Below are positions 1-64,000 of a stretch of DNA of 64,000 nt, piece after piece. This stretch comes from Phorcus lineatus (Eukaryota > Mollusca > Gastropoda > Trochida > Trochidae): positions 3,829,027-3,893,026 of the forward strand of contig OV121093.1 of assembly GCA_921293015.1 (NCBI GenBank). Direction: 5' to 3'. The translations under genes were made by a program, and so were the position numbers. Position 1 is the stretch's first letter, and the number at the start of each line of letters is the position of its first letter. The notes under the pieces are model-generated. The model was not told the DNA's origin. It did not search any database and saw only the letters and a list, made by a program, of their open reading frames with translations.

Positions 1-715
1 CATGATAACGTTAACAGTCACTAAGTTCTGTAGTTGAGTTCCATTGACGCTCTGGTCAAAGCTAAGTGAAATACCACGAGACTAACATACCAGCTTCCAA
101 AGAAAGACCAATACCGGTCAAAATTACCCCTTTATATCCCACCGGTATGTTATACTGTTGGATATAGTTATATAGGATATAGCCCTGTCCGTCTGTCCGA
201 AAATATGTAAGTTTCCTACCTCACTCAAAAATGTTTAACATGGTATTTGTAAATGGAAAACAGATAATCTCTTCTTTATTTAACTATAATTGTGTAAAAT
301 GTCAATATCGACCGCTGTCAGCAGTTCATTTGCGCCCTAAGATAGCTAAAACCCTTAGAACATAACGATCTTCAACGTGTTTTACATTTAGTTTGTAAAG
401 ATTTTCAACGTCCCCTTTGATTTGGATCGTGGGTTCGTTTTAGTCAGTTATCAAAAATATTATATTCATGGAACTATATTTTCTCAGATGTCATATAACG
501 TCTTCTCATCTCGATTATCCGTAGACGTAGAAGGAGCTTAAAGCAGGTACTTTGAACGTAATTCGAGCACAACAAATAGAAGAGTATAGCTTAGGGACAC
601 AGAGTATGCTATTGGAGTCACATTTTGGTTAATAATGTCAATTCATCGTAAAAAAGGTTGTTTTTTTAGACATTCACCTTATAGGTTCAGTATAGAAACA
701 ATAAACCCAGTTTAA

Positions 716-784
716 TGAGAGGGAGGGAGGGAAGGAGAGATAGAGAGAGAGAGACAGAGACAGAGACATAAAGACAGACAGACG
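716..784. repeat. Purine-rich simple repeat (GAGG/GAGA/GACA)
   Basis: A run of GGGA, GAGA and GACA units on the + strand with almost no pyrimidine interruption in its first half. Confidence 0.9.
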
Positions 785-974
785 GAATTTGGCAATTTAG
801 AGATAAAGATGCAGGTTTAGGGAAGGTATTTGAGTTTAAATCAGGACAAATGTAGTTTGGCTCTTATCTTAGCCACATATTAGTTTATGAAACATACTCA
901 ATGTCACTTTAAAACCAAACTACGTACGTTTGATTTAGACTTTCATTAATATTTACTTTTATTGATGAGTAAAT

Positions 975-1243
975 TGTCTTGATGATCCATTTTTAATCAC
1001 AAAATTATCATTTATCTGGCATGTTTGATCATCCATATTCAATCACGAAATTATCATTTAACTGGCATGTTTGATCATCCATATTCAATCACGAAATTAT
1101 CATTTATCTGGCATGTTTGATGATCCATATTCAATCACGAAATTATCATTTATCTGGCATGTTTGATGATCAATATTCAATCACGAAATTATCATTTATC
1201 TGACATGTTTGATGATCCATATTCAATCACGAAATTATCATTC
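975..1243. repeat. 46-bp tandem repeat, about 5.5 copies
   Basis: The phrase CTGGCATGTTTGATSATCC recurs at exactly 46-bp spacing (GGC at 1018, 1064, 1110 and onward). Copies differ by scattered substitutions. The array runs directly into the 31-bp CRE array. Confidence 0.9.
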
Positions 1244-1418
1244 ATGACGTCAGAGCATTGTCACATATAACTTGATGACGTCAGAGCATTGTCACATATA
1301 ACTTAATGACGTCAGAGCATTGTCACATATAACTTAATGACGTCAGAGCAATGTCACATATAACTTAATGACGTCAGAGCATTGTCACATATAACTTAAT
1401 GACGTCAGAGCATTGTCA
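1244..1418. repeat. 31-bp tandem repeat with six perfect CRE palindromes
   Basis: Units start at 1244, 1275, 1306, 1337, 1368 and 1399. Each contains TGACGTCA followed by GAGCA(T/A)TGTCA. TGACGTCA is the full consensus cAMP-response element bound by CREB/ATF bZIP dimers (established knowledge). Spacing of 31 bp is close to three helical turns, which would place all sites on one DNA face. Whether it regulates anything is unknown. Confidence 0.9.
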
Positions 1419-1595
1419 TCAGTGTTCTGACTAATGAAAAGCACTGTAAAGTCTTTAACTGTTGATTCAAGAGCATTGTGACGATTTTCTTGTTCCGGTA
1501 TCTACAATGAAAGAATGTCACAAAATCTCACACATGCGATATCTACTGCAAATGAATGTTTGAGAAATCTTAATGGAGAATCACATCAGCCTTGA

Positions 1596-1908
1596 GGGGG
1601 CGGGATAGCGCAGTGGTTAGCACGTTCAGCTTCGGATCAAGAGGTCCGTGGTTCGAATCCCGCCGGGGGCTCGGCAACTTTGTCTGCAGTAGAGAACTGT
1701 TCTTCACGCAGTCAGGTTTGGGTGCAATGCTACACTGAATTTCGGCACAGTACCACCCATGGTTCGCTAGTTCCAGCCGATGCTCGCAGGTTTCACCGCA
1801 ATACATAGCCACAATGGTGTTGCGGGCTTTCTCCCTGCAATAATTCTAGCAGCCGCGATATAAGTGAAATAATCTTGAAAGCGGCGTTAAACCCCATATC
1901 ACCTCACC
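1596..1908 (+). mobile_element. tRNA-derived SINE, full length
   Basis: The head has tRNA-like pol III promoter boxes: an A-box-like TAGCGCAGTGGTTAGC and a B box GGTTCGAATCC. An unrelated body follows, then AAGCGGCGTTAAAC and a (CCTCA)n tail. It is flanked by a perfect 15-bp target-site duplication (1581-1595 and 1909-1923), indicating recent insertion by LINE machinery. The head is a degenerate tRNA, not a functional tRNA gene. Confidence 0.92.
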
Positions 1909-2399
1909 TCACATCAGCCTTGACGGATCCTGTATGGTGAAAATTCCTTTGATATTTGATAAACAGGTGGATACTAAAAACAATGATAAAATCGTGACTA
2001 GAACGTACTAATTATCTTTTCTGAGTTTTATTAATTATGTAATTCAATCGCTCAAAAATTACAAAATCAATAACACTCAGGAAAGATAAGCCGTTATCAC
2101 CGTCTCTCGTAATTCATTGTCCCATATTTGTGCCATATTAAACTGCATAATCGAGTCGGCGTAATAAAACTGCAGATTTGACGTTACAATAGTTTGCAGG
2201 TCTGGCGTCGCACGGTAAATTCATACAAAAGTAAAAAAATACACGTTTACAGCCGTTTATTCCGTACACATCGGAATAGAAATACTCGTACAGCTTCATT
2301 GTAAAGCACATTCATTTAATTACAAAGCGTCGTTATCAAAACTGAAGTATCGAAAAATAAGACTCTAAGGTCGTTCTTAAGACGGAAATTTATCTCTTT

Positions 2400-2770
2400 T
2401 GTCCATTGACAAATATTTATCATCCAAAACTGTGTTTCACAGGAGTTATCGCTTGTGGAAGTTCAAGCAATATCTCCTAGGAGATATCGCTTTGACAGTA
2501 GATTTTGAACAATGCCCGATTACAGTCAAGTTCATGACATCACAATTATTTTACATCAAGTAATGACATCACAATGTTATGACGTCTTAAAAATGATGAC
2601 GTCACAATGCTCATCACTCCACTGAGAGTCTAAGAGTACTTGTGTTCAGAAATACACATTTTTAACGGAATCGAAATGAAAAATCCTCGGATATTTGTAA
2701 CTTTTATCAACTCTTGTTGATATATTTGATATCAGAAGACACTTGGGTGAGATTCTCTACGTAAACATAA
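2400..2770 (+). repeat. Dispersed repeat carrying TGACRTCACAATG motifs
   Basis: Block order is A (TTTCACAGGAG...GAAGTTCAAG...AATATCTCC), then several TGACATCACAAT/TGACGTCACAATG motifs (2513-2625), then B (TATTTGATATCAGAAG...GAGATTCTCT). The same blocks, with A reversed, occur at 30715-31165, so this is a repeat family rather than a one-off. Confidence 0.65.
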
Positions 2771-4677
2771 GCACCGTCGGATAATTCCATATACTTGACT
2801 GGTGATTGCGTACACAATCTCCTTACAGTGAACTTCATTCGATATAATAGGGTGCCGCTAATGGCTGGATTATTGCCCAAGCTGCGTTAAACAATAACTC
2901 ACTCATTCACTCGATATAACAGGGTTTTATCATCAAACTGATGGTTACTTCGGTATCAAACATGCTTTAGCTCGTTGTATACGGTATCCTTATTTGGTAC
3001 CAAATTCGCTTTTGCTCGTTTGATAAGACATCTTTAACTCGTTTAGTTATTAAAAATAGCACTTAATTGCAGGTCTCCTATTTTTATTAAACTTCCTGAC
3101 AATATTGTCGAAAGATAAAATTGATGTTTCTTTTGTGAATAAACCCGCCATTACCTGCAAACATGACCATCAAATGCCGCATCTTCCAAGACTAACGCTT
3201 TTGAAAAACGCATTTTAAAGCTACGAACCGAATGTTTTAAGCAAAATAATATGCTAAAATAAATATAATTTCAAATCAAACATTTACACAAATCTATCAT
3301 GTTGTTGAAATTTAATTAATTGAAATTTAATTTAATTGAAAATTTAATATTTATGAATAAAAAATTAATTCACGTAAGCGGTGATAATAACGCACATCCG
3401 AATATAATAACTTTCATAAACCTCTGATTGAGTTTAAAAGAGAAATTCCTGGAACAAACAAAAAAAACGAATCTTAAGAAAAATCTTAAATGAATTCACG
3501 GAGATCTCATTACCAGAGACCAGCTGTGTTTAAAATCACTGTCACTGAAAATGACGCGTTTTATCGATTATTTGAAAAGTGTATAATTTCATATGCTAAT
3601 GCCGCCCAATGGAAACTTACTCGATTTAAAGTAAACGTTTCTGCCTAAACTGTAGCAATTCAGTGCGCAAACGCAAAGCATATGTCTAAAATTAGTCCAT
3701 CTGAATAATTTAATGAACGAAAATCTTTTAAAACAAAGCTAAAATTTCATTCAACTCAAATCTTATGACCGGTAACAAATCTACATAAAAACATCTTAGC
3801 AACATTTAATATCTACAATGACGTTTTTTATTAATCAGAGAATAAAATGAACGTATTACATTGACATACGACACAGCTTAAATAAATGTTTTTATCTATC
3901 TACTCCTTGTGTTGTCTTCATATATCAAAAGAAATATTTTATTCTTTTGAAAACGATGGACTCGATCCGCCTTCGTGTAGTACTTCCGACCTAATTCCGT
4001 GTTCCATTTCAACGCGAAATAAACCATCGCATTGTTCCTAATATTTTTTGTTTTTCCAATATTCTCGAAATCCCGTTAGAACCTTTGCTTCTCTCGCTCT
4101 CCCTTCTCTCCCCGCTATAACGCGACCTCAAAAGCGCCCGTCACTGCCAAGCATAACGCTGCTTCTGGGAGCGACCAGCTCGCTTTGCCCATCTTTCTTG
4201 TGCTCGCTACAGCCTACGCTTGCCGCTTTTACACGTGCAGCACGTGAAACATAAAAAAACCATCACAAATACGAGCACATATTTGACATTTTTTTCGTTG
4301 TGGCATTTTCGCGGGAAAGAAAACTGCTAGAAATGTTGACCTCAAGTAACCAGTGCTCTTACAAGAAGACTACTTCCCCCCCTGTGTAGCCTGAAAACCA
4401 AATAGCGGAAACCTATCACAGGATACCAACTGCATCACAGCCACCAAGCCACCCGAGCGCCACCACCAACAAACTCAACCACGGGATACAAACAACGCAA
4501 GATTAACTAATTTAAATTCTTCAACAAACAGCAATCAAATCCTGAGGAGGGGGGCAGTAGAGAAGATGGAACAGCTGGCGCAAGGCTAAAGGCTTAGAAG
4601 GTTGTGCTACGGTTGAATAGCCGCAAATTCATGCCCACGAAGAGCTAAAGGAAGGCCTAATTTGTAGAGGGATTTTG

Positions 4678-5175
4678 CTACGTTTCTCCCGATGGTAGCG
4701 CACACATGGCCCCCTGTTTAGGAGGCCAACTGCCCCTTGCGGTAGTGATATTACTAATAACACTTCTTAAAGGTAGGTCATTCATTTTTTCTAACATAGC
4801 CTCCCTCCCCTTGACCTCGATCGGAAAAACAACATGGCTGTCGTCAGAATCTCGCTGGCCAGCATACACATCTTTCCCCCGACCCCGCACCTTCTTCTCC
4901 TTTATATGAACCCCATAATAGTGTTTCAGTTTGACAATGGACTCACGAAGGTTCGGCGTGAGACCTGATTCCAACGGCATCTTTCTTAAACATCGAGCCG
5001 CCAGCTCGACCCGATTTTCGGCCACGAAGCCCAAATGCTTGCCCTGTCCATTAGGTTGCTGACCGGTTGTACAGTCAATATAAACCCTTATCCCACCCCT
5101 TACGTCGCCCTGAGGCTCGTTATCACTGTGTATATACTTCAAAATGATACACCATGCTATACACGATGACAGCAC
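4678..5175 (-). CDS. Unassigned 165-codon ORF in a CpG-richer patch
   Basis: Open from Met at 5175 to a stop at 4678. The product is soluble, mixed charged, with basic runs (KEKKVRGRGKDVY) and three Cys in its first ~35 residues; no family was recognised. It is the longest ORF outside the receptor and the transposase, and its base composition is richer in GC/CpG than its surroundings. It may be a fragment of a transposon-encoded protein, a partial exon, or chance. No flanking splice signals or terminal repeats were identified. Confidence 0.3.
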   Translation of the reverse strand: MLSSCIAWCIILKYIHSDNEPQGDVRGGIRVYIDCTTGQQPNGQGKHLGFVAENRVELAARCLRKMPLESGLTPNLRESIVKLKHYYGVHIKEKKVRGRGKDVYAGQRDSDDSHVVFPIEVKGREAMLEKMNDLPLRSVISNITTARGSWPPKQGAMCALPSGET

Positions 5176-8100
5176 ATCGCTGTCAAATGCGTTTGTTTTG
5201 ATTTTTTTCCGATGTGCGTTGTGTTGTATCTAACCGCAAGGTCACTCTCCAAGCTTGTAGGGGCCAGGTAGCACGAGGTCACGGTAGCGCTGGGTTGGGA
5301 CACGCGTCGGGGAAATAACAGTATTATAGTCTTCTTATTTGGCGAAATAACACTCTTATTTTCATCTTATTCTACATCCAAATTGGCACATCTTTTCTCG
5401 ACATAGCTCACCATTGGACAATACTGGTTGAAAAATAGGCTTAAAGGTCGTGGTTGATCCATTGATTTCGTAGAAAGAGATCTTTGGTGGTTTTGTCGAT
5501 GAATTAGAACACAAATTTAGTGGAAATAATAATTAATATAAATATGTGAATCTATTTACATTTCCATTTCACTTATGGCTTCCTGGTTTGTGAACTGAAA
5601 CAGGTTTCAAAGACAAAAATAAACACAATTTGCTGTAAAATTCGTAGTAATACATAAAGAAACTTGTTTTCAGTATAATTCTACATTGTTGCAATATTTT
5701 AACAAATGTTGCTCTATTTCATCTTTGTTCAACAATGTTATAGATAATCTTAACATGTCAACAAGTATGTAGTGTCCACTGAGAACCATATTGGCAATGA
5801 TTCTGGAGAGGTAACAATGTTGTCAATTGTTATTTATTTCTTATCAAAAGAATCTATGATAGCAAAATGTTGATCTATGTATCACAAACAATTAATATGT
5901 ACACAGTGTTTTGAATTAGAATTTCAAATTAATATTCCTCACAGTTCTGTTTAGAACTATCTATTTTGCATATAATCCAGCTTTCACCATTTAGTTGTCA
6001 AGGATTCATAATTTCATTTGTGCAAAACTAGTCGCATAATACATTTTCACCTGTGTAAACAGTAAAATATGTGATGACAGTTGACTGTAAACATTCTGGT
6101 TTGAGTTAAAAGTTAAGTTTGATGTAAGTTTATCTTTTGATTTAATCTATCATGTCACAAATTGTAATCCTTGATCTTTTACTACTGACTGCTTGCTACC
6201 TCAGTCAGACTATAAATGTTTCAGGATGTTGAATGTTTGTTTGTCAGCAAGATCATTCGAATTGCTAAACTTTAAACTGATTGAACACTTGAAATAAGAT
6301 GCTTAGAATTGAAATAATGAGAGTCTGAGTTTAATTTTAGTGAAATTATATTGTGGTATGAACTACTTACATTAATAAATTCACTCCAAGCTACAGGGTC
6401 ACATAACTTGGGTATACCGTGGGTATGGGTAATGGGTACATACTTTATGGGAAGTAAAAATAAATCTTTGTCAGATGGTTAACTTATTGCTTTCAGCAGT
6501 GGAGGCTGTTCATAAGTGTTATCAACACAATGACTGTGGGGGTATTGTTATCAATACATTCGTTCTCTTATGTCCATATCACCAGTATCCTGTACTGTTA
6601 TAGCTCTGTACATCCCTGTATGTTGTACATTGTTGTAATTGTTACTCCATGTGTTCAAAATTTCAGGTTGTATTGCCCAAGATTCACCCCTTAAGATAAC
6701 AATATTAATGATGTGTTAAAAAGTTTAAACAAATTTTTTAAATACCCAGTTTATTGAAGATTGTTATGGTTTTCAATATCACCTTTGATATATGCGGATA
6801 TTGCTTCATAGTCATCATAAATGTTACGTGTTTAAAAGTGTTAATATTGTAGCAAGTTACTTAAATGCTCTTAACGGCACTTTACATATTAACTCCACTC
6901 TTTTGAGATTCATCATGTTTTCGTTTCAGATGCACATGTTGCTCAATTTCACCTTATATAGTGTTTACACGTGGACCCTTCATTTTTACTCTCCTAAACT
7001 AGCACATATCTTTGTCCTTATCTATTCACAGGTTGTTCACTGCATGGTCATGTTGGTCATAGAACCTTGTTTTGTGTTTTGGTGATAACACAGATTTCCT
7101 ATGTAGATATTGCCCAAAATTAACTGAAAAGAAATACAAAGAATACAAAAAGTGAAACATTATAACATAAATGTTGGAAGAATGTTATACGGTCTCATGT
7201 TCCTAACAGGGTGTATGCACTGCAGTAATATGGAAGTGTTGATGTGTAAAACATTGTATTACTGTTATCTGTAACACCAACTTTCTATGGAGATATGGAA
7301 TCCTACTGTTTATAACTGTGTTATATTTTTTTTTTTTAAAATACCATCCCGCTCATTAACCATTTTCTTGGTCGTTAATTTGTAAAAATGACTCTGTAAT
7401 GACAATGACTTTTGTTAAATGTACAAAATCTTACAATGCAAGGACCCTTTATCGTTCAATTGATCACTTAAAAATTCTCAAACCAGCTTGCATGAAATCA
7501 TAATGTAATGTAAACAGATGAACGCAATGCAATTCATTGAATTACAATGTACACAATATGTTTACATAACATCACCATGCTGCTGCATTATAGGATGATA
7601 TCAATCCTCATCGGTGTAATAACTGCATGAGGCAACACACTTCATCAAGTTACAATGTACCTATTGTGTAATCCCTACTTCACCCTGTGCTGTCGATCAA
7701 TTGTTTACAAATGCACCCGTCAATTTCATTCACAAATTTTATGCTGGCTCCTTCATTGGCTGGGAGGCTTGTTTGTTTACATCTAACGTTAAGAGCACAT
7801 TGCACCGGGAAACGGCTGAACGACTTGTCAATGAAATAAGGAACTGATGTAACTTAGGCTCTTGACCTGAAACCAGGACATTTATGAATGGGTTGTAAAA
7901 TTAGTGACCCCTTTGCTTATGTAACTGTTGATTAGCGGCCGAGATGAAATGTGATTTATATGAGCAATCAAAGTTAAATCAAAATTGAATTTGTCTTATA
8001 AAATCAAATATAACTTGAAATTGATGACATTTTAATCATTTACGCCTCATTATTTGTAAATGTTCGTTCTTATGTTATTTGATTTTAATGCTGTTTTATT

Positions 8101-9379
8101 TGCAGTCTGATGCAAATTAAAATTAGCAATATTCATGATATCTAATTTGAAATATGGAGATTAAATGCTTTTTATGTAAATCAAATTAAACGTGAATTAA
8201 AATTAGCTATTTTTAATTGAAACTTTTGGTCTTCTTTTACCTTTTTGTGAACCATTTTAGATATAAACAAACTGACAGTAGTGGGCTATTTATGGTTAAC
8301 AGTTGTGAGTCTATACTCTCTCATTAATTCAAGGTTAACACTATTTGTTTTGTTTGATATGTTGATTTAAATAACAATTTGTTTCATTGCTTGCAATAAT
8401 TTATTGGCATGAATTTGTATGAGTTTTGGTACTTTTGAAATTGGATGGTTTTAATCTCACATAGCTCATAAATAAAACAGGTTTTTAAAAAAAAAATCTA
8501 GTTCTAGAGTTTACTAATTTTATAATTATTTTTGATTTGACACTTAAATTTTTTTGTGTTCAAATTTTGCCCAATAGAGTGATAGATTTCAGTGTTGTAG
8601 GAAATTTTATATTAGGATATCTTTTATTATTTTACAATGACACTTTAACCATAAACTATGGTGAATAATCAATTAAGGTCTATTACCATATGTATTCCTT
8701 CCCGTACTGGTGTTTCCATCACACAAATTAAATGTAGCACTTTCAGCTAAATTATGCAAGTTAATTACTCTTAAAATTTGTAATGAAATTCATATTAAGA
8801 CCAGCTGTTGAGACTCGTCTATCTACCATTCGTTAGTTTATGGAAAACATTTTTTAATTTTTAGTATGCTTTGTAACCATTTTTTTTTATTGAAAATAAT
8901 TTAAACAGGTAATTTATTGTTAAATCCTGTTATACTTTAGTGTTGAATAAAAAAAATCTTCCTGATCATTTGAAAAGTTTGTTTACTGTATTGTTAACAA
9001 ATATTTCAACTATGAAATATTTAAACATAATTTTGTGTCAGGATGTATCACACACTTGAATGGAGGGACAAGTATTTGTAAGATAAGTATATAGGTAATC
9101 CCTGAAAAATGTGAGGTTTAGAGTTTAAAAAAGAGGTCTGTTAACAAAAGGTCAAAGATCGCTAAAAGTAGAGGGATTTTCCCAACCAATTATGAAAAAA
9201 ATCTGAGAGTTTAGAGTTATTCTTAACGGAAAGAAGGTTTATGTATTCTGAAAATAAAACTTTTACCTGTAACAAAGTACTAGATTGAGAGTTTTCAAAA
9301 TTTAATAAATATTTATTGCTATTGTATACCCAGAATGCATTTGTAATAGGACTCAAGGGTGCACTGCCAACCCTTGCTT

Positions 9380-10350
9380 TCTTCTGTTGTCATCACATTA
9401 ACCCCCTTCCTGCCAGTTTTATAGAGAACATCAGGGTGCTAGGAGAGCAGGACACCGGGGTGCACCATTAACTGTTTTCCTGGAGTCTATTGCATCTAGT
9501 CCAAATATTAACCCTTTTCCTTTGTATTCCAGCCCATGTTAACAGAACACAGCACAACCTAACTAACCCTTTCCCTACTTGTTTCCACTAATATTAAGTA
9601 TAGTGAAGCGTATATACATTCAGTTACTAATCACTTAATCTTGTAGCTATTCTTACATTACCAGTTCTTCTTGACCACCTATTTAAACTATATCTAAACT
9701 AACCTTGATATTAACCCTTCTCTGCATGTTCCTGAGCACATCAACCATAACATTTCTCATTCTAAATCATTGGCTTAAATAAGCTCTAACTTTACACTTA
9801 ATACAGCTCACTGCTTCGAGAGCTCCCATAACATCAACCCGGATATAGGGGTGCACTTAGATAAGCTTAAACTTACTTATCACTGCTGATCACTATAAAA
9901 GCCTTTTCTTCATTACCACATTAACCCTTCCCCTGCCTGTTGTAGGTCAATGTAAGGAGAGCTCCTAGCACGTCAGCCTGGAGATAGAGGTGCACGATCC
10001 CGAATAATGCTTGTTTTCATAACCTTAATACCCTTCTTCTGTCATGATCACAACATTAACCCTTACCCTACCTGTTGTAGGTCAATGTAAGGAGAGCTCC
10101 TAGCACGTCAGCCTGGAGATAGGGGTGCACGATCCCGAATAATATTTGTTTTCATAACCTTAATACCCTTCTTCTGTCATGATCACAACATTAACCCTTA
10201 CCCTGCCTGTTGTAGGTCAATGTAAGGAGAGCTCCTAGCACGTCAGCCTGGAGATAGGGGTGCACGATCCCGAATAATATTTGTTTTCATAACCTTAATA
10301 CCCTTCTTCTGTCATGATCACAACATTAACCCTTACCCTACCTGTTTCAG
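9380..10350 (+). repeat. Tandem copies of the E1 acceptor and exon edge (135-bp unit)
   Basis: Three near-identical units have their pseudo-acceptor TGTTGTAG ending at 9945, 10080 and 10215. The real acceptor ends at 10350, so spacing is exactly 135 bp throughout. Each unit holds about 80 bp of intron plus ~55 bp matching the start of E1 (GGAGAGCTCC...GGAGATAGGGGTG). More degraded matches lie at about 9390-9470, 9515-9545, 9720-9750 and 9805-9860. In the frame used by E1, a CAG codon is TAG in all three clear copies, so they would be poison exons if used. Confidence 0.85.
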
Positions 10351-10686
10351 CTCATGGCGAGGAGAGCTCCCAGCACATCAACCCGGAGATAGGGGTGTAC
10401 TACCCCGGGGAGGTGTTTGTGTCCCAGAAGAATGGCCACCTCCTCCTCAACTGTTCCTCCCCCTCTACCTCCAAGGGGGGCGTCGCCCAGTTCAACTATA
10501 CCTGGCTAAAGAATGATGAACCTGTGGCAGATGTCAACCCTAAAATCAGACTTTTTCAAAACGGGTCCCTTTATATTAAAAAATTCAGGAAGAGAAAACG
10601 GAAATCCGATGAAGGGGTGTACACATGCATTATCAAAGATGGAATCGGCAGCTTCATCGCCAAACATGTGCGGGTGCAAGTTGCCA
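10351..10686 (+). CDS. Exon E1: complete Ig domain 1
   Basis: The acceptor CTGTTTCAG ends at 10350 and the donor GTGAGT starts at 10687; the exon is phase 1-1. It reads an Ig domain with LLLNCSS (B-strand Cys), YTWLKND (C-strand Trp), NGSLYI and DEGVYTC (F-strand Cys). Possible N-glycosylation sites are NCS, NYT and NGS. This is the only Ig domain in the gene encoded by a single exon. Three 135-bp tandem copies of its acceptor and first ~55 bp lie directly upstream. Confidence 0.9.
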
Positions 10687-13600
10687 GTGAGTACAGTTTT
10701 AGACTTCATTTTGTTTCAGGGTTCTGTCGAAGTTTTTTTTCCCAGGTTCCTTTACACGCTTTTCACGATGAGCGAAATCTTGTGGAAGGTAAACTTTGAT
10801 TGGTTGATTACACACGGTTTTATGTTTTTCAGCTTGTTAATTGTTGCCTGGGGACTTTTTGGTATGATGATTTATACAAAAATGTTGCTTTTGTAGTTAA
10901 AAAAAAGAAGTTGACATTCCTTAAACCATTATTTCAGATATTGTCAATTTATAGAGTAACAATCAGTTCAGTGTTTTGAAAGAAAGGGAATAAGTGTTTT
11001 GGGGGAACTTGCCCATATTCCACCTGCGTTCAGCCATGAAAGTCTTTTCATTCTGAAGTTCAGACAGTCAGCTTCACATTTCATACATGCACTGTGGATA
11101 GAAATCCATGAAATCAGTAAATATTAGTTTGTCCAATACTCAATACGATTGCCCTTACCCATGGCCTGTGGTATGTAGGGGACAGGATGGTGCAGTGGTT
11201 AGCAAATAAGAATTTGATTAATTCTTGAATACTTTCCGTCTCTATCATTTATCTTATAATGTAGGTAATTGTTATCAATTGTGGGATTCTGTTTTTAGAT
11301 AGAAGTGAAGTATTTTAATGAGATTTACATTATTAAGAAGAACGAGTAGCATCAAAATAACGTATCAATGAGTAGCATCAAAATAACGTGCTATGTCTAT
11401 TCAGAGGTTGAGCTTCGCGAGTTTTACATCATGAAATGTCTGAAATAATGAATTCTAATATGACATCACACTGTTACCAAGGGGACAGGCGCTTCCATGG
11501 AGCCGCTCAACATATAAGTGATCCTGTTTATTGCATAAATTAATATAATTTTGTCATATGATGATGGATAGAAAATCTGTCAAATTTTCACAAATACCAT
11601 TTTTATCTCGTATCTTTAGGTTGAAAGGTTAAATTTTCACTCATAGCTAGTCTCTCTTGAAAATATGACCACTCTACCTCACTCAGTGACATAAATGTGC
11701 TATTAGTCTAGAAATCTATACATATATAGACAATATTTGAAAAAGAGTTTACAAGTACACAGAGCCACCATTACTCCAACATGTTTCATTGATATCTTTA
11801 AAAAAGTTATTATGTTATGATGTCACAATACCATTGACATAACAATGGTATGACGTCACAATAAAGCAAGCGGTAGGATGGACACAATATTGAATTCATA
11901 GAGGAAAGAATTGTTATTATTCTTAAGCATTAAGTTGAGGCTTTAACATTTTAATATATATATATGAGTGGGACTTTCTTGAATTGCTTTGTTTTGTTGA
12001 TGATGTTGCACTGCTGAGAGTCCAACCATGTTCCACAAACATCATGCTGATGAGGTCCTAAAGACCGAAACAGCTGGCTGTCCATGGATATATATCTCAT
12101 TCACCATATCTTTTATATATTCTCTAATATTCTCTAGTACAAAGAGAGGATTCTATTTAGCTTCGGCCCATCATCTTGTTAATTGCATTAAGTGACAGAA
12201 AACTTGCTGCACTTTTACCAGTCTGTTGAATCTAATAAAGAGTACATGAGATAATGACGTAAAACGATATAATATCCCAAAATTGACAAATTAAAATTGA
12301 CAAATTTAGGATAAATGTTTTTCATTTAAAGTGAAATTGCGGTATTTTTTGTCAAATAACGGGTCTAAAGGAAGCAAACAATTCCTCAAGTTACATGCTA
12401 AAATAAAATATTCATGACATACATAAAAAACAGAAATGACTCCCCAACATTTTTTTTCACAACATACTCTTTAAAGGGCAGTAGCATGGGTGGTTTTTAG
12501 ATGAATAAAGTTATCTCATGAAAACAAAAATAAGTGTGATCAATTGGAAGACAATGATTTTTTAATGAAAAGAAGAGATTTTAGAATGAACAAACCTTGT
12601 TCAGGCTCTGCAAAGCTGTTTCCCTTCATCAATCAATTGAAAAGTCTTCACCTGAAAGTGCCTGCCATTTATTTTTATTTGATACTTGATAATTTCTCCT
12701 GAAACTTAGATAACCAGGTTAAGTAAGGAGATGTTTGACCAATTGGACAAAATATAATTATTATTAACTAGTGTTTAGTTTGGAAAAATTTGAGGGATTA
12801 AAGTTCCCTAAAATAGAAATGCCCTTTGATGTATTGCAAAGTAAACATTAGCAAGGAAGCTCAGATGGATCAACATATGAAAAGTTAAAGCAGTAAGAAT
12901 TTGAAATACAAGCTATAAAAAATGTAAAAGTGAAGACTCGTCAGAAATTGTAAGGAAGTGTAACGATTAACCAATTGAACTGATGTGAAACAGCAAGTGA
13001 GGTTTTGTCAAGAGGAACCTAAACATTAAAGAGAGCACCTGTCGAGAACAAAGAACTGCCCTATATTGAGGGATCTATTTAGAACTGGAGCGTTAAAACA
13101 AGTCACTGACCATAGCTTGCAGAACTACTGGGCAAAATGCCAATTCCCCCATCATGCATTGCTCTGTTTGAGGTTGCTGAGGTCACCGTGCGGAGTGGTC
13201 AGTGCTTATCAGCCAATCAGGAGGCCTGAATATGAACTGCAGGTTATCTGGAAGCTACTGCGTACATAGAGGTTTACTGGAGGTGACCTTTCGAGAGATT
13301 GACCCTATGAAACTAATTGTGGACATCTCCAAATGATAGTTTGTAAAGCAAAAGGCAAATCAAGCCATGGGCTCAGCATCATTGTCTGTAGTAGAGAATT
13401 GCTTTACATGCAGTAAGGTTTGGGTGCAATGCTAACTGTATTTCAGTTCAGTACCACCCACTGTTGACTAATTCCAGCCAATGCTCGCAGGTTCAACCAC
13501 AATGCATAGTCACAAGGGTGTAGGGATTTCTCCCTGCAGTAATACAGTTAAACCTAAAATCACCTTGCCTATATTATTAAAGGGATGTGGTTTGGACTAA

Positions 13601-16600
13601 AATTATAAAGTGCAAATGTTTCCCCGTTTTTTGTAATTACTCAAAAAAAACATGATGCAATATATATAGTATATATAACTTCCTTTCTTGAAATATTCTT
13701 AATTTTGATTAAGCAGAAATAAGGGTTGATAATGGGAGGGATATTTGAGAGTGAAATCAGATAGAGTGATGGATTTCTATACCATTAAATTGCAGTCAGT
13801 AAAAAGATTTACATTAATAAAAAAATATTAGTGTTTTGCTCCTAACATGATCTTTTTGACATTTTGGGAAAAGAGGGAAACCAACCCATCTCCATTTAAG
13901 ATATCGCCAACAACTTACATCTAAAAATGTGAAAACATTTGTCATTTAATAAATGTGTGCATGCCTAACAATTTCTAACAATGATTTGAGATGAAATAAC
14001 AGAATCAATTGATGATTTTTGTCATAAAGGACCCTAGTTTGGCTAATGTTCCTGTGTGAGACACTTAAAACAATAAAATAATGATTAGGGATGAAATAAC
14101 AGTATTAATTGATGATTTTTGTCATAAAAGACCCTAGTTCGGCTTCTGTTCCTGTGTTAGACACTTGAAACAATAAAATAATGATTTGAGATGAAACAAC
14201 AGAATCAATTGATGATTTTTGTCATAAAGGACCCTAGTTCGGCTTATGTTCCAGTGTGAGACACTTGAAACAATAAACTTGAAACAATAAAATAATGATT
14301 AGAGATGAAATAACAGTACCAATTGATGATTTTTGTCTTTTAAAAATTCCTTGGTTAATGTCTGGCAAGATCTGTAAGACTTAAGTAGGTGGAGCTCGGA
14401 TGTCTTCGTATCGCTGTATAGTTAAAGACATGACAGGATATCTGGTGAACATCAATTTCAAGTTTTTAAATAATGAAAAATGTATAAATTTTCGGGTAAT
14501 TATTTTATAGATTTCTTAGTTTTAGGCAATAAAGTTTCTTTACACAGTGGCCACTCCGTAAAATGTATTACTTTCCACCTACAAATGACATTTTATATCA
14601 ACATAACCTTTTGAAATGATGGTGTCAACATTTAAAAGCTGCCTCATAAGAAAAACTGATTAAATATTAACAGAGTGAACGGTATATCTTTGTCTCATCA
14701 TCAAATCCTGATCTTCAAGGCAAATGACAACAAGTCATTTAAAGTTCAAAAAGTCATTTACGTTATATTTTTTGTAAATTTACGAAGATTAAGTCAGTTT
14801 TATGTCCAACATAGCTGTGGTAAGATTGAAAGTTTTTTTGTCTCTGAAATTAGAAAATGAAATGTTGTGAGGGGATGATTAGGGAATTGAGTCCATTTTT
14901 GGAAAAACGTAGAAGATGATGGGAAAACTTGTGCACAGCAGTGCTTTGATAGCTCTGATATTGAAAACTGGTTACCACAAAAGTCATTTGTTATGCCTTA
15001 TACAGTAAATAAGTAAAAGATTTAGTCTTGCGAGAGATAAATTTATTTACCTGAAAAGTGTTGTTGAATTATTTCATATGATTAACTCTCATGTTATATC
15101 TACCACTACTCGTCCAATTTGAAAAGGGATGTTCTGGGGTTAACCATTGGAATTTGCTAATTTTGTGAGTATTTAGACAAAATTTCTGGTGGGGGGGGGT
15201 GAACCTCCTGAACCTAACGCCAGTTCTTAAGACTAAATTTTTCTAGCACTGACTTCAACACAGATATATGGAAGTTTAAGAACCTCTACTTTTGCCGATA
15301 ATGTGATTCTAAATACTAAAGTGTTTCGTTTGTTCATTTTCTGAATTGCACTTACGTATCTATCATGTAGGTTTAATTGATATCCATAGAAAAATGTGCA
15401 GGCTTTCTTATGAAAATGTGGTATTTTAAAGAGGGTCTCCTATCAGCTATGGTCCACCATGTTGCTTTGAGGGGAAAATGACATGCATATGGCGCTATCC
15501 TTGTACTAATTTCCTAATGTGATTAAAATAGACATTATGTATTGATAGAAAATCCACAAATTAACCAATGATTTATGATAAGATTAATCATCAATGCCCT
15601 GTAATGCCGTAGCATGGTGTTTCATGCTCACAGCACTCATGGATGGCTTCACTTCTCATCCTTGTTTTATTTTACTGAGTTTGCCCTCTATTTAATCGAG
15701 GTGAGGTGAGGTGAGGTGAGTTGAGTTGGTGTTTAACGCCGCTTTCAAGATCATTTCACTTATATCGCGGCTGCTAGTATTATTGCAGGGAGAAAGCCCG
15801 CAACACCATTGTGGCTATGCATTGTGGTGAAACCTGCGAGCATCGGCTGGAACTAGCAAACCATGGGTGGTACTGCGCTGAAATTCAGACAAAGTTGCCG
15901 AGCCCCTGGCGGGATCTATTTAATCTAGTTGTGGAATCAAAATCAACAAAACTGTTATCATCAGTACCATGTTTCAGTTTTGTTTTGTTACAATTTATGT
16001 ACCAATAACATACCTGTATAAATGTAAATGTCCCCTTGATTTATTTCTTCCCACAAAAAAGATCCCGATAGGAATGTCCTTTTAATATCTTGTTTTGTAA
16101 GTGCTAAATTATCCATTATTGAAAATATTTCGTATATCTAAACCTATGTATGACGAGTAAACATTAAATTCCATTGTAGATTGATATAAAGAATGTGTTC
16201 CCAAATAAAAGCCTTTACATACCGAATACAATTAGGTTCTGATCTTAAGTAAACATTGGATTCCATTGTCAATCAATATACAAAATAAAACTTCTATCTT
16301 CTGAAATCAAAATTTCTTTCATGACGAGTACAATTGGGTGCAGATCTTAAGTAAACATTGAATTCCATTGTCAATCAATACAGAAAATAAACTACAATCT
16401 TCTGAAATCAAAGCCTTGATTATGACTAGTAGTAGATGGTGTTGATTTTATGTAAACATTGAATACAGATAACTTAAACTTTCTGTCAAGAATATCCTTA
16501 TGCTAGGAATAAGGGTGGGTATCACTCCTCATTTTCCTATCGCAATATATAGACGATATTATATGAGTTCATTACAAACTATGTTTAGGACACAAGTACC

Positions 16601-19600
16601 TAAATATTAGTATTTCCCGAGCCAGAGCCAAGGATATAGTGATATTTAGGCACGAGTGTCGTCAACATAGTATGTCATGGGCAAGAATGTGATATTCTGT
16701 TTATTACCGAAGTCGCAAAATCAAAGGAAATAATCAAAATCAACCTCCTAGCATGGGCGGGTTTACCTGCTGCTGTGACATTTGTAATCCAACGTCATAG
16801 GTTATCATGACGTCAAAGCATAGTTTGTGACATGACGTCACAATGAATATTTTGCCCTAGCGCATTGTATCAAAAACATGAACCCCGATATGATTTCCTT
16901 CATAGGTAATAAATTGTGATACAGAAAAGCATATTGCAATATATTTGTACTTTCATAATTTATTTTTTCCAAGCTGTCTTGACTAAATAGCAGCAATTAA
17001 AACAGTGTTCAATGCTCAACTGGCTGTCATTTTGCAAAAAGAGATAATTCAGTGATTTTAACATGTCTGTGCTATTGTCACTTTGTTTAGAACTTTCACT
17101 AAAATCAGTTTTACCTTTCTCTGCAATTTTACATGGAAATTGTTAACTTGAAAAACATCGAGATATTGGATATTTTCAGGAGAGTGTACCGGTACGTATC
17201 ATGTTATTCCTGTATTGCAATATACGGATATTTTGATAATACCTTGCACCTTTAGTTAAGAAAATAGTGTCGTTCATTTATAAAGAATATTCACCAAGTG
17301 TCTTGTGAGGGAAGCAATTAATAAGTAGACATGGGAAATATAACAATGCAAAAGATTTAAGAAGAAAACTGTCTATTTAAGCAAGAATTCAATTTTGTAG
17401 AGAACAAGTTATCATCAGAATTAAACAGCAGGTGGCAGAAAGGTTATTATGCAGAGAAACACGATACCTCTTAGTGTTATAATGTATTCATTAGGAAAAA
17501 TCTCTTTGTTTGGATTTGTATTTGGCTGAGATGGGGTTTTAATGACTATTAGAAATAAGCTACATCCATATGTTGATTAAAAGAACAAATCAAGTCTGTT
17601 TTCAACAGTAATGTCACACCGGGTATTTAAGGACATCTTTGAGGACATAGTTCTTTGAATCAAACGCCACCTTCTTTGTTTCTTCCCCCTCCGCATTCAT
17701 TAATAATTACTAGTACTTGTTCCTATTCATTGGCTAGAATTGGGTCAAGAAATTCCTATCTTCTATTTATACCACCGTGGGTTGGAAAAATCAATAGCAC
17801 CACTGCTAGCTGCACAGTGTTGCAAAGTAACCACAGCTCTTACTTGTAGCTCGGGAATGGCCATTGGTGTCGTAGAAAAGAAGGGAGCTGGTTTGTAAAA
17901 AAAAGGGGAGGGTGGTGTATAAGTGCAAATATGACTTTTATGACACTGGTTGTTGTGCAAAGTTGCCACAGCTCTTGCTTTTAACTCGGGAATGGCCAAT
18001 GGTGTTGAAGAAAAGAAAGGAGCTGGTTTATAAAAAAGGGGAGGGTGGTGTAAAAGTGCAAATATGACTTTTATGACACTGGTTGTTGTGCAAAGTTGCA
18101 TTTTTGAAAAAGCTCTTGCTTGTAGCTCGGGATTGCCATTAACCTTGTAGAACAGATGGGCAGGTGAAAACATCGGTATTAATTCAATGAAATGTGTTAT
18201 TTTTAGGGTTCTTTGAAATACTACATAAATGCCCTGAAACATATTGTAAACTTCGCCTCTTTAATCAGGTAGAGGCATTATCATTGTTCTTGGAAATCTT
18301 TGATTCACAACTCATCTATTTTCTGAAACATTTTATGAAGACCACTTTTAGACTTGAATGCGCTGAAATATGTAAATAAATCGTAGTGCCTCAAATGCAG
18401 AATAATTTCAGTGAAACATTTTCCTCTTTTATCAACTAGAAGAATTGGCATTAATTCATGGAATCTGTGTATAAGTGCCATATAATGCTTCTTTAAATCA
18501 CAGAAATTTGTGAATGAAGTTTGTCCCTCTAATGCTGCCTTAATTCACAGAAACTTATTCATCAATGGCATCTTATTCATGCTTTTTTAAGTCACTGAAA
18601 ATTGTTATAATGACATCCTTATAAGTTTGCACTTTTCGCTGAAATCAATGAATGCAGCACCTTTTAATTCTGCATTTATTAATAGAATCTTAACTTTGCC
18701 TCTTAAATCAAGTAAAAGCAATAACATTAATTGTGGCATGCCTGCATTTTGAATGCTGAGAGCACTGAATAATTGTCACCCCTTTAATCTTGAATCAATT
18801 CACAGAAATATCACAGCCTCTCAAATGATGAATTTAATCCCAAAAAAATAGTTAATCATTGTCGTCCCTTTGATCTTGAATCATTTCACAGAATTATCGC
18901 ACCAACTTAAATGCTGAATTAATTCAGTCCATGTTAAAGTCTATGAATCAATGGGTCCAATGATCTTTGATCAATTCACAGAAATATCACAGCCTCTCAA
19001 ATGCTGCATTAAATCTAAAAATTAGTTAATCATTGTTGTCCCTTTAATCTTGAATCATATCACAGAAATATTTTAGCAACTCAAATGCGGCAATTATATA
19101 CAGAAAGAGTTGGTCTCCGTGGCTGATAATGTGATGTTAGTTTGAGAGAACCACTCTGGATTAGCGAGACGATACCTCCTTCCCTCGCCCTCTCGTAGGG
19201 TTTCCGTCAAATAATCAATAGTGTATGATGCAACTGGGTATAGTTGCCATGTTTTGGAGACCAAGACTCGCGTGAATGAGGAGATTAAATATTCTTTCAT
19301 TTGATCACGTGAAAGGTTTAGTTGTGGTTCCTGTGATACATTTTGTTATTTGATCCTTTGAAAGATTTAGGTATTTGATCATTTGACAGATTTTGTTATT
19401 TCATTGTGTGAAAGATTTTGTTATTTGATCGTTTGACGGATTTTGATGTTTGATTGCGTGAAAGATTTTGTTTTATGAACCTTTGAAAGATTTTGATATT
19501 TGATCGTGAGACAAATTTTGATATTTTATTTTGTGAAAGATTTTGTTTTTTGATCCTTTAAAGATTTAGGTATTTGATCGTTTTACGGATTTTGTTATTT

Positions 19601-22600
19601 CATTTCGTGAAAGATTTTGTTATTTGAACTTCTGAAAGATTTAGGTATTTGATCGTGAGACGGATTTTGATATTTGATTGTGTGAAAGATTTTGTTATTT
19701 GATCCTTTGAAAGATTTTGATATTTAATTTTGTGAGAGATTTTTGTTATTTGATCCTTTGAAAGATTTTGTCATTTGATCATTTGAAAGATTTAGGTATT
19801 TGATCCTTTGACGGATTTTGATATTTAATTGTGTGAGAGATTTTGTTATTTGATCAATGAAAGATTTTGTTGTTTGGAAGGTTCAGCCATAGTTTTTTTC
19901 ATGTTATTGTATGATATCTGAGCCTGCCTCACTTGGTTGGTCAATATTCTATGTATGTCATATTTCCTAGTTTTGTCACATCCTATATCTGTCCACTTCC
20001 TAGATCTGTTACATCCCTGTCACATCCTATATCTGTCCAGTTCCTAGATGTGTTACATCCCTGTCACATCTTTTATCTGTCCAGTTCCTAGATCTGTTAC
20101 ATTCCTGTCACATCTTTTATCTGTCCAGTTCCTAGATCTGTTACATTCCTGTCACATCTTTTATCTGTCCAGTTCCTAGATCTGTTACATTCCTGTCACA
20201 TCCTATATCTGTCCAGTTCCTAGATCTGTTACATTCCTGTTGCATGTTATATCTGTCCAGTTCCTAGATCTGTTACATTCCTGTTGCATGTTATATCTGT
20301 CCAGTTCCTAGATCTGTTACATTCCTGTCACATCCTATATCTGTCCTGTTCCTAGATCTGTTACATTCCTGTCACATCCTATATCTGTCCTGTTCCTAGG
20401 TCTGTTACATTCCTGTCACATCCTAGATCTGTAAAGCTCCAGGATCTGTTATGTTTATAGAACGGTCACACTCCTAGTATTGTTATGTTCCTAGATCTGT
20501 TACACTACTAGAACTGTCATACTTCAAGATCTTTTACGATCCTAGATCCGTCAAGCTCTTGGGTCTGTCACGTTGGTAGACCTGTCAAACTCCTAAATCT
20601 GTTATACTCTTAGATCTGTCACTTGAAAGTTACTGTTTGTTATACTTCAAACAAGTGTCTGTCTTCATTATGACCTATTTGGTTCGACTTTAATGGGACA
20701 TATGTTTCATGTATATCACTTTACCTAGCATTGATGTGTCTTTTCAGTGTCCATCAGTATGTCCGATGTCCAAAATGTCCAACTGTTCAGTTCTCATTTA
20801 GTTGACAGTATAATTGTCCCAAGTTGAAAATAATCCTCACGTTTCTCAGGTGCTGTTGTTGTTGATCTCTTGATTTGTCAAGAAATAATAGAAATTTTAT
20901 GTATTTTTAAAGTTTCTACAAATAAGTCTGTCCAGGAACTGTAACTCTTCAAAGATACAAGATATTCTTAGCTATATTCATTATTTATGCCGTAGGCATC
21001 ACGATCCTTTCTTTCATAATGCAGAGAATTTGAATCCAACTAAAAACATTAATGTTTTTATCCTTGCAAAATGGTAAGATAAAGAAATAATTAAAGAGAA
21101 TCCTATATTTTATACCAACGCTCAAAGGCATCTCTTTGATACCTTGTTTCAAACTCGATAAGGGAATGAGGGTGGATCAGATAGATTCAGAGAGGGTTTA
21201 ATGAAAAAGAATAATTTGATAGGTGTGAATAGATAGACAGGAATAGATTTGACAAAAAGTCCAAGAAAAGGCAATTATTGAACTTTATTTGATGAAAAAG
21301 AAAAGACTTCCATGGATATAGAATAGGTTGATTATTTCAAGAACTTGTCAAAGAACATGTCACCTGAACAATAATTAACTATAGTTCACCTTTTAAAAGA
21401 GAAAGAAATTAAGTATCGCTAAAGCCTGTTGATTGCATTGTCAGTGTCATTTTATTGCGTATATGTTGACGGCAGTCCACCAATGATGTTCAGTCACTAG
21501 TTACATGCTGATCTACCCATAAAACTTGAACCGATTCATGTCCACATCAAGGTTCCTCATCAGCTGTCATTTTGACTCCAAACCACCCAATCTCCCCCTC
21601 CCCATAGCTTATCCACTCCCCATAGTTTATCCACTCTCCATAGCTTATCCACTCTCCATAGCTTATCCACTCCCCATAGCTTATCCACTCTCCATAGTGG
21701 ATAACTCCCCATAGCGTATCAACTCCCCATAGCGTATCCACTCCCCATAGCGTATCCACTCCCCATAGCTTATCCACTCACCATAGCTTATCCACTCTCC
21801 ATAGCTTATCCTGTCTCCTCCCTCTTAATCCCTCCCTCCTTTTGCTTTCTGTAAATTACCTAACTGTTGCAGTTCCTCTATCTTCCTGAACCACACCTAT
21901 GGTGAATTACCTGACACAGCTTGAGTGTTCCCCCAGTCACCTTTCTACCTCACTCTGTTGCAGTTCCTATATCTTCCTGATCCTCACTTACGGTACTGTG
22001 AATTACCTCACCTGGCTCAACTTGAGTGCTCCCCTCGTCACTTTTCTACCTGACTCTGTTAAACCACACCATAACACCACCACCCATCCCACCGACTCTT
22101 TTCTGGCCCTCTCCCACCAGTCCCCCCACCCTCCCCTTGTCACGTGTCACTTACGTACGACACTAACTCCCCCTCTGCTTGGTACCAACTGTATCTTTGA
22201 TCCCCTCCTACTCCACCAACTCTCTTCTGGCCGTCTCCCACCAGTCCCACCTTGTAATTTAAATGTATTTTACTCAGCTCATTTGCACCACCTAGCTGAC
22301 TTTCCAGTTCTAATTGTATACTTATCTCTTTCCCTGTATGGACCCTTCTTCATCCGACACACTCGTCACACACACACAACATTTAACTCGCCCTCTTTAT
22401 AGTACCCACTTAACCTTACTCAAATCACTTATCCATTCTACCCCACCCCTAACCGATCTCTATACCACTCAGCTCATTAGCTCAACCTCAGATGGAGTCA
22501 TCCATTATACCACTGTCTTCCCCTTCTTGGATCCTTCTTCATCCACTCCACAAAGCATCATTGTTTTTTCCTCACTTTCTATTTAATCTGCCTTCACCTC

Positions 22601-25600
22601 GAATTTTTCCACCTTCCTTCCTCATCTTTGTCTACTGTTTTCCCCCACCTTCATTCATCCTCTCATCATTTTTGTCACCTATATCATTGCATGTTGTTTT
22701 TCCCCACATATGCATGTTGTTTTTCCCCACCTACGCATGTCCTTTTTCCCCACCTACGCATGTCATTTTCCCCCATCTACGCATGTCTTTTTTTCATCCC
22801 AAGGAAGTGTTCCACCCAGCTACTTCCTGGAGTCTCCCCAACAACCCCTAGACTGTCATACAGACCCTATGGCGAAATAGTAAAGGAGCCTTCTTAACTC
22901 TAGAAAATGTTGGCAAGTCTAGTTGCATCAGCCATAGGTTGAAATTAAGTATTGTTCAGGACTCCTTTTTTTATATTATTTCATACCAAATATTGAATGC
23001 AATACCAAATATTGAGCAATAAATTCATTATGAGATTAGTTTTCAAGGACTAAATTTATTAGTCTTCTTCGACACATCTTACAGTTCATTTCTTTTTTTC
23101 ATCAACAAATCAACCCTTTCCTCTTACCCTGTCAATTTGTTTAAGATTTCAACAAACCACTGTCTTAATAACCTAATGTTTCTACCCATCTCTCTTGACC
23201 ACTCATAAAGTACAACTTTACCCTTAAAGAAAATGTTTCAACCCTCACACCACGAGATCATGGCGAGCCCCCTTCCTCAAATCCCTTATCTGGAATCTTC
23301 ACAGAGTTAATATCCATACCCAACCTCATCCTCCATCCTTAAACTCAGAGATCCACCCTCCAACCCCCCTGAATAACAGTGCTTACCCTCATTTCCATCC
23401 ACCTCCTCTCTTACATCTTCCCCTAACCCCCTCCTCCTCTCCCCCCCCCCCTCATCCCCAGTGCAAGAGAGCGATCCAGCTAACCCTATTCCTGCCTTTG
23501 CTAACCCATCTTGACCTATATTTTTTCTGTAGGGGAGAACAAAGGCATCTCCTCTACGGCAGGCAGGCTGAAAGTAGTGCTAATGGTCACATGACCGCAT
23601 GGCGACCAATAAGAAGAGGGCAGTGCCTGCTCAATCAATGGGACGGAGTGATAAGGATGTTTTCCTGTACTGTCCAGGCTGAGGGCAAGATCTCGTATTA
23701 CGGAGCCTTTGTGAGGAGGAACTATTTTTTTCTCTTGTGACCTTTAACCCCAAGCGACCTCCGACCCCCTTGTCAGTGTCCAGTCAATGTTGCTTCTGTT
23801 TGGCCCTGTTGACTAAGCTACTGTACTGCTTAGCAGTTCTTGTAAACAGGTCTCGAACGAATGACCCGGAGATTTTGAACATTCTACTCTCCCGGCTAGC
23901 ATTGTATGGTCCTTTTTTTACGAGCACTGATCCTGTGTTGCATGAAAGGGGGCTTAATAGATTTATGACTCCGGTATTTTAGTTTATTTGTACTTTTCTC
24001 TGGCTATGTGAGAACCAGGATAAATGAAAGAAAATCTGTTTTATTGAATGGTGATAATTACGTAGTTGACTTGGGTATATAATTCTGGCTGAAAGAAAAA
24101 TGTTTGTGATTTCATGGATTAAGAATAACTTATTTTACCAATTCCAAATAAGTTTATTATTCTGTCATATTCTTCCTCTTTTTAAAGGAATGTTGTTAGT
24201 TTTCTGTTTTCGGAAGTTAAAGAAAATTTAATGTGTAATCTGATGTCGGGGGAGGTTATTTTTGTCGTTGGCAAAATATGATTGAAGAATATAACTATGA
24301 TTTGAGGTAAATAATTATCAAAAATTTTCTATACAAATTTGATTTTTTAGAAAATGAATATTAAAATATCGCTATAAATTGTTAACAAACATGAAAAAAC
24401 AATAAACATGCTTATGAAATATATTTCTTTTTTTCCCAAAGGATTTCATCCTAATGGAATGGGTTACAAACAGCTGAATATTAAGTTAAGCTTTTTGAAA
24501 GCTTATGGAAATAACTTAGGCGATTTAAATGATAACATATCAAACAGCATTGCTGATTGCTCAACTAACTTTGATTGCATCCAATCATAGATCTACATTT
24601 CTACACCAAGAAACTTTCGTATTATGACAGAGGTTGTATAGGAATTTATGACAGAGCTACCTCGGTTGGAAGAGAATGGCATGATCGATTTGTCGTAATC
24701 TACAGTAGCTATTGAACACCTCAGTGCTCCTAGGTGAAGTTTAGTCATAGTCAATTAGCTATAGATTATAGACTCGAACCTAGACCAGGGCCTCGATTTC
24801 TCTACATTTTAATGCTAATTGAGCGACAACTTATTATATACAGTAAGTAGGAACAGGCTCTACTTGATCACCCCAGTACTCCGAGGTGAAATTATGTCAT
24901 ATAACAGGTATATATCATAGACTCTGTCATAGACCAGGGCCTCGATTTCTCTACATTTAAATGCTAATTGACGGACTACTTATTATCTACAGTAAGTAGG
25001 TACAGGCGCTACTTGATCACCCCAGTACTCCGAGGTGAAATTATGTCATATAATATGTCAGAAAATATATCAGGATATTTATATCGTGAGGGTCCATGAT
25101 ATATCGATGTATTGCAACAAGAGACAATATATCCAGTTTTTTTTATATCCTGACACTATTAACAAATAACACTGTTTTTTCTATTATAGATATTACAGTG
25201 ATAAGCCAAACAGAAAATGATATGATTATGTTTGATATTTAATCTGTTATTTCACAGTCTCTCTGATTTAATTATTTCCCTTCATGTAAAGTTTATGACA
25301 GTTTGCAGCTAAGAAATCAAATTGATGTCTTATATCCTATCCATTCTTCTTTCATAAACTGTAAGAAATCGGGATACATATTGTATCTCAGCCATGGTAT
25401 AGTGATGATTATTGTCTCGCAGGTTCCTTCGCTGTTCTTCCATAATATATCGCCTTGCCTAATAAAACTGGAATCAGGATATATTTTCTCGTCACTTAGG
25501 CCACGAAAAACAGCTCTCCTAGCTTAAGTTAAATCATTTATTAGTAATATATTAAATGAGCTGGGTCAAAAACAGTGACATAGTCCAGGCATAGGATTGT

Positions 25601-28600
25601 TAACCTTTAATGCTGATTGACAGAATACTTTTTATCTCCAATATAGAATAGAAACTGGGCCTCCTTTCACTAAGCAACCTTAACTCCCATTCTCTTACCT
25701 TGCACTACGGCTACCTTCGTGACTTACGATCACTTAAGTGCTTTGTGAAAGGCAATTGCATAATCTTAAACTCTTCGGTACTCATTCTGTGGAATACTTT
25801 TCCATAATTACAGATCCTTATTATTTTAAAACGTAATTTGTGTAAATGGTCAATATGTAAGTAGAGGCTTTTCTCTAAATCTTGCAGATGAGCTTTCTCC
25901 CATTGATACCCGCATTTTACATATTCAGTGTGTATTTTCACTTTTTGACACCCACCATATTTTTAAGTCTGTAATTGACTTTAAAAGCAAATTATTTTTC
26001 AGAATTAAGTCCAAGCTTGGTCTGAAATTAAATTTAGGGGTAAAAAATGTACTCAATACAACCCCAAAATAAAAACAAGAATGGATTTCACTCCTTTATA
26101 TCATATTTTCCACTTATATGTAACCTTTTTGATACACAGGCATTTTTAATCATATACAAATGGGCATCTTATCTTGAGCTCTGCTTAAAAATTTTTTAAA
26201 AAGTTTGTTCAGGCATTTCATAAACTGGGCCCCTGTCGTAAAATTATTATTTAAAAATTCTAGTTCTAAAGTATAGCTCATCTGACCTATTAGACTACCG
26301 TCCTTGTGCTTTAACTATAATAGTTCAGGGCAAAACTATACTTTATTACAAAACACATTGGGGTAGAGCGAACTTTATTTCTTAAATAATGGGATCAGTT
26401 GAAATAAACTTGTTGACAACGTAGGTGAAGGGTTAACTATGAGTTGATAATGGGCTCAGTTGAAATAAACTTGTTCACAACGTAGGTTAGGGGTTAACTA
26501 TTGTAATGGGTACAGTTAAAATACAACTGTTTAAGTCAAAGTATTGTTGATAAAGCAGTTTTTGCAATGGGAAGACGTTAGATAAATGTCGCTTCATAGT
26601 CCTTGGGTAGAATTATAGTGATACAGAGTATGCTTCATATAAAAAATTGTGTCAATATCATATGTCATGAGTTTAATTAAAATTGCCTGTATTCACTCTG
26701 AACAAGTCATTGACATATCCTTGTTCTCAATGATAATTATAAAAAGGCCAATAAATGTTACAAGGTGGAAATTATGAGTCCTGTATAAATGTTTATTAGT
26801 TGATGTATATTAAATGACTTTCTAATTGCTGTCAACCAGTATTTGTCCTTTTCTCTACTATAGATACATTTCTAAAATATTATTAGAATTAGTAGTGCCC
26901 ACCATATTCTAGTCTATGATCACAAATCTTGACTTTTTCATTGTCACTTTACTGAACAGATAAGCATTGTGATTGTTATTTTCTTTAACAACCACTACTT
27001 CCTGATATAATAACAGCATTTACAAAGTTAGACATATTTGACTCAAACAACATACACTGTGACCCTTTAAAGAGCCACTCCGTGATTTTCATAACATATT
27101 ATTTACCTTTGATACGAACCTAAATGTCATATCTGGTGATATAAAATCAAATCATCTTAACTTTTCATGTCCAAAAGACATAAATATGAGAAATACAGGT
27201 TTTCCATGAAAATCTACCAGACAAAACTGCCATACTGCGCAGGAAAACATGGAAAAGTCCATATTAAACGAGGAAACTACAACATAAATATATTCCCTCG
27301 ACACTGAAACATTAAAAGATACTTCGTGTATAAAAAATTTCATAAAAATAAAAACTTTATGAAATTTAATGACATTGTTGCTATTTTCCAATAAAATTTA
27401 ATTGCTTACAGTAAATTCATTTCAAGAGCATCAATGTAGAGCAAACGGACTCCTGGTCTGTAATATGGGGCTCCTTACTCTTTCAACTAGATGCAAGTCG
27501 GAATACAAACACGGAATCCATCAGTATGGTACTACTTTTTAAGAGGAAATATCTATACAGCAATGCAACTTAGAACTGGCATTTTGGGCATTTTGTGTAG
27601 AAAAATCTATGCAAAGAATTAAGAAATATCACACTATGGCACAATTCTATTAAGAGAGCAGAACTACTTTTTCCTGTCACAAAATTGAAGTACAACCCCA
27701 CGTGAAAATGGTACTATTTCTTAGAACTACTTTTAACATAGAGCCGTATGTTATGTTCTTTTGAATAAATGCTAATTGTATAATACTAATCAAGAATGAT
27801 ATGAATGGTGCTATTTTTCCAGAAAAGGGAACTATTTCAGCGTGTGACGACGCTGCTTGTTTTTGTTTGGCCGCGGAGGCCATGATGTTATATATAGTAC
27901 TGATATTGATCGATTGTCAAGATTCAGGGCTCGTGGATGCAGAGAAATTTTCGTTCCGTTTCTCTCCTGTATAAATTGAACCAGCAAATCTGACTTCACG
28001 TCTTGAGGTTTGCTCCCGTAATTAACTATGCTGTACTTGAATTCTCAGTTCTTGGTGAATTCTTGGAATTTTTTTTTTTTAGTTACTGTGTTCAGTGGAA
28101 ACTTTATATATTTGTTAACCTTTCTGCCCTGAATTTCAACCATTATGTTGGAAATGTAAAAGATGTGTTTTTGTTTTCAAATTGATTATTTACATCTTAC
28201 ATCAGATAAATGTTTTTCAGAAATGTTAGATTTTGTTTGTTAATTTTGTCATTCAGTGTAAAATATGGTTTTGTTTTGAAATTACTTTTTCACGTCTCAT
28301 ATCAGAGAGGTGAGGTTAAACCCCCCTTTCAAGAGTATTTCACTTCTATCACGGCTGCTAGTAATTTTGCAGGGAGAAAGCCCGCAACAACATTCAGTGT
28401 AGCATTGCACCTAAACCTGACTGTGTGTAGAACAGTTCTCTACTGCAGACAAACATGCCATGCCCCTGGCGGGATTCAAACCACAGACCTCTTGAACTGA
28501 AGTGGAACGTGCTAACCACTGCTCTATCCCGCCTCATATCAGGAAAATATTTCAAGAATCCTAACAATATTTGTATGTGAACAGCTTCGTCATTCAATGC

Positions 28601-31600
28601 AGATTTGTCAACATGTTATATTTTCCTACCTCAGTTTTAACCATCTTTTTGGTCAAGTTAGATATGTCTTTGAACATTCATCCATTGATTGATTGATTGA
28701 CTAGTTTTGTGATTGTTCACCAAGAAATTATTTTACATTTGAAAAACTTCAAAACATGTCAGGGATTTCATCCTATACAACATGCCATGAATTTGCTATC
28801 AGGTGATGGTTATTTAATTAATTCATTCATTCATTCATAACTTAAGTATTGAAGAATGTGATAAATGTGATATTTTCTTTATCCATCCATTCATTCATTC
28901 ATCTCTTCACTCAAATATTGAATAATGTGACAAATTTGACATTTAGTTCATCCATCCATCCATTCATTCATTAATCTCTTCACCACTCAAATATTGAATA
29001 ATGTGACAAATTTGATATTTACTTCATCTATTCATTTACTCATTCCTCACTTAAGTAAATCGGAATGTGACAAATAGTACTTTTCCTTCATCCATATACC
29101 TTCAAATGAACTTTATTCACTTTAAATATTCATTCTCTCACATGTGCATTAAGCACAAGGAAAAAAGTTAACGTTAAAGGAGAAATGCTCTTACACTCGA
29201 TATAAACCTTGACATGTGACATCAAACTTGACGCAGGAACAGATTCAAACTTTCAGTACACTTGCACGCATTAAAACATATTCATTTCATCTTCATGGTT
29301 TGTCATTTCAGGTCGTGTATATTTCTACTTGACACACAAAACAAACAATAGAATGTGCAAACACTCAAAGATCAAATTCATTCTTGCTTTCTATCATTCT
29401 AGCAGTTTTATCAACTTGACTAAGTATCACACAGTTAAACATTTAAATCATTTATAACATGCTTCCCTGTTTATCGTCTCAGGTCATGTGTGTTATGGCT
29501 TTTATCAACTTGACTAAGTATCACACAGTTAAACATTTAAATCATTTATAATGTGCTTCACTGTTTATCGTCTCAGGTCATGTGTGTTATGGCTTTTATC
29601 AACTTGACTAAGTATCACACAGTTAAACATTTAAATCATTTATAATGTACTTCACTGTTTATCGTCTCAGGTCATGTGTGTTATGGCTTTTATCAACTTG
29701 ACTAAGTATCACACAGTTAAACATTTAAATCATTTATAATGTGCTTCACTGTTTATCGTCTCAGGTCATGTGTGTTATAGCTTTTATCAACTTGACACAC
29801 AAAACAACACACAGTAAAGCAATATATTCATTCTTCTTTCTTCGTCCATGGTCTCAGGTCATGTATATGACAGTTTTTATCACCCATTCCCTCGCCGTTG
29901 AGTAAGATGCATCGTGTTGGCTGATGTGTAAAATTCTTTGATTCAGAATGTCGGAGTTCACACTCCAATACCCCCTTTGTACGTTGTTTATGTAATGGTG
30001 AAGGACTGTAGCAGGTCTCTGCTCCTCCCCGCGATTTCCTCTTATTGATTGAGGCAGAAAGTAGGTCACCGCTGTCAAAATGGCTTCGCTGGAATCCTAT
30101 TTCTCAGCTTCCGAAACAGAATCACTTCATGAAAGAAATAGACAATGCCTTCAATAGCTGTTTCAGTAGATGAGATTAAAAAATTTCTTAACTGATATGG
30201 TTCTTAATTTTAGAGCCAATTGAATTTGGATGTCTTTACATTTGCGGATGAAAAATTTTCCCTGTTTTTTTCTCGGTTGAATGCTAAATGTAGAAATGTC
30301 AGTCATCTTGAATAGTGTTGCCAGGATTGAAAAAAGACAGCTGTCATTTAGTTGTGAATGGTTGAGATTTAGATGTTTAAGATGTTGGTGAGATCTATGT
30401 TATAGTTGCAACAGTGTATGTTTTTGAAAAGATTGTGATATAGGGATATTATTGTATCAAAAGATGGTGTAGATATGGATATTATTGTATCAAAAGATGG
30501 TGTTGATATGGATATTATTGTATCAAAAGATGGTGTTGATATGGATATTATTGTATCAAAAGAGGGTGTTGATATGGATATTATTGTATCAAAAGAGGGT
30601 GTTTAAATGGATATTAATGTATTAGAGGTGGTTTTATGGATGGTATAGGTATGATGCAACAGAAAAAGGGAAGCTGTAAAAATCACTTGTTAAATATTTG
30701 ACTTCTACTAATTTGTGAAATATATTTGATATCGGAAGTCACTTTTGAGATTCTCTGTGTATTAACAGAAATTGATTAAAGTTTAAAAATCCATGCTTTA
30801 CCGATGATATTTTTACGTTCATATAAGAATAAGTGTTCATGTATTTCATGTCAGAGCGTGAAGTACTTTATATGGTCCATTAAGAAATAACATCATAGAA
30901 CAATACACTTCTCTTAGCCTCCGAATGTGGTGATGTCATAGCATTGTGATGTCATTGTGCTTATGGTGACATACCATTGTGATTTCAGTAATTGATAATG
31001 TAAAACAATTGTGATGTCAAGCAGTTGACAATGACAAGACATTGTTTATTATCTACTGTCATTTTGTTCATAATCGGCTGTCCAAATGATATCTATTAGG
31101 AGATATTTCTTGAACTTCCAGAAGCAGTAGCTCCTGTGAAACATGTTTTCAGATGATAATTCTATATTTCTTCTATTTATGAATATCTTTATTTCTATAT
31201 GTTTATAGCTATATTTCTAAATATTTTTTCCAGGTGTTGACAAAAACTTTCTCAGGCAGCCACAGTCTCAGGTAGCTTATGTTGGGGGCTCCGCCCGCTT
31301 CGAATGCGCCATCAAAGCTTTTCCTTCCGCCATGTTCGTCTGGCAGAAGGACCAAAACTCTCTACCTCAAGATGAGAATAAGTGAGTATACACATGACAA
31401 ACATTTCTGGGTTAATTCTTATCATATGAAGCATCAGTGCAATATATCCATTTTTTTATCTAAAAGGTTAATCACTCTCAGGATGAGAATAACAGATTGA
31501 TTCAAGAAACGATTTTTTGCCAACATAACTTGAATCATATTCATCATGGGAAACTCCCATTACAGCATAAATAAAAGTTAAAGGGCAAACATATCTCTTG

Positions 31601-34600
31601 TCATATTTATTGTATGAATCTATAGTGCAGCATATTCCTCAATTCCTTGAAAATGACAGACTTTCTTATAAGATGAGAATAAGTGAGCACATGTCTGCTG
31701 TCGAAGGATTGATGGATGCAGGCTCACTTAAGTGGCACGTTTTTAAAAAGATATCCCCAAAAAATCGTGTTTGGCTTTAATTTGATGATCTGAAGTCAAA
31801 TTTTTGGACTATGCTTTTCTTCTATAGTCCAGTAGTATGAGTTACAAGAATGTTAAAGGGTTGCAAGGCAGGAATGGGAGCTCCTGACATAATCACATCA
31901 CATCACGAGGGTATCACATTTTGCTGAAAGTTCGAGTTATGTGAGGTGGATCATGATTCAGCCAATATTATGGGCATTTCATTGTTTGAAATATCAAGTT
32001 TATATGACGATCATAACATTTTTTGACCTTGTGCTAACAGTGGAGAGATATAGAGTTGTTCAGCTTTTTCGAAGCAAATTGTTTTAAAATTTTATGTAGC
32101 AAACGTTAAATTAGCATGACAGTTAGCTGATAGGAAAGAGGTTTCAGCTAATGCTGCTATGAAACTGCTGAATGAAAGAAATGATACTGTGAAAGTTTTG
32201 TTCTGAATACCGTTAATCTTTTTCAGATATACACATTTAACCACAGGAGTTTTACATATACACAACGTACACATGGAGGATACGGGTCAATATCGATGCA
32301 TCAGTATGTACGGTGAGCTACATACACTGCGCTATATCACAGACAGCGACATCTGGAGGAAGAGCGCGGTCGCTAACCTCACTGTCAAACCAGGTTTGTA
32401 TCAATGAACATCCGTACTCTCCATAAGGGTACCATATATTCCCAAATACATACCAGGCTCAAATATAACCCTTATAATATAACCAAGGAAGATATTAAAC
32501 CTAGACACATGATAAATTTCCATATCAAACTCATGGACGCATGGTAAATAATTTACCCTCAAGAGGACCCTTATTTAATGCTTTAAGTTTGGCTTTAAAG
32601 ATTTAATTTGTATTTGTTGCAGTCATATCAATGTTACTCTTTTATTTGCGAATTTACAAATAAATTTTTCATATCATTTTTTATATTGAAAACTATGGTA
32701 TTGTACAATTCGGCGGTAAAATGGTAATTAACACAAAATACTCAAAAGTGGATGTTTCTGTTTCCAGCGGTGGCAAGTCGAGCGAGTGTCATCCTGGCAG
32801 GCAGCACTAACGTGACGGTCCTCAAGGGAGAGACGGCAGTCCTGGAGTGCCTCGTGGACGGGGCGCCGATGCCAACTGTCACGTGGTCACGACTGGGTGA
32901 GTTCCGCTTCAATTGATCATCAACTGTGAAGTATTTAAACCTTTCTGACCTGAAATCTGGAGGTTACATCCTTTTCTATTGCTTAGTCTGCAATGAGATC
33001 GCTGTCCTGAAACATGAATGTTTTCACAATGCAGTAAGGCTTAACATACGCTAGTGCAGGCGAATGACAAAGTTATGCCTTGTGGAAGATATTGAGATTA
33101 AAATTGTGTAATGTCAAAGATTTTAGGTTTTATCTGATTAGAGTGTGTTGTTATGCTGGTGCAACTAAAGCTGCATGTAAACTTTGAACATGGTGTCACG
33201 ATATCCTCTTCTGCTATCGATACAGACATGAAACCGCTGGACGGAGTGAGTTACCAAGGCAACAAGAACCTGAAGATCAAGAAGGCTGACTTGAAGCACG
33301 CAGGGGTGTATGTGTGCACTGCAAGCAGCCCCGGCTTCAGCCCCGTCAAGAGCACCATTACCCTGACAGTCAACAGTGAGTAACCGATCTCAATACATAT
33401 ACTGCTAATAGCAAAGTTTGTAGAGGATATGGAAATAACCTTTGTTTGTCTGTCTATGCATTTATGCATGCTTTTCTTTTCTGGATCAGAATTCGAAACT
33501 TTTTTAACACTTTCAGGCCTGAAACCAGACTTGTTGATTTGTTTGTATCTGGTTTCTTATGGGTGAAAAGGTTCACAAATTTTGGTTAAAGTTTTACCTA
33601 TTTGTATCATCGTTCAGTGAAGTGTGCTTTTTGGAGTTATGAATTTATTCAATCTAATCTTTTTTGGACCGTTGGAAACTCAACTAAGAACTTTTTTCTG
33701 AAGTAGAACTAAAAAAAACCATGTACGAATGATTTAAGTGCTAACAAAGTTACCTCCCCTGTGCAGGTGCCCCGGTTATCACTGAGGCACCCTTCTCCCA
33801 GAGATGGCCACGGGCGAGGACGGTAAAGCTAGACTGTGAAGCAGAGGCCCATCCAGAGGCCACAATACGCTGGTACCGTGCTGGCAAGGAAATCACAAAG
33901 GTCCAGCCATTTGATGTGAGTAGCTTCCCTTTGTGCTCATACTTTGTTGTTAATTTTGCATTTGTAAGTCTTTGAAATCAGTTTTGAAAATTTCAAGCTT
34001 TTTGTCTATTGAATATTAACCCTTCCGTTGCTGAATATTATTTTGACCAGTTTTGCCCCCGTGGCTGAATTTTCCAGCACTCGCCTCGCTACGGTAATAA
34101 CGCAATTAGCCCCTGTGGCTGAATTATTTCGCACCGCGAGTCGCGGCTGTTTTTTCGATAAATGGTGTATTCACATGGCGGATCACGGATGGAACTGACC
34201 GTTCGATACAAAAGTAGCCCGCCAATCCCGTACACAAATGAACGATCTTTATCCGACACTTTGAATGAAATTTTTATCCTACCTAGAACGGTTTCTATTG
34301 CAATATGAAGATTGTCTTTATTTAGAGTTACGGAAAATCCTTAAATATAATCGCACAATTAATTTTTTTATATGGAATTGAAGATACATTATTCCTCTTT
34401 ACGATGATATATATCTTTTTACAATGCGACCTCTAGTTAGATTTCTACAATTATCTAAAGATTGTCTTTATTTCCGGCTGAATAAAATCCCTAATACTTA
34501 GCGCGCATACATGTATTATATATGGAATTGTAGACAATTTATTCTTCTTTATGATGATAAAAGATTGTTAGAAAATGTCATCCTGTTCAAAAGATATACG

Positions 34601-37600
34601 CCGCGAAAGATGGTTGGGGGTACCCCGAGGATGCTCCGACATAACGGGATTTTTAGCCAGAACTAATTCTCCCTTGGGCAGTCTGGCATCGGTACGCTAA
34701 TTAGTACCGTTATACCCCCGGGGCACCCCCGAGGCACCAGCATGCGAGTGCCAGTGTTCTAAGCACCAGCGTTGCTTCCTGCTGTACCGATCCTCTCGGC
34801 GCGTGCAGTCACACGCGGGCGAACATTCCGAGATAATAAAATCAATCATTCTATACGCACGCCGCATCGTTATTTCTTGCTGCGCATGTACAAATTATAC
34901 ATGGAAATAAAGATAAATCTTTCGTCCTTACGACTGTGAAAAAATAATGAAAAGGTGCCAACTGGTTCAAAAGATATGAAAAACGAAAGAGTGATACCCT
35001 CAACTACTTGAAAACAAATTTTGATAAGCGTTCTATTTGCGACACCAGTCGCATCATCCACCGCATCGTTATTATTGACTGCGCATATGCATATTATACA
35101 TGGAATTAAAAACAATTATATTCCCTTGAAATAGGTGAAAAAAATATAAAAAAGTATAAAATTGTTCGGGAGATATGAACCGCGAAAGAGCGACACCCTC
35201 AACTACTTGAAAATAGATTTTGACAATCGTTTTATTTGCGACATTTGTCGCAGCACTCGCCGCACCATTTTTATTAATTGCGCACATGCATATTATACAT
35301 GGAATTAAAGATCATTCTTTCCGCTTGAGAAAGGTGGAAAAAAATTTAAAAAGTGCCAAATAGTTCGGGAGATATGAACCGTTAAAGAGGGGTACCCTCA
35401 GACATTTGGGGAAAAAAATTGATAATTGCGACATTTCTCGCATTATTTGCCGCTTCTTTATTATGTGTTGCGCACATACACATTTCATAATGAATCAAAG
35501 CCAGTTCTTTTCCCTTTACGATGATGTAAAAAGTATGAAGTTTCGCCACCCGATTCTAAGAAAACAAATTGCGAAAGATCGGGGGTAGGTTCGTGATGCG
35601 GCTCGTATCGAACGTCCAGTGACAGCTCACATTGACTTTCTCTGTCTCTTTTACGACTTAAAAAAAAGATTATTTTATTGACAATCAGTATTTTATATTA
35701 CACTTATTCACCTTATTGATGTGAAGAATAAACTTTATAAGGAGAGTAACGCTCATCCACACTTCTGCTTCTTTCTTCTTTCTTCAATCTTCTTGATTAT
35801 CCCCCTCATTTTCCTTCTCTGACATCAAACTGATATAAGCTTTAGTGCAATCTTGTGACGTGTGATAAATTCTGAAACATGGTGCTGCACATAGAGCCAC
35901 ATTACACTCGATACATTCGAAAGAAGATTCTTTGCCTACCCTTTTCTTCTTTCGAACTGGCTGATTTGTTTCTTCGAATTCCCTTCGACGAAGTTCTCTA
36001 TTCGCTTTGGAGCAAACAACACACATGCGTGTTAGGTTTTTCTTCTTTCCAACAGGCTGAATCTTTGATGGAAAGTGACGACCATGGAGTCGCAAGACAC
36101 TATCGTCGCTCGTGCTCGGCCGGCCGCGAGGACGTCTGCGCAGGGAGGGCACTTTTTCTGTTTCGGCGAAGGTGATCATATGCTGCACCAAATCTTTTCT
36201 AAATTGACGGCTTGTTTTCAAAGGTTTGTCTTCTGAGAATTCTTTATAGATAATGTAAGAATTCAACATGGCAACGTTCAACACATGAAACCACACGCGC
36301 TTCCACCATTTAAGAGTTTTCATTTTGAACGGGGTGTACGACAGCATCTGGTCGGCCCGATCCACACCTCCCATATATTTGTTGTATTCGTGCACAATAC
36401 GTGGTCTCGTATTTGCTTCCCCAGTCACTCGGTTCTTCTTTCCTGTCTCTACAATTTCGGCGTCTTCTACGGTTGACATGAGCAACACTGACTTCCTGTC
36501 CTCATACCGCAAAACGAGTAGGTCTTGATTGTGATAGATTGTCATATCCCCTTTCTTCTGATTCTTCTGTGCCTTCTTTAGCTTTTCAGGAATGCCTTTG
36601 CGATTTCCTCTCAAAGTTCCCGTCGCACCAGTTCCCATTTCCCACAAGTTTATATACAATGCCACCGAGGAATAGAAATTGTCCATGAACACATGATACC
36701 CTTTCCCAGCATATTCTTTCACCAAGTCCATGACGAGATCATACGTTTTCCCACCAACAGAAACAGCTTCATTTGTTTTTCCAGTGTAGAGTTTGAACTT
36801 GCAAACATAACCATTTGTTGAGTCGCACAACATGTAGGCCTTTATCCCATACTTCTTCGGCTTGTCGGGATTATATACTTTGAAACTCAGATTGCCTTTC
36901 CAAGGCACCAACCCTTCGTCAACACAAATGTTTTGATGCGGCTTATAAACTCTGGAAAAACGATGCACGATGCGTTGGTACAGATAGCCAAGTTTATTCA
37001 TTGGTGAAAAATGCGGAGTGTTTCGTCCCGGCATTAGGTTGTTATCATTCAAATGTAGATACGTTAGCAGTAGCCAGAACCTGTCGCGGGGCATGCACTT
37101 GGAAAAGAAGGGCGTCGACGTAACATCACTTGTTGACCAATACTCAGAAAAGTTTCTCTGTACAACCAGAGACATTGCTATTGTCATTGCAATGAATACT
37201 TTCATTTCTTCGGCATTCGTATCATACCAGTGCCTCAACCGTGAACAGGGTTTCAGAACCTTATCATCGACCTGTTGGTGGAAGTATCTGTTGGTTTCTG
37301 CTGCCAATGATCCATAATCATCTTCATGAAAAAACAGTCCGAAAAAGTCTACAGGTTGCGGGTTATCAGGCAATTCTATAAACCGTCCTAATCCCGTTGC
37401 GCCAGTAAAATGCAAGTCGACACGTCCACGTTGCCTCGGCCCCTCTTCCCAGCGATCCATAAAATTATCTTGGTCATCAAAATGTGTGTCCATTTCATTA
37501 TATTGCTCGTCAAAGCCAATGAACTCTTCCTCTGTGGAAGTACCAGCCGTAGCAGTTTCACCCGTACCAGCTAATATGTCTCTTGCAATGTTTCTTATTT

Positions 37601-40600
37601 CTTGATCACTATCAATGTCACTTTCACTATCACTGTCACTGTCACTGTCACTATCACTCTCATCAGTTGATTCCATATCAGAAGCTTCATCGGCATGGAC
37701 CTCGTTGATGAAGTCGTCGTCGCTAGACGTTGACGGACCTTCCCAACTCCTGGTTCGCGGCCTCCTGGCCTTAGGCATCTTTCACATCAATCTGTAAATG
37801 ATTGAAAATAATTTAGGCACACGCAAGATATAATAACATCAACACATGACCTGTTGTACAGAGAAATTCAATGTGAGCTTCATGGACATTCAATTGCCAC
37901 ATTTTGTAAGTGTTTGAAACAAATTTGCCGTTGCGCGCCTTTGGCGCCAGCGGTCATCAATAATCCGGACATTTTCTAATTGTCCTGGCGAAAGCCGGAC
38001 ATTTTGTTTCACGATTTGCAAAAATAACAAATCAGGACAAATTCTAACATTGCTGGACAATTTCTAACTTTCGGACAACTTTTCACAATCCAGCCGAACA
38101 AGTTCTAATGTCGCCGGACACTTTCTAACTTTTGGACGACTTTTCACAATCCCGCCGAAGGTGCCGATGGCACCGACGGCCGCCGACGTTGTATCAACAT
38201 TATCAACCCTGATGCCGCCTTCTGACTCCTATGCAACGAGCCGGCGAGTCGCGAACAACTGCCTTCTACGTCAGGAAAGTTCTGATTGTCAGTTGTGGAT
38301 TACAAAAGTTTTTCAACTTTTGACTTCTCGTCCGAGAATGATAGGTTCCACGGGCCTATCCGTCGGGACGGCCGTAGTCAACGAGCACCCGGCCCCTTGT
38401 CTTTAGTTCACTGGAAGGAACTCATGCCATCCCGACATATATAGCAAATTATTTAAAACCTCGGAATGCTACCAAACTTTTTTTTCAAAAATGAGTTTCC
38501 TCGACCAACAAAAATTTGGCAGAAAAAAACACATACCTGCTGGCGGTGCCCGACGAAAGTCCGCTGAAATTTTTTTTCTCGAACACGAACATTTTCGTTG
38601 GACACATTTTCTCATGACCTGATGGCGGTGCCCGGCGAAAGATCCCCGACATATTGTGTCTCAACCACAAACATTTTCGTTGGACAACTTTGCCTTGACC
38701 TGATGGCGGTTCCCGACGGCATCCCCGACATACTGTGTCTCAACCACAACATTTTCGTTGGACAATTTTCCCATGAACTGATGGCGGTGCCCGACGCAAA
38801 AATCCCCTAACTCAAAAAAGACATCAATAACGCTATGAATGTAAATCCAAAAGTTTTTTTTCCTTCAACTTTCATGGTTTATAAAACTCTATAATTGAAC
38901 ACTAAAGAAACAGGGTTTCCTTCATAATTTTTTTTACTTATTACATTTATTTATAACATTTTAGCGGCGCTTGTTGAGTCTTTATTTCTATGAGCGCATA
39001 AACAAATTGTATATCAAATTGAAGAGAATTTTCTGCTCTTTACGCTGATACCAAACGTTGTTGAGCGCGCCACTTTGTTACAGAAATACGAAATGCGAAA
39101 CTTGCCAAATTTGCGGCACTTCTTGTGCCTTTATTTTTGTGTGCGCATGTATGATCAATATATTGAAATGAAGAACAACGTTCCGTCTTTATTTAGACGT
39201 AATATTTATCAAAATCCGCCAAGTGGTATAGAAAATATCGAGTGCCAAAGAAAGGTACATGAAAATCGAACTTCAGATCACATGAAAAGAACCCTTTGTG
39301 CGGCGCTTGCTGCATCGTCGTTTGTTTTAGCGCATGTACATTTTATATATCACTTTGTAGACAATTTATTCCTCTTGATTATGATATAAATGGTTTTGAA
39401 ATGTGTCATTTGTACACGGGGATATGAAGTGCCAAAGTTTCCCTATTTGCGTCACTAACGGAATTGCGAAGTGCGAAAGTTGTTCTTTTTACGGCACTTG
39501 TTGAGTCTTTATTTATTTGCGCGCATAATAATTGATATAGGGAATTAGAGACAATTCATTTGTCTTTATAGTGATGTAAAATTCAACAAAATCTTTTTCA
39601 CGGTGTAAAAGAAATTCATTGTGAAAGAAAGGCACATGAAAATCGCGCTTCAGATCACATGATAAGGAAGTCGGCAAAATTACCTTTTTGTGCGGCGCTT
39701 GCTGTATCTTTATGAATTGTTGCGCATGTACACATTTTACATGGGATTAAAGACAATCTTTTTCTCTATCTTGTGATATAAAAAATGTCAAAATATGTTG
39801 AGCACATCATGAGAAAATTGGTGTGACAAAACAGTGTAAAACTAAAAATATATAAAAATCACCTTTTTTGCGGCACATGCGGTATCTTTATTTCACGAGG
39901 CGCACATATGTTTTTTACATCGAATTAAAGACATTTCTTTTCTCTTTCAAATGATCCCACCTATATTGAAATCCGCCCAAGGGTTCAGAACATAGGGCGT
40001 GCGATAGGAAGGCGTGCATAGGGTCAAAATGCACGCGTCTCAGTAAACGATAGCACGCGCGGGTCGGTAAGCTCGTGCGAGAGGCTAGAAAGTGCCCACA
40101 GGCTATTAGCACGTGCGGCGGGGAGTGGGGGAAAATTGAGTGATTTTAACGCTTATTTTCGGTACGATAAACATTATCAATATTCTCATAACTTTCGGAG
40201 CATGTTCGCGCATTATTTAGACCACCAACGAAACAAAACACGGTAGCTTAGCGGCAGCCGGAACGAAAATACAAGCGTTGAACTGAGACTACTGCTAGGC
40301 AATAAATTTCCGGGACCCGCTACCGAGACCCGCGGTCATAATTAGTTAGCGTGAGAAAAATAGAGTGTGCTACTCGCATCCCGCTAAGAGGACTTGCGGG
40401 CAAAGCTAATTTCATCCCGGAATATTCCGGGACCCGCATCTTAAGGGTTAAATTTTCAAAAGTTTATGGTCAGGAGCAGTCATTGTTTTTGATAAAAAGT
40501 GTTTTTATAGTGAGTATAAAAAAATATAATTCAAGATTATTACAAATAGAGGTCATCCAATACTAAGTGAAATGTAATGCTCTGAAATTCTTAAACCAGC

Positions 40601-43600
40601 TTATAAGTTTCACCACTATAAGACAATCATAAGTACGAAATAAGCTTAAAAAATTGTGTTGGCACATGGTCCTATGCATAACTCAGTTGACGGTGCTCAC
40701 GGTGAAGTACAGCAACATCGGTTGCAGCTCGCTGTATGGTTTGGTTAACGATGTCATTGCTTGATAAACTAAGAATTTGAATGATGGTCCCCTTCCCCAA
40801 ACTGAGACAAACTTGGTGTCTATTTTGGCAAGAGGCCTCTGTTCAGCCAGCAGGAAATGGGTCCTGCTAAAGCAGAGGGTTGGTGGTGATCTTCTAGCGA
40901 CAAATAGGTCGGCATGGGTTAATAATGTTGGTGGAGCCTTGAGAGTGGAGGGATAAAGTAAGCCTTCAAGGACAAGCCCTTTGCAATCTGCAATTTGAAT
41001 AGTGCTTAAATCGAGTTATGGTCTAATACTTAATCATCTTTTTTGTTGTTGTTGTCTGTGTCCCCAGTTTAAGGACAAGTTCCTTCCTACTTTCAGTTAA
41101 AATCGTGCTATGATGGTATTGTGGCACAATGCTAAAGGTCCATTACCATATTGTTGTCTGTGTCCCCAGTTCAATGACGAGTAGCTTCGTAATGTTGTCT
41201 GTGTCCCCAGTTCAAGGACGAGTAGCTTCATATTGTTGTCTGTGTCCCCAATTCAAGGAAAAGTAGCTTCATATTGTTGTCTGTGTCCCCAATTCAAGGA
41301 AAAGTAGCTTCATATTGTTGTCTGTGTCCCCAATTCAAGGACAAGTCCTTTCAGTTCTTTGGCTAGAATCATGCTAAGAGGGTATTATGGCCCGATGCTA
41401 AATGGTCCATTACCATATTGTTGTCTGTGTCCCCAGGTCAAGGACAAGTCCTTTCAGTTATTCGGCTAGAATCATGCTAAGAGGGTATTATGGCCCAATG
41501 CTAAATGATCCATTACCATATTGTTGTCTTTGTCCCCAGTTCAAAGACAAGTCGCTGGTGATCTACAACGTGGAGATGGAGCACGCCGGCTACTACCAGT
41601 GCGTGGCCGAGAATAGCATTGGCTGGACCAGCGCCATAGCCAAGCTCGTCATCTGGGAAAACAGTGAGTTGTCTCCCCTTACTTTAAAAAGGCAGTAGCA
41701 TTTTTAAAAAATCATTATCCTCACGGTAAAAATATCTAATTCCCGACCAGAAGATCTGTAGTCTTACAGTAAAGAATCAAGTGTATAGCAAAAAACATTG
41801 TCGGCCATTTTTGTGTGAACACCTTTTAACATTTGAAGAAAGGAAATGGATTCACATGGCTTAAACAATCATTGTATACTGTTTTAAACTGCTTCATTTG
41901 TTTAAACATTGTCTTGAATTAGAAATAGAATAACACTTTATCAGACATTGCCAGTTACTAAGTTTTGCCTGTTATGTTCCAGACGGTTCGCCAAAACCAC
42001 CAACGGGTCTGAAGGCAACGGCGCTGTCGGACACTCAAGTATTCATCCAGTGGAACAAGTCTGTTCTCACGAAGGATCTGCCTATAATCACCTACGTTGT
42101 CACCCTCATACCAGAACAAGGTATGTCTCTTTCTTGATACGTGTTCTCCTCAGAACTAGCTTTTATGGTCAACTTTAAGTGGGGGCAGGATTAGCGCAGT
42201 GGTCAGCGCATTCAGCTTCGGATCATGAGGTCTATGGTTCGAATCCCGCCAGGCTCGGCAACTTTGTCTCCAGTAGAGAACTGTTCTACACGCAGTCAGG
42301 TTTGGGTACAATGCTACACTGAATTTCAGCGTAGTACCACCCATGGTTCGCTAGTTCCAGCCGATGCTCGCAGGTTTCACCGCAATGCATAGCCACAATG
42401 GTGTTGCGGGTTTTCTCCCTGCCATAATACTAGCAGCTGCGATATAAGTGAAATAATCTTGAAAGCGGCGTTAAACAAAAATTCACCTCACCTCACCTCA
42501 ACCTTAAGTGTCTTCAGTAGCGCTCCTTTACATTTTGGGAATATTTTTCTGCAATTGGTCACCATCATACCATTAGCTGCTTAGATTTTCCTGTTCAGTA
42601 ATCATGGTCAGGGGCATTAGCATGTTCTTTTTAAAATTTTATCTCATCAAAATGTTTTCAACAAGTATGAGTTTATGGTAAATGCATTGTCTTCAGAGGG
42701 TCGAACACCTCATGACTCAAACCAATTTTCCATGGTCGTAGCAGAAAGTATCAAATATCAAGGAAAAACTCCCCAACACCCAAATGTTAGAACTTCTTCC
42801 CAACTGTTGACATCATGACCAGGCCTTTGGAACACAAACTCTTCTTCAAAGTTTATGTAATCAAATACATAACTGCAGAACACGATTGAAACATTTCCTC
42901 ACAACTTCATGTGGATTCATAATTGTCAGCCATTTTCTGACACACATGACTAAAGGGACGTAACTCTCTGTTGCTAGATGAGACAATAACTGATTGAAGC
43001 ATACATAAAATCAACGACTTGAGTTTATATCTTAACACCAACTAATCACAAAAACTTCTCTTAAGCAGAAGGTAGTGAACTGCTAAGCGACTTATTAATT
43101 AAAAAGCTGTATTTATGTCATTTAGCGGCCGAATAAAATTTTATAAATTGAGTCCACGTCAAATTAGGATCCCTTTAAACGAATTCCGAAATCGACCATC
43201 GGGCATTTCACTCAATCTTTAACACCAACTAATCACAAAAACTTCTCTTAAGCAGAAGGCAGTGAACTGCTGAGTGACTTCGTGGGCGGCACCGAGGACA
43301 TCTTGAACAAGACGGTTGACGGACTGAAACCCTTCACCAAGTACAAGGTCTACGTCATGGCCTTCAACAAAAAAGGAGCCAGTCCAAAGTCACAGCAGGT
43401 CATCGTCCAAACCAAGGAAAACAGTGAGTAATTACCGACAGTTTCCCCTACATAGCTTTTTGTCCTTCTTTGTCTCTTCTATGAACTTTGCATATATCTA
43501 TACTCTATTAAAAAAAGAATTAAAAAATAAATATATTCTTAAATGGAAATAGCAAAATGTTGACCAACTGTTTCCAATATATAGCTTTTTCTTCATTTTC

Positions 43601-46600
43601 TTCAACAAATGTGTTTTTCTACATTTTTTTTTCTTCTAAAATAAATATATATAAACTTGAGAAAAAATGATAGAAAATAGATTTGCTAAGTTTACAGGAG
43701 ATTAAGTTAATCAATTTGAAACCATTTATGGTATATACATAGATTGATATACTTAGATTGATATATATATAGATTGATATACTTAAATTGATTTACATAG
43801 ATTGATATACTTACAATGATTTACATAGATTGATATACTTACATTGATTTACATAGATTGATATACTTACAATGATTTACATATATTGATATACTTAGAT
43901 TGCCAAGTGTACCAAACATAAATCAAACATTTAAAATATATCAAGAAAAAAGGCTTTATTTTATGGAGGTCATGGAGGTTCTAGTGAGTCTAGATTGTAT
44001 TGTATTGTTGCTTCCAGAAGTAAATTTATGCTAGCTGACACTCAAACACTCTCTCCACCATAAACTCTACACTCTTTTGAAACATTATGTGATCACATTT
44101 CATCACAGTTCCCCTTGGAGCCCCGGAGATCACGCTGACGCCAACCGGTACAAACCAGATCCGTGTGGAGTGGAAGGAGATGCCGCCTAGTGTCAGCCAA
44201 GGGGAGATAACCCAGTATAAGATCTACTACCGCATGAAGTCTGCCAATATTCATCACAGTGGCGAGCATGTCAACACCGTGGACGGATCCAAGAGATACT
44301 ACAACATCAAGGGTGAGTGTTTTGGGTTATTTTTGGGAATCAACTTAAGTTTCTTCTTGCAAGGCAAATTAAAAAAAGGACAAAGTATTAGATGGCAAAT
44401 GAGGTTGAAAACTATTGAATGACTTTAAAGCCTAAAGGAAAAGAAGTTTGGGAAGGAAAGAGAACAACTTATAAAGAATGGCAGCAATAGCCTTGTAGGG
44501 CATTATATATATATAATAAATTGTGCAGGTCCAAATGCAATGGCTCATCTATGCATTACTGGATAGTCCGTTCATAAATCTCAAAATTGTTGCAACTTAT
44601 CTACAGAGAGGGCCCTGTTTTAAACAGAGGTCTCAACAAGAAGGCAGGGGTGGGGAGGGGGGAAGGTTAGGAAAAGGCCATTTATGAGAAGATGTATGCA
44701 GGCAGATTAGAAGACCAATTAATTCTTTTGACACGAAGAAGTAAATGATGTAATGAAATTTAGACAATAGAGTTAACTATGATTCGAAAATAAAAAGCAG
44801 ATTAGAAGGTTACCTTCGTTACTTAAGATCACATTAGTGTTTAGTGGAATGATAAATTCTTTTGACGCTAAGAAGGAAATGATTTACCCAATAAGGATAC
44901 CTCAACTAATAATATTGTAAGCACAGAGGTGGTTGGTGGTTTCTAACTTCTTGATCTTTTCCCCCATGAGTTGGTGTTAAAATAATTATATTAAGTTCAA
45001 CAAATAACTAGTGTATGGAAGAAGTAGATGATTTGTGCAGGAATTTTGTAAATTTGCTTATTCTGTTCTAAGGGAGATAACTTTAGCCTGTTAAAGGGAG
45101 ATAACTTAAGCCGCTTAATGGGAGATATTTGATCTTGAACTAGCTTAACAGAAGTAAGCTGGAGTTAACACTGAGAACAAAACAAATTATATACTTTCAC
45201 AGGGCTTTGATTAGAATTAAGTAAGTAATAATTATGCAGCTGTAACAATCTGCCTAATAATATGAAATGTTCTCGTTCGATTGCTTCTTTCATTTTAGGG
45301 ATTGATTATTACAAAACTTAATGTGTCTGTCGTTTATATGTTTCACCCATCTCTTGCCAAAAATAAAAAGAACACAATTATTTTATAACTTCATTGGCTG
45401 TATGGACTGATGACATAGGATAATAAGCATTGACACAGCAAATGCAAAAGATAACACAAGATGACAAAATTGACAAAAAGCACATGCTTATTTAATGCCG
45501 AAAGGTAAGGATACTGGCAAAACCTAAGCTTCAGGGGTGCCTGTTGAGATCTGTTCTTATATTGATTAAAATTTAATGCTTTCGTAGATGTCATAGCAAA
45601 TGCAAAAGATAACAGAAGATGAAAAAAGTGACAAAACAGGCATGTTTAATTAATTCCCAAGGGTAAGGACACTTGCAGCACCTTTACAAACAGACCTGTT
45701 TTTATATTGATAAAAAAAATTTAATATTCCAAATGCTCCTGTAGATGTGGAGCCCAACCGGGAGTACGAGGTTCGAGTTCTGGCCAGCACCAAGAAGGGA
45801 TTCCCAACGCTGTCTGAGGACCAATGGCCCTGGGTCCAGCTGAGGACGCCCAAAATGTCCTCAACATGTATGTACTCGTTTCATTCAAGGGTCACACTAT
45901 TCAAACTCGTAAGATGAATGTTTGTTGTAAATAAGACTAAGTGATTGGGTTTGGTGAGGGATCCAAAATTATTTAATGAACCGTTTAATTTCTTTACTTT
46001 CAAGTTATTTGAGAAAGGTATATATAAGCCTATTATGAAGATGAACTTAAAGAAGTTTAGTAATACTAGGTTTAACCATTTAATTTCTTTACATTCAAGT
46101 AATTGGAAAAAGGTATATATATATAAGCCTATTATGAAGATGAACTCAAAGAAGGTTAGTAATACAAGGTTTAACCATTTAATTTCTTTACATTGAAGTA
46201 ATTGGAAAAAGGTAAACACGCATTATGAAGATGAACTAATAGAAGGTTAATGATACTAGGATCCTCCTTACTATCATTCTTCATATAATTTTTTTAAAAA
46301 TTCATCAGCCAAGGGACTACTGTTGAAGATTTACTAAAGCTTGTCACATGTTTTCAGTTCCAGTTCCCAGCCTTGATGTCAATCGTCTGAATGCCTCGAC
46401 CGTGAAGGTCAGCTGGGAAGTCAATGACCCTGAGAACAAGGTCACAACCTTCGATGTTGTCCTACGTAATCTCCACACGAGCATCGTGGTGGATCGTCTG
46501 AGCGTGTCGCCTCCATCAAACCATCATACCTTCTACAAATTGGGTAGGTTGGAGCACTTTGTAATACTTTTATTGAAATGATAAGGGATTGATATATAAG

Positions 46601-49600
46601 ATATATTTTGGATGATTATAAGAATGTTCCCTTTGGATTTTGATGCCAGTTCCTCAACTACAAGAACATAATTTAGATTGAAATACAGGATGAGAGAAGA
46701 TGCCAGTAGCTGTTCTCAGTTTTAGGTCCTTGATTACCTCCCCTTTGTCATTTTACAGCAGTTATTGTCTAGTCATGAATTTCTCTGTACAGCTGTAACA
46801 AAAAGGGTACCATTGTAACCAATGACAGTTTTAAATGTTAAAATGTTTATTCAAAAGATGCAATCATGCAAATTTGATTAAAATTTATTTAAAAAGTGAC
46901 TCATTGAGAATATTAAACTCATTTCAGAAAATGGGACGCAGTACGAGGTTACTGTGGAGGCCAAGGGAGACGCTGGAGAGTCCTCAGGGGTGGTCGGAGA
47001 GGAGTTCCGCACGGTCGAGACGAGTCCCACCCTCCCAGCGGAGTCCCTTCGAGCCATGACCATCAACCCGACAACTCTCGTCCTGACCTGGATAGAGCCA
47101 GATCAGCCGCACCACATCAAGTTCTACGAGATATGCTACAGCCTCATCAACACCGAGAAGAAGACCTGTATCTCCAGGTGAGGACCAGAGAAATAGATGA
47201 TGCCAAATGTTGTTCCATTCTGATCAAAGTTCCTGAATGAGGAGTATATCCGAACGTATACTTTAACAAACTGGCTGTCAACCCTTCTCTGCTAAATTTT
47301 GATTGCTTTAGTCTTGTTTGTAATGTCAAATGAAAATGATAAATGCTATCGCAGTATCTCCAGGTTAGGGCTCCAGATATAGAGGATAGGTATATGTTTC
47401 ATATATATACCTATATATATTGTATTTTGAACAAAGTCGTCAGCATATGCAGCCATGATCTCATTGATGGTAGATGTTCAGACATTCCAGGGTGTCAACA
47501 TTTCTTTGTCACATTAGGAATGTCATAGAGGAATCTTGACATCATAGCATTGTTTATTATGTCATAGAGGAATCTTGACATCATAGCATTGTTTATTATG
47601 TCATAGAGGAATCTTGACATCATAGCATTGTTTATCATGTCATAGAGGAATCTTGACATCATAACATTGTTTATTATGTCATAGAGGAATCTTGACATCA
47701 TAGCATTGTTTATTATGTCATAGAGGAATCTTGACATCATAGCATTACTTTAAATTTCATAGAGGAATCTTGACATCAAAGCATTGTTTATTATGTCATA
47801 GAGGAATCTTGACATCATAGCATTGTTTATTATGTCATAGAGGAATCTTGACATCATAACATTGTTTATTATGTCATAGAGGAATCTTGACATCATAGCA
47901 TTGTTTATTATGTCATAGAGGAATCTTGACATCATAGCATTACTTTAAATTTCATAAAGGAATCTTGACATCAAAGCATTGTTTATCATGTCATAGAGGA
48001 ATCTTGACATCATAACATTGTTTATTATGTCATAGAGGAATCTTGACATCATAGCATTGTTTATTATGTCATAGAGGAATCTTGACATCATAGCATTACT
48101 TTAAATTTCATAGAGGAATCTTGACATCAAAGCATTGTTTATTATGTCATAGAGGAATCTTGACATCATAGCATTGTTTATTATGTCATAGAGGAATCTT
48201 GACATCATAACATTGTTTATTATGTCATAGAGGAATCTTGACATAGCATTGTTTATTATGTCATAGAGGAATCTTGACATCATAGCATTACTTTAAATTT
48301 CATAGAGGAATCTTGACATCAAAGCATTGTTTATCATGTCATAGAGGAATCTTGACATCATAGCATTGTTTATTATGTCATAGAGGAATCTTGACATCAT
48401 AGCATTACTTTAAATTTCATAGAGGAATCTTGACATCAAAGCATTGTTTATCATGTCATAGAGGAATCTTGACATCATAGCATTGTTTATTATGTCATAG
48501 AGGAATCTTGACATCATAACATTGTTTATTATGTCATAGAGGAATCTTGACATCATAGCATTGTTTATCATGTCATAGAGGAATCTTGACATCATAACAT
48601 TGTTTATTAAGAAATAGAGGAATCTTGACATCATAACATTGTTTATTATGTCATAGAGGAATCTTGACATCATAGCATTGTTTATAATATCATAGAGGAT
48701 TCTTGACATCATAGCATTGTTTGTAATGTTGCGACACAATGATAAACGATATCACACAGTGATGATTGCCCACACTGGTAGATAATCCTGCAGAAAGGTG
48801 CTGTTGAATCGTTTGATCAGTATAAGACGAATAGATATTGTTGGTTTTCATTTTCGAGTTTACTGACAGTGACACGTTGTCCATCGATCTTTATGTTTCA
48901 ACTTGATAATATAATGTTTTGGTCACTTTAGTGTATTCTATATATAAATATGAATGTCAGCCATGAAGTTAAAGAAGTTCCACCAGGATTTATTGCCATT
49001 ATGGGCCCTGACCTGATTCGATTGAATTCATGGACGAAACAGGAGGTCATAGATAACTAATTTAGGACCATTACCAAGTGTTCCCTTCAATGAAGGCTTT
49101 GCATGAAAATATGAGTCCTGAAAGATATTAACAGAGTGGATACTGTCACAGGTAAAATATTGAAATCTTTGTTCCCATCCAGCATGACGTCGAGCATCAA
49201 GGTGTCGGGTCTGACCCCGTTTGCCAGGTACAGATTTGTCGTGAGGACCCACTTCATGAACAAGGACATACAGACCAGCCAGCCCTACGTCGCTCGCACG
49301 GAGGACGATTGTGAGTACATTCATTGCAGTTTATTGTATTTTTAATGGTGAAATATGCCATTGGTCTGTAGTCCTTGTTTTCACTGAGTAAAATTGCAGT
49401 GAGATTCTACTGAGTGAAATAACCCTACAATCATATGACGTCACCTTTGACGTAAAAAAACAATTGAATGACGTCATGAGATGACTAATAGCAAGCGGTT
49501 TGGCTACTCCTTTCATAAAGTTAACGACATTTAGGATGTTGTAGGAAATATGATAAATAGTGTATTTGACATTTCTCTTCAAATACCATGAATATCTCGT

Positions 49601-52600
49601 GATGTAGAAGTTTATATATTTACACCCGTGGCTGCTTCACTGGATAAGATATGCATGGTATTTGACAAGATATGTGACATGTCCTCTTATGTATTTCAAT
49701 GGAAGATACATAATATTTTGGTTCTTAATTACTACAAAAGTGTTACATTCGACAAGACGTGTGTCATGTTCTCTTATGAATCAGAATTATTCCCACAGCT
49801 GCTAAAGTGGCTGAAATGTCTCCAAACTAAAACTTAGTGTCAATTTAGCGTCTTCCTAACTCCTACACCATCTGACAAGGCTGTATATCATCTCACTTCC
49901 TATCCCCAGTGCCGAGTGCGCCGACAAACATCACATACATCGTGGTGTCACCGGGGACTGTGGAGCTGCACTGGAAGCCGCCGGTGTCCCCGAACGGTGT
50001 CATCACCTCCTATATCATCTTCTACAACAACAACGAGAAGGTCCCGGACACCATGTGGAGGAATCTCACCCAGACAGGTGAGTGTTCTCAACAGCTGTTT
50101 GGTCTGAGTTTCACCGAGACAGGTGCCCCCTGATTGACCAGTTTAATTGAATCTCGTCTTGTATACAATCAGGCACTGATTTGGCTCTGATTAATTTCAT
50201 TATAAGTAACAATCCATCTGCATTGCTGGTAGGTGCCAATACACCCCGAATTCAAATTTATACTGATCTGTTGTGCAAAACATATTTCAAGTGGCCAGTT
50301 AATATGGGAAACACATTTTGTCTAAGTATAACACTTGAAAATTAATATTCATGTTCAGAAGAGTTCATGCAGGCCAAAGAATGACTCATAAATGTACAGG
50401 AGACTTCACTTGGGGCAAAGGCTGAACTTTGAAATGTGACCATTGTATGTACAGGGGAATTTACGCGTGCCACTGTGCAAGAGCTGACTGCTGCGTCCTA
50501 CTACTTCAAACTGAGCGCGTGCACTAGAGCAGGTCAAGGTCGTCAGTCTCCGATCATCATCGTGTTTCCCATGAAGAACTGTAATGAACACGTGCAGCAC
50601 GAGGCTTGTGATACCACCACAGCAGCTGTAGGACAAGGTATGAAAAAAGATGATATTACATGGGTGTCCATGACTTACTTTGTCTAAGACATGAGTGCCT
50701 TAATTTTAGTATTTCCCCAGCGCGATGAGGAATTTACTGATAATATACTGATAATTGGGCACGAGTGTCTGGAACATGGTATGTAATGGGCACAAATATG
50801 ATATTCTGGTTATTACCAAAGTTGCAAAGTTAAAAGAAATTATCAAAATCAGCAGTTGTAGGACAGGGTATGCAAAGTGCAGAATTACTCAAAAGATTTA
50901 ACATAAACTGTCTCACAGTTTTCATATTGTAACCGGGTGTGAGTGGGTTGAAGAAATAGTCCAAACACGGGTCACAGGTCAGGAAGGTATATTGCAGGTA
51001 GACCAGACAACTATTTACACCCTGAAATGCATACATAAAACAATACAAAAACGGTTGTTCAAATGTCAACACATTCACAATTATTCCTTAATTGCAAGCC
51101 ACACAATTGCAATCTATACAATATATACACTATACGTGTTATGCAAATACATTTTAGGCTTCATATTAAACAGATAATTATTCAAACCAATAACTCTTAT
51201 TAGGAATTACAATGGTAACTGATAGATTAAGTTTATTACTGTTGATACTATCAACAAGGGAGGTAATCTCTCATTGGAGCATGATGTACATTCACTTGAA
51301 CTTATAACACAAGACATTTTACAACATTATGGATTTACCACAACATCACGACCATAATGTATGCACGGACACTTGATTATCACTTAACGTAAATAAAAAA
51401 CCTATTTACATAATATAACAAGCATTATTCATGTTTAATATACCTTACCCTACGTGTAGCGCAGAGGCGTTATGTACGGTCGCCAAGGACTCGCATGTGC
51501 GGACACATGATTATCACATAACGTGAATAAAAACATATTTACATAATTTAACAAAAACATTAATTATGTTTAATATACCTTACCCTGCGTGTGGCGCTGA
51601 GGCTTTATGTACGGTCGCCAAGGACTCACTGGCATCCAGATAACATTCCTTAATCGAATGATGAAATAATTAACTAATTGGCGGACATAACATTCACAGG
51701 AATTGGACACAAAGCACTTTGCCTAGCAACGATTGATAAGGACTGTTTATCAATACCTGTATACCCTAAGAAGTAAGCCCTGATACAGCAGTTATTAAGT
51801 TGTCTGGCAAGATTTTCTTGAACTCATTACTCTGACTCTTATCATGGATTATGCTTGGATTTTCAAAGCTCTCTTAGTGCTACGACAGTCGTAGGGCAAT
51901 GTTGATTGATGGTACTATCTATCTTAGCGCTAAGGGAGTTTTGAAAATCTAGGCCCTGATGTTATCAAATATGACCTGTGTTATAGATATGTAGATGTAA
52001 AATGGAAAATACAAATTATGATATTAACCGGCTTATCAACACAAGGAATATCTGGATGTTTCTCTTCCTGCAACAGGTTCCCCGTCTCCTCAGCTGGGCA
52101 TCATAGTGGGCGTAACCATTGGCATTGTCTGTATCCTCATCTGCCTCGTTGTCATCATCTTTCGCAACAGGTCAGTTACATCTTTATTCTTTAATGTCTC
52201 CAATTCAGTAGTAACTTCATTCATTTATCTGTCCTTGTCCGTAAGACCTTCGTTCCTTTCTCTCTCCATATTAGTAGTGTTGTTGTTTTTTTCTCCACCC
52301 TGTGTCAGTAGTGTTGTAGTGTTGTTGTTTTTTTCTCCACCCTGTATCTACCTTCCTTTTTCTGTCCTTATGTCAGCAATAATTCCATACTGACAAATGT
52401 TGCTTCATGGATGTCTTCACATTGTTGTATTTTTTGCGTTAAGAGGAGGGAATTTCATTTATATTTTACCTCTTCAAGAGAAATTTGTCCATCCTCATGT
52501 GAACATTCATTTTAGACTTATTACGCTTTCATGTTTTAAGAATGATTTTAATCTGCCAATAACTTTAAGGAACAGTGAACGTAATAAAAGAAAATCAAAT

Positions 52601-55335
52601 CATTATGCCCACTGTCACTTACAGATGCTTCAAGCCACGGGAAGAGATTCCACGATGTCATCATGGCAACGGACACATTCCCGGCTATGGCAACGGACAT
52701 GCAGTGAATGTGGCAAATATGAACCGTAACTCGATGTCGCTGCCAAGTGCAGACTTTGATGCCATGACCCCAATGCTAACCATGCCAGAGAATGCTGAGT
52801 CAGACTCTAAGGTGAGATTTTTGGAAGTTTTATACCATCCTCCTCAGTCAAATCATTTTCATCAGGTCTGTGGTAAACACTGACCCTGTATAAGTGCTTG
52901 GGCCAAGGTTACTGTTTGAGAAATCACGGCAGCTCTCCATTACCTCTTGAGGTGTCACGTGTTTGTAAACAAGTTACCAGATTGAATGGTTATTATGCAT
53001 TAAGCTAGTTATGGGTTAGACAACATTTTTTTCCTGTAAAAAGGGTCCATATTGTTCATACTGACTTCACTGACTCGGGGTCGATGTTCATCTTACTGAC
53101 TTCACTGACTCGGGGTCGATGTTCATCTTACTGACTTCACTGACTCGGGGTCGATGTTCATCTTACTGACTTCACTGACTCGGGGTCGTTGTTCATCATA
53201 CTGACTTCACTGACTCGGGGTCGATGTTCATCTTACTGACTTCACTGACTCGGGGTCGATGTTCATTTTACTTACTTCACTGACTCGGGGTCGATGTTCA
53301 TCTTACTGACTTCACTGACTCGGGGTCGATGTTCATTTTACTGACTTCACTGACTCGGGGTCGATGTTCATCTTACTGACTTCACTGACTCGGGGTCGAT
53401 GTTCATCTTACTGACTTCACTGACTCGGGGTCGTTGTTCATCATACTGACTTCACTGACTCGGGGTCGATGTTCATCTTACTGACTTCACTGACTCGGGG
53501 TCGATGTTCATCATACTGACTTCACTGACTCGGGGTCGATGTTCATCATACTGACTTCACAGACTTCTGCTAACTTTTCAGGGGGGAGGCACGTTGATCG
53601 TGACACCGAATGGCGTGCGTGTGAATGGACTGAACCACAGCTTCGAGAACGGACACCTGCCAAACGGTCACGTGACTCGTGTGGAGGACAGCGCCCACCT
53701 TAACGACAGTGGAAGCTCAGAGGTATGTTTATCATAGCTTATGTCAAGGGTGAGATATTTCTTATGACCACTCTGTTGAACGATACTTATACTGGACAAA
53801 AATGAATAGGGAAAATTCTGAACATATTAATAATGACATGTTTTTACATTGAACATCTGATAAAATACTAATGATAAAGTTTACTATATCTCTTATTTAT
53901 TTCGTCCAGTATATGATGATGTAGTTAGTGAGGGTGTTATCTATGGCATATTGTGTGTTGGTAAATGTAATCCTTGAAGATTTCCCAGATCAAGGATGTC
54001 AATCGAGAGTAGATATATATATGTTCAAGAAACTTAAATTTGAGAGAGACTTTCCAAGAAAGTCCAATCTTCAATTATCAAATATTGATATATATTATTA
54101 ACTGGACATACATAGATAAGGATATTTGTCTTTGATCTTTTATCCCTGACGCTGTTAAGATACAGCAGGGTCAAAGATGTCAAGAAACAATTTTTAAATT
54201 AGAACGATAATAGATGATTTGTGTTGTCTCATATACATACTTGAACTTAAAGCTCAAAGCACAGTGTATTCAAAATGGAAAATCCCCGTTGCAGAAATGG
54301 TGGATTTTGATGGTTGTTTTGAAGCAGAAAATCTCTTGACTTTTTCTTGTAAATTTGTAAGAGATTAGAGAGATCTATACTGCCTTGTTGTCTTGAGCTC
54401 TACAATATTACCCATTAAAAGGATTTCAGAGATCTTGAGTGTACTTGACTTCATCAAACTTCATTGAAGGAGTTTCTCCAAGTAGTGCAGTAGCTATTTT
54501 CAAGTATGATGTGTGCATGTCTGAACTTTTGAAAAATCAAACCTGTTCATGTACCCCAAATCTTCTCTCACAGAAGCTTGCAGTCTTACAGAACTTTTGT
54601 CAGTTATCGCAGTATTCATTGACTCTTTTCAACATTCTTTAAGAGGATGACAATTAAGATTAGACAAGAAAGTTGTATTAATCATTTTCATATATAACTG
54701 ATATATATATGACCCTGTGAAATAATAGCTTTAACCCCTTTTATTCCTTTCAGGAGCACCGCAGTCTAATAGCAGCCATGATGGCAGCATCAATAGAATG
54801 CAGCCCAGGGCCAGGAGGTAGCGAGATGTCCCCGCTCACCAGTGCTTCTCTCGAGGAGATCGATGGAAGCCTCGAAGACGAGAGCCACCCAGCAGCGCCA
54901 GCAGCTAACGGGGAGGCGGCCATGTTGAAAGTGACCCAGCAGGAAGGTGGGGGATTGACCTCAGACCCGGGGTCTAACTCGCGAGCAGGAGCAGCAGCCG
55001 CGGCAGCAGCAGCAGCATCAGCAAACCCTTCACTCAGGAACACTGGCAGCGGTGGCAGTGCTGCCCCTAGCTCTACCTCATCCGCCAAGCCACGCAGCAA
55101 ACCAGCCTCGAGGCGGGATAAGGGTCAAGGTCATGTGGACCGACCCCCGACACCTCCTCCTCCACTCCCTTGCAGCAGCCCGAGCAGTACTGTCTGCTCT
55201 ACTCAGGAAAGTCCGGTTGCCCCCGGCAAACACGTAGACAGTTGTCCCGTGAAGACGGGCCAAGGGCAGTTACCTCATTTGTATGTGCGCGACGGGACGT
55301 TGTCAGGTTTAGACAGTGCTGATTCAGTGGTGTAG
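10351..55335 (+). CDS. PRTG-like: Protogenin-like receptor of the DCC/neogenin superfamily (4 Ig + 5 FN3 + TM), 20 exons; 5' end missing
   Basis: Spliced coding span (join of the exons listed separately; 3,755 nt, about 1,251 codons). All junctions are GT-AG and keep frame. Approximate in-window residues: Ig1 1-112, Ig2 113-217, Ig3 218-310, Ig4 311-401, FN3-1 402-503, FN3-2 504-612, FN3-3 613-690, FN3-4 700-800, FN3-5 801-900, membrane segment 920-945, cytoplasmic tail 946-1251. Each Ig domain keeps both disulfide Cys and the Trp. Family knowledge: such proteins are single-pass cell-surface receptors or adhesion molecules in neural and mesodermal development. Five rather than six FN3 domains argues against DCC/neogenin, and IGDCC3 has only two. 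A tail motif GGGTLIVTPNG resembles, from memory, a conserved GG-T/D-LI motif of vertebrate protogenin. IGDCC4 is the main alternative. The signal-peptide exon was not found; E1 begins at codon position 2, so at least one upstream exon must exist. Confidence 0.88.
11177..11210 (+). mobile_element. SINE head fragment
   Basis: GGACAGGATGGTGCAGTGGT followed by TAGCA matches the A-box region of the SINE; the rest is absent. Confidence 0.5.
13362..13565 (+). mobile_element. Old SINE copy lacking the tRNA head
   Basis: It matches the SINE body from the GTCTGTAGTAGAGAA region through TTTGGGTGCAATGC and CAATGCTCGCAGG to CTCCCTGCAGTAAT, with many substitutions. The tail is eroded and no target duplication is visible. 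Confidence 0.8.
13975..14345. repeat. About 100-bp tandem repeat, 3.5 copies
   Basis: ATGATTWGRGATGAAAYAAC recurs at 13981, 14081, 14181 and about 14294, followed by AATTGATGATTTTTGTC. The last unit carries a short internal duplication of CTTGAAACAATAAA. Confidence 0.88.
15698..15914 (-). mobile_element. SINE copy, reverse, with internal deletion
   Basis: Begins with GAGGTGAGGTGAGG (tail complement), then GTTTAACGCCGCTTTC. The target duplication TCTATTTAATC lies at 15687-15697 and 15915-15925. Compared with the full copy it lacks most of the tRNA head and about 60 bp between two CAG triplets, which looks like microhomology-mediated loss. Confidence 0.9.
16140..16470. repeat. Diverged tandem repeat, about 93-112 bp unit
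   Basis: The phrase TAAGTAAACATTGRATTCCA and TTGTCAATCAATA recur near 16168, 16261 and 16373 with GACGAGTACAATTRGGT between them. Confidence 0.75.
16560..16870. repeat. Dispersed repeat related to 50.7 kb, with TGACGTCA motifs
   Basis: GGCACGAGTGTCGTCAACAT, then GATATTCTGTTTATTACCGA, then AAATAATCAAAATCA match 50710-50855 in the same order. It continues into TCATGACGTCAAAGC and ACATGACGTCACAATG. Confidence 0.7.
17795..18155. repeat. About 135-bp tandem repeat, 2.5 copies
   Basis: GTTGTGCAAAGTTGC, GCTCTTGCTTKTAACTCGGG, GGAGCTGGTTTRTAAAAAA and GTGCAAATATGACTTTTATG recur with a unit of about 135 bp. Confidence 0.85.
18390..19110. repeat. Degenerate tandem array (about 60-bp phrases)
   Basis: Variants of CCTTTAATCTTGAATCA, TTCACAGAAATATCACAGC and CTCAAATGCTGAATTAAT recur about ten times with indels. 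It reads as an old minisatellite. Confidence 0.65.
19300..19880. repeat. About 23-bp tandem repeat, roughly 25 copies
   Basis: Variants of GAAAGATTTTGTTATTTGATC and GACGGATTTTGATATTTGAT alternate through the tract with substitutions and small indels. Confidence 0.88.
19985..20440. repeat. 44-bp tandem repeat, about 10 copies
   Basis: TTCCTAGATCTGTTACATTC and CTGTCACATCYTWTATCTG recur every 44 bp; two units carry a shared TTGCATGTTAT variant, showing copying within the array. Diverged CTAGATCTGT phrases extend to about 20630. Confidence 0.92.
21600..21815. repeat. 18-bp tandem repeat, about 12 copies
   Basis: The unit CTCCCCATAGCTTATCCA recurs with variation (CTCTCCATAG, GCGTATC). Eighteen bases is six codons, so both strands stay open and give repetitive ORFs that are artefacts. 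Confidence 0.92.
22685..22795. repeat. About 24-bp tandem repeat, 4-5 copies
   Basis: CCCCACCTACGCATGTC separated by T/C runs recurs four to five times. Confidence 0.85.
24700..25055. repeat. About 149-bp tandem duplication
   Basis: TAGACCAGGGCCTCGATTTC starts at 24781 and again at 24930, each followed by a CTACATTT tract, CAGTAAGTAGG, and CACCCCAGTACTCCGAGGTG. A degraded third end (CACCTCAGTGCTCCTAGG) precedes the first. Confidence 0.88.
25645..26235. repeat. Possible non-autonomous element with GGGCC...TTTCA ends
   Basis: The left end AACTGGGCCTCCTTTCACTA and the complement of the right end (CATTTCATAAACTGGGCCCC) share a GGGCC-n-TTT pattern as loose inverted ends. No target duplication was identified. 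Confidence 0.3.
26385..26520. repeat. About 66-bp tandem repeat, 2 copies
   Basis: AATRATGGGMTCAGTTGAAA then TAAACTTGTTSACAACGTAG and GGGTTAACTAT occur twice in tandem, with a partial third. Confidence 0.85.
28306..28532 (-). mobile_element. SINE copy, reverse, different internal deletion
   Basis: Runs from GAGGTGAGGTTAAAC (tail complement) to CACTGCTCTATCCCGC (A-box complement). The target duplication CTCATATCAG lies at 28296-28305 and 28533-28542. About 90 bp of the body, between CCCGCAACA and TTCAGTGTAGC, are missing, a different loss from that of the 15.7-kb copy. Confidence 0.9.
28680..29110. repeat. (ATTC)n tracts within a ~70-bp diverged repeat
   Basis: Runs of ATTCATTCATTC and CATCCATCCATC alternate with CACTCAAATATTGAATAATG and GTGACAAATTTGAYATTT, repeated about four times. 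Confidence 0.85.
29405..29800. repeat. 94-bp tandem repeat, about 4 copies
   Basis: TTATCAACTTGACTAAGTAT recurs every 94 bp (TCAACTTGAC at 29411, 29505, 29599 and onward), with CACTGTTTATCGTCTCAGG in each. Copies are nearly identical, so expansion is recent. Confidence 0.93.
30425..30625. repeat. 33-bp tandem repeat, about 5 copies
   Basis: GATATTATTGTATCAAAAGA followed by KGGTGTTGATATG repeats five times with few changes. Confidence 0.93.
30715..31165 (-). repeat. Second copy of the dispersed TGACRTCA repeat
   Basis: TATTTGATATCGGAAG and GAGATTCTCTGT match block B of 2400-2770. The end reads, on the complement, TTTCACAGGAGCTACTGCTT and GGAAGTTCAAGAAATATCTC, matching block A. Between them are TGATGTCATAGCATTG and TGATGTCATTG, which look like TGACGTCA after CpG decay. 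Confidence 0.65.
31234..31381 (+). CDS. Exon E2: Ig domain 2, N-terminal half
   Basis: The acceptor TTTTTTCCAG ends at 31233 and the donor GTGAGT starts at 31382; the exon is phase 1-2. It encodes VDKNFLRQPQSQVAYVGG, then FECAI (first Cys) and FVWQKD (Trp). The reading frame meets TGA inside the donor. Two further copies of the exon-end/donor sequence lie downstream near 31480 and 31670. Confidence 0.9.
31382..32226. other. Intron 2 with two donor-edge copies
   Basis: GATGAGAATAA with the donor recurs downstream of E2: a degraded copy near 31480-31492 and an intact GATGAGAATAAGTGAGC near 31673-31689. The remainder shows nothing recognisable. Confidence 0.7.
32227..32393 (+). CDS. Exon E3: Ig domain 2, C-terminal half
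   Basis: The acceptor CTTTTTCAG ends at 32226 and the donor is GTTTGT at 32394; the exon is phase 2-1. It reads TGVLHIHNVHMEDTGQYRC (F-strand Cys), then a loop longer than usual (about 20 extra residues, GELHTLRYITDSDIW) before the G strand ANLTV. The donor is weaker than the GTGAGT used elsewhere. Confidence 0.88.
32768..32896 (+). CDS. Exon E4: Ig domain 3, N-terminal half
   Basis: The acceptor GTTTCCAG ends at 32767 and the donor GTGAGT starts at 32897; the exon is phase 1-1. It reads SVILAGSTNVTVLKGE, AVLECLVDG (Cys) and PTVTWSRLG (Trp). NVT is a potential glycosylation site. LEC...W-S-R-L is the typical DCC/protogenin Ig3 pattern. Confidence 0.92.
33226..33375 (+). CDS. Exon E5: Ig domain 3, C-terminal half
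   Basis: The acceptor ATCGATACAG ends at 33225 and has a poor pyrimidine tract; the donor GTGAGT starts at 33376. The exon is phase 1-1. It reads GNKNLKIKKADLKHAGVYVC, then TASSPGFSPVKSTITLTV, an F/G hairpin that completes Ig3. Confidence 0.9.
33767..33915 (+). CDS. Exon E6: Ig domain 4, N-terminal half
   Basis: The acceptor CTGTGCAG ends at 33766 and the donor GTGAGT starts at 33916; the exon is phase 1-0. It reads APVITEAPFSQRWPRARTVK, LDCEAEA (Cys) and IRWYRAGKEI (Trp). The following intron carries the piggyBac element, so Ig4 is split by 7.6 kb of intron. Confidence 0.92.
34020..34160. repeat. piggyBac left end with GTGGCTGAATT direct repeats
   Basis: CCCTTCCGTTGCTGAAT is followed by GTGGCTGAATTTTCCAGCAC and GTGGCTGAATTATTTCGCAC about 50 bp apart. 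Repeated subterminal motifs in this family are typical transposase-binding sites (inference here). Confidence 0.7.
34860..35590. repeat. piggyBac internal ~180-bp repeats, left side
   Basis: GCGCATRTGCATATTATACA with TGGAATTAAA, then a GAGATATGAACCG-like phrase and TTTGCGACA--TCGCA recur near 34880, 35080, 35280 and 35470, with substantial divergence. Short ORFs through the tract are incidental. Confidence 0.8.
35784..37778 (-). CDS. piggyBac-like transposase (PGBD/DDE_Tnp_1_7 family), intact
   Basis: A 664-residue single ORF with no break; Met at 37778 and stop at 35784. It catalyses cut-and-paste transposition into TTAA (family knowledge). Residues 1-60 are acidic with a Ser-Asp run encoded by a hexamer-like repeat. 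The RNase H-like core has the three catalytic Asp: D287 (ICVDEG), D366 (HVFMDNFYSS) and D473 (GGVDRADQ), with D476 as the usual extra Asp. Residues 545-615 are Arg/Lys-rich, a probable nuclear localisation region. Residues about 586-644 hold the Cys-rich C-terminal domain (CVVC, CIEC, then C, C, H, C), which in this family binds the transposon end. Length is slightly above that of the moth piggyBac transposase. A domesticated PGBD gene is the alternative, but the intact flanking element argues against it. Confidence 0.97.
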   Translation of the reverse strand: MPKARRPRTRSWEGPSTSSDDDFINEVHADEASDMESTDESDSDSDSDSDSESDIDSDQEIRNIARDILAGTGETATAGTSTEEEFIGFDEQYNEMDTHFDDQDNFMDRWEEGPRQRGRVDLHFTGATGLGRFIELPDNPQPVDFFGLFFHEDDYGSLAAETNRYFHQQVDDKVLKPCSRLRHWYDTNAEEMKVFIAMTIAMSLVVQRNFSEYWSTSDVTSTPFFSKCMPRDRFWLLLTYLHLNDNNLMPGRNTPHFSPMNKLGYLYQRIVHRFSRVYKPHQNICVDEGLVPWKGNLSFKVYNPDKPKKYGIKAYMLCDSTNGYVCKFKLYTGKTNEAVSVGGKTYDLVMDLVKEYAGKGYHVFMDNFYSSVALYINLWEMGTGATGTLRGNRKGIPEKLKKAQKNQKKGDMTIYHNQDLLVLRYEDRKSVLLMSTVEDAEIVETGKKNRVTGEANTRPRIVHEYNKYMGGVDRADQMLSYTPFKMKTLKWWKRVWFHVLNVAMLNSYIIYKEFSEDKPLKTSRQFRKDLVQHMITFAETEKVPSLRRRPRGRPSTSDDSVLRLHGRHFPSKIQPVGKKKNLTRMCVVCSKANRELRRREFEETNQPVRKKKRVGKESSFECIECNVALCAAPCFRIYHTSQDCTKAYISLMSEKENEGDNQED
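38570..38810. repeat. piggyBac internal ~80-bp repeats
   Basis: ACCTGATGGCGGTGCCCGRC followed by CCCCGACATAYTGTGTCTCA and ACATTTTCGTTGGACA recurs about four times. Confidence 0.85.
38930..39960. repeat. piggyBac internal ~180-200-bp repeats, right side
   Basis: GCGGCGCTTGYTG with TCTTTAT, GCGCATGTA---ATAT and AAAGACAATTTATTCCTC recur about five times. They share wording (GCGCATGTACA...ATGG-ATTAAAGA) with the left-side array, so both probably derive from one ancestral unit. Confidence 0.75.
40415..40432. repeat. Perfect 18-bp palindrome near the piggyBac right end
   Basis: TCCCGGAATATTCCGGGA is perfectly self-complementary and lies 15 bp inside the element's right end. CCGGGACCCGC follows and is repeated at about 40311-40321. 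Confidence 0.9.
41040..41539 (+). repeat. Array of E7 acceptor-edge copies (41-bp and ~103-bp units)
   Basis: TTGTCTGTGTCCCCAG with the E7-like TTCAAGGACAAGT recurs. AG or equivalent positions are 41066, 41168, 41209, 41250, 41291, 41332 and 41435, then the real acceptor at 41538. Steps are 102, 41, 41, 41, 41, 103 and 103 bp. In three copies (41250, 41291, 41332) CCCCAG is CCCCAA. Read in the E7 frame, every copy meets a stop within about 11 codons. Confidence 0.9.
41540..41663 (+). CDS. Exon E7: Ig domain 4, C-terminal half
   Basis: The acceptor TTGTCCCCAG ends at 41539 and the donor GTGAGT starts at 41664; the exon is phase 0-1. It reads FKDKSLVIYNVEMEHAGYYQ then CVAENSIGWTSAIAKLVIW. At least seven partial copies of the acceptor and first ~15 exon bases lie at 41060-41450. 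Confidence 0.93.
41983..42120 (+). CDS. Exon E8: FN3 domain 1, N-terminal half
   Basis: The acceptor TTATGTTCCAG ends at 41982 and the donor GTATGT starts at 42121; the exon is phase 1-1. It reads GSPKPPTGLKATALSDTQV, FIQWNKS (FN3 core Trp) and ITYVVTLIPEQ. Only 61 bp separate its end from a full-length SINE in the next intron. Confidence 0.92.
42182..42497 (+). mobile_element. tRNA-derived SINE, full length, inside intron 8
   Basis: Same element and orientation as at 1.6 kb: GGATTAGCGCAGTGGTCAGC, GGTTCGAATCCCGCC, body, AAGCGGCGTTAAAC and CCTCA tail. The target duplication TCAACYTTAAGTG lies at 42169-42181 and 42498-42510 with one mismatch. Confidence 0.92.
43030..43255 (+). repeat. 187-bp duplication copying the E9 acceptor edge
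   Basis: AACACCAACTAATCACAAAA with ACTTCTCTTAAGCAG occurs before 43069 and before the real exon at 43256. The copy continues 24 bp into E9-like sequence. Of four differences there, three are synonymous third-position changes. The copied frame is open for about 22 codons, then TAA. Confidence 0.85.
43256..43423 (+). CDS. Exon E9: FN3 domain 1, C-terminal half
   Basis: The acceptor TCTTAAGCAG ends at 43255 and the donor GTGAGT starts at 43424; the exon is phase 1-1. It reads EGSELLSDFVGGTED, LKPFTKYKVYVMAFNKKG (FN3 F-strand YKVYVMA pattern) and SQQVIVQTKEN. A copy of its acceptor and first 24 bp lies 187 bp upstream. Confidence 0.92.
43735..43905. repeat. Tandem repeat of about 28 bp (ATTGATATACTTA...)
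   Basis: CATAGATTGATATACTTAC then AATGATTTA recurs about six times with drift. Confidence 0.88.
44109..44312 (+). CDS. Exon E10: FN3 domain 2, N-terminal part
   Basis: The acceptor TTTCATCACAG ends at 44108 and the donor GTGAGT starts at 44313; the exon is phase 1-1. It reads PLGAPEITLTPTGTNQIRVEW (FN3 A/B strands and Trp region), then ITQYKIYYRMKSANIHHSG. Confidence 0.93.
44313..45420. other. Intron 10, first 1.1 kb
   Basis: AT-rich intron with a short partial duplication (TTCTTTTGACRCKAAGAAG near 44725 and 44859) and GGGAGATAACTTWAGCC twice near 45073-45115. Nothing else recognised. Confidence 0.6.
45420..45744 (+). repeat. About 157-bp duplication reaching the E11 acceptor
   Basis: Blocks GCAAATGCAAAAGATAACA, GGTAAGGAYACTKGCA, TTATATTGATWAAA and TTTAAT repeat. 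The first copy ends TTTCGTAGATGT (AG at 45586-45587), the second in the real acceptor CTGTAGATGT (45743-45744). Only the first few exon bases are shared. Confidence 0.7.
45745..45867 (+). CDS. Exon E11: FN3 domain 2, C-terminal part
   Basis: The acceptor GCTCCTGTAG ends at 45744 and the donor GTATGT starts at 45868; the exon is phase 1-1. It reads DVEPNREYEVRVLASTKKG, the canonical L/V-P-x-x-x-Y-x-V-R-V FN3 signature, then a linker LRTPKMSST. Confidence 0.92.
45985..46240. repeat. About 95-bp tandem repeat, 2.5 copies, in intron 11
   Basis: AAGCCTATTATGAAGATGAAC, TAGTAATACWAGGTTTAACC and TTTAATTTCTTTACATT repeat twice and partly a third time. Confidence 0.9.
46358..46543 (+). CDS. Exon E12: FN3 domain 3, N-terminal part
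   Basis: The acceptor ATGTTTTCAG ends at 46357 and the donor GTAGGT starts at 46544; the exon is phase 1-1. It reads PVPSLDVNRLNASTVKVSWE (Trp), then VTTFDVVLRNLHTSIVVDRL. This FN3 copy lacks the Y-x-I/V-x-Y run usual in the C strand. Confidence 0.9.
46544..46927. other. Intron 12, nothing recognised
   Basis: 384 bp of AT-rich intron without visible repeats or edge copies. Confidence 0.65.
46928..47177 (+). CDS. Exon E13: end of FN3-3 and start of FN3-4
   Basis: The acceptor CTCATTTCAG ends at 46927 and the donor GTGAGG starts at 47178; the exon is phase 1-2. It reads ENGTQYEVTVEAKGDAGESS (end of FN3-3), then AESLRAMTINPTTLVLTW and FYEICYSL (FN3-4). A single exon spans the domain boundary, unlike the other FN3 domains, suggesting an intron lost between them. 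Confidence 0.92.
47352..47378 (+). repeat. Copy of the E13 donor edge
   Basis: GTATCTCCAGGTTAGG at about 47354-47369 repeats the end of E13 (GTATCTCCAGGTGAGG), 186 bp downstream. CCAGATATAGAGGAT resembles the real intron start CCAGAGAAATAGATGAT. Confidence 0.65.
47515..48735. repeat. 39-bp minisatellite, about 31 copies, with higher-order variants
   Basis: The unit is GTCATAGAGGAATCTTGACA followed by TCATAGCATTGTTTATTAT. A variant with CATTACTTTAAATTTCAT recurs near 47750, 47945, 48102, 48293 and 48410, spaced about 5, 4, 5 and 3 units, so multi-unit blocks were copied together. TTGACATCATAGCATTG resembles the TGACGTCACAATG motif of nearby dispersed repeats after CpG loss. Thirteen codons per unit keep the minus strand open; that ORF is an artefact. 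Confidence 0.95.
48736..49182. other. End of intron 13, nothing recognised
   Basis: Unique AT-rich sequence between the minisatellite and E14. Confidence 0.6.
49183..49310 (+). CDS. Exon E14: FN3 domain 4, C-terminal part
   Basis: The acceptor TTCCCATCCAG ends at 49182 and the donor GTGAGT starts at 49311; the exon is phase 2-1. It reads SIKVSGLTPFARYRFVVRTH then ARTEDD. The L-T-P-x-x-x-Y-x-F-x-V-R motif is the FN3 E/F-strand signature. Confidence 0.93.
49311..49909. other. Intron 14 with TGACGTCA motifs
   Basis: ATATGACGTCACCTTTGACG near 49434-49453 and AATGACGTCATGAG near 49468-49481 carry two full TGACGTCA palindromes. TAGCAAGCGG nearby resembles sequence near the same motif at 11.87 kb, so this is probably another dispersed-repeat fragment. 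Confidence 0.6.
49910..50077 (+). CDS. Exon E15: FN3 domain 5, N-terminal part
   Basis: The acceptor CTATCCCCAG ends at 49909 and the donor GTGAGT starts at 50078; the exon is phase 1-1. It reads LPSAPTNITYIVVSPGTVEL, HWKPPVSPNGVITSYIIFY (WxPP-NGxIxxYxIxY, the clearest FN3 signature in the gene) and MWRNLTQTG. A second in-frame donor lies 45 bp downstream. Confidence 0.95.
50078..50130 (+). repeat. E15 donor-edge copy 45 bp downstream
   Basis: TCACCGAGACAGGTG (50111-50125) copies TCACCCAGACAGGTG at the real donor. The second GT is at 50123-50124, exactly 45 bp after the first. The intervening 15 codons are open and in frame. Confidence 0.75.
50390..50412 (+). repeat. E16 acceptor-edge copy 55 bp upstream
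   Basis: AATGTACAGGAGACTTCAC (AG at 50398-50399) resembles the real GTATGTACAGGGGAATTTAC at 50449-50468. Use would add 55 nt and shift the frame. Confidence 0.5.
50455..50637 (+). CDS. Exon E16: FN3 domain 5, C-terminal part, plus membrane-proximal stem
   Basis: The acceptor TGTATGTACAG ends at 50454 and the donor GTATGA starts at 50638; the exon is phase 1-1. It reads TVQELTAASYYFKLSACTRA, GQGRQSP and IIIVFPM, then a stem with two Cys (KNCNEHVQHEAC) and Thr/Ala residues. The stem Cys pair could form a local disulfide. Copies of the acceptor (50399) and donor (50868) edges lie on both sides. Confidence 0.9.
50700..50880 (+). repeat. Dispersed repeat plus E16 donor-edge copy
   Basis: GGGCACGAGTGTCTGGAACAT and GATATTCTGGTTATTACC match 16.6 kb. 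It runs into AGCAGTTGTAGGACAGGGTATG (50851-50872), a near copy of the E16 end and donor with GT at 50868. Confidence 0.75.
51365..51640. repeat. About 134-bp tandem duplication
   Basis: TGATTATCACWTAACGTRAAT, AATATACCTTACCCTRCGTG and TTATGTACGGTCGCCAAGGA each occur twice in the same order. Confidence 0.92.
51850..51957. mobile_element. Small MITE-like inverted-repeat element
   Basis: The left arm GGATTTTCAAAGCTCTCTTA continuing GTGCTA pairs with the complement of the right arm (TAGCGCTAAGGGAGTTTTGA continuing AAATCTAG). That is roughly 25 of 29 matching positions around a short centre. About 108 bp, non-coding. No clear target duplication was identified. Confidence 0.65.
52077..52170 (+). 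CDS. Exon E17: transmembrane segment
   Basis: The acceptor CCTGCAACAG ends at 52076 and the donor GTCAGT starts at 52171; the exon is phase 1-2. It encodes SPSPQ, then about 24 hydrophobic residues (start LGIIVGVTIGIV, end LVVIIF), then the basic stop-transfer RNR. Two Cys on the inner half could be palmitoylated (inference). Confidence 0.93.
52260..52360. repeat. Short tandem duplication in intron 17
   Basis: AGTGTTGTTGTTTTTTTCTC followed by CACCCTGT occurs twice about 50 bp apart. Confidence 0.9.
52625..52811 (+). CDS. Exon E18: juxtamembrane cytoplasmic tail
   Basis: The acceptor GTCACTTACAG ends at 52624 and the donor GTGAGA starts at 52812; the exon is phase 2-0. It reads CFKPREEIPRCHH, then a duplicated Gly/Asn motif (GNGHIPGYGNGH) and a Met-rich stretch SADFDAMTPMLTMPENAESD. 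The M-P-M-L-type stretch before the GGGTLIV motif of E19 resembles the tail order of vertebrate protogenin (from memory). Confidence 0.85.
53061..53562. repeat. 35-bp minisatellite, about 14 copies, abutting the E19 acceptor
   Basis: CTGACTTCACTGACTCGGGG then TCGATGTTCATCWTA repeats every 35 bp from 53061; the last partial unit starts at 53551. Units are nearly identical. Each contains CTGAC, a good match to the metazoan branch-point consensus, and the array ends about 18 bp before the acceptor. Confidence 0.95.
53582..53722 (+). CDS. Exon E19: cytoplasmic tail with GGGTLIV motif
   Basis: The acceptor ACTTTTCAG ends at 53581 and the donor GTATGT starts at 53723; the exon is phase 0-0 (47 codons). 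It reads GGGTLIVTPNGVRVNG, then a Gly/Asn/His-rich stretch. The acceptor lies about 18 bp after a 14-copy 35-bp minisatellite. Confidence 0.87.
53723..54753. other. Intron 19, nothing recognised
   Basis: About 1 kb of AT-rich intron without repeats or edge copies. Confidence 0.65.
54754..55335 (+). CDS. Exon E20: C-terminal cytoplasmic tail and stop
   Basis: The acceptor ATTCCTTTCAG ends at 54753; phase 0; TAG stop at 55333-55335. The tail is low-complexity: acidic/Ser (LTSASLEEIDGSLEDES), a poly-Ala run from GCA/GCC repeats near 54990-55020, a basic patch (KPRSKPASRRDKG) and a proline run RPPTPPPPLP. It ends SADSVV. No DCC-type P3 motif is recognisable. The proline run fits SH3, WW or EVH1 ligands, and the final S-V-V fits a class I PDZ ligand (both inference). 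Confidence 0.9.
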   Translation, partial: EHRSLIAAMMAASIECSPGPGGSEMSPLTSASLEEIDGSLEDESHPAAPAANGEAAMLKVTQQEGGGLTSDPGSNSRAGAAAAAAAAASANPSLRNTGSGGSAAPSSTSSAKPRSKPASRRDKGQGHVDRPPTPPPPLPCSSPSSTVCSTQESPVAPGKHVDSCPVKTGQGQLPHLYVRDGTLSGLDSADSVV

Positions 55336-58300
55336 AAGGAAGCGACAAGTCGTGTTCCGCTCACTGATTGATCAATTGACCTCATTCATAAAGTGACCCC
55401 TGACCTTCGACCCGACCAGTCCATGTTCTGCTACCTCTACTCACACAAAATACGAACAGGCTGGCGGGTTGAGGCCTGGGCCCAAACATGATATTCTATC
55501 TTCCTCCGATGCGGGTATTATATACACATACTTTTTTACTTCTCCTTTTAAGAGCGATCAAGCGGCAAACAGATGATACCTCATTTTAACTACCAACACT
55601 TTTTGGACTGTCGCTTAAGAAACGCAAATCATCTCAAATTAGATTTTTGTACAGCTTAACTGCAACAGCCTCCATGGTGATGTGCTTCTACAAGGGAAAT
55701 AACAACATGTGACAGCGACAGGGGCGTGACTGGTGTGAATAGGGTAACTAGACTGTGGCCATGACACCCCTTGGCCATGTTAACGTGGTGTTGCTAAGCT
55801 CAGGTGAACTGTTGCCATGGAAACTGGAGATAAAGCTTAAACTTTTGCGATGCTTGAGGGGTCTGATCTTCAGGCAGCATCTACCTACCTCGAGAGAAAT
55901 CAGTGTTTAAGAGCATGTGCTTTGTTCAAACCGGGCACGTACGTCTTCACATGTTTACAAGCGGTAGCTCTAGGCCCGTGGCCTCGTGGCCATTATTCAC
56001 TTGTACTGCTGTACGAGCCATGCGGCTATCACACCAGATCAGAGGCAGCTAGAACTGACAGGTGATGGACCGATCAGCCGGGACTCAACCAGGATTATCC
56101 GAGTCGACATTTGTTGCTACGCCATAGCTGCAGTGAAAGACAAACAACGGCCCGCTAGGCCCTGGCAGCTCATCTTGAGACTCCAATAGCTAGAGTGTAT
56201 TCCATTTTTTCTATATGACAGTATTTTACTAAAGAAAATCATGTTACTATCAGCTAGGTAAGTTAGATGTCACAGCGGACAGCAGTGCCCGTTTGTGGTT
56301 TGGTGGCGGGAGGGTCGCTGACTCTTCCGCCCTTTAGGTTATGTCATCCATGTTTTGTGTGTTGTGTCGTCCCATGCAGGACGACGGCACTTTTTTTTGT
56401 GTATGATGTCACTTCCTATTTGGAACTGGTACTACTTTTTGTGTATGGTGTCATGACTTCCTGTATGGAAGTTTTGCTGTTTATGTGTATGATGTCACTT
56501 CCTCCATTGGGACGATGTTAGTTACCTCATAAGTATCTACCTCACTTCTGCAGTGGCGGCGGAGGAATACGGCAACATTTAGAAAGAAGGGCGGACTACT
56601 GTATGTGGTAGTCAGGTGGGTGCTATGTCTTAATCTCGTTTTAACTCAGGGAGTAACTAAGTCACTATAAACCACGAGCATCAGACAGGCATCCACGCTA
56701 TTTGTTGCTGTATTCTCTGCGAAGCGTCATCCCCATGGCAACCAGCAGTCGATTGACTGAACTGGAAATATACCTCGTTGACCACAACCCTGATGATTTT
56801 CAACAGCATCTCAACAACTTGCTTTTAAAATCAAAGTTGTTGAGCGCTTGAAAACGAGATGGGTTGGGTCTCACGAATATACCTCAGGAGGGGCATGAAC
56901 ATATTGCCATGGTAACTGTAATGTCATGTCATACCAATCTATTTCAGTGTAGCATTTTGTTGTTGTCACAGGAACTTGCCACAGGAGGAGGAAAGGGGGT
57001 GTTGTCTTCGGACACGGGAGGGGGGTTGTGTGTTTCTACATCTACCTCAAAATACCTTGATTATATATACACACACTGACGTGTGACACCAAAAATCCAC
57101 ATGCAAAGATAAGCCTCATGGACAGATCCTCAGAATTTGGTTTTCGGCATCTCACTGTGGATATATGTCATGGCTTCTGTGTTGACTGCCGGTGGGTCAT
57201 TGGTCATAATTGATACCAGCATGCAAGACTATCCACTGCTGTTGTCAAAATATGTATACATATAAATATATATGTGTATCACTCCGAACTAAACTGATGA
57301 TGATGCATTTTTGTTCATTTTTCTTAAAATCAGATAATTTTTTTAACATGTGTGTTTACATTTATATACCTCGGGTTCAAACTCTTGCCCTCCTCAAAAT
57401 CGACTATCGGTATTCCAGATATTATTTAGTGGAAGAGTCCATGCCTTGATTTTGGGGATGGCAGGAAGTGTGTGGCAGGAATTGTTTGTTTATTCATTAA
57501 TTTATGACTCATGCTTAGTTGTTTACTCCCCGGCTCCTTCCTCCTGTGGCTTTGTACATAGTCTCTCTCTCCACGTGACTACTTCTTGTAAACCGACAGA
57601 CGGACCGACAGACGAATATATCCATGTAGTGGGACTGATCATCATTGCAACTGCCGATTACTTTGGTATTAATTCCAGGAGCAAAAACTGTCGTCAACCA
57701 AAGATGCTAGGTAATTTTACCCGAGAAAATTCAATATTTGTCTTATTTAATCTTTATTTCATATTTTAATTTGAAGCCATTTTGTGTAGAAGAGTGCAGT
57801 TAAAATCTGAAAACTTTATTTTGATAAAGAAAATCCGCTGTGTTTTCTTTCAAAAGTTGCACGGATAAAATCGTAAAGTTATAGCATCTATGATAAATGG
57901 CAGAAGCAAACATGATTCCTTCCAATGCAGACAGAAATGTAGCTTTAGTTTTGAAGATATTCTTTACAAGGGAGGTAACTCTTGACTTCAATCTTTAAAA
58001 GTATTGCCATATTGTAAAGTCTATTAGGATAATGAGTCAAAATGTTCAGACCTATAACAGGATATGGTGTCAAATTGTCTAGACCAAAAAAAAGAATGCA
58101 GTGTCAAATCAATTTTAAATATAACAGAATCGAAGGCATGGTCACTGTGGCCCATTTTCCGATGGATATAAAGTTATCTTACTAAATGTAAAACAAATGT
58201 TACACATTGCAAGACAATCTTCATTAACCAGTAAAAGAGGTCCTTAAAAAAAAAGTTGCTACTTCATCCTAAGCAAGTTAAGGGTTAAGCTATGCTCATC

Positions 58301-58431
58301 CATCCCATTACTCAAGTGATTAAAAAGTGTTTATAAGGCGTTAAAATACTAAAGTGGCTGTACGCAGTTGTTTGTCCGTGAAGTAAGATGTTTGAATATG
58401 ATATATTTTTTGCATAAATTAGTGTTACTTT

Positions 58432-58813
58432 TTTTTTTTTTTTAAATTTTTTATTTTCCAAAACTCCATACAGAAAAACACATATTATAATAACAGTTCC
58501 CAACATAAACAAATTTTACACAAGTAATATTTCATTAATGTATGCAAGATATAATGGATAGGCAATCATATATTCAAAATAAATTCTGACAGTAGGTTGA
58601 AAATAGTAATGATTAAAAACTAATCTAATACTTCAGATAAGAGTATGACAAATTGACCAGAAATTCATAAAGCTATCATATTTACAGTTTGTGTAGGCGT
58701 TAAATCGGTCAACAAAATATGCAGATTTAATATCCTCTTTAATATGTTTAAAATTTGGGATTTTCTCCTGTTGTTTCATTTTAAATATGTTGTATTTCAC
58801 AATGATTGTCAGT
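58432..58813 (-). mobile_element. 5'-truncated LINE (3' end) with poly(A) and target duplication
   Basis: A T-run on the + strand at 58429-58443 is the poly(A) tail of a minus-strand insertion. It is flanked by AAATTAGTGTTACTT (58416-58430) and AAATTCAGTGTTACTTT (58814-58830), a target duplication with one indel. On the minus strand an open frame from the truncation point at 58812 to TGA at 58633 reads TIIVKYNIFKMKQQEKIPNF onward, with DSFMNFW near its end. This resembles the extreme C-terminus of L1/Tx1-like reverse transcriptase proteins. About 200 bp of 3' UTR follows, then AATAAA and poly(A). Confidence 0.75.
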
Positions 58814-59689
58814 AAATTCAGTGTTACTTTGGGAACATTTTGAGAATTTTTTTATTGAATAAGTTGCAGTGTGTTTAACGGGATCTAGTGTCAAATTGAT
58901 AAACTTTGTCACAGCACTCAGCATTTGAATATCAATTCAAATCATTAGTGTCAATTCAGTGTCAAATTCTTATATTTTCAAGCAGGTCAAAGGGGTTTAA
59001 TTTGTTTTAATATAAACTAGTTTTAAATTTTCTACATTTTCTTAAGTGTAGTTTAAGTTGTAAGAACAAACGGTGTATTAATTATTGTAGTTAGTCTCTT
59101 GTTACGATGTTTCAGAAACTCAAGATGTTTATCGTATTCTTGTCCAGGGGCAAAATAATAATTGAAAATGATTGACAATAATCTTGGAGTTCATTATTTG
59201 ATTTATTTTTAAAATGTCTGAAAATTCTGTTTTTAAAATTTCTAAAAATAAGGTTTGAAATTCGTATTCATTAAAAAAAAATTGTGGAATTGTCTTCCTT
59301 TGCTTCCATTGTGTCCCTAATTGAAAGTTAGGTCAAGAGTTGCCTCCCTTCATTATTGTCTCATCCCGGTGAAGATGAATATTTAATTAAATGTTAATTA
59401 ATTTCAAAATCTCAGTACACTACAAAGAGGTCCTGTTACACATTGTATAAATAAATTGCTCTGAAAGGCAGTCGGTTACTATGTTTCGTAAGTGAAGACA
59501 ACCATTGCCGATGGTTTATGCAACCTACCTGCGTAAAAACACTCGATGGGTCTGTATAAACCGAACAGCGTCTAGGATGTTGTACTATGGTGTACTGTCT
59601 TGCCATGCAATACCGTCTCTTCTTGGTGTATGTTCTACACATGAACAGTCTTGTGCAGAGATTTAATGGTCCTGTGTTTTAGCGTAGCT

Positions 59690-59985
59690 ACGTGCGGGTT
59701 ACGTCAACCTGTTATGGTCGATGCAGGATACGTTGACCTGTGCCATTAAGTTAAGGCTATGTTAACCTGTGCAAACTTTTGTTGTCTGGTTATGTTGACC
59801 TGTGCAGTTAAGTCCAGGTTACGTTGACCTTTGCAGTTACGTACAAGTAAGGTGACCTGTGCAGTTACGTCCAGGTTACGTTGACCTTTGCAGTTACGTC
59901 CAGGTTACGTTGACCTTTGCAGTTACGTACAAGTAACGATGACCTGTGCAGTTACGTCCAGGTTACGTTGACCTGTTCAAAACGT
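59690..59985. repeat. 29-bp tandem repeat with ERE-like palindromes, about 10 copies
   Basis: The unit is CAGTTACGTCCAGGTTACGT then TGACCTTTG, with earlier units more diverged. Several units contain AGGTTACGTTGACCT, one mismatch from the AGGTCAnnnTGACCT inverted repeat bound by steroid-type nuclear receptors. Confidence 0.88.
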
Positions 59986-62013
59986 CGTCGTCTCTTAGGC
60001 TCTCTGCATTTATAGTGTGCATTCTCTTAGTTGAGTAGATAAATTTTGACTCACCTTTTCGTCAGGGATAAAATGAGTTTTGGTTTTCAAATAATGATTA
60101 TCTACGCAAAAAGGCTTTAATTGTGGGGGAGCATCTTCCACAAGTCTGCAGCAAAAAACGTTTTTTCAACAAGTTACACTTCTCAGGTTAACGGATGACT
60201 TGGTCCGTTTTAATGTTTAGATTTGTTGAGGTATGTTTATTGAAGCATGGCAAACTACAGCCATGTTAAGCTGTTCAGGTTTAATTTGGTTTTACAACAA
60301 GGCTCTAGCTGATTTTCACTTGAAATGGGATTCTCCACTTGATTATGTTTCACGGTCGTGGTAATGGATGATGTTGTTACTTGATTGTATTTGAAATGAA
60401 CTTGCTGCCTCGTATTGTGGGCATTATTTTCAATATTTAATGTAGTTGTTAAATGAGAAGATTTTTAAGTGTTTAAGTGCTATTGTTATCACTAAGGGCA
60501 GCCAAAAAGGGTCTTGACAGGTGAGGAAAGAGTTGTTATTTTGTTTTATTTTTAACAAAAAGCATTTATTTGCAGTTGTTACCAGTTTTTGTTCTGTCTC
60601 TGAAATATTTGTGGAAATTGATATTTTTGTCATAAATTTGATATTTTTGTCAGTTGAAATGACGCCGGTGATGTTTGATATTCGAGTACCTAATTTTACG
60701 GCCCTCAAGACCCTTGTAGATTTAGACGGAAAGCCTAATATTTTTACCTTCAGTGTTTTTCTTCGCATTGTACCTAATTATGAAATTTACACAAACTTTT
60801 AACGGGTACATTACAGTATTACTGACATTTTTAAAGTGACTTGCCCATTGTTTGATCTTTTTGTGAACACTTTCTTTTCTTTTGACAGCAGTAAAATAAT
60901 TTAAATGGGACTTAAACAGCTGTTGCGCCATGAAGCCTGCAAAACTTAAATTTTTCTTGGGGATCATTTAATTTTTATTTCTTCCTTACAAGATGTATGT
61001 TATCTCTTCAAACAAACTATTTAGTTATAAGTTATTTCTAGGCCCAATAATGCTTATCTTTTATATACATAAAAAATGTGAGGGTTTGGGGTTGGGTTGG
61101 ATTAAATAAGCATTAGTGTACCTCTGTCATTTCACTCGTAGTTTTTCCAAATTATATTACTGATAAACAAACATCCCCCTCTTCTTTCAAACTAAAATTA
61201 AAAATTGCTCCCTAACGCTCTCTTAGCTTGTCAAAAACATATTCCCAAGACACATTTAATATTTGCAGCCTTTAGTGTTGAAGATCTGATGGCATGGCTA
61301 ATAAAGAGTTATTTTCCTTATGGTGTTTTCTGTTCTAACAAGCTATCCTAATGACCTAATGTTTTTTGTCTACTTTACAGCGACCATGAATAGTTTTCCT
61401 TTTCAATGCATATGTCATTATTTTCATAATTGCCAAATCTGAATTGATTCAAATATGCCCTCATTAATGTCAATGAAGTTTCAACAGGGTTAAAATATTT
61501 TATTCTTTACAATCCAAACTTGTTTTACACCAGAACATTGAACGCATGCAGCTCAGAGACACAGGACAGCTCTTGCATTGGCCATGTCATCAATCAAGAC
61601 CACATCATACTATTGGTATGTGGTTTATCTGAAAATAGCCAACTATGACAGTGTTATTTTATTTGTTGTAGCTTGAAAAAGCTAAGCTATATACAATGTG
61701 CCATAAATTTTTATATCAAGCAACTTCTTGAAAAGAAGCCTTGTTCCCTCGTTTTACTCCTTTGAGATCTGAGTCTAAAAACACAGGTTAATATTTGATC
61801 GTTGTTTTACATCAAGGAAAGTGCTATGTATTTCTGAACAGTTCTATATATTGAATGTATACGTGTTCTGTTGCAACCCCTGGTTCACAGGGATAAGCAG
61901 GCTGGTGACCCAGCTCCCATGATACATGTCAGACTATTGTTGATTTCTGTCCAATATTGTTGCCCATCCACTCTGCTACAGTGTTTACAGCTTGTATCTG
62001 TCATTATAGAGCA

Positions 62014-62075
62014 GGTCAGTGTGACCCGGGTCGCAATGACCTCGGTCAGCGTGACCTTTGTGGCTGCTCAGGTCA
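62014..62075. promoter_or_regulatory. Cluster of two perfect GGTCAnnnTGACC palindromes and two half-sites
   Basis: GGTCAGTGTGACC at 62014-62026 and GGTCAGCGTGACC at 62044-62056 are both perfect inverted repeats with a 3-bp spacer, the classic estrogen-type response element core, centred 30 bp apart. Half-sites TGACCT (62037-62042) and AGGTCA (62070-62075) sit between and after them. Sequence match is certain; function is inference. It lies 6.7 kb beyond the receptor stop codon. Confidence 0.55.
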
Positions 62076-64000
62076 TAGTACACGTCAGTGACTCGGGTAA
62101 CGCCGATATTTGCCTCTTAAAGTGTTTTCTGTATGTATGGTTGGTTGTGTACTACGGGGTAATTCATGTTTGAACATATCATGTTTATGTTTATAATTTC
62201 CCAAAGGACTAATAATTTTTGAAGGAGATATTTTAAATAAAACTCACAAGATTTTTGGAATTAAGTTCATAAATTTAGTTATTTGACAATAGTAAACTTT
62301 TATACATTGTTATTTGGTGTTTTTTTGTAAAGAGATGTCAATACCATACAGAAGAATGATCAGTGTTAAAACGTATCTTCTGAAATTTCTCCCTCACGAA
62401 AATGAATGAAAATGAATTTGTAAGTCTTTCAAAACTTTCCCGAACATGATGAACCTTTGTACTACAAGACCAACCAATTAAGAAGTTACTGTTGATGTAA
62501 AATGGCAGATAAACATCTAATCTTTGCAAGGCTACAGCATTTACTCCCTGGAAGAGAGAGGACCTCTCCTTGAAGGACTCCTACCAACTACCTCTGAATT
62601 ACCTCCCCTTCATCAACATGTTTCTCAGGACCAGTTCACTTCCGGGTTGGTTCACTTCCGGGTGCAAATCTCGTCGTTGGCCACTTCCCTAGCAATTTTT
62701 AATCGTCAGGAGAAATTTTGTCGTTTGTATTATGTTTGGTTCGGGACATTTATGTTGGGCAGAACCACTAGTGGGTTTCAAAAGTGAAAAAAGTAGGGAA
62801 AAAACCTTGAAAGAAATTTTAGAAATAATCTGGTAACAAGTATTATTGGACTTAATAATGAAATATGTAAAAATATTTTCTTCACAACTTGAAATTTACA
62901 TAGCCATTCTTCTAGAAATCTATGACATTTCAATAGGAATTACATGATTTAATAAACTTAATTTGTTGAAAGCTTTCAAAGTACTTTCTGTCATTGCCTC
63001 ATTGTTTTGAGAAATCTGGTGAAAATCGTAAATGAATTTTAAACGTGTGTCTGATGCCTTGATCAATTATTCAGCAAATATTTATTGACATTCTTCCGGA
63101 GCTGGCCTCCTTTGAATTTCAAAGCAGAAATTGTTCTGCAACTTCCTCACCCGAACGTTTACCTCATCCGTAGGGAAGGACTTACAAGGTCAAATTAACA
63201 AATGGCATCGATCGGAAAAGTTCGGATTGAATTGTTTTTCAATATTTAGTTTAATGCCGACTTCCTAACTATTTGGAACTAGTAGATAATACTTGAGCCT
63301 TGGCGTTTTATAGACTTATCTTATTACCATCAGATACTTGCGGATTCCTGGTTGAAAGAAGGCCGTGGGTCCTTCTCCTTTGGATACAACTTGCAGAAAT
63401 GTTGTTAGGTTGTTCTGCTTAGAATATATGTCTTACATAAACATAGCATGATGCATTGTATTTATTTAACCTCTAAACCACTGTTTTCGGTTCATCACAC
63501 CTGATCAACTGTATCTCAGATAATTCAAACCACACCTCAATCTCTGATCAGGGTCTTGAATTCTACATAATGTTTGGTTTGGTAACCTTATGTATTTGTC
63601 CAGGTTGATTTGAAGCTCTTTAGGCTATGCCTCATAAAACTAAACGCAAGTTTGGATGGACATAATTAATTTCTACTCGTACAACTTTCAAGGTATTGTC
63701 TCCCAATGAGTCAAGGCATTGATTTCCACCCACTAGTTCCTCTGCCAACAGTGAATCTTCCGCTCCTTCTGTCTGCTGCAGCTAAGGACACGTTAAATGT
63801 CTGTTCAGTGCTGGAATTGTGTACAATATATACCTATATATATATACACTTCTTTTAGGAGCAGGCATTGTGATTCATATATGTAAATTCATGCACAGCA
63901 GCAGTTAGATATTTCAGGAATTGCCGACCATCTCCTAAAGGCCTCAGGGGCCTACTCTTCTAAACTGATTCAGATTTAGGTTTTAAATTTGTGACAGGCC

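Follow-up and report, generated by a model that had tools for sequence, protein, structure and literature searches.

Several exons of one gene in a 64,000-nucleotide stretch of Phorcus lineatus DNA (hereafter the window, to which all positions refer) have an additional copy of their own splice site, together with adjoining exon bases, in the neighbouring intron. The question raised by this locus is whether exon edges are a special target for such copies, or whether they are copied as often as any other point in the surrounding introns. The original prediction placed copies at at least eight of the 20 exons, and offered a local duplication bias, or decoy sites retained to tune splicing, as possible reasons.

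The gene was modelled from splice sites, an open frame and Pfam matches, and extends over 10351..55335 on the + strand, from E1 (10351-10686, +, the first exon of the model) to E20 (54754-55335, +, the last). When the 20 exons are spliced at sites taken from the sequence, they yield a single frame of 1,250 codons that stays open up to one stop at its end, in which Pfam identified four Ig_3 stretches (E = 2.8e-49) and five fn3 stretches (E = 3.3e-55), and the predicted 20-exon gene is thus borne out. Receptors of the DCC/neogenin/protogenin class have four Ig domains, then FN3 domains and one transmembrane segment. The predicted protein has the same layout, with a hydrophobic segment encoded by E17 (read by eye) that is probably transmembrane, and fits this class. 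DCC and neogenin have six FN3 domains, compared to the five stretches found here, and a protogenin chain was absent among the best 60 of 90 matches; the four-Ig chain of DCC (3laf) aligned to residues 22-397, and contactin-2 and roundabout chains scored above it. We set the start of E14 at 49183, because the upstream CAG|GTAAAA (49151/49152) breaks the frame; this site, an acceptor-like site fused to a donor-like site (window 49140-49182), lies 31 bp 5' of the E14 acceptor. A first coding exon with a signal peptide was not found within the window.

For each of the 39 junctions of this one gene (20 acceptors and 19 donors), we calculated a score S, the best ungapped match that is forced across the junction, with bases matching on both sides, in up to 1.5 kb of the adjoining intron. 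Short and weak copies were also scored by gapped alignment and compared to 1,000 shuffles. The acceptors of E1, E7 and E9 have strong copies (S = 44-54.5), and short copies that score above shuffles occur at three donors, those of E2, E13 and E16 (S = 16.5-19.5), the three junctions with S between 14 and 20; with the E11 acceptor (described below) set apart, S is 0 at the remaining 32 of the 39 junctions. In shuffled introns, S of at least 12 was obtained in 1 of 1,170 tests and S of at least 14 in 0 of 1,170, so the six copies are real likenesses. Accordingly, copies hold up at six of the 20 exons rather than at eight or more, E11 being partial and E15 weak.

A minisatellite with a 135-bp unit (9804..10407, +; S = 52.5) includes the acceptor of E1 and continues 57 bp into the exon; TRF detected it at 9918-10397 (period 135, 94%), and self-BLAST extended it to 10407. 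As predicted, three clear acceptor copies follow each other in 135-bp steps, with exon starts at 9946, 10081 and 10216, and are accompanied by degraded copies at 9807 and 9533, the latter beyond 9804..10407. We cut the units by hand into 78 intron and 57 exon bases. In the intron part, the exon-bearing unit shares 95-96% identity with the two nearest units. In the exon part, it is 77-79% identical to the three inner units, which are 98-100% alike, and the two units nearest to it show no difference from one another. In the third unit (9946), the exon part is 98% like that of the other inner units and the upstream part 54-58%, the latter matching badly because the array begins near 9912, inside that unit. 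Between the exon-bearing unit and the nearest unit, 12 of 57 positions differ on the exon side vs. 3 of 78 on the intron side (Fisher p = 0.002), a disparity that is not predicted by plain duplication and drift without homogenisation or conversion. The comparison of units suggests that homogenisation at E1 reaches the intron side and stops short of the exon: exclusion of the boundary unit from the homogenisation of the inner units is apparent for the exon part only, and not for the intron side.

At E7, a minisatellite with units of 41 and 103 bp (40966..41556, +; TRF rows at 41147-41346 and 41311-41553; S = 44) covers the acceptor and reaches as far as 17 bp into the exon, and all seven of the predicted acceptor copies are present (41068-41437). 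Taking the 14 listed acceptor copies together (five of E1, seven of E7, one of E9, and the E11 site, which was added by hand), each has a stop in frame ahead of the real exon (14/14), and 11 of the 14 retain the AG, which is missing from three neighbouring E7 units. Selective disarming of decoys at E7 was considered and rejected, since the AG-less units adjoin one another and may represent one mutation spread by expansion.

The E9 acceptor belongs to a 62-bp direct repeat (43032..43280, +; 37 intron and 25 E9 exon bases, 59 of 62 identical), whose copies, at 43032-43093 and 43219-43280, are separated by a 125-bp spacer without likeness to the sequence preceding or following the pair. The copied exon start, at 43069, is the one acceptor copy that was predicted for this exon, 187 bp upstream of the real acceptor (S = 54.5). 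The 37 intron bases are identical and the three exon differences all fall in synonymous third codon positions (0/37 vs. 3/25, Fisher p = 0.06), a pattern that could result from allelic origin, conversion or chance. At E11, which had been named as probable, an old 157-bp tandem duplication ends at the acceptor (45431..45748, +; 95 bp at 81% and 34 bp at 82%). This degraded two-unit duplication is real, but it does little more than touch the acceptor, with exon agreement limited to ATGT (about 4 bases; S = 9.5).

The three short donor copies were each reached in gapped score by 0 of 1,000 shuffles. The E2 donor (31369-31396) has a copy at +301 (31670-31693; feature 31369..31693, +; 18 exact bases, S = 18, gapped score 37), the E13 donor (47168-47201) has one at +186 (47354-47387; feature 47168..47387, +; 79% over 34 bp, S = 16.5, gapped score 33), and the E16 donor (50620-50646) has one at +230 (50850-50876; feature 50620..50876, +; 24/27 identical, S = 19.5). 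The copies proposed for E13 and E16 are thereby confirmed; of the two proposed for E2, the one at +301 holds, but the second is weak (1/1,000 shuffles), stops at the junction and has lost its GT. Also weak are the proposed copies of the E15 donor (4/1,000; S = 12-14 in three of four laxer settings) and of the E16 acceptor, at 55 bp (25/1,000; S = 12 in one of four laxer settings). These last three fractions are stated before allowing for the 39 junctions; once this is done all three candidates are weak, and we did not count them as copies. The maxima of 200 shuffles exceed their scores, although that criterion alone rates the second E2 copy and the E15 donor too low. The E16 donor copy adjoins a dispersed repeat (50743-50851, 83% identical to 16634-16742) and is for that reason doubtful as a clean duplication.

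The donor repeats of E2, E13 and E16, 24-34 bp in length, enclose 273, 152 and 203 bp, respectively, and these spacers have no likeness to the preceding or following stretch. As the spacers of E9, E2, E13 and E16 are unlike their flanks, these pairs are not clean tandem duplications, or are no longer such. Tandem duplication across the junction, the mechanism originally proposed, thus explains the E1 and E7 arrays but not, at least in a clean form, the four spaced pairs; that the edges record separate events and not one expansion is supported by the units and intron sides, which differ between edges.

Where introns are dense in local duplications, a cluster of edge copies in one gene can mimic a signal, and the comparison that tells is with random points in the gene's own introns rather than with shuffled sequence. 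At S of at least 16, a copy was found for 6 of the 39 junctions (15.4%). The rate was 16.7% for 5,052 points placed at random in the introns of the gene, 16.2% for 315 pseudo-acceptors drawn from anywhere in the window, and 1.6% for 1,782 points outside the gene. A control with pseudo-donors was dropped because 20 points were too few (2/20 at S of at least 16). Points in exon interiors that had a copy in the flanking introns were nearly absent (about 1 of 872 tests), as would be expected if only copies sparing coding sequence survive. Because the control points are 8 bp apart, overlapping and not independent, we also rotated all junctions together. Over 400 offsets of the 39 junctions, the mean number with S of at least 16 was 6.06 (sd 2.23), compared to the observed 6; for S of at least 20 and of at least 30, 3 were observed vs. 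means of 5.6 and 4.7, respectively. Four further parameter sets, with 200 rotations each, also showed no excess in the whole set. In the range of S from 12 to 20, the observed numbers vs. the rotation means under four settings were 4 vs. 1.3, 3 vs. 2.2, 3 vs. 1.1 and 4 vs. 1.2, values reached by 0.065, 0.37, 0.09 and 0.035 of 200 rotations, respectively, so that the excess of moderate or short donor copies at junctions is weak and depends on the setting. Random intron points, pseudo-acceptors and rotations all lead us to reject an enrichment of copies at exon edges and, with it, the notion that edges are a special target. The original prediction had specified that equally frequent matches in random intron windows would count against it, and inside this gene that is what we found. 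Its suggestion of a local duplication bias is upheld for the richness of the introns as a whole, in this one window, but not as a property of edges.

Within this gene the duplication background is elevated. TRF reported 50 rows, some of them overlapping, of which two cross an exon edge (E1 and E7) and one lies inside an exon. In 2-kb bins, points with a local copy make up 0-58.5% inside the gene (window 9560-53560), 0 in the four upstream bins (1560-9560) and 0-10.5% in the four downstream bins (55560-62440); with a single window, and with upstream sequence that may be an intron of the same gene, these values lead to no conclusion on the density of gene vs. flank.

Taken together with the comparison of individual copies, these controls favour, with a probability of about 0.85, the explanation that the edge copies are a by-product of small local duplications filling the introns, with edges affected at the background rate. 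Weighing against it are the weak excess of moderate copies at junctions, the elevated background of this gene, and the unequal divergence of intron and exon sides at E1 and E9. The introns of the gene are crowded with minisatellites and other small local duplications, which presumably arose through slippage, unequal exchange or the repair of breaks. Under this explanation, a duplicated stretch that straddles an exon edge by chance would leave an extra splice site and a few exon bases in the intron. The original edge, beside the full exon, would stay in use, and the extra copies would be close to neutral, gaining stops and in some cases losing the AG or GT. The arrays would expand and homogenise as minisatellites do.

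The spaced pairs could alternatively reflect a mutational bias toward exon edges, e.g., breaks or templated insertions copying edge sequence, chiefly of donors. This would suit the E2, E13 and E16 donor repeats and the 62-bp repeat of E9, which enclose sequence unlike their flanks, as well as the weak excess of moderate matches; we nevertheless regard such a bias as unlikely, because that excess varies with the settings and is attained in between 0.035 and 0.37 of the rotations, the strong copies fall below expectation (3 observed vs. 4.7 at S of at least 30), and the E16 copy has a dispersed repeat next to it. The intron-side identity at E9, with its three synonymous differences, resembles two alleles, and would also be compatible with an assembly artefact in which both haplotypes of a highly heterozygous individual were joined as false local duplications; one published lancelet case of a boundary-spanning minisatellite seems, in the part of the report available, to be misassembled in the draft genome (PMC3087553). 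However, the E1 and E7 arrays consist of several diverged units that are not derivable from two haplotypes alone, and the E9 spacer is unlike the stretch on either side of the pair, which makes an artefact very improbable.

Selection offers a different account, in which decoy or poison acceptors are kept because they compete with the real site and route some transcripts to nonsense-mediated decay. The AG retained in 11 of the 14 listed acceptor copies, each with a stop ahead of the real exon, is what this account would call for, and in a splice-site matrix built without the parent, the three clear E1 copies reach 6.3-7.5 against 10.0 for their parent, the four AG-bearing E7 copies 2.9-4.5 against 3.9, and the E9 copy 2.7, the same value as its parent. 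Yet the matrix is rough, being built on about 20 sites, three E7 units have lost the AG, and the lancelet Adh3 and globin minisatellites seem, in the part of that report available, not to disturb regular splicing (PMC3087553). Copies are also no commoner at edges than at random intron points, and the retention of decoys to tune splicing is thus not supported; we give it very little chance. We also see as improbable a reading in which exon edges would act as one-sided barriers: units would convert the intron side up to the exon, conversion of the exon would be purged since the units carry stops, and the surviving near-perfect acceptor copies would compete, lowering correct splicing slightly and tunably.

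The favoured explanation, duplication at background rate, places the locus among known cases: boundary-spanning repeats have already been described from lancelets, and the finding here is real but ordinary. According to the available parts of the reports, 'mirage' minisatellites occur in lancelet Adh3 and the globins BflGb6 and BflGb9 (PMC3087553), with troponin C and PGBD5 as further lancelet examples (PMC3902484); they are tandem duplications that span an intron-exon boundary at either end of an exon (5' or 3'), with units of 10-160 bp, the AG or GT being intact in many units, and the cases described there are from cephalochordates (PMC3087553, PMC3902484). Units that combine intron and exon bases from a single edge are present here at E1 (57 bp of exon), E7 (up to 17 bp) and E9 (37 + 25), and a minisatellite-like tandem array at E1 and E7 only. 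Judged by their unit structure, the E1 and E7 arrays appear to be of the same class as the lancelet mirages, and the spaced pairs of E9, E2, E13 and E16 are not classed with them. The parallel extends to BflGb6, where concerted evolution within the cluster excludes the boundary unit (PMC3087553, in the part available), as the exon-bearing unit of E1 appears to be left out of homogenisation on the exon side. Unlike the lancelet mirages as described in those parts, the gene here encodes an Ig/FN3 receptor, several edges are involved in one gene, and arrays are confined to E1 and E7, with spaced or degraded pairs elsewhere.

Other duplications of exon edges, again from the available parts of the reports, resemble those described here less closely. 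In human CBS, the 844ins68 insertion leaves the distal of two sites strongly favoured, and normal mRNA results (PMC2630376); it differs in being one polymorphic insertion without an array. The 8-bp donor-site duplication rs35854239 at an exon-intron junction of SLC22A1 (OCT1), which altered splicing in 38-52% of minigene transcripts, with the altered transcript at 0.3-0.6% in liver (PMC8137991), is likewise a duplicated exon-edge site, but very short. In potato RdRp, an intron was gained via tandem duplication across an intron-exon boundary (PMC4974935); the boundary-crossing duplicated segment is shared, whereas there the copies created a new intron. In the titles and parts of abstracts listed for protogenin together with amphioxus, mollusc and neogenin, splice-site copies are not evident. 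The E1 and E7 arrays are further boundary-spanning cases and provide raw material for studying intron gain and splice-site competition; by themselves, they raise no new question.

Scans of the window with Rfam (gathering threshold) and for tRNAs gave no matches, and five flanking or intronic frames had no Pfam match at E = 0.1. Intron 6 contains a piggyBac-type transposase frame that runs for 665 codons without interruption (35784-37781, - strand; Pfam DDE_Tnp_1_7, E = 2.3e-92), enclosed by a 22-bp inverted repeat (35624-35645 / 37858-37879); ends bounded by TTAA were not detected in a simple scan. A pyrimidine-rich stretch of intron 1 (22001-24000) is strongly skewed between strands, with a GC skew of -0.40. 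Finally, a 35-bp minisatellite of 14.5 copies (53059-53565) ends 16 bp ahead of the E19 start and includes no exon bases.
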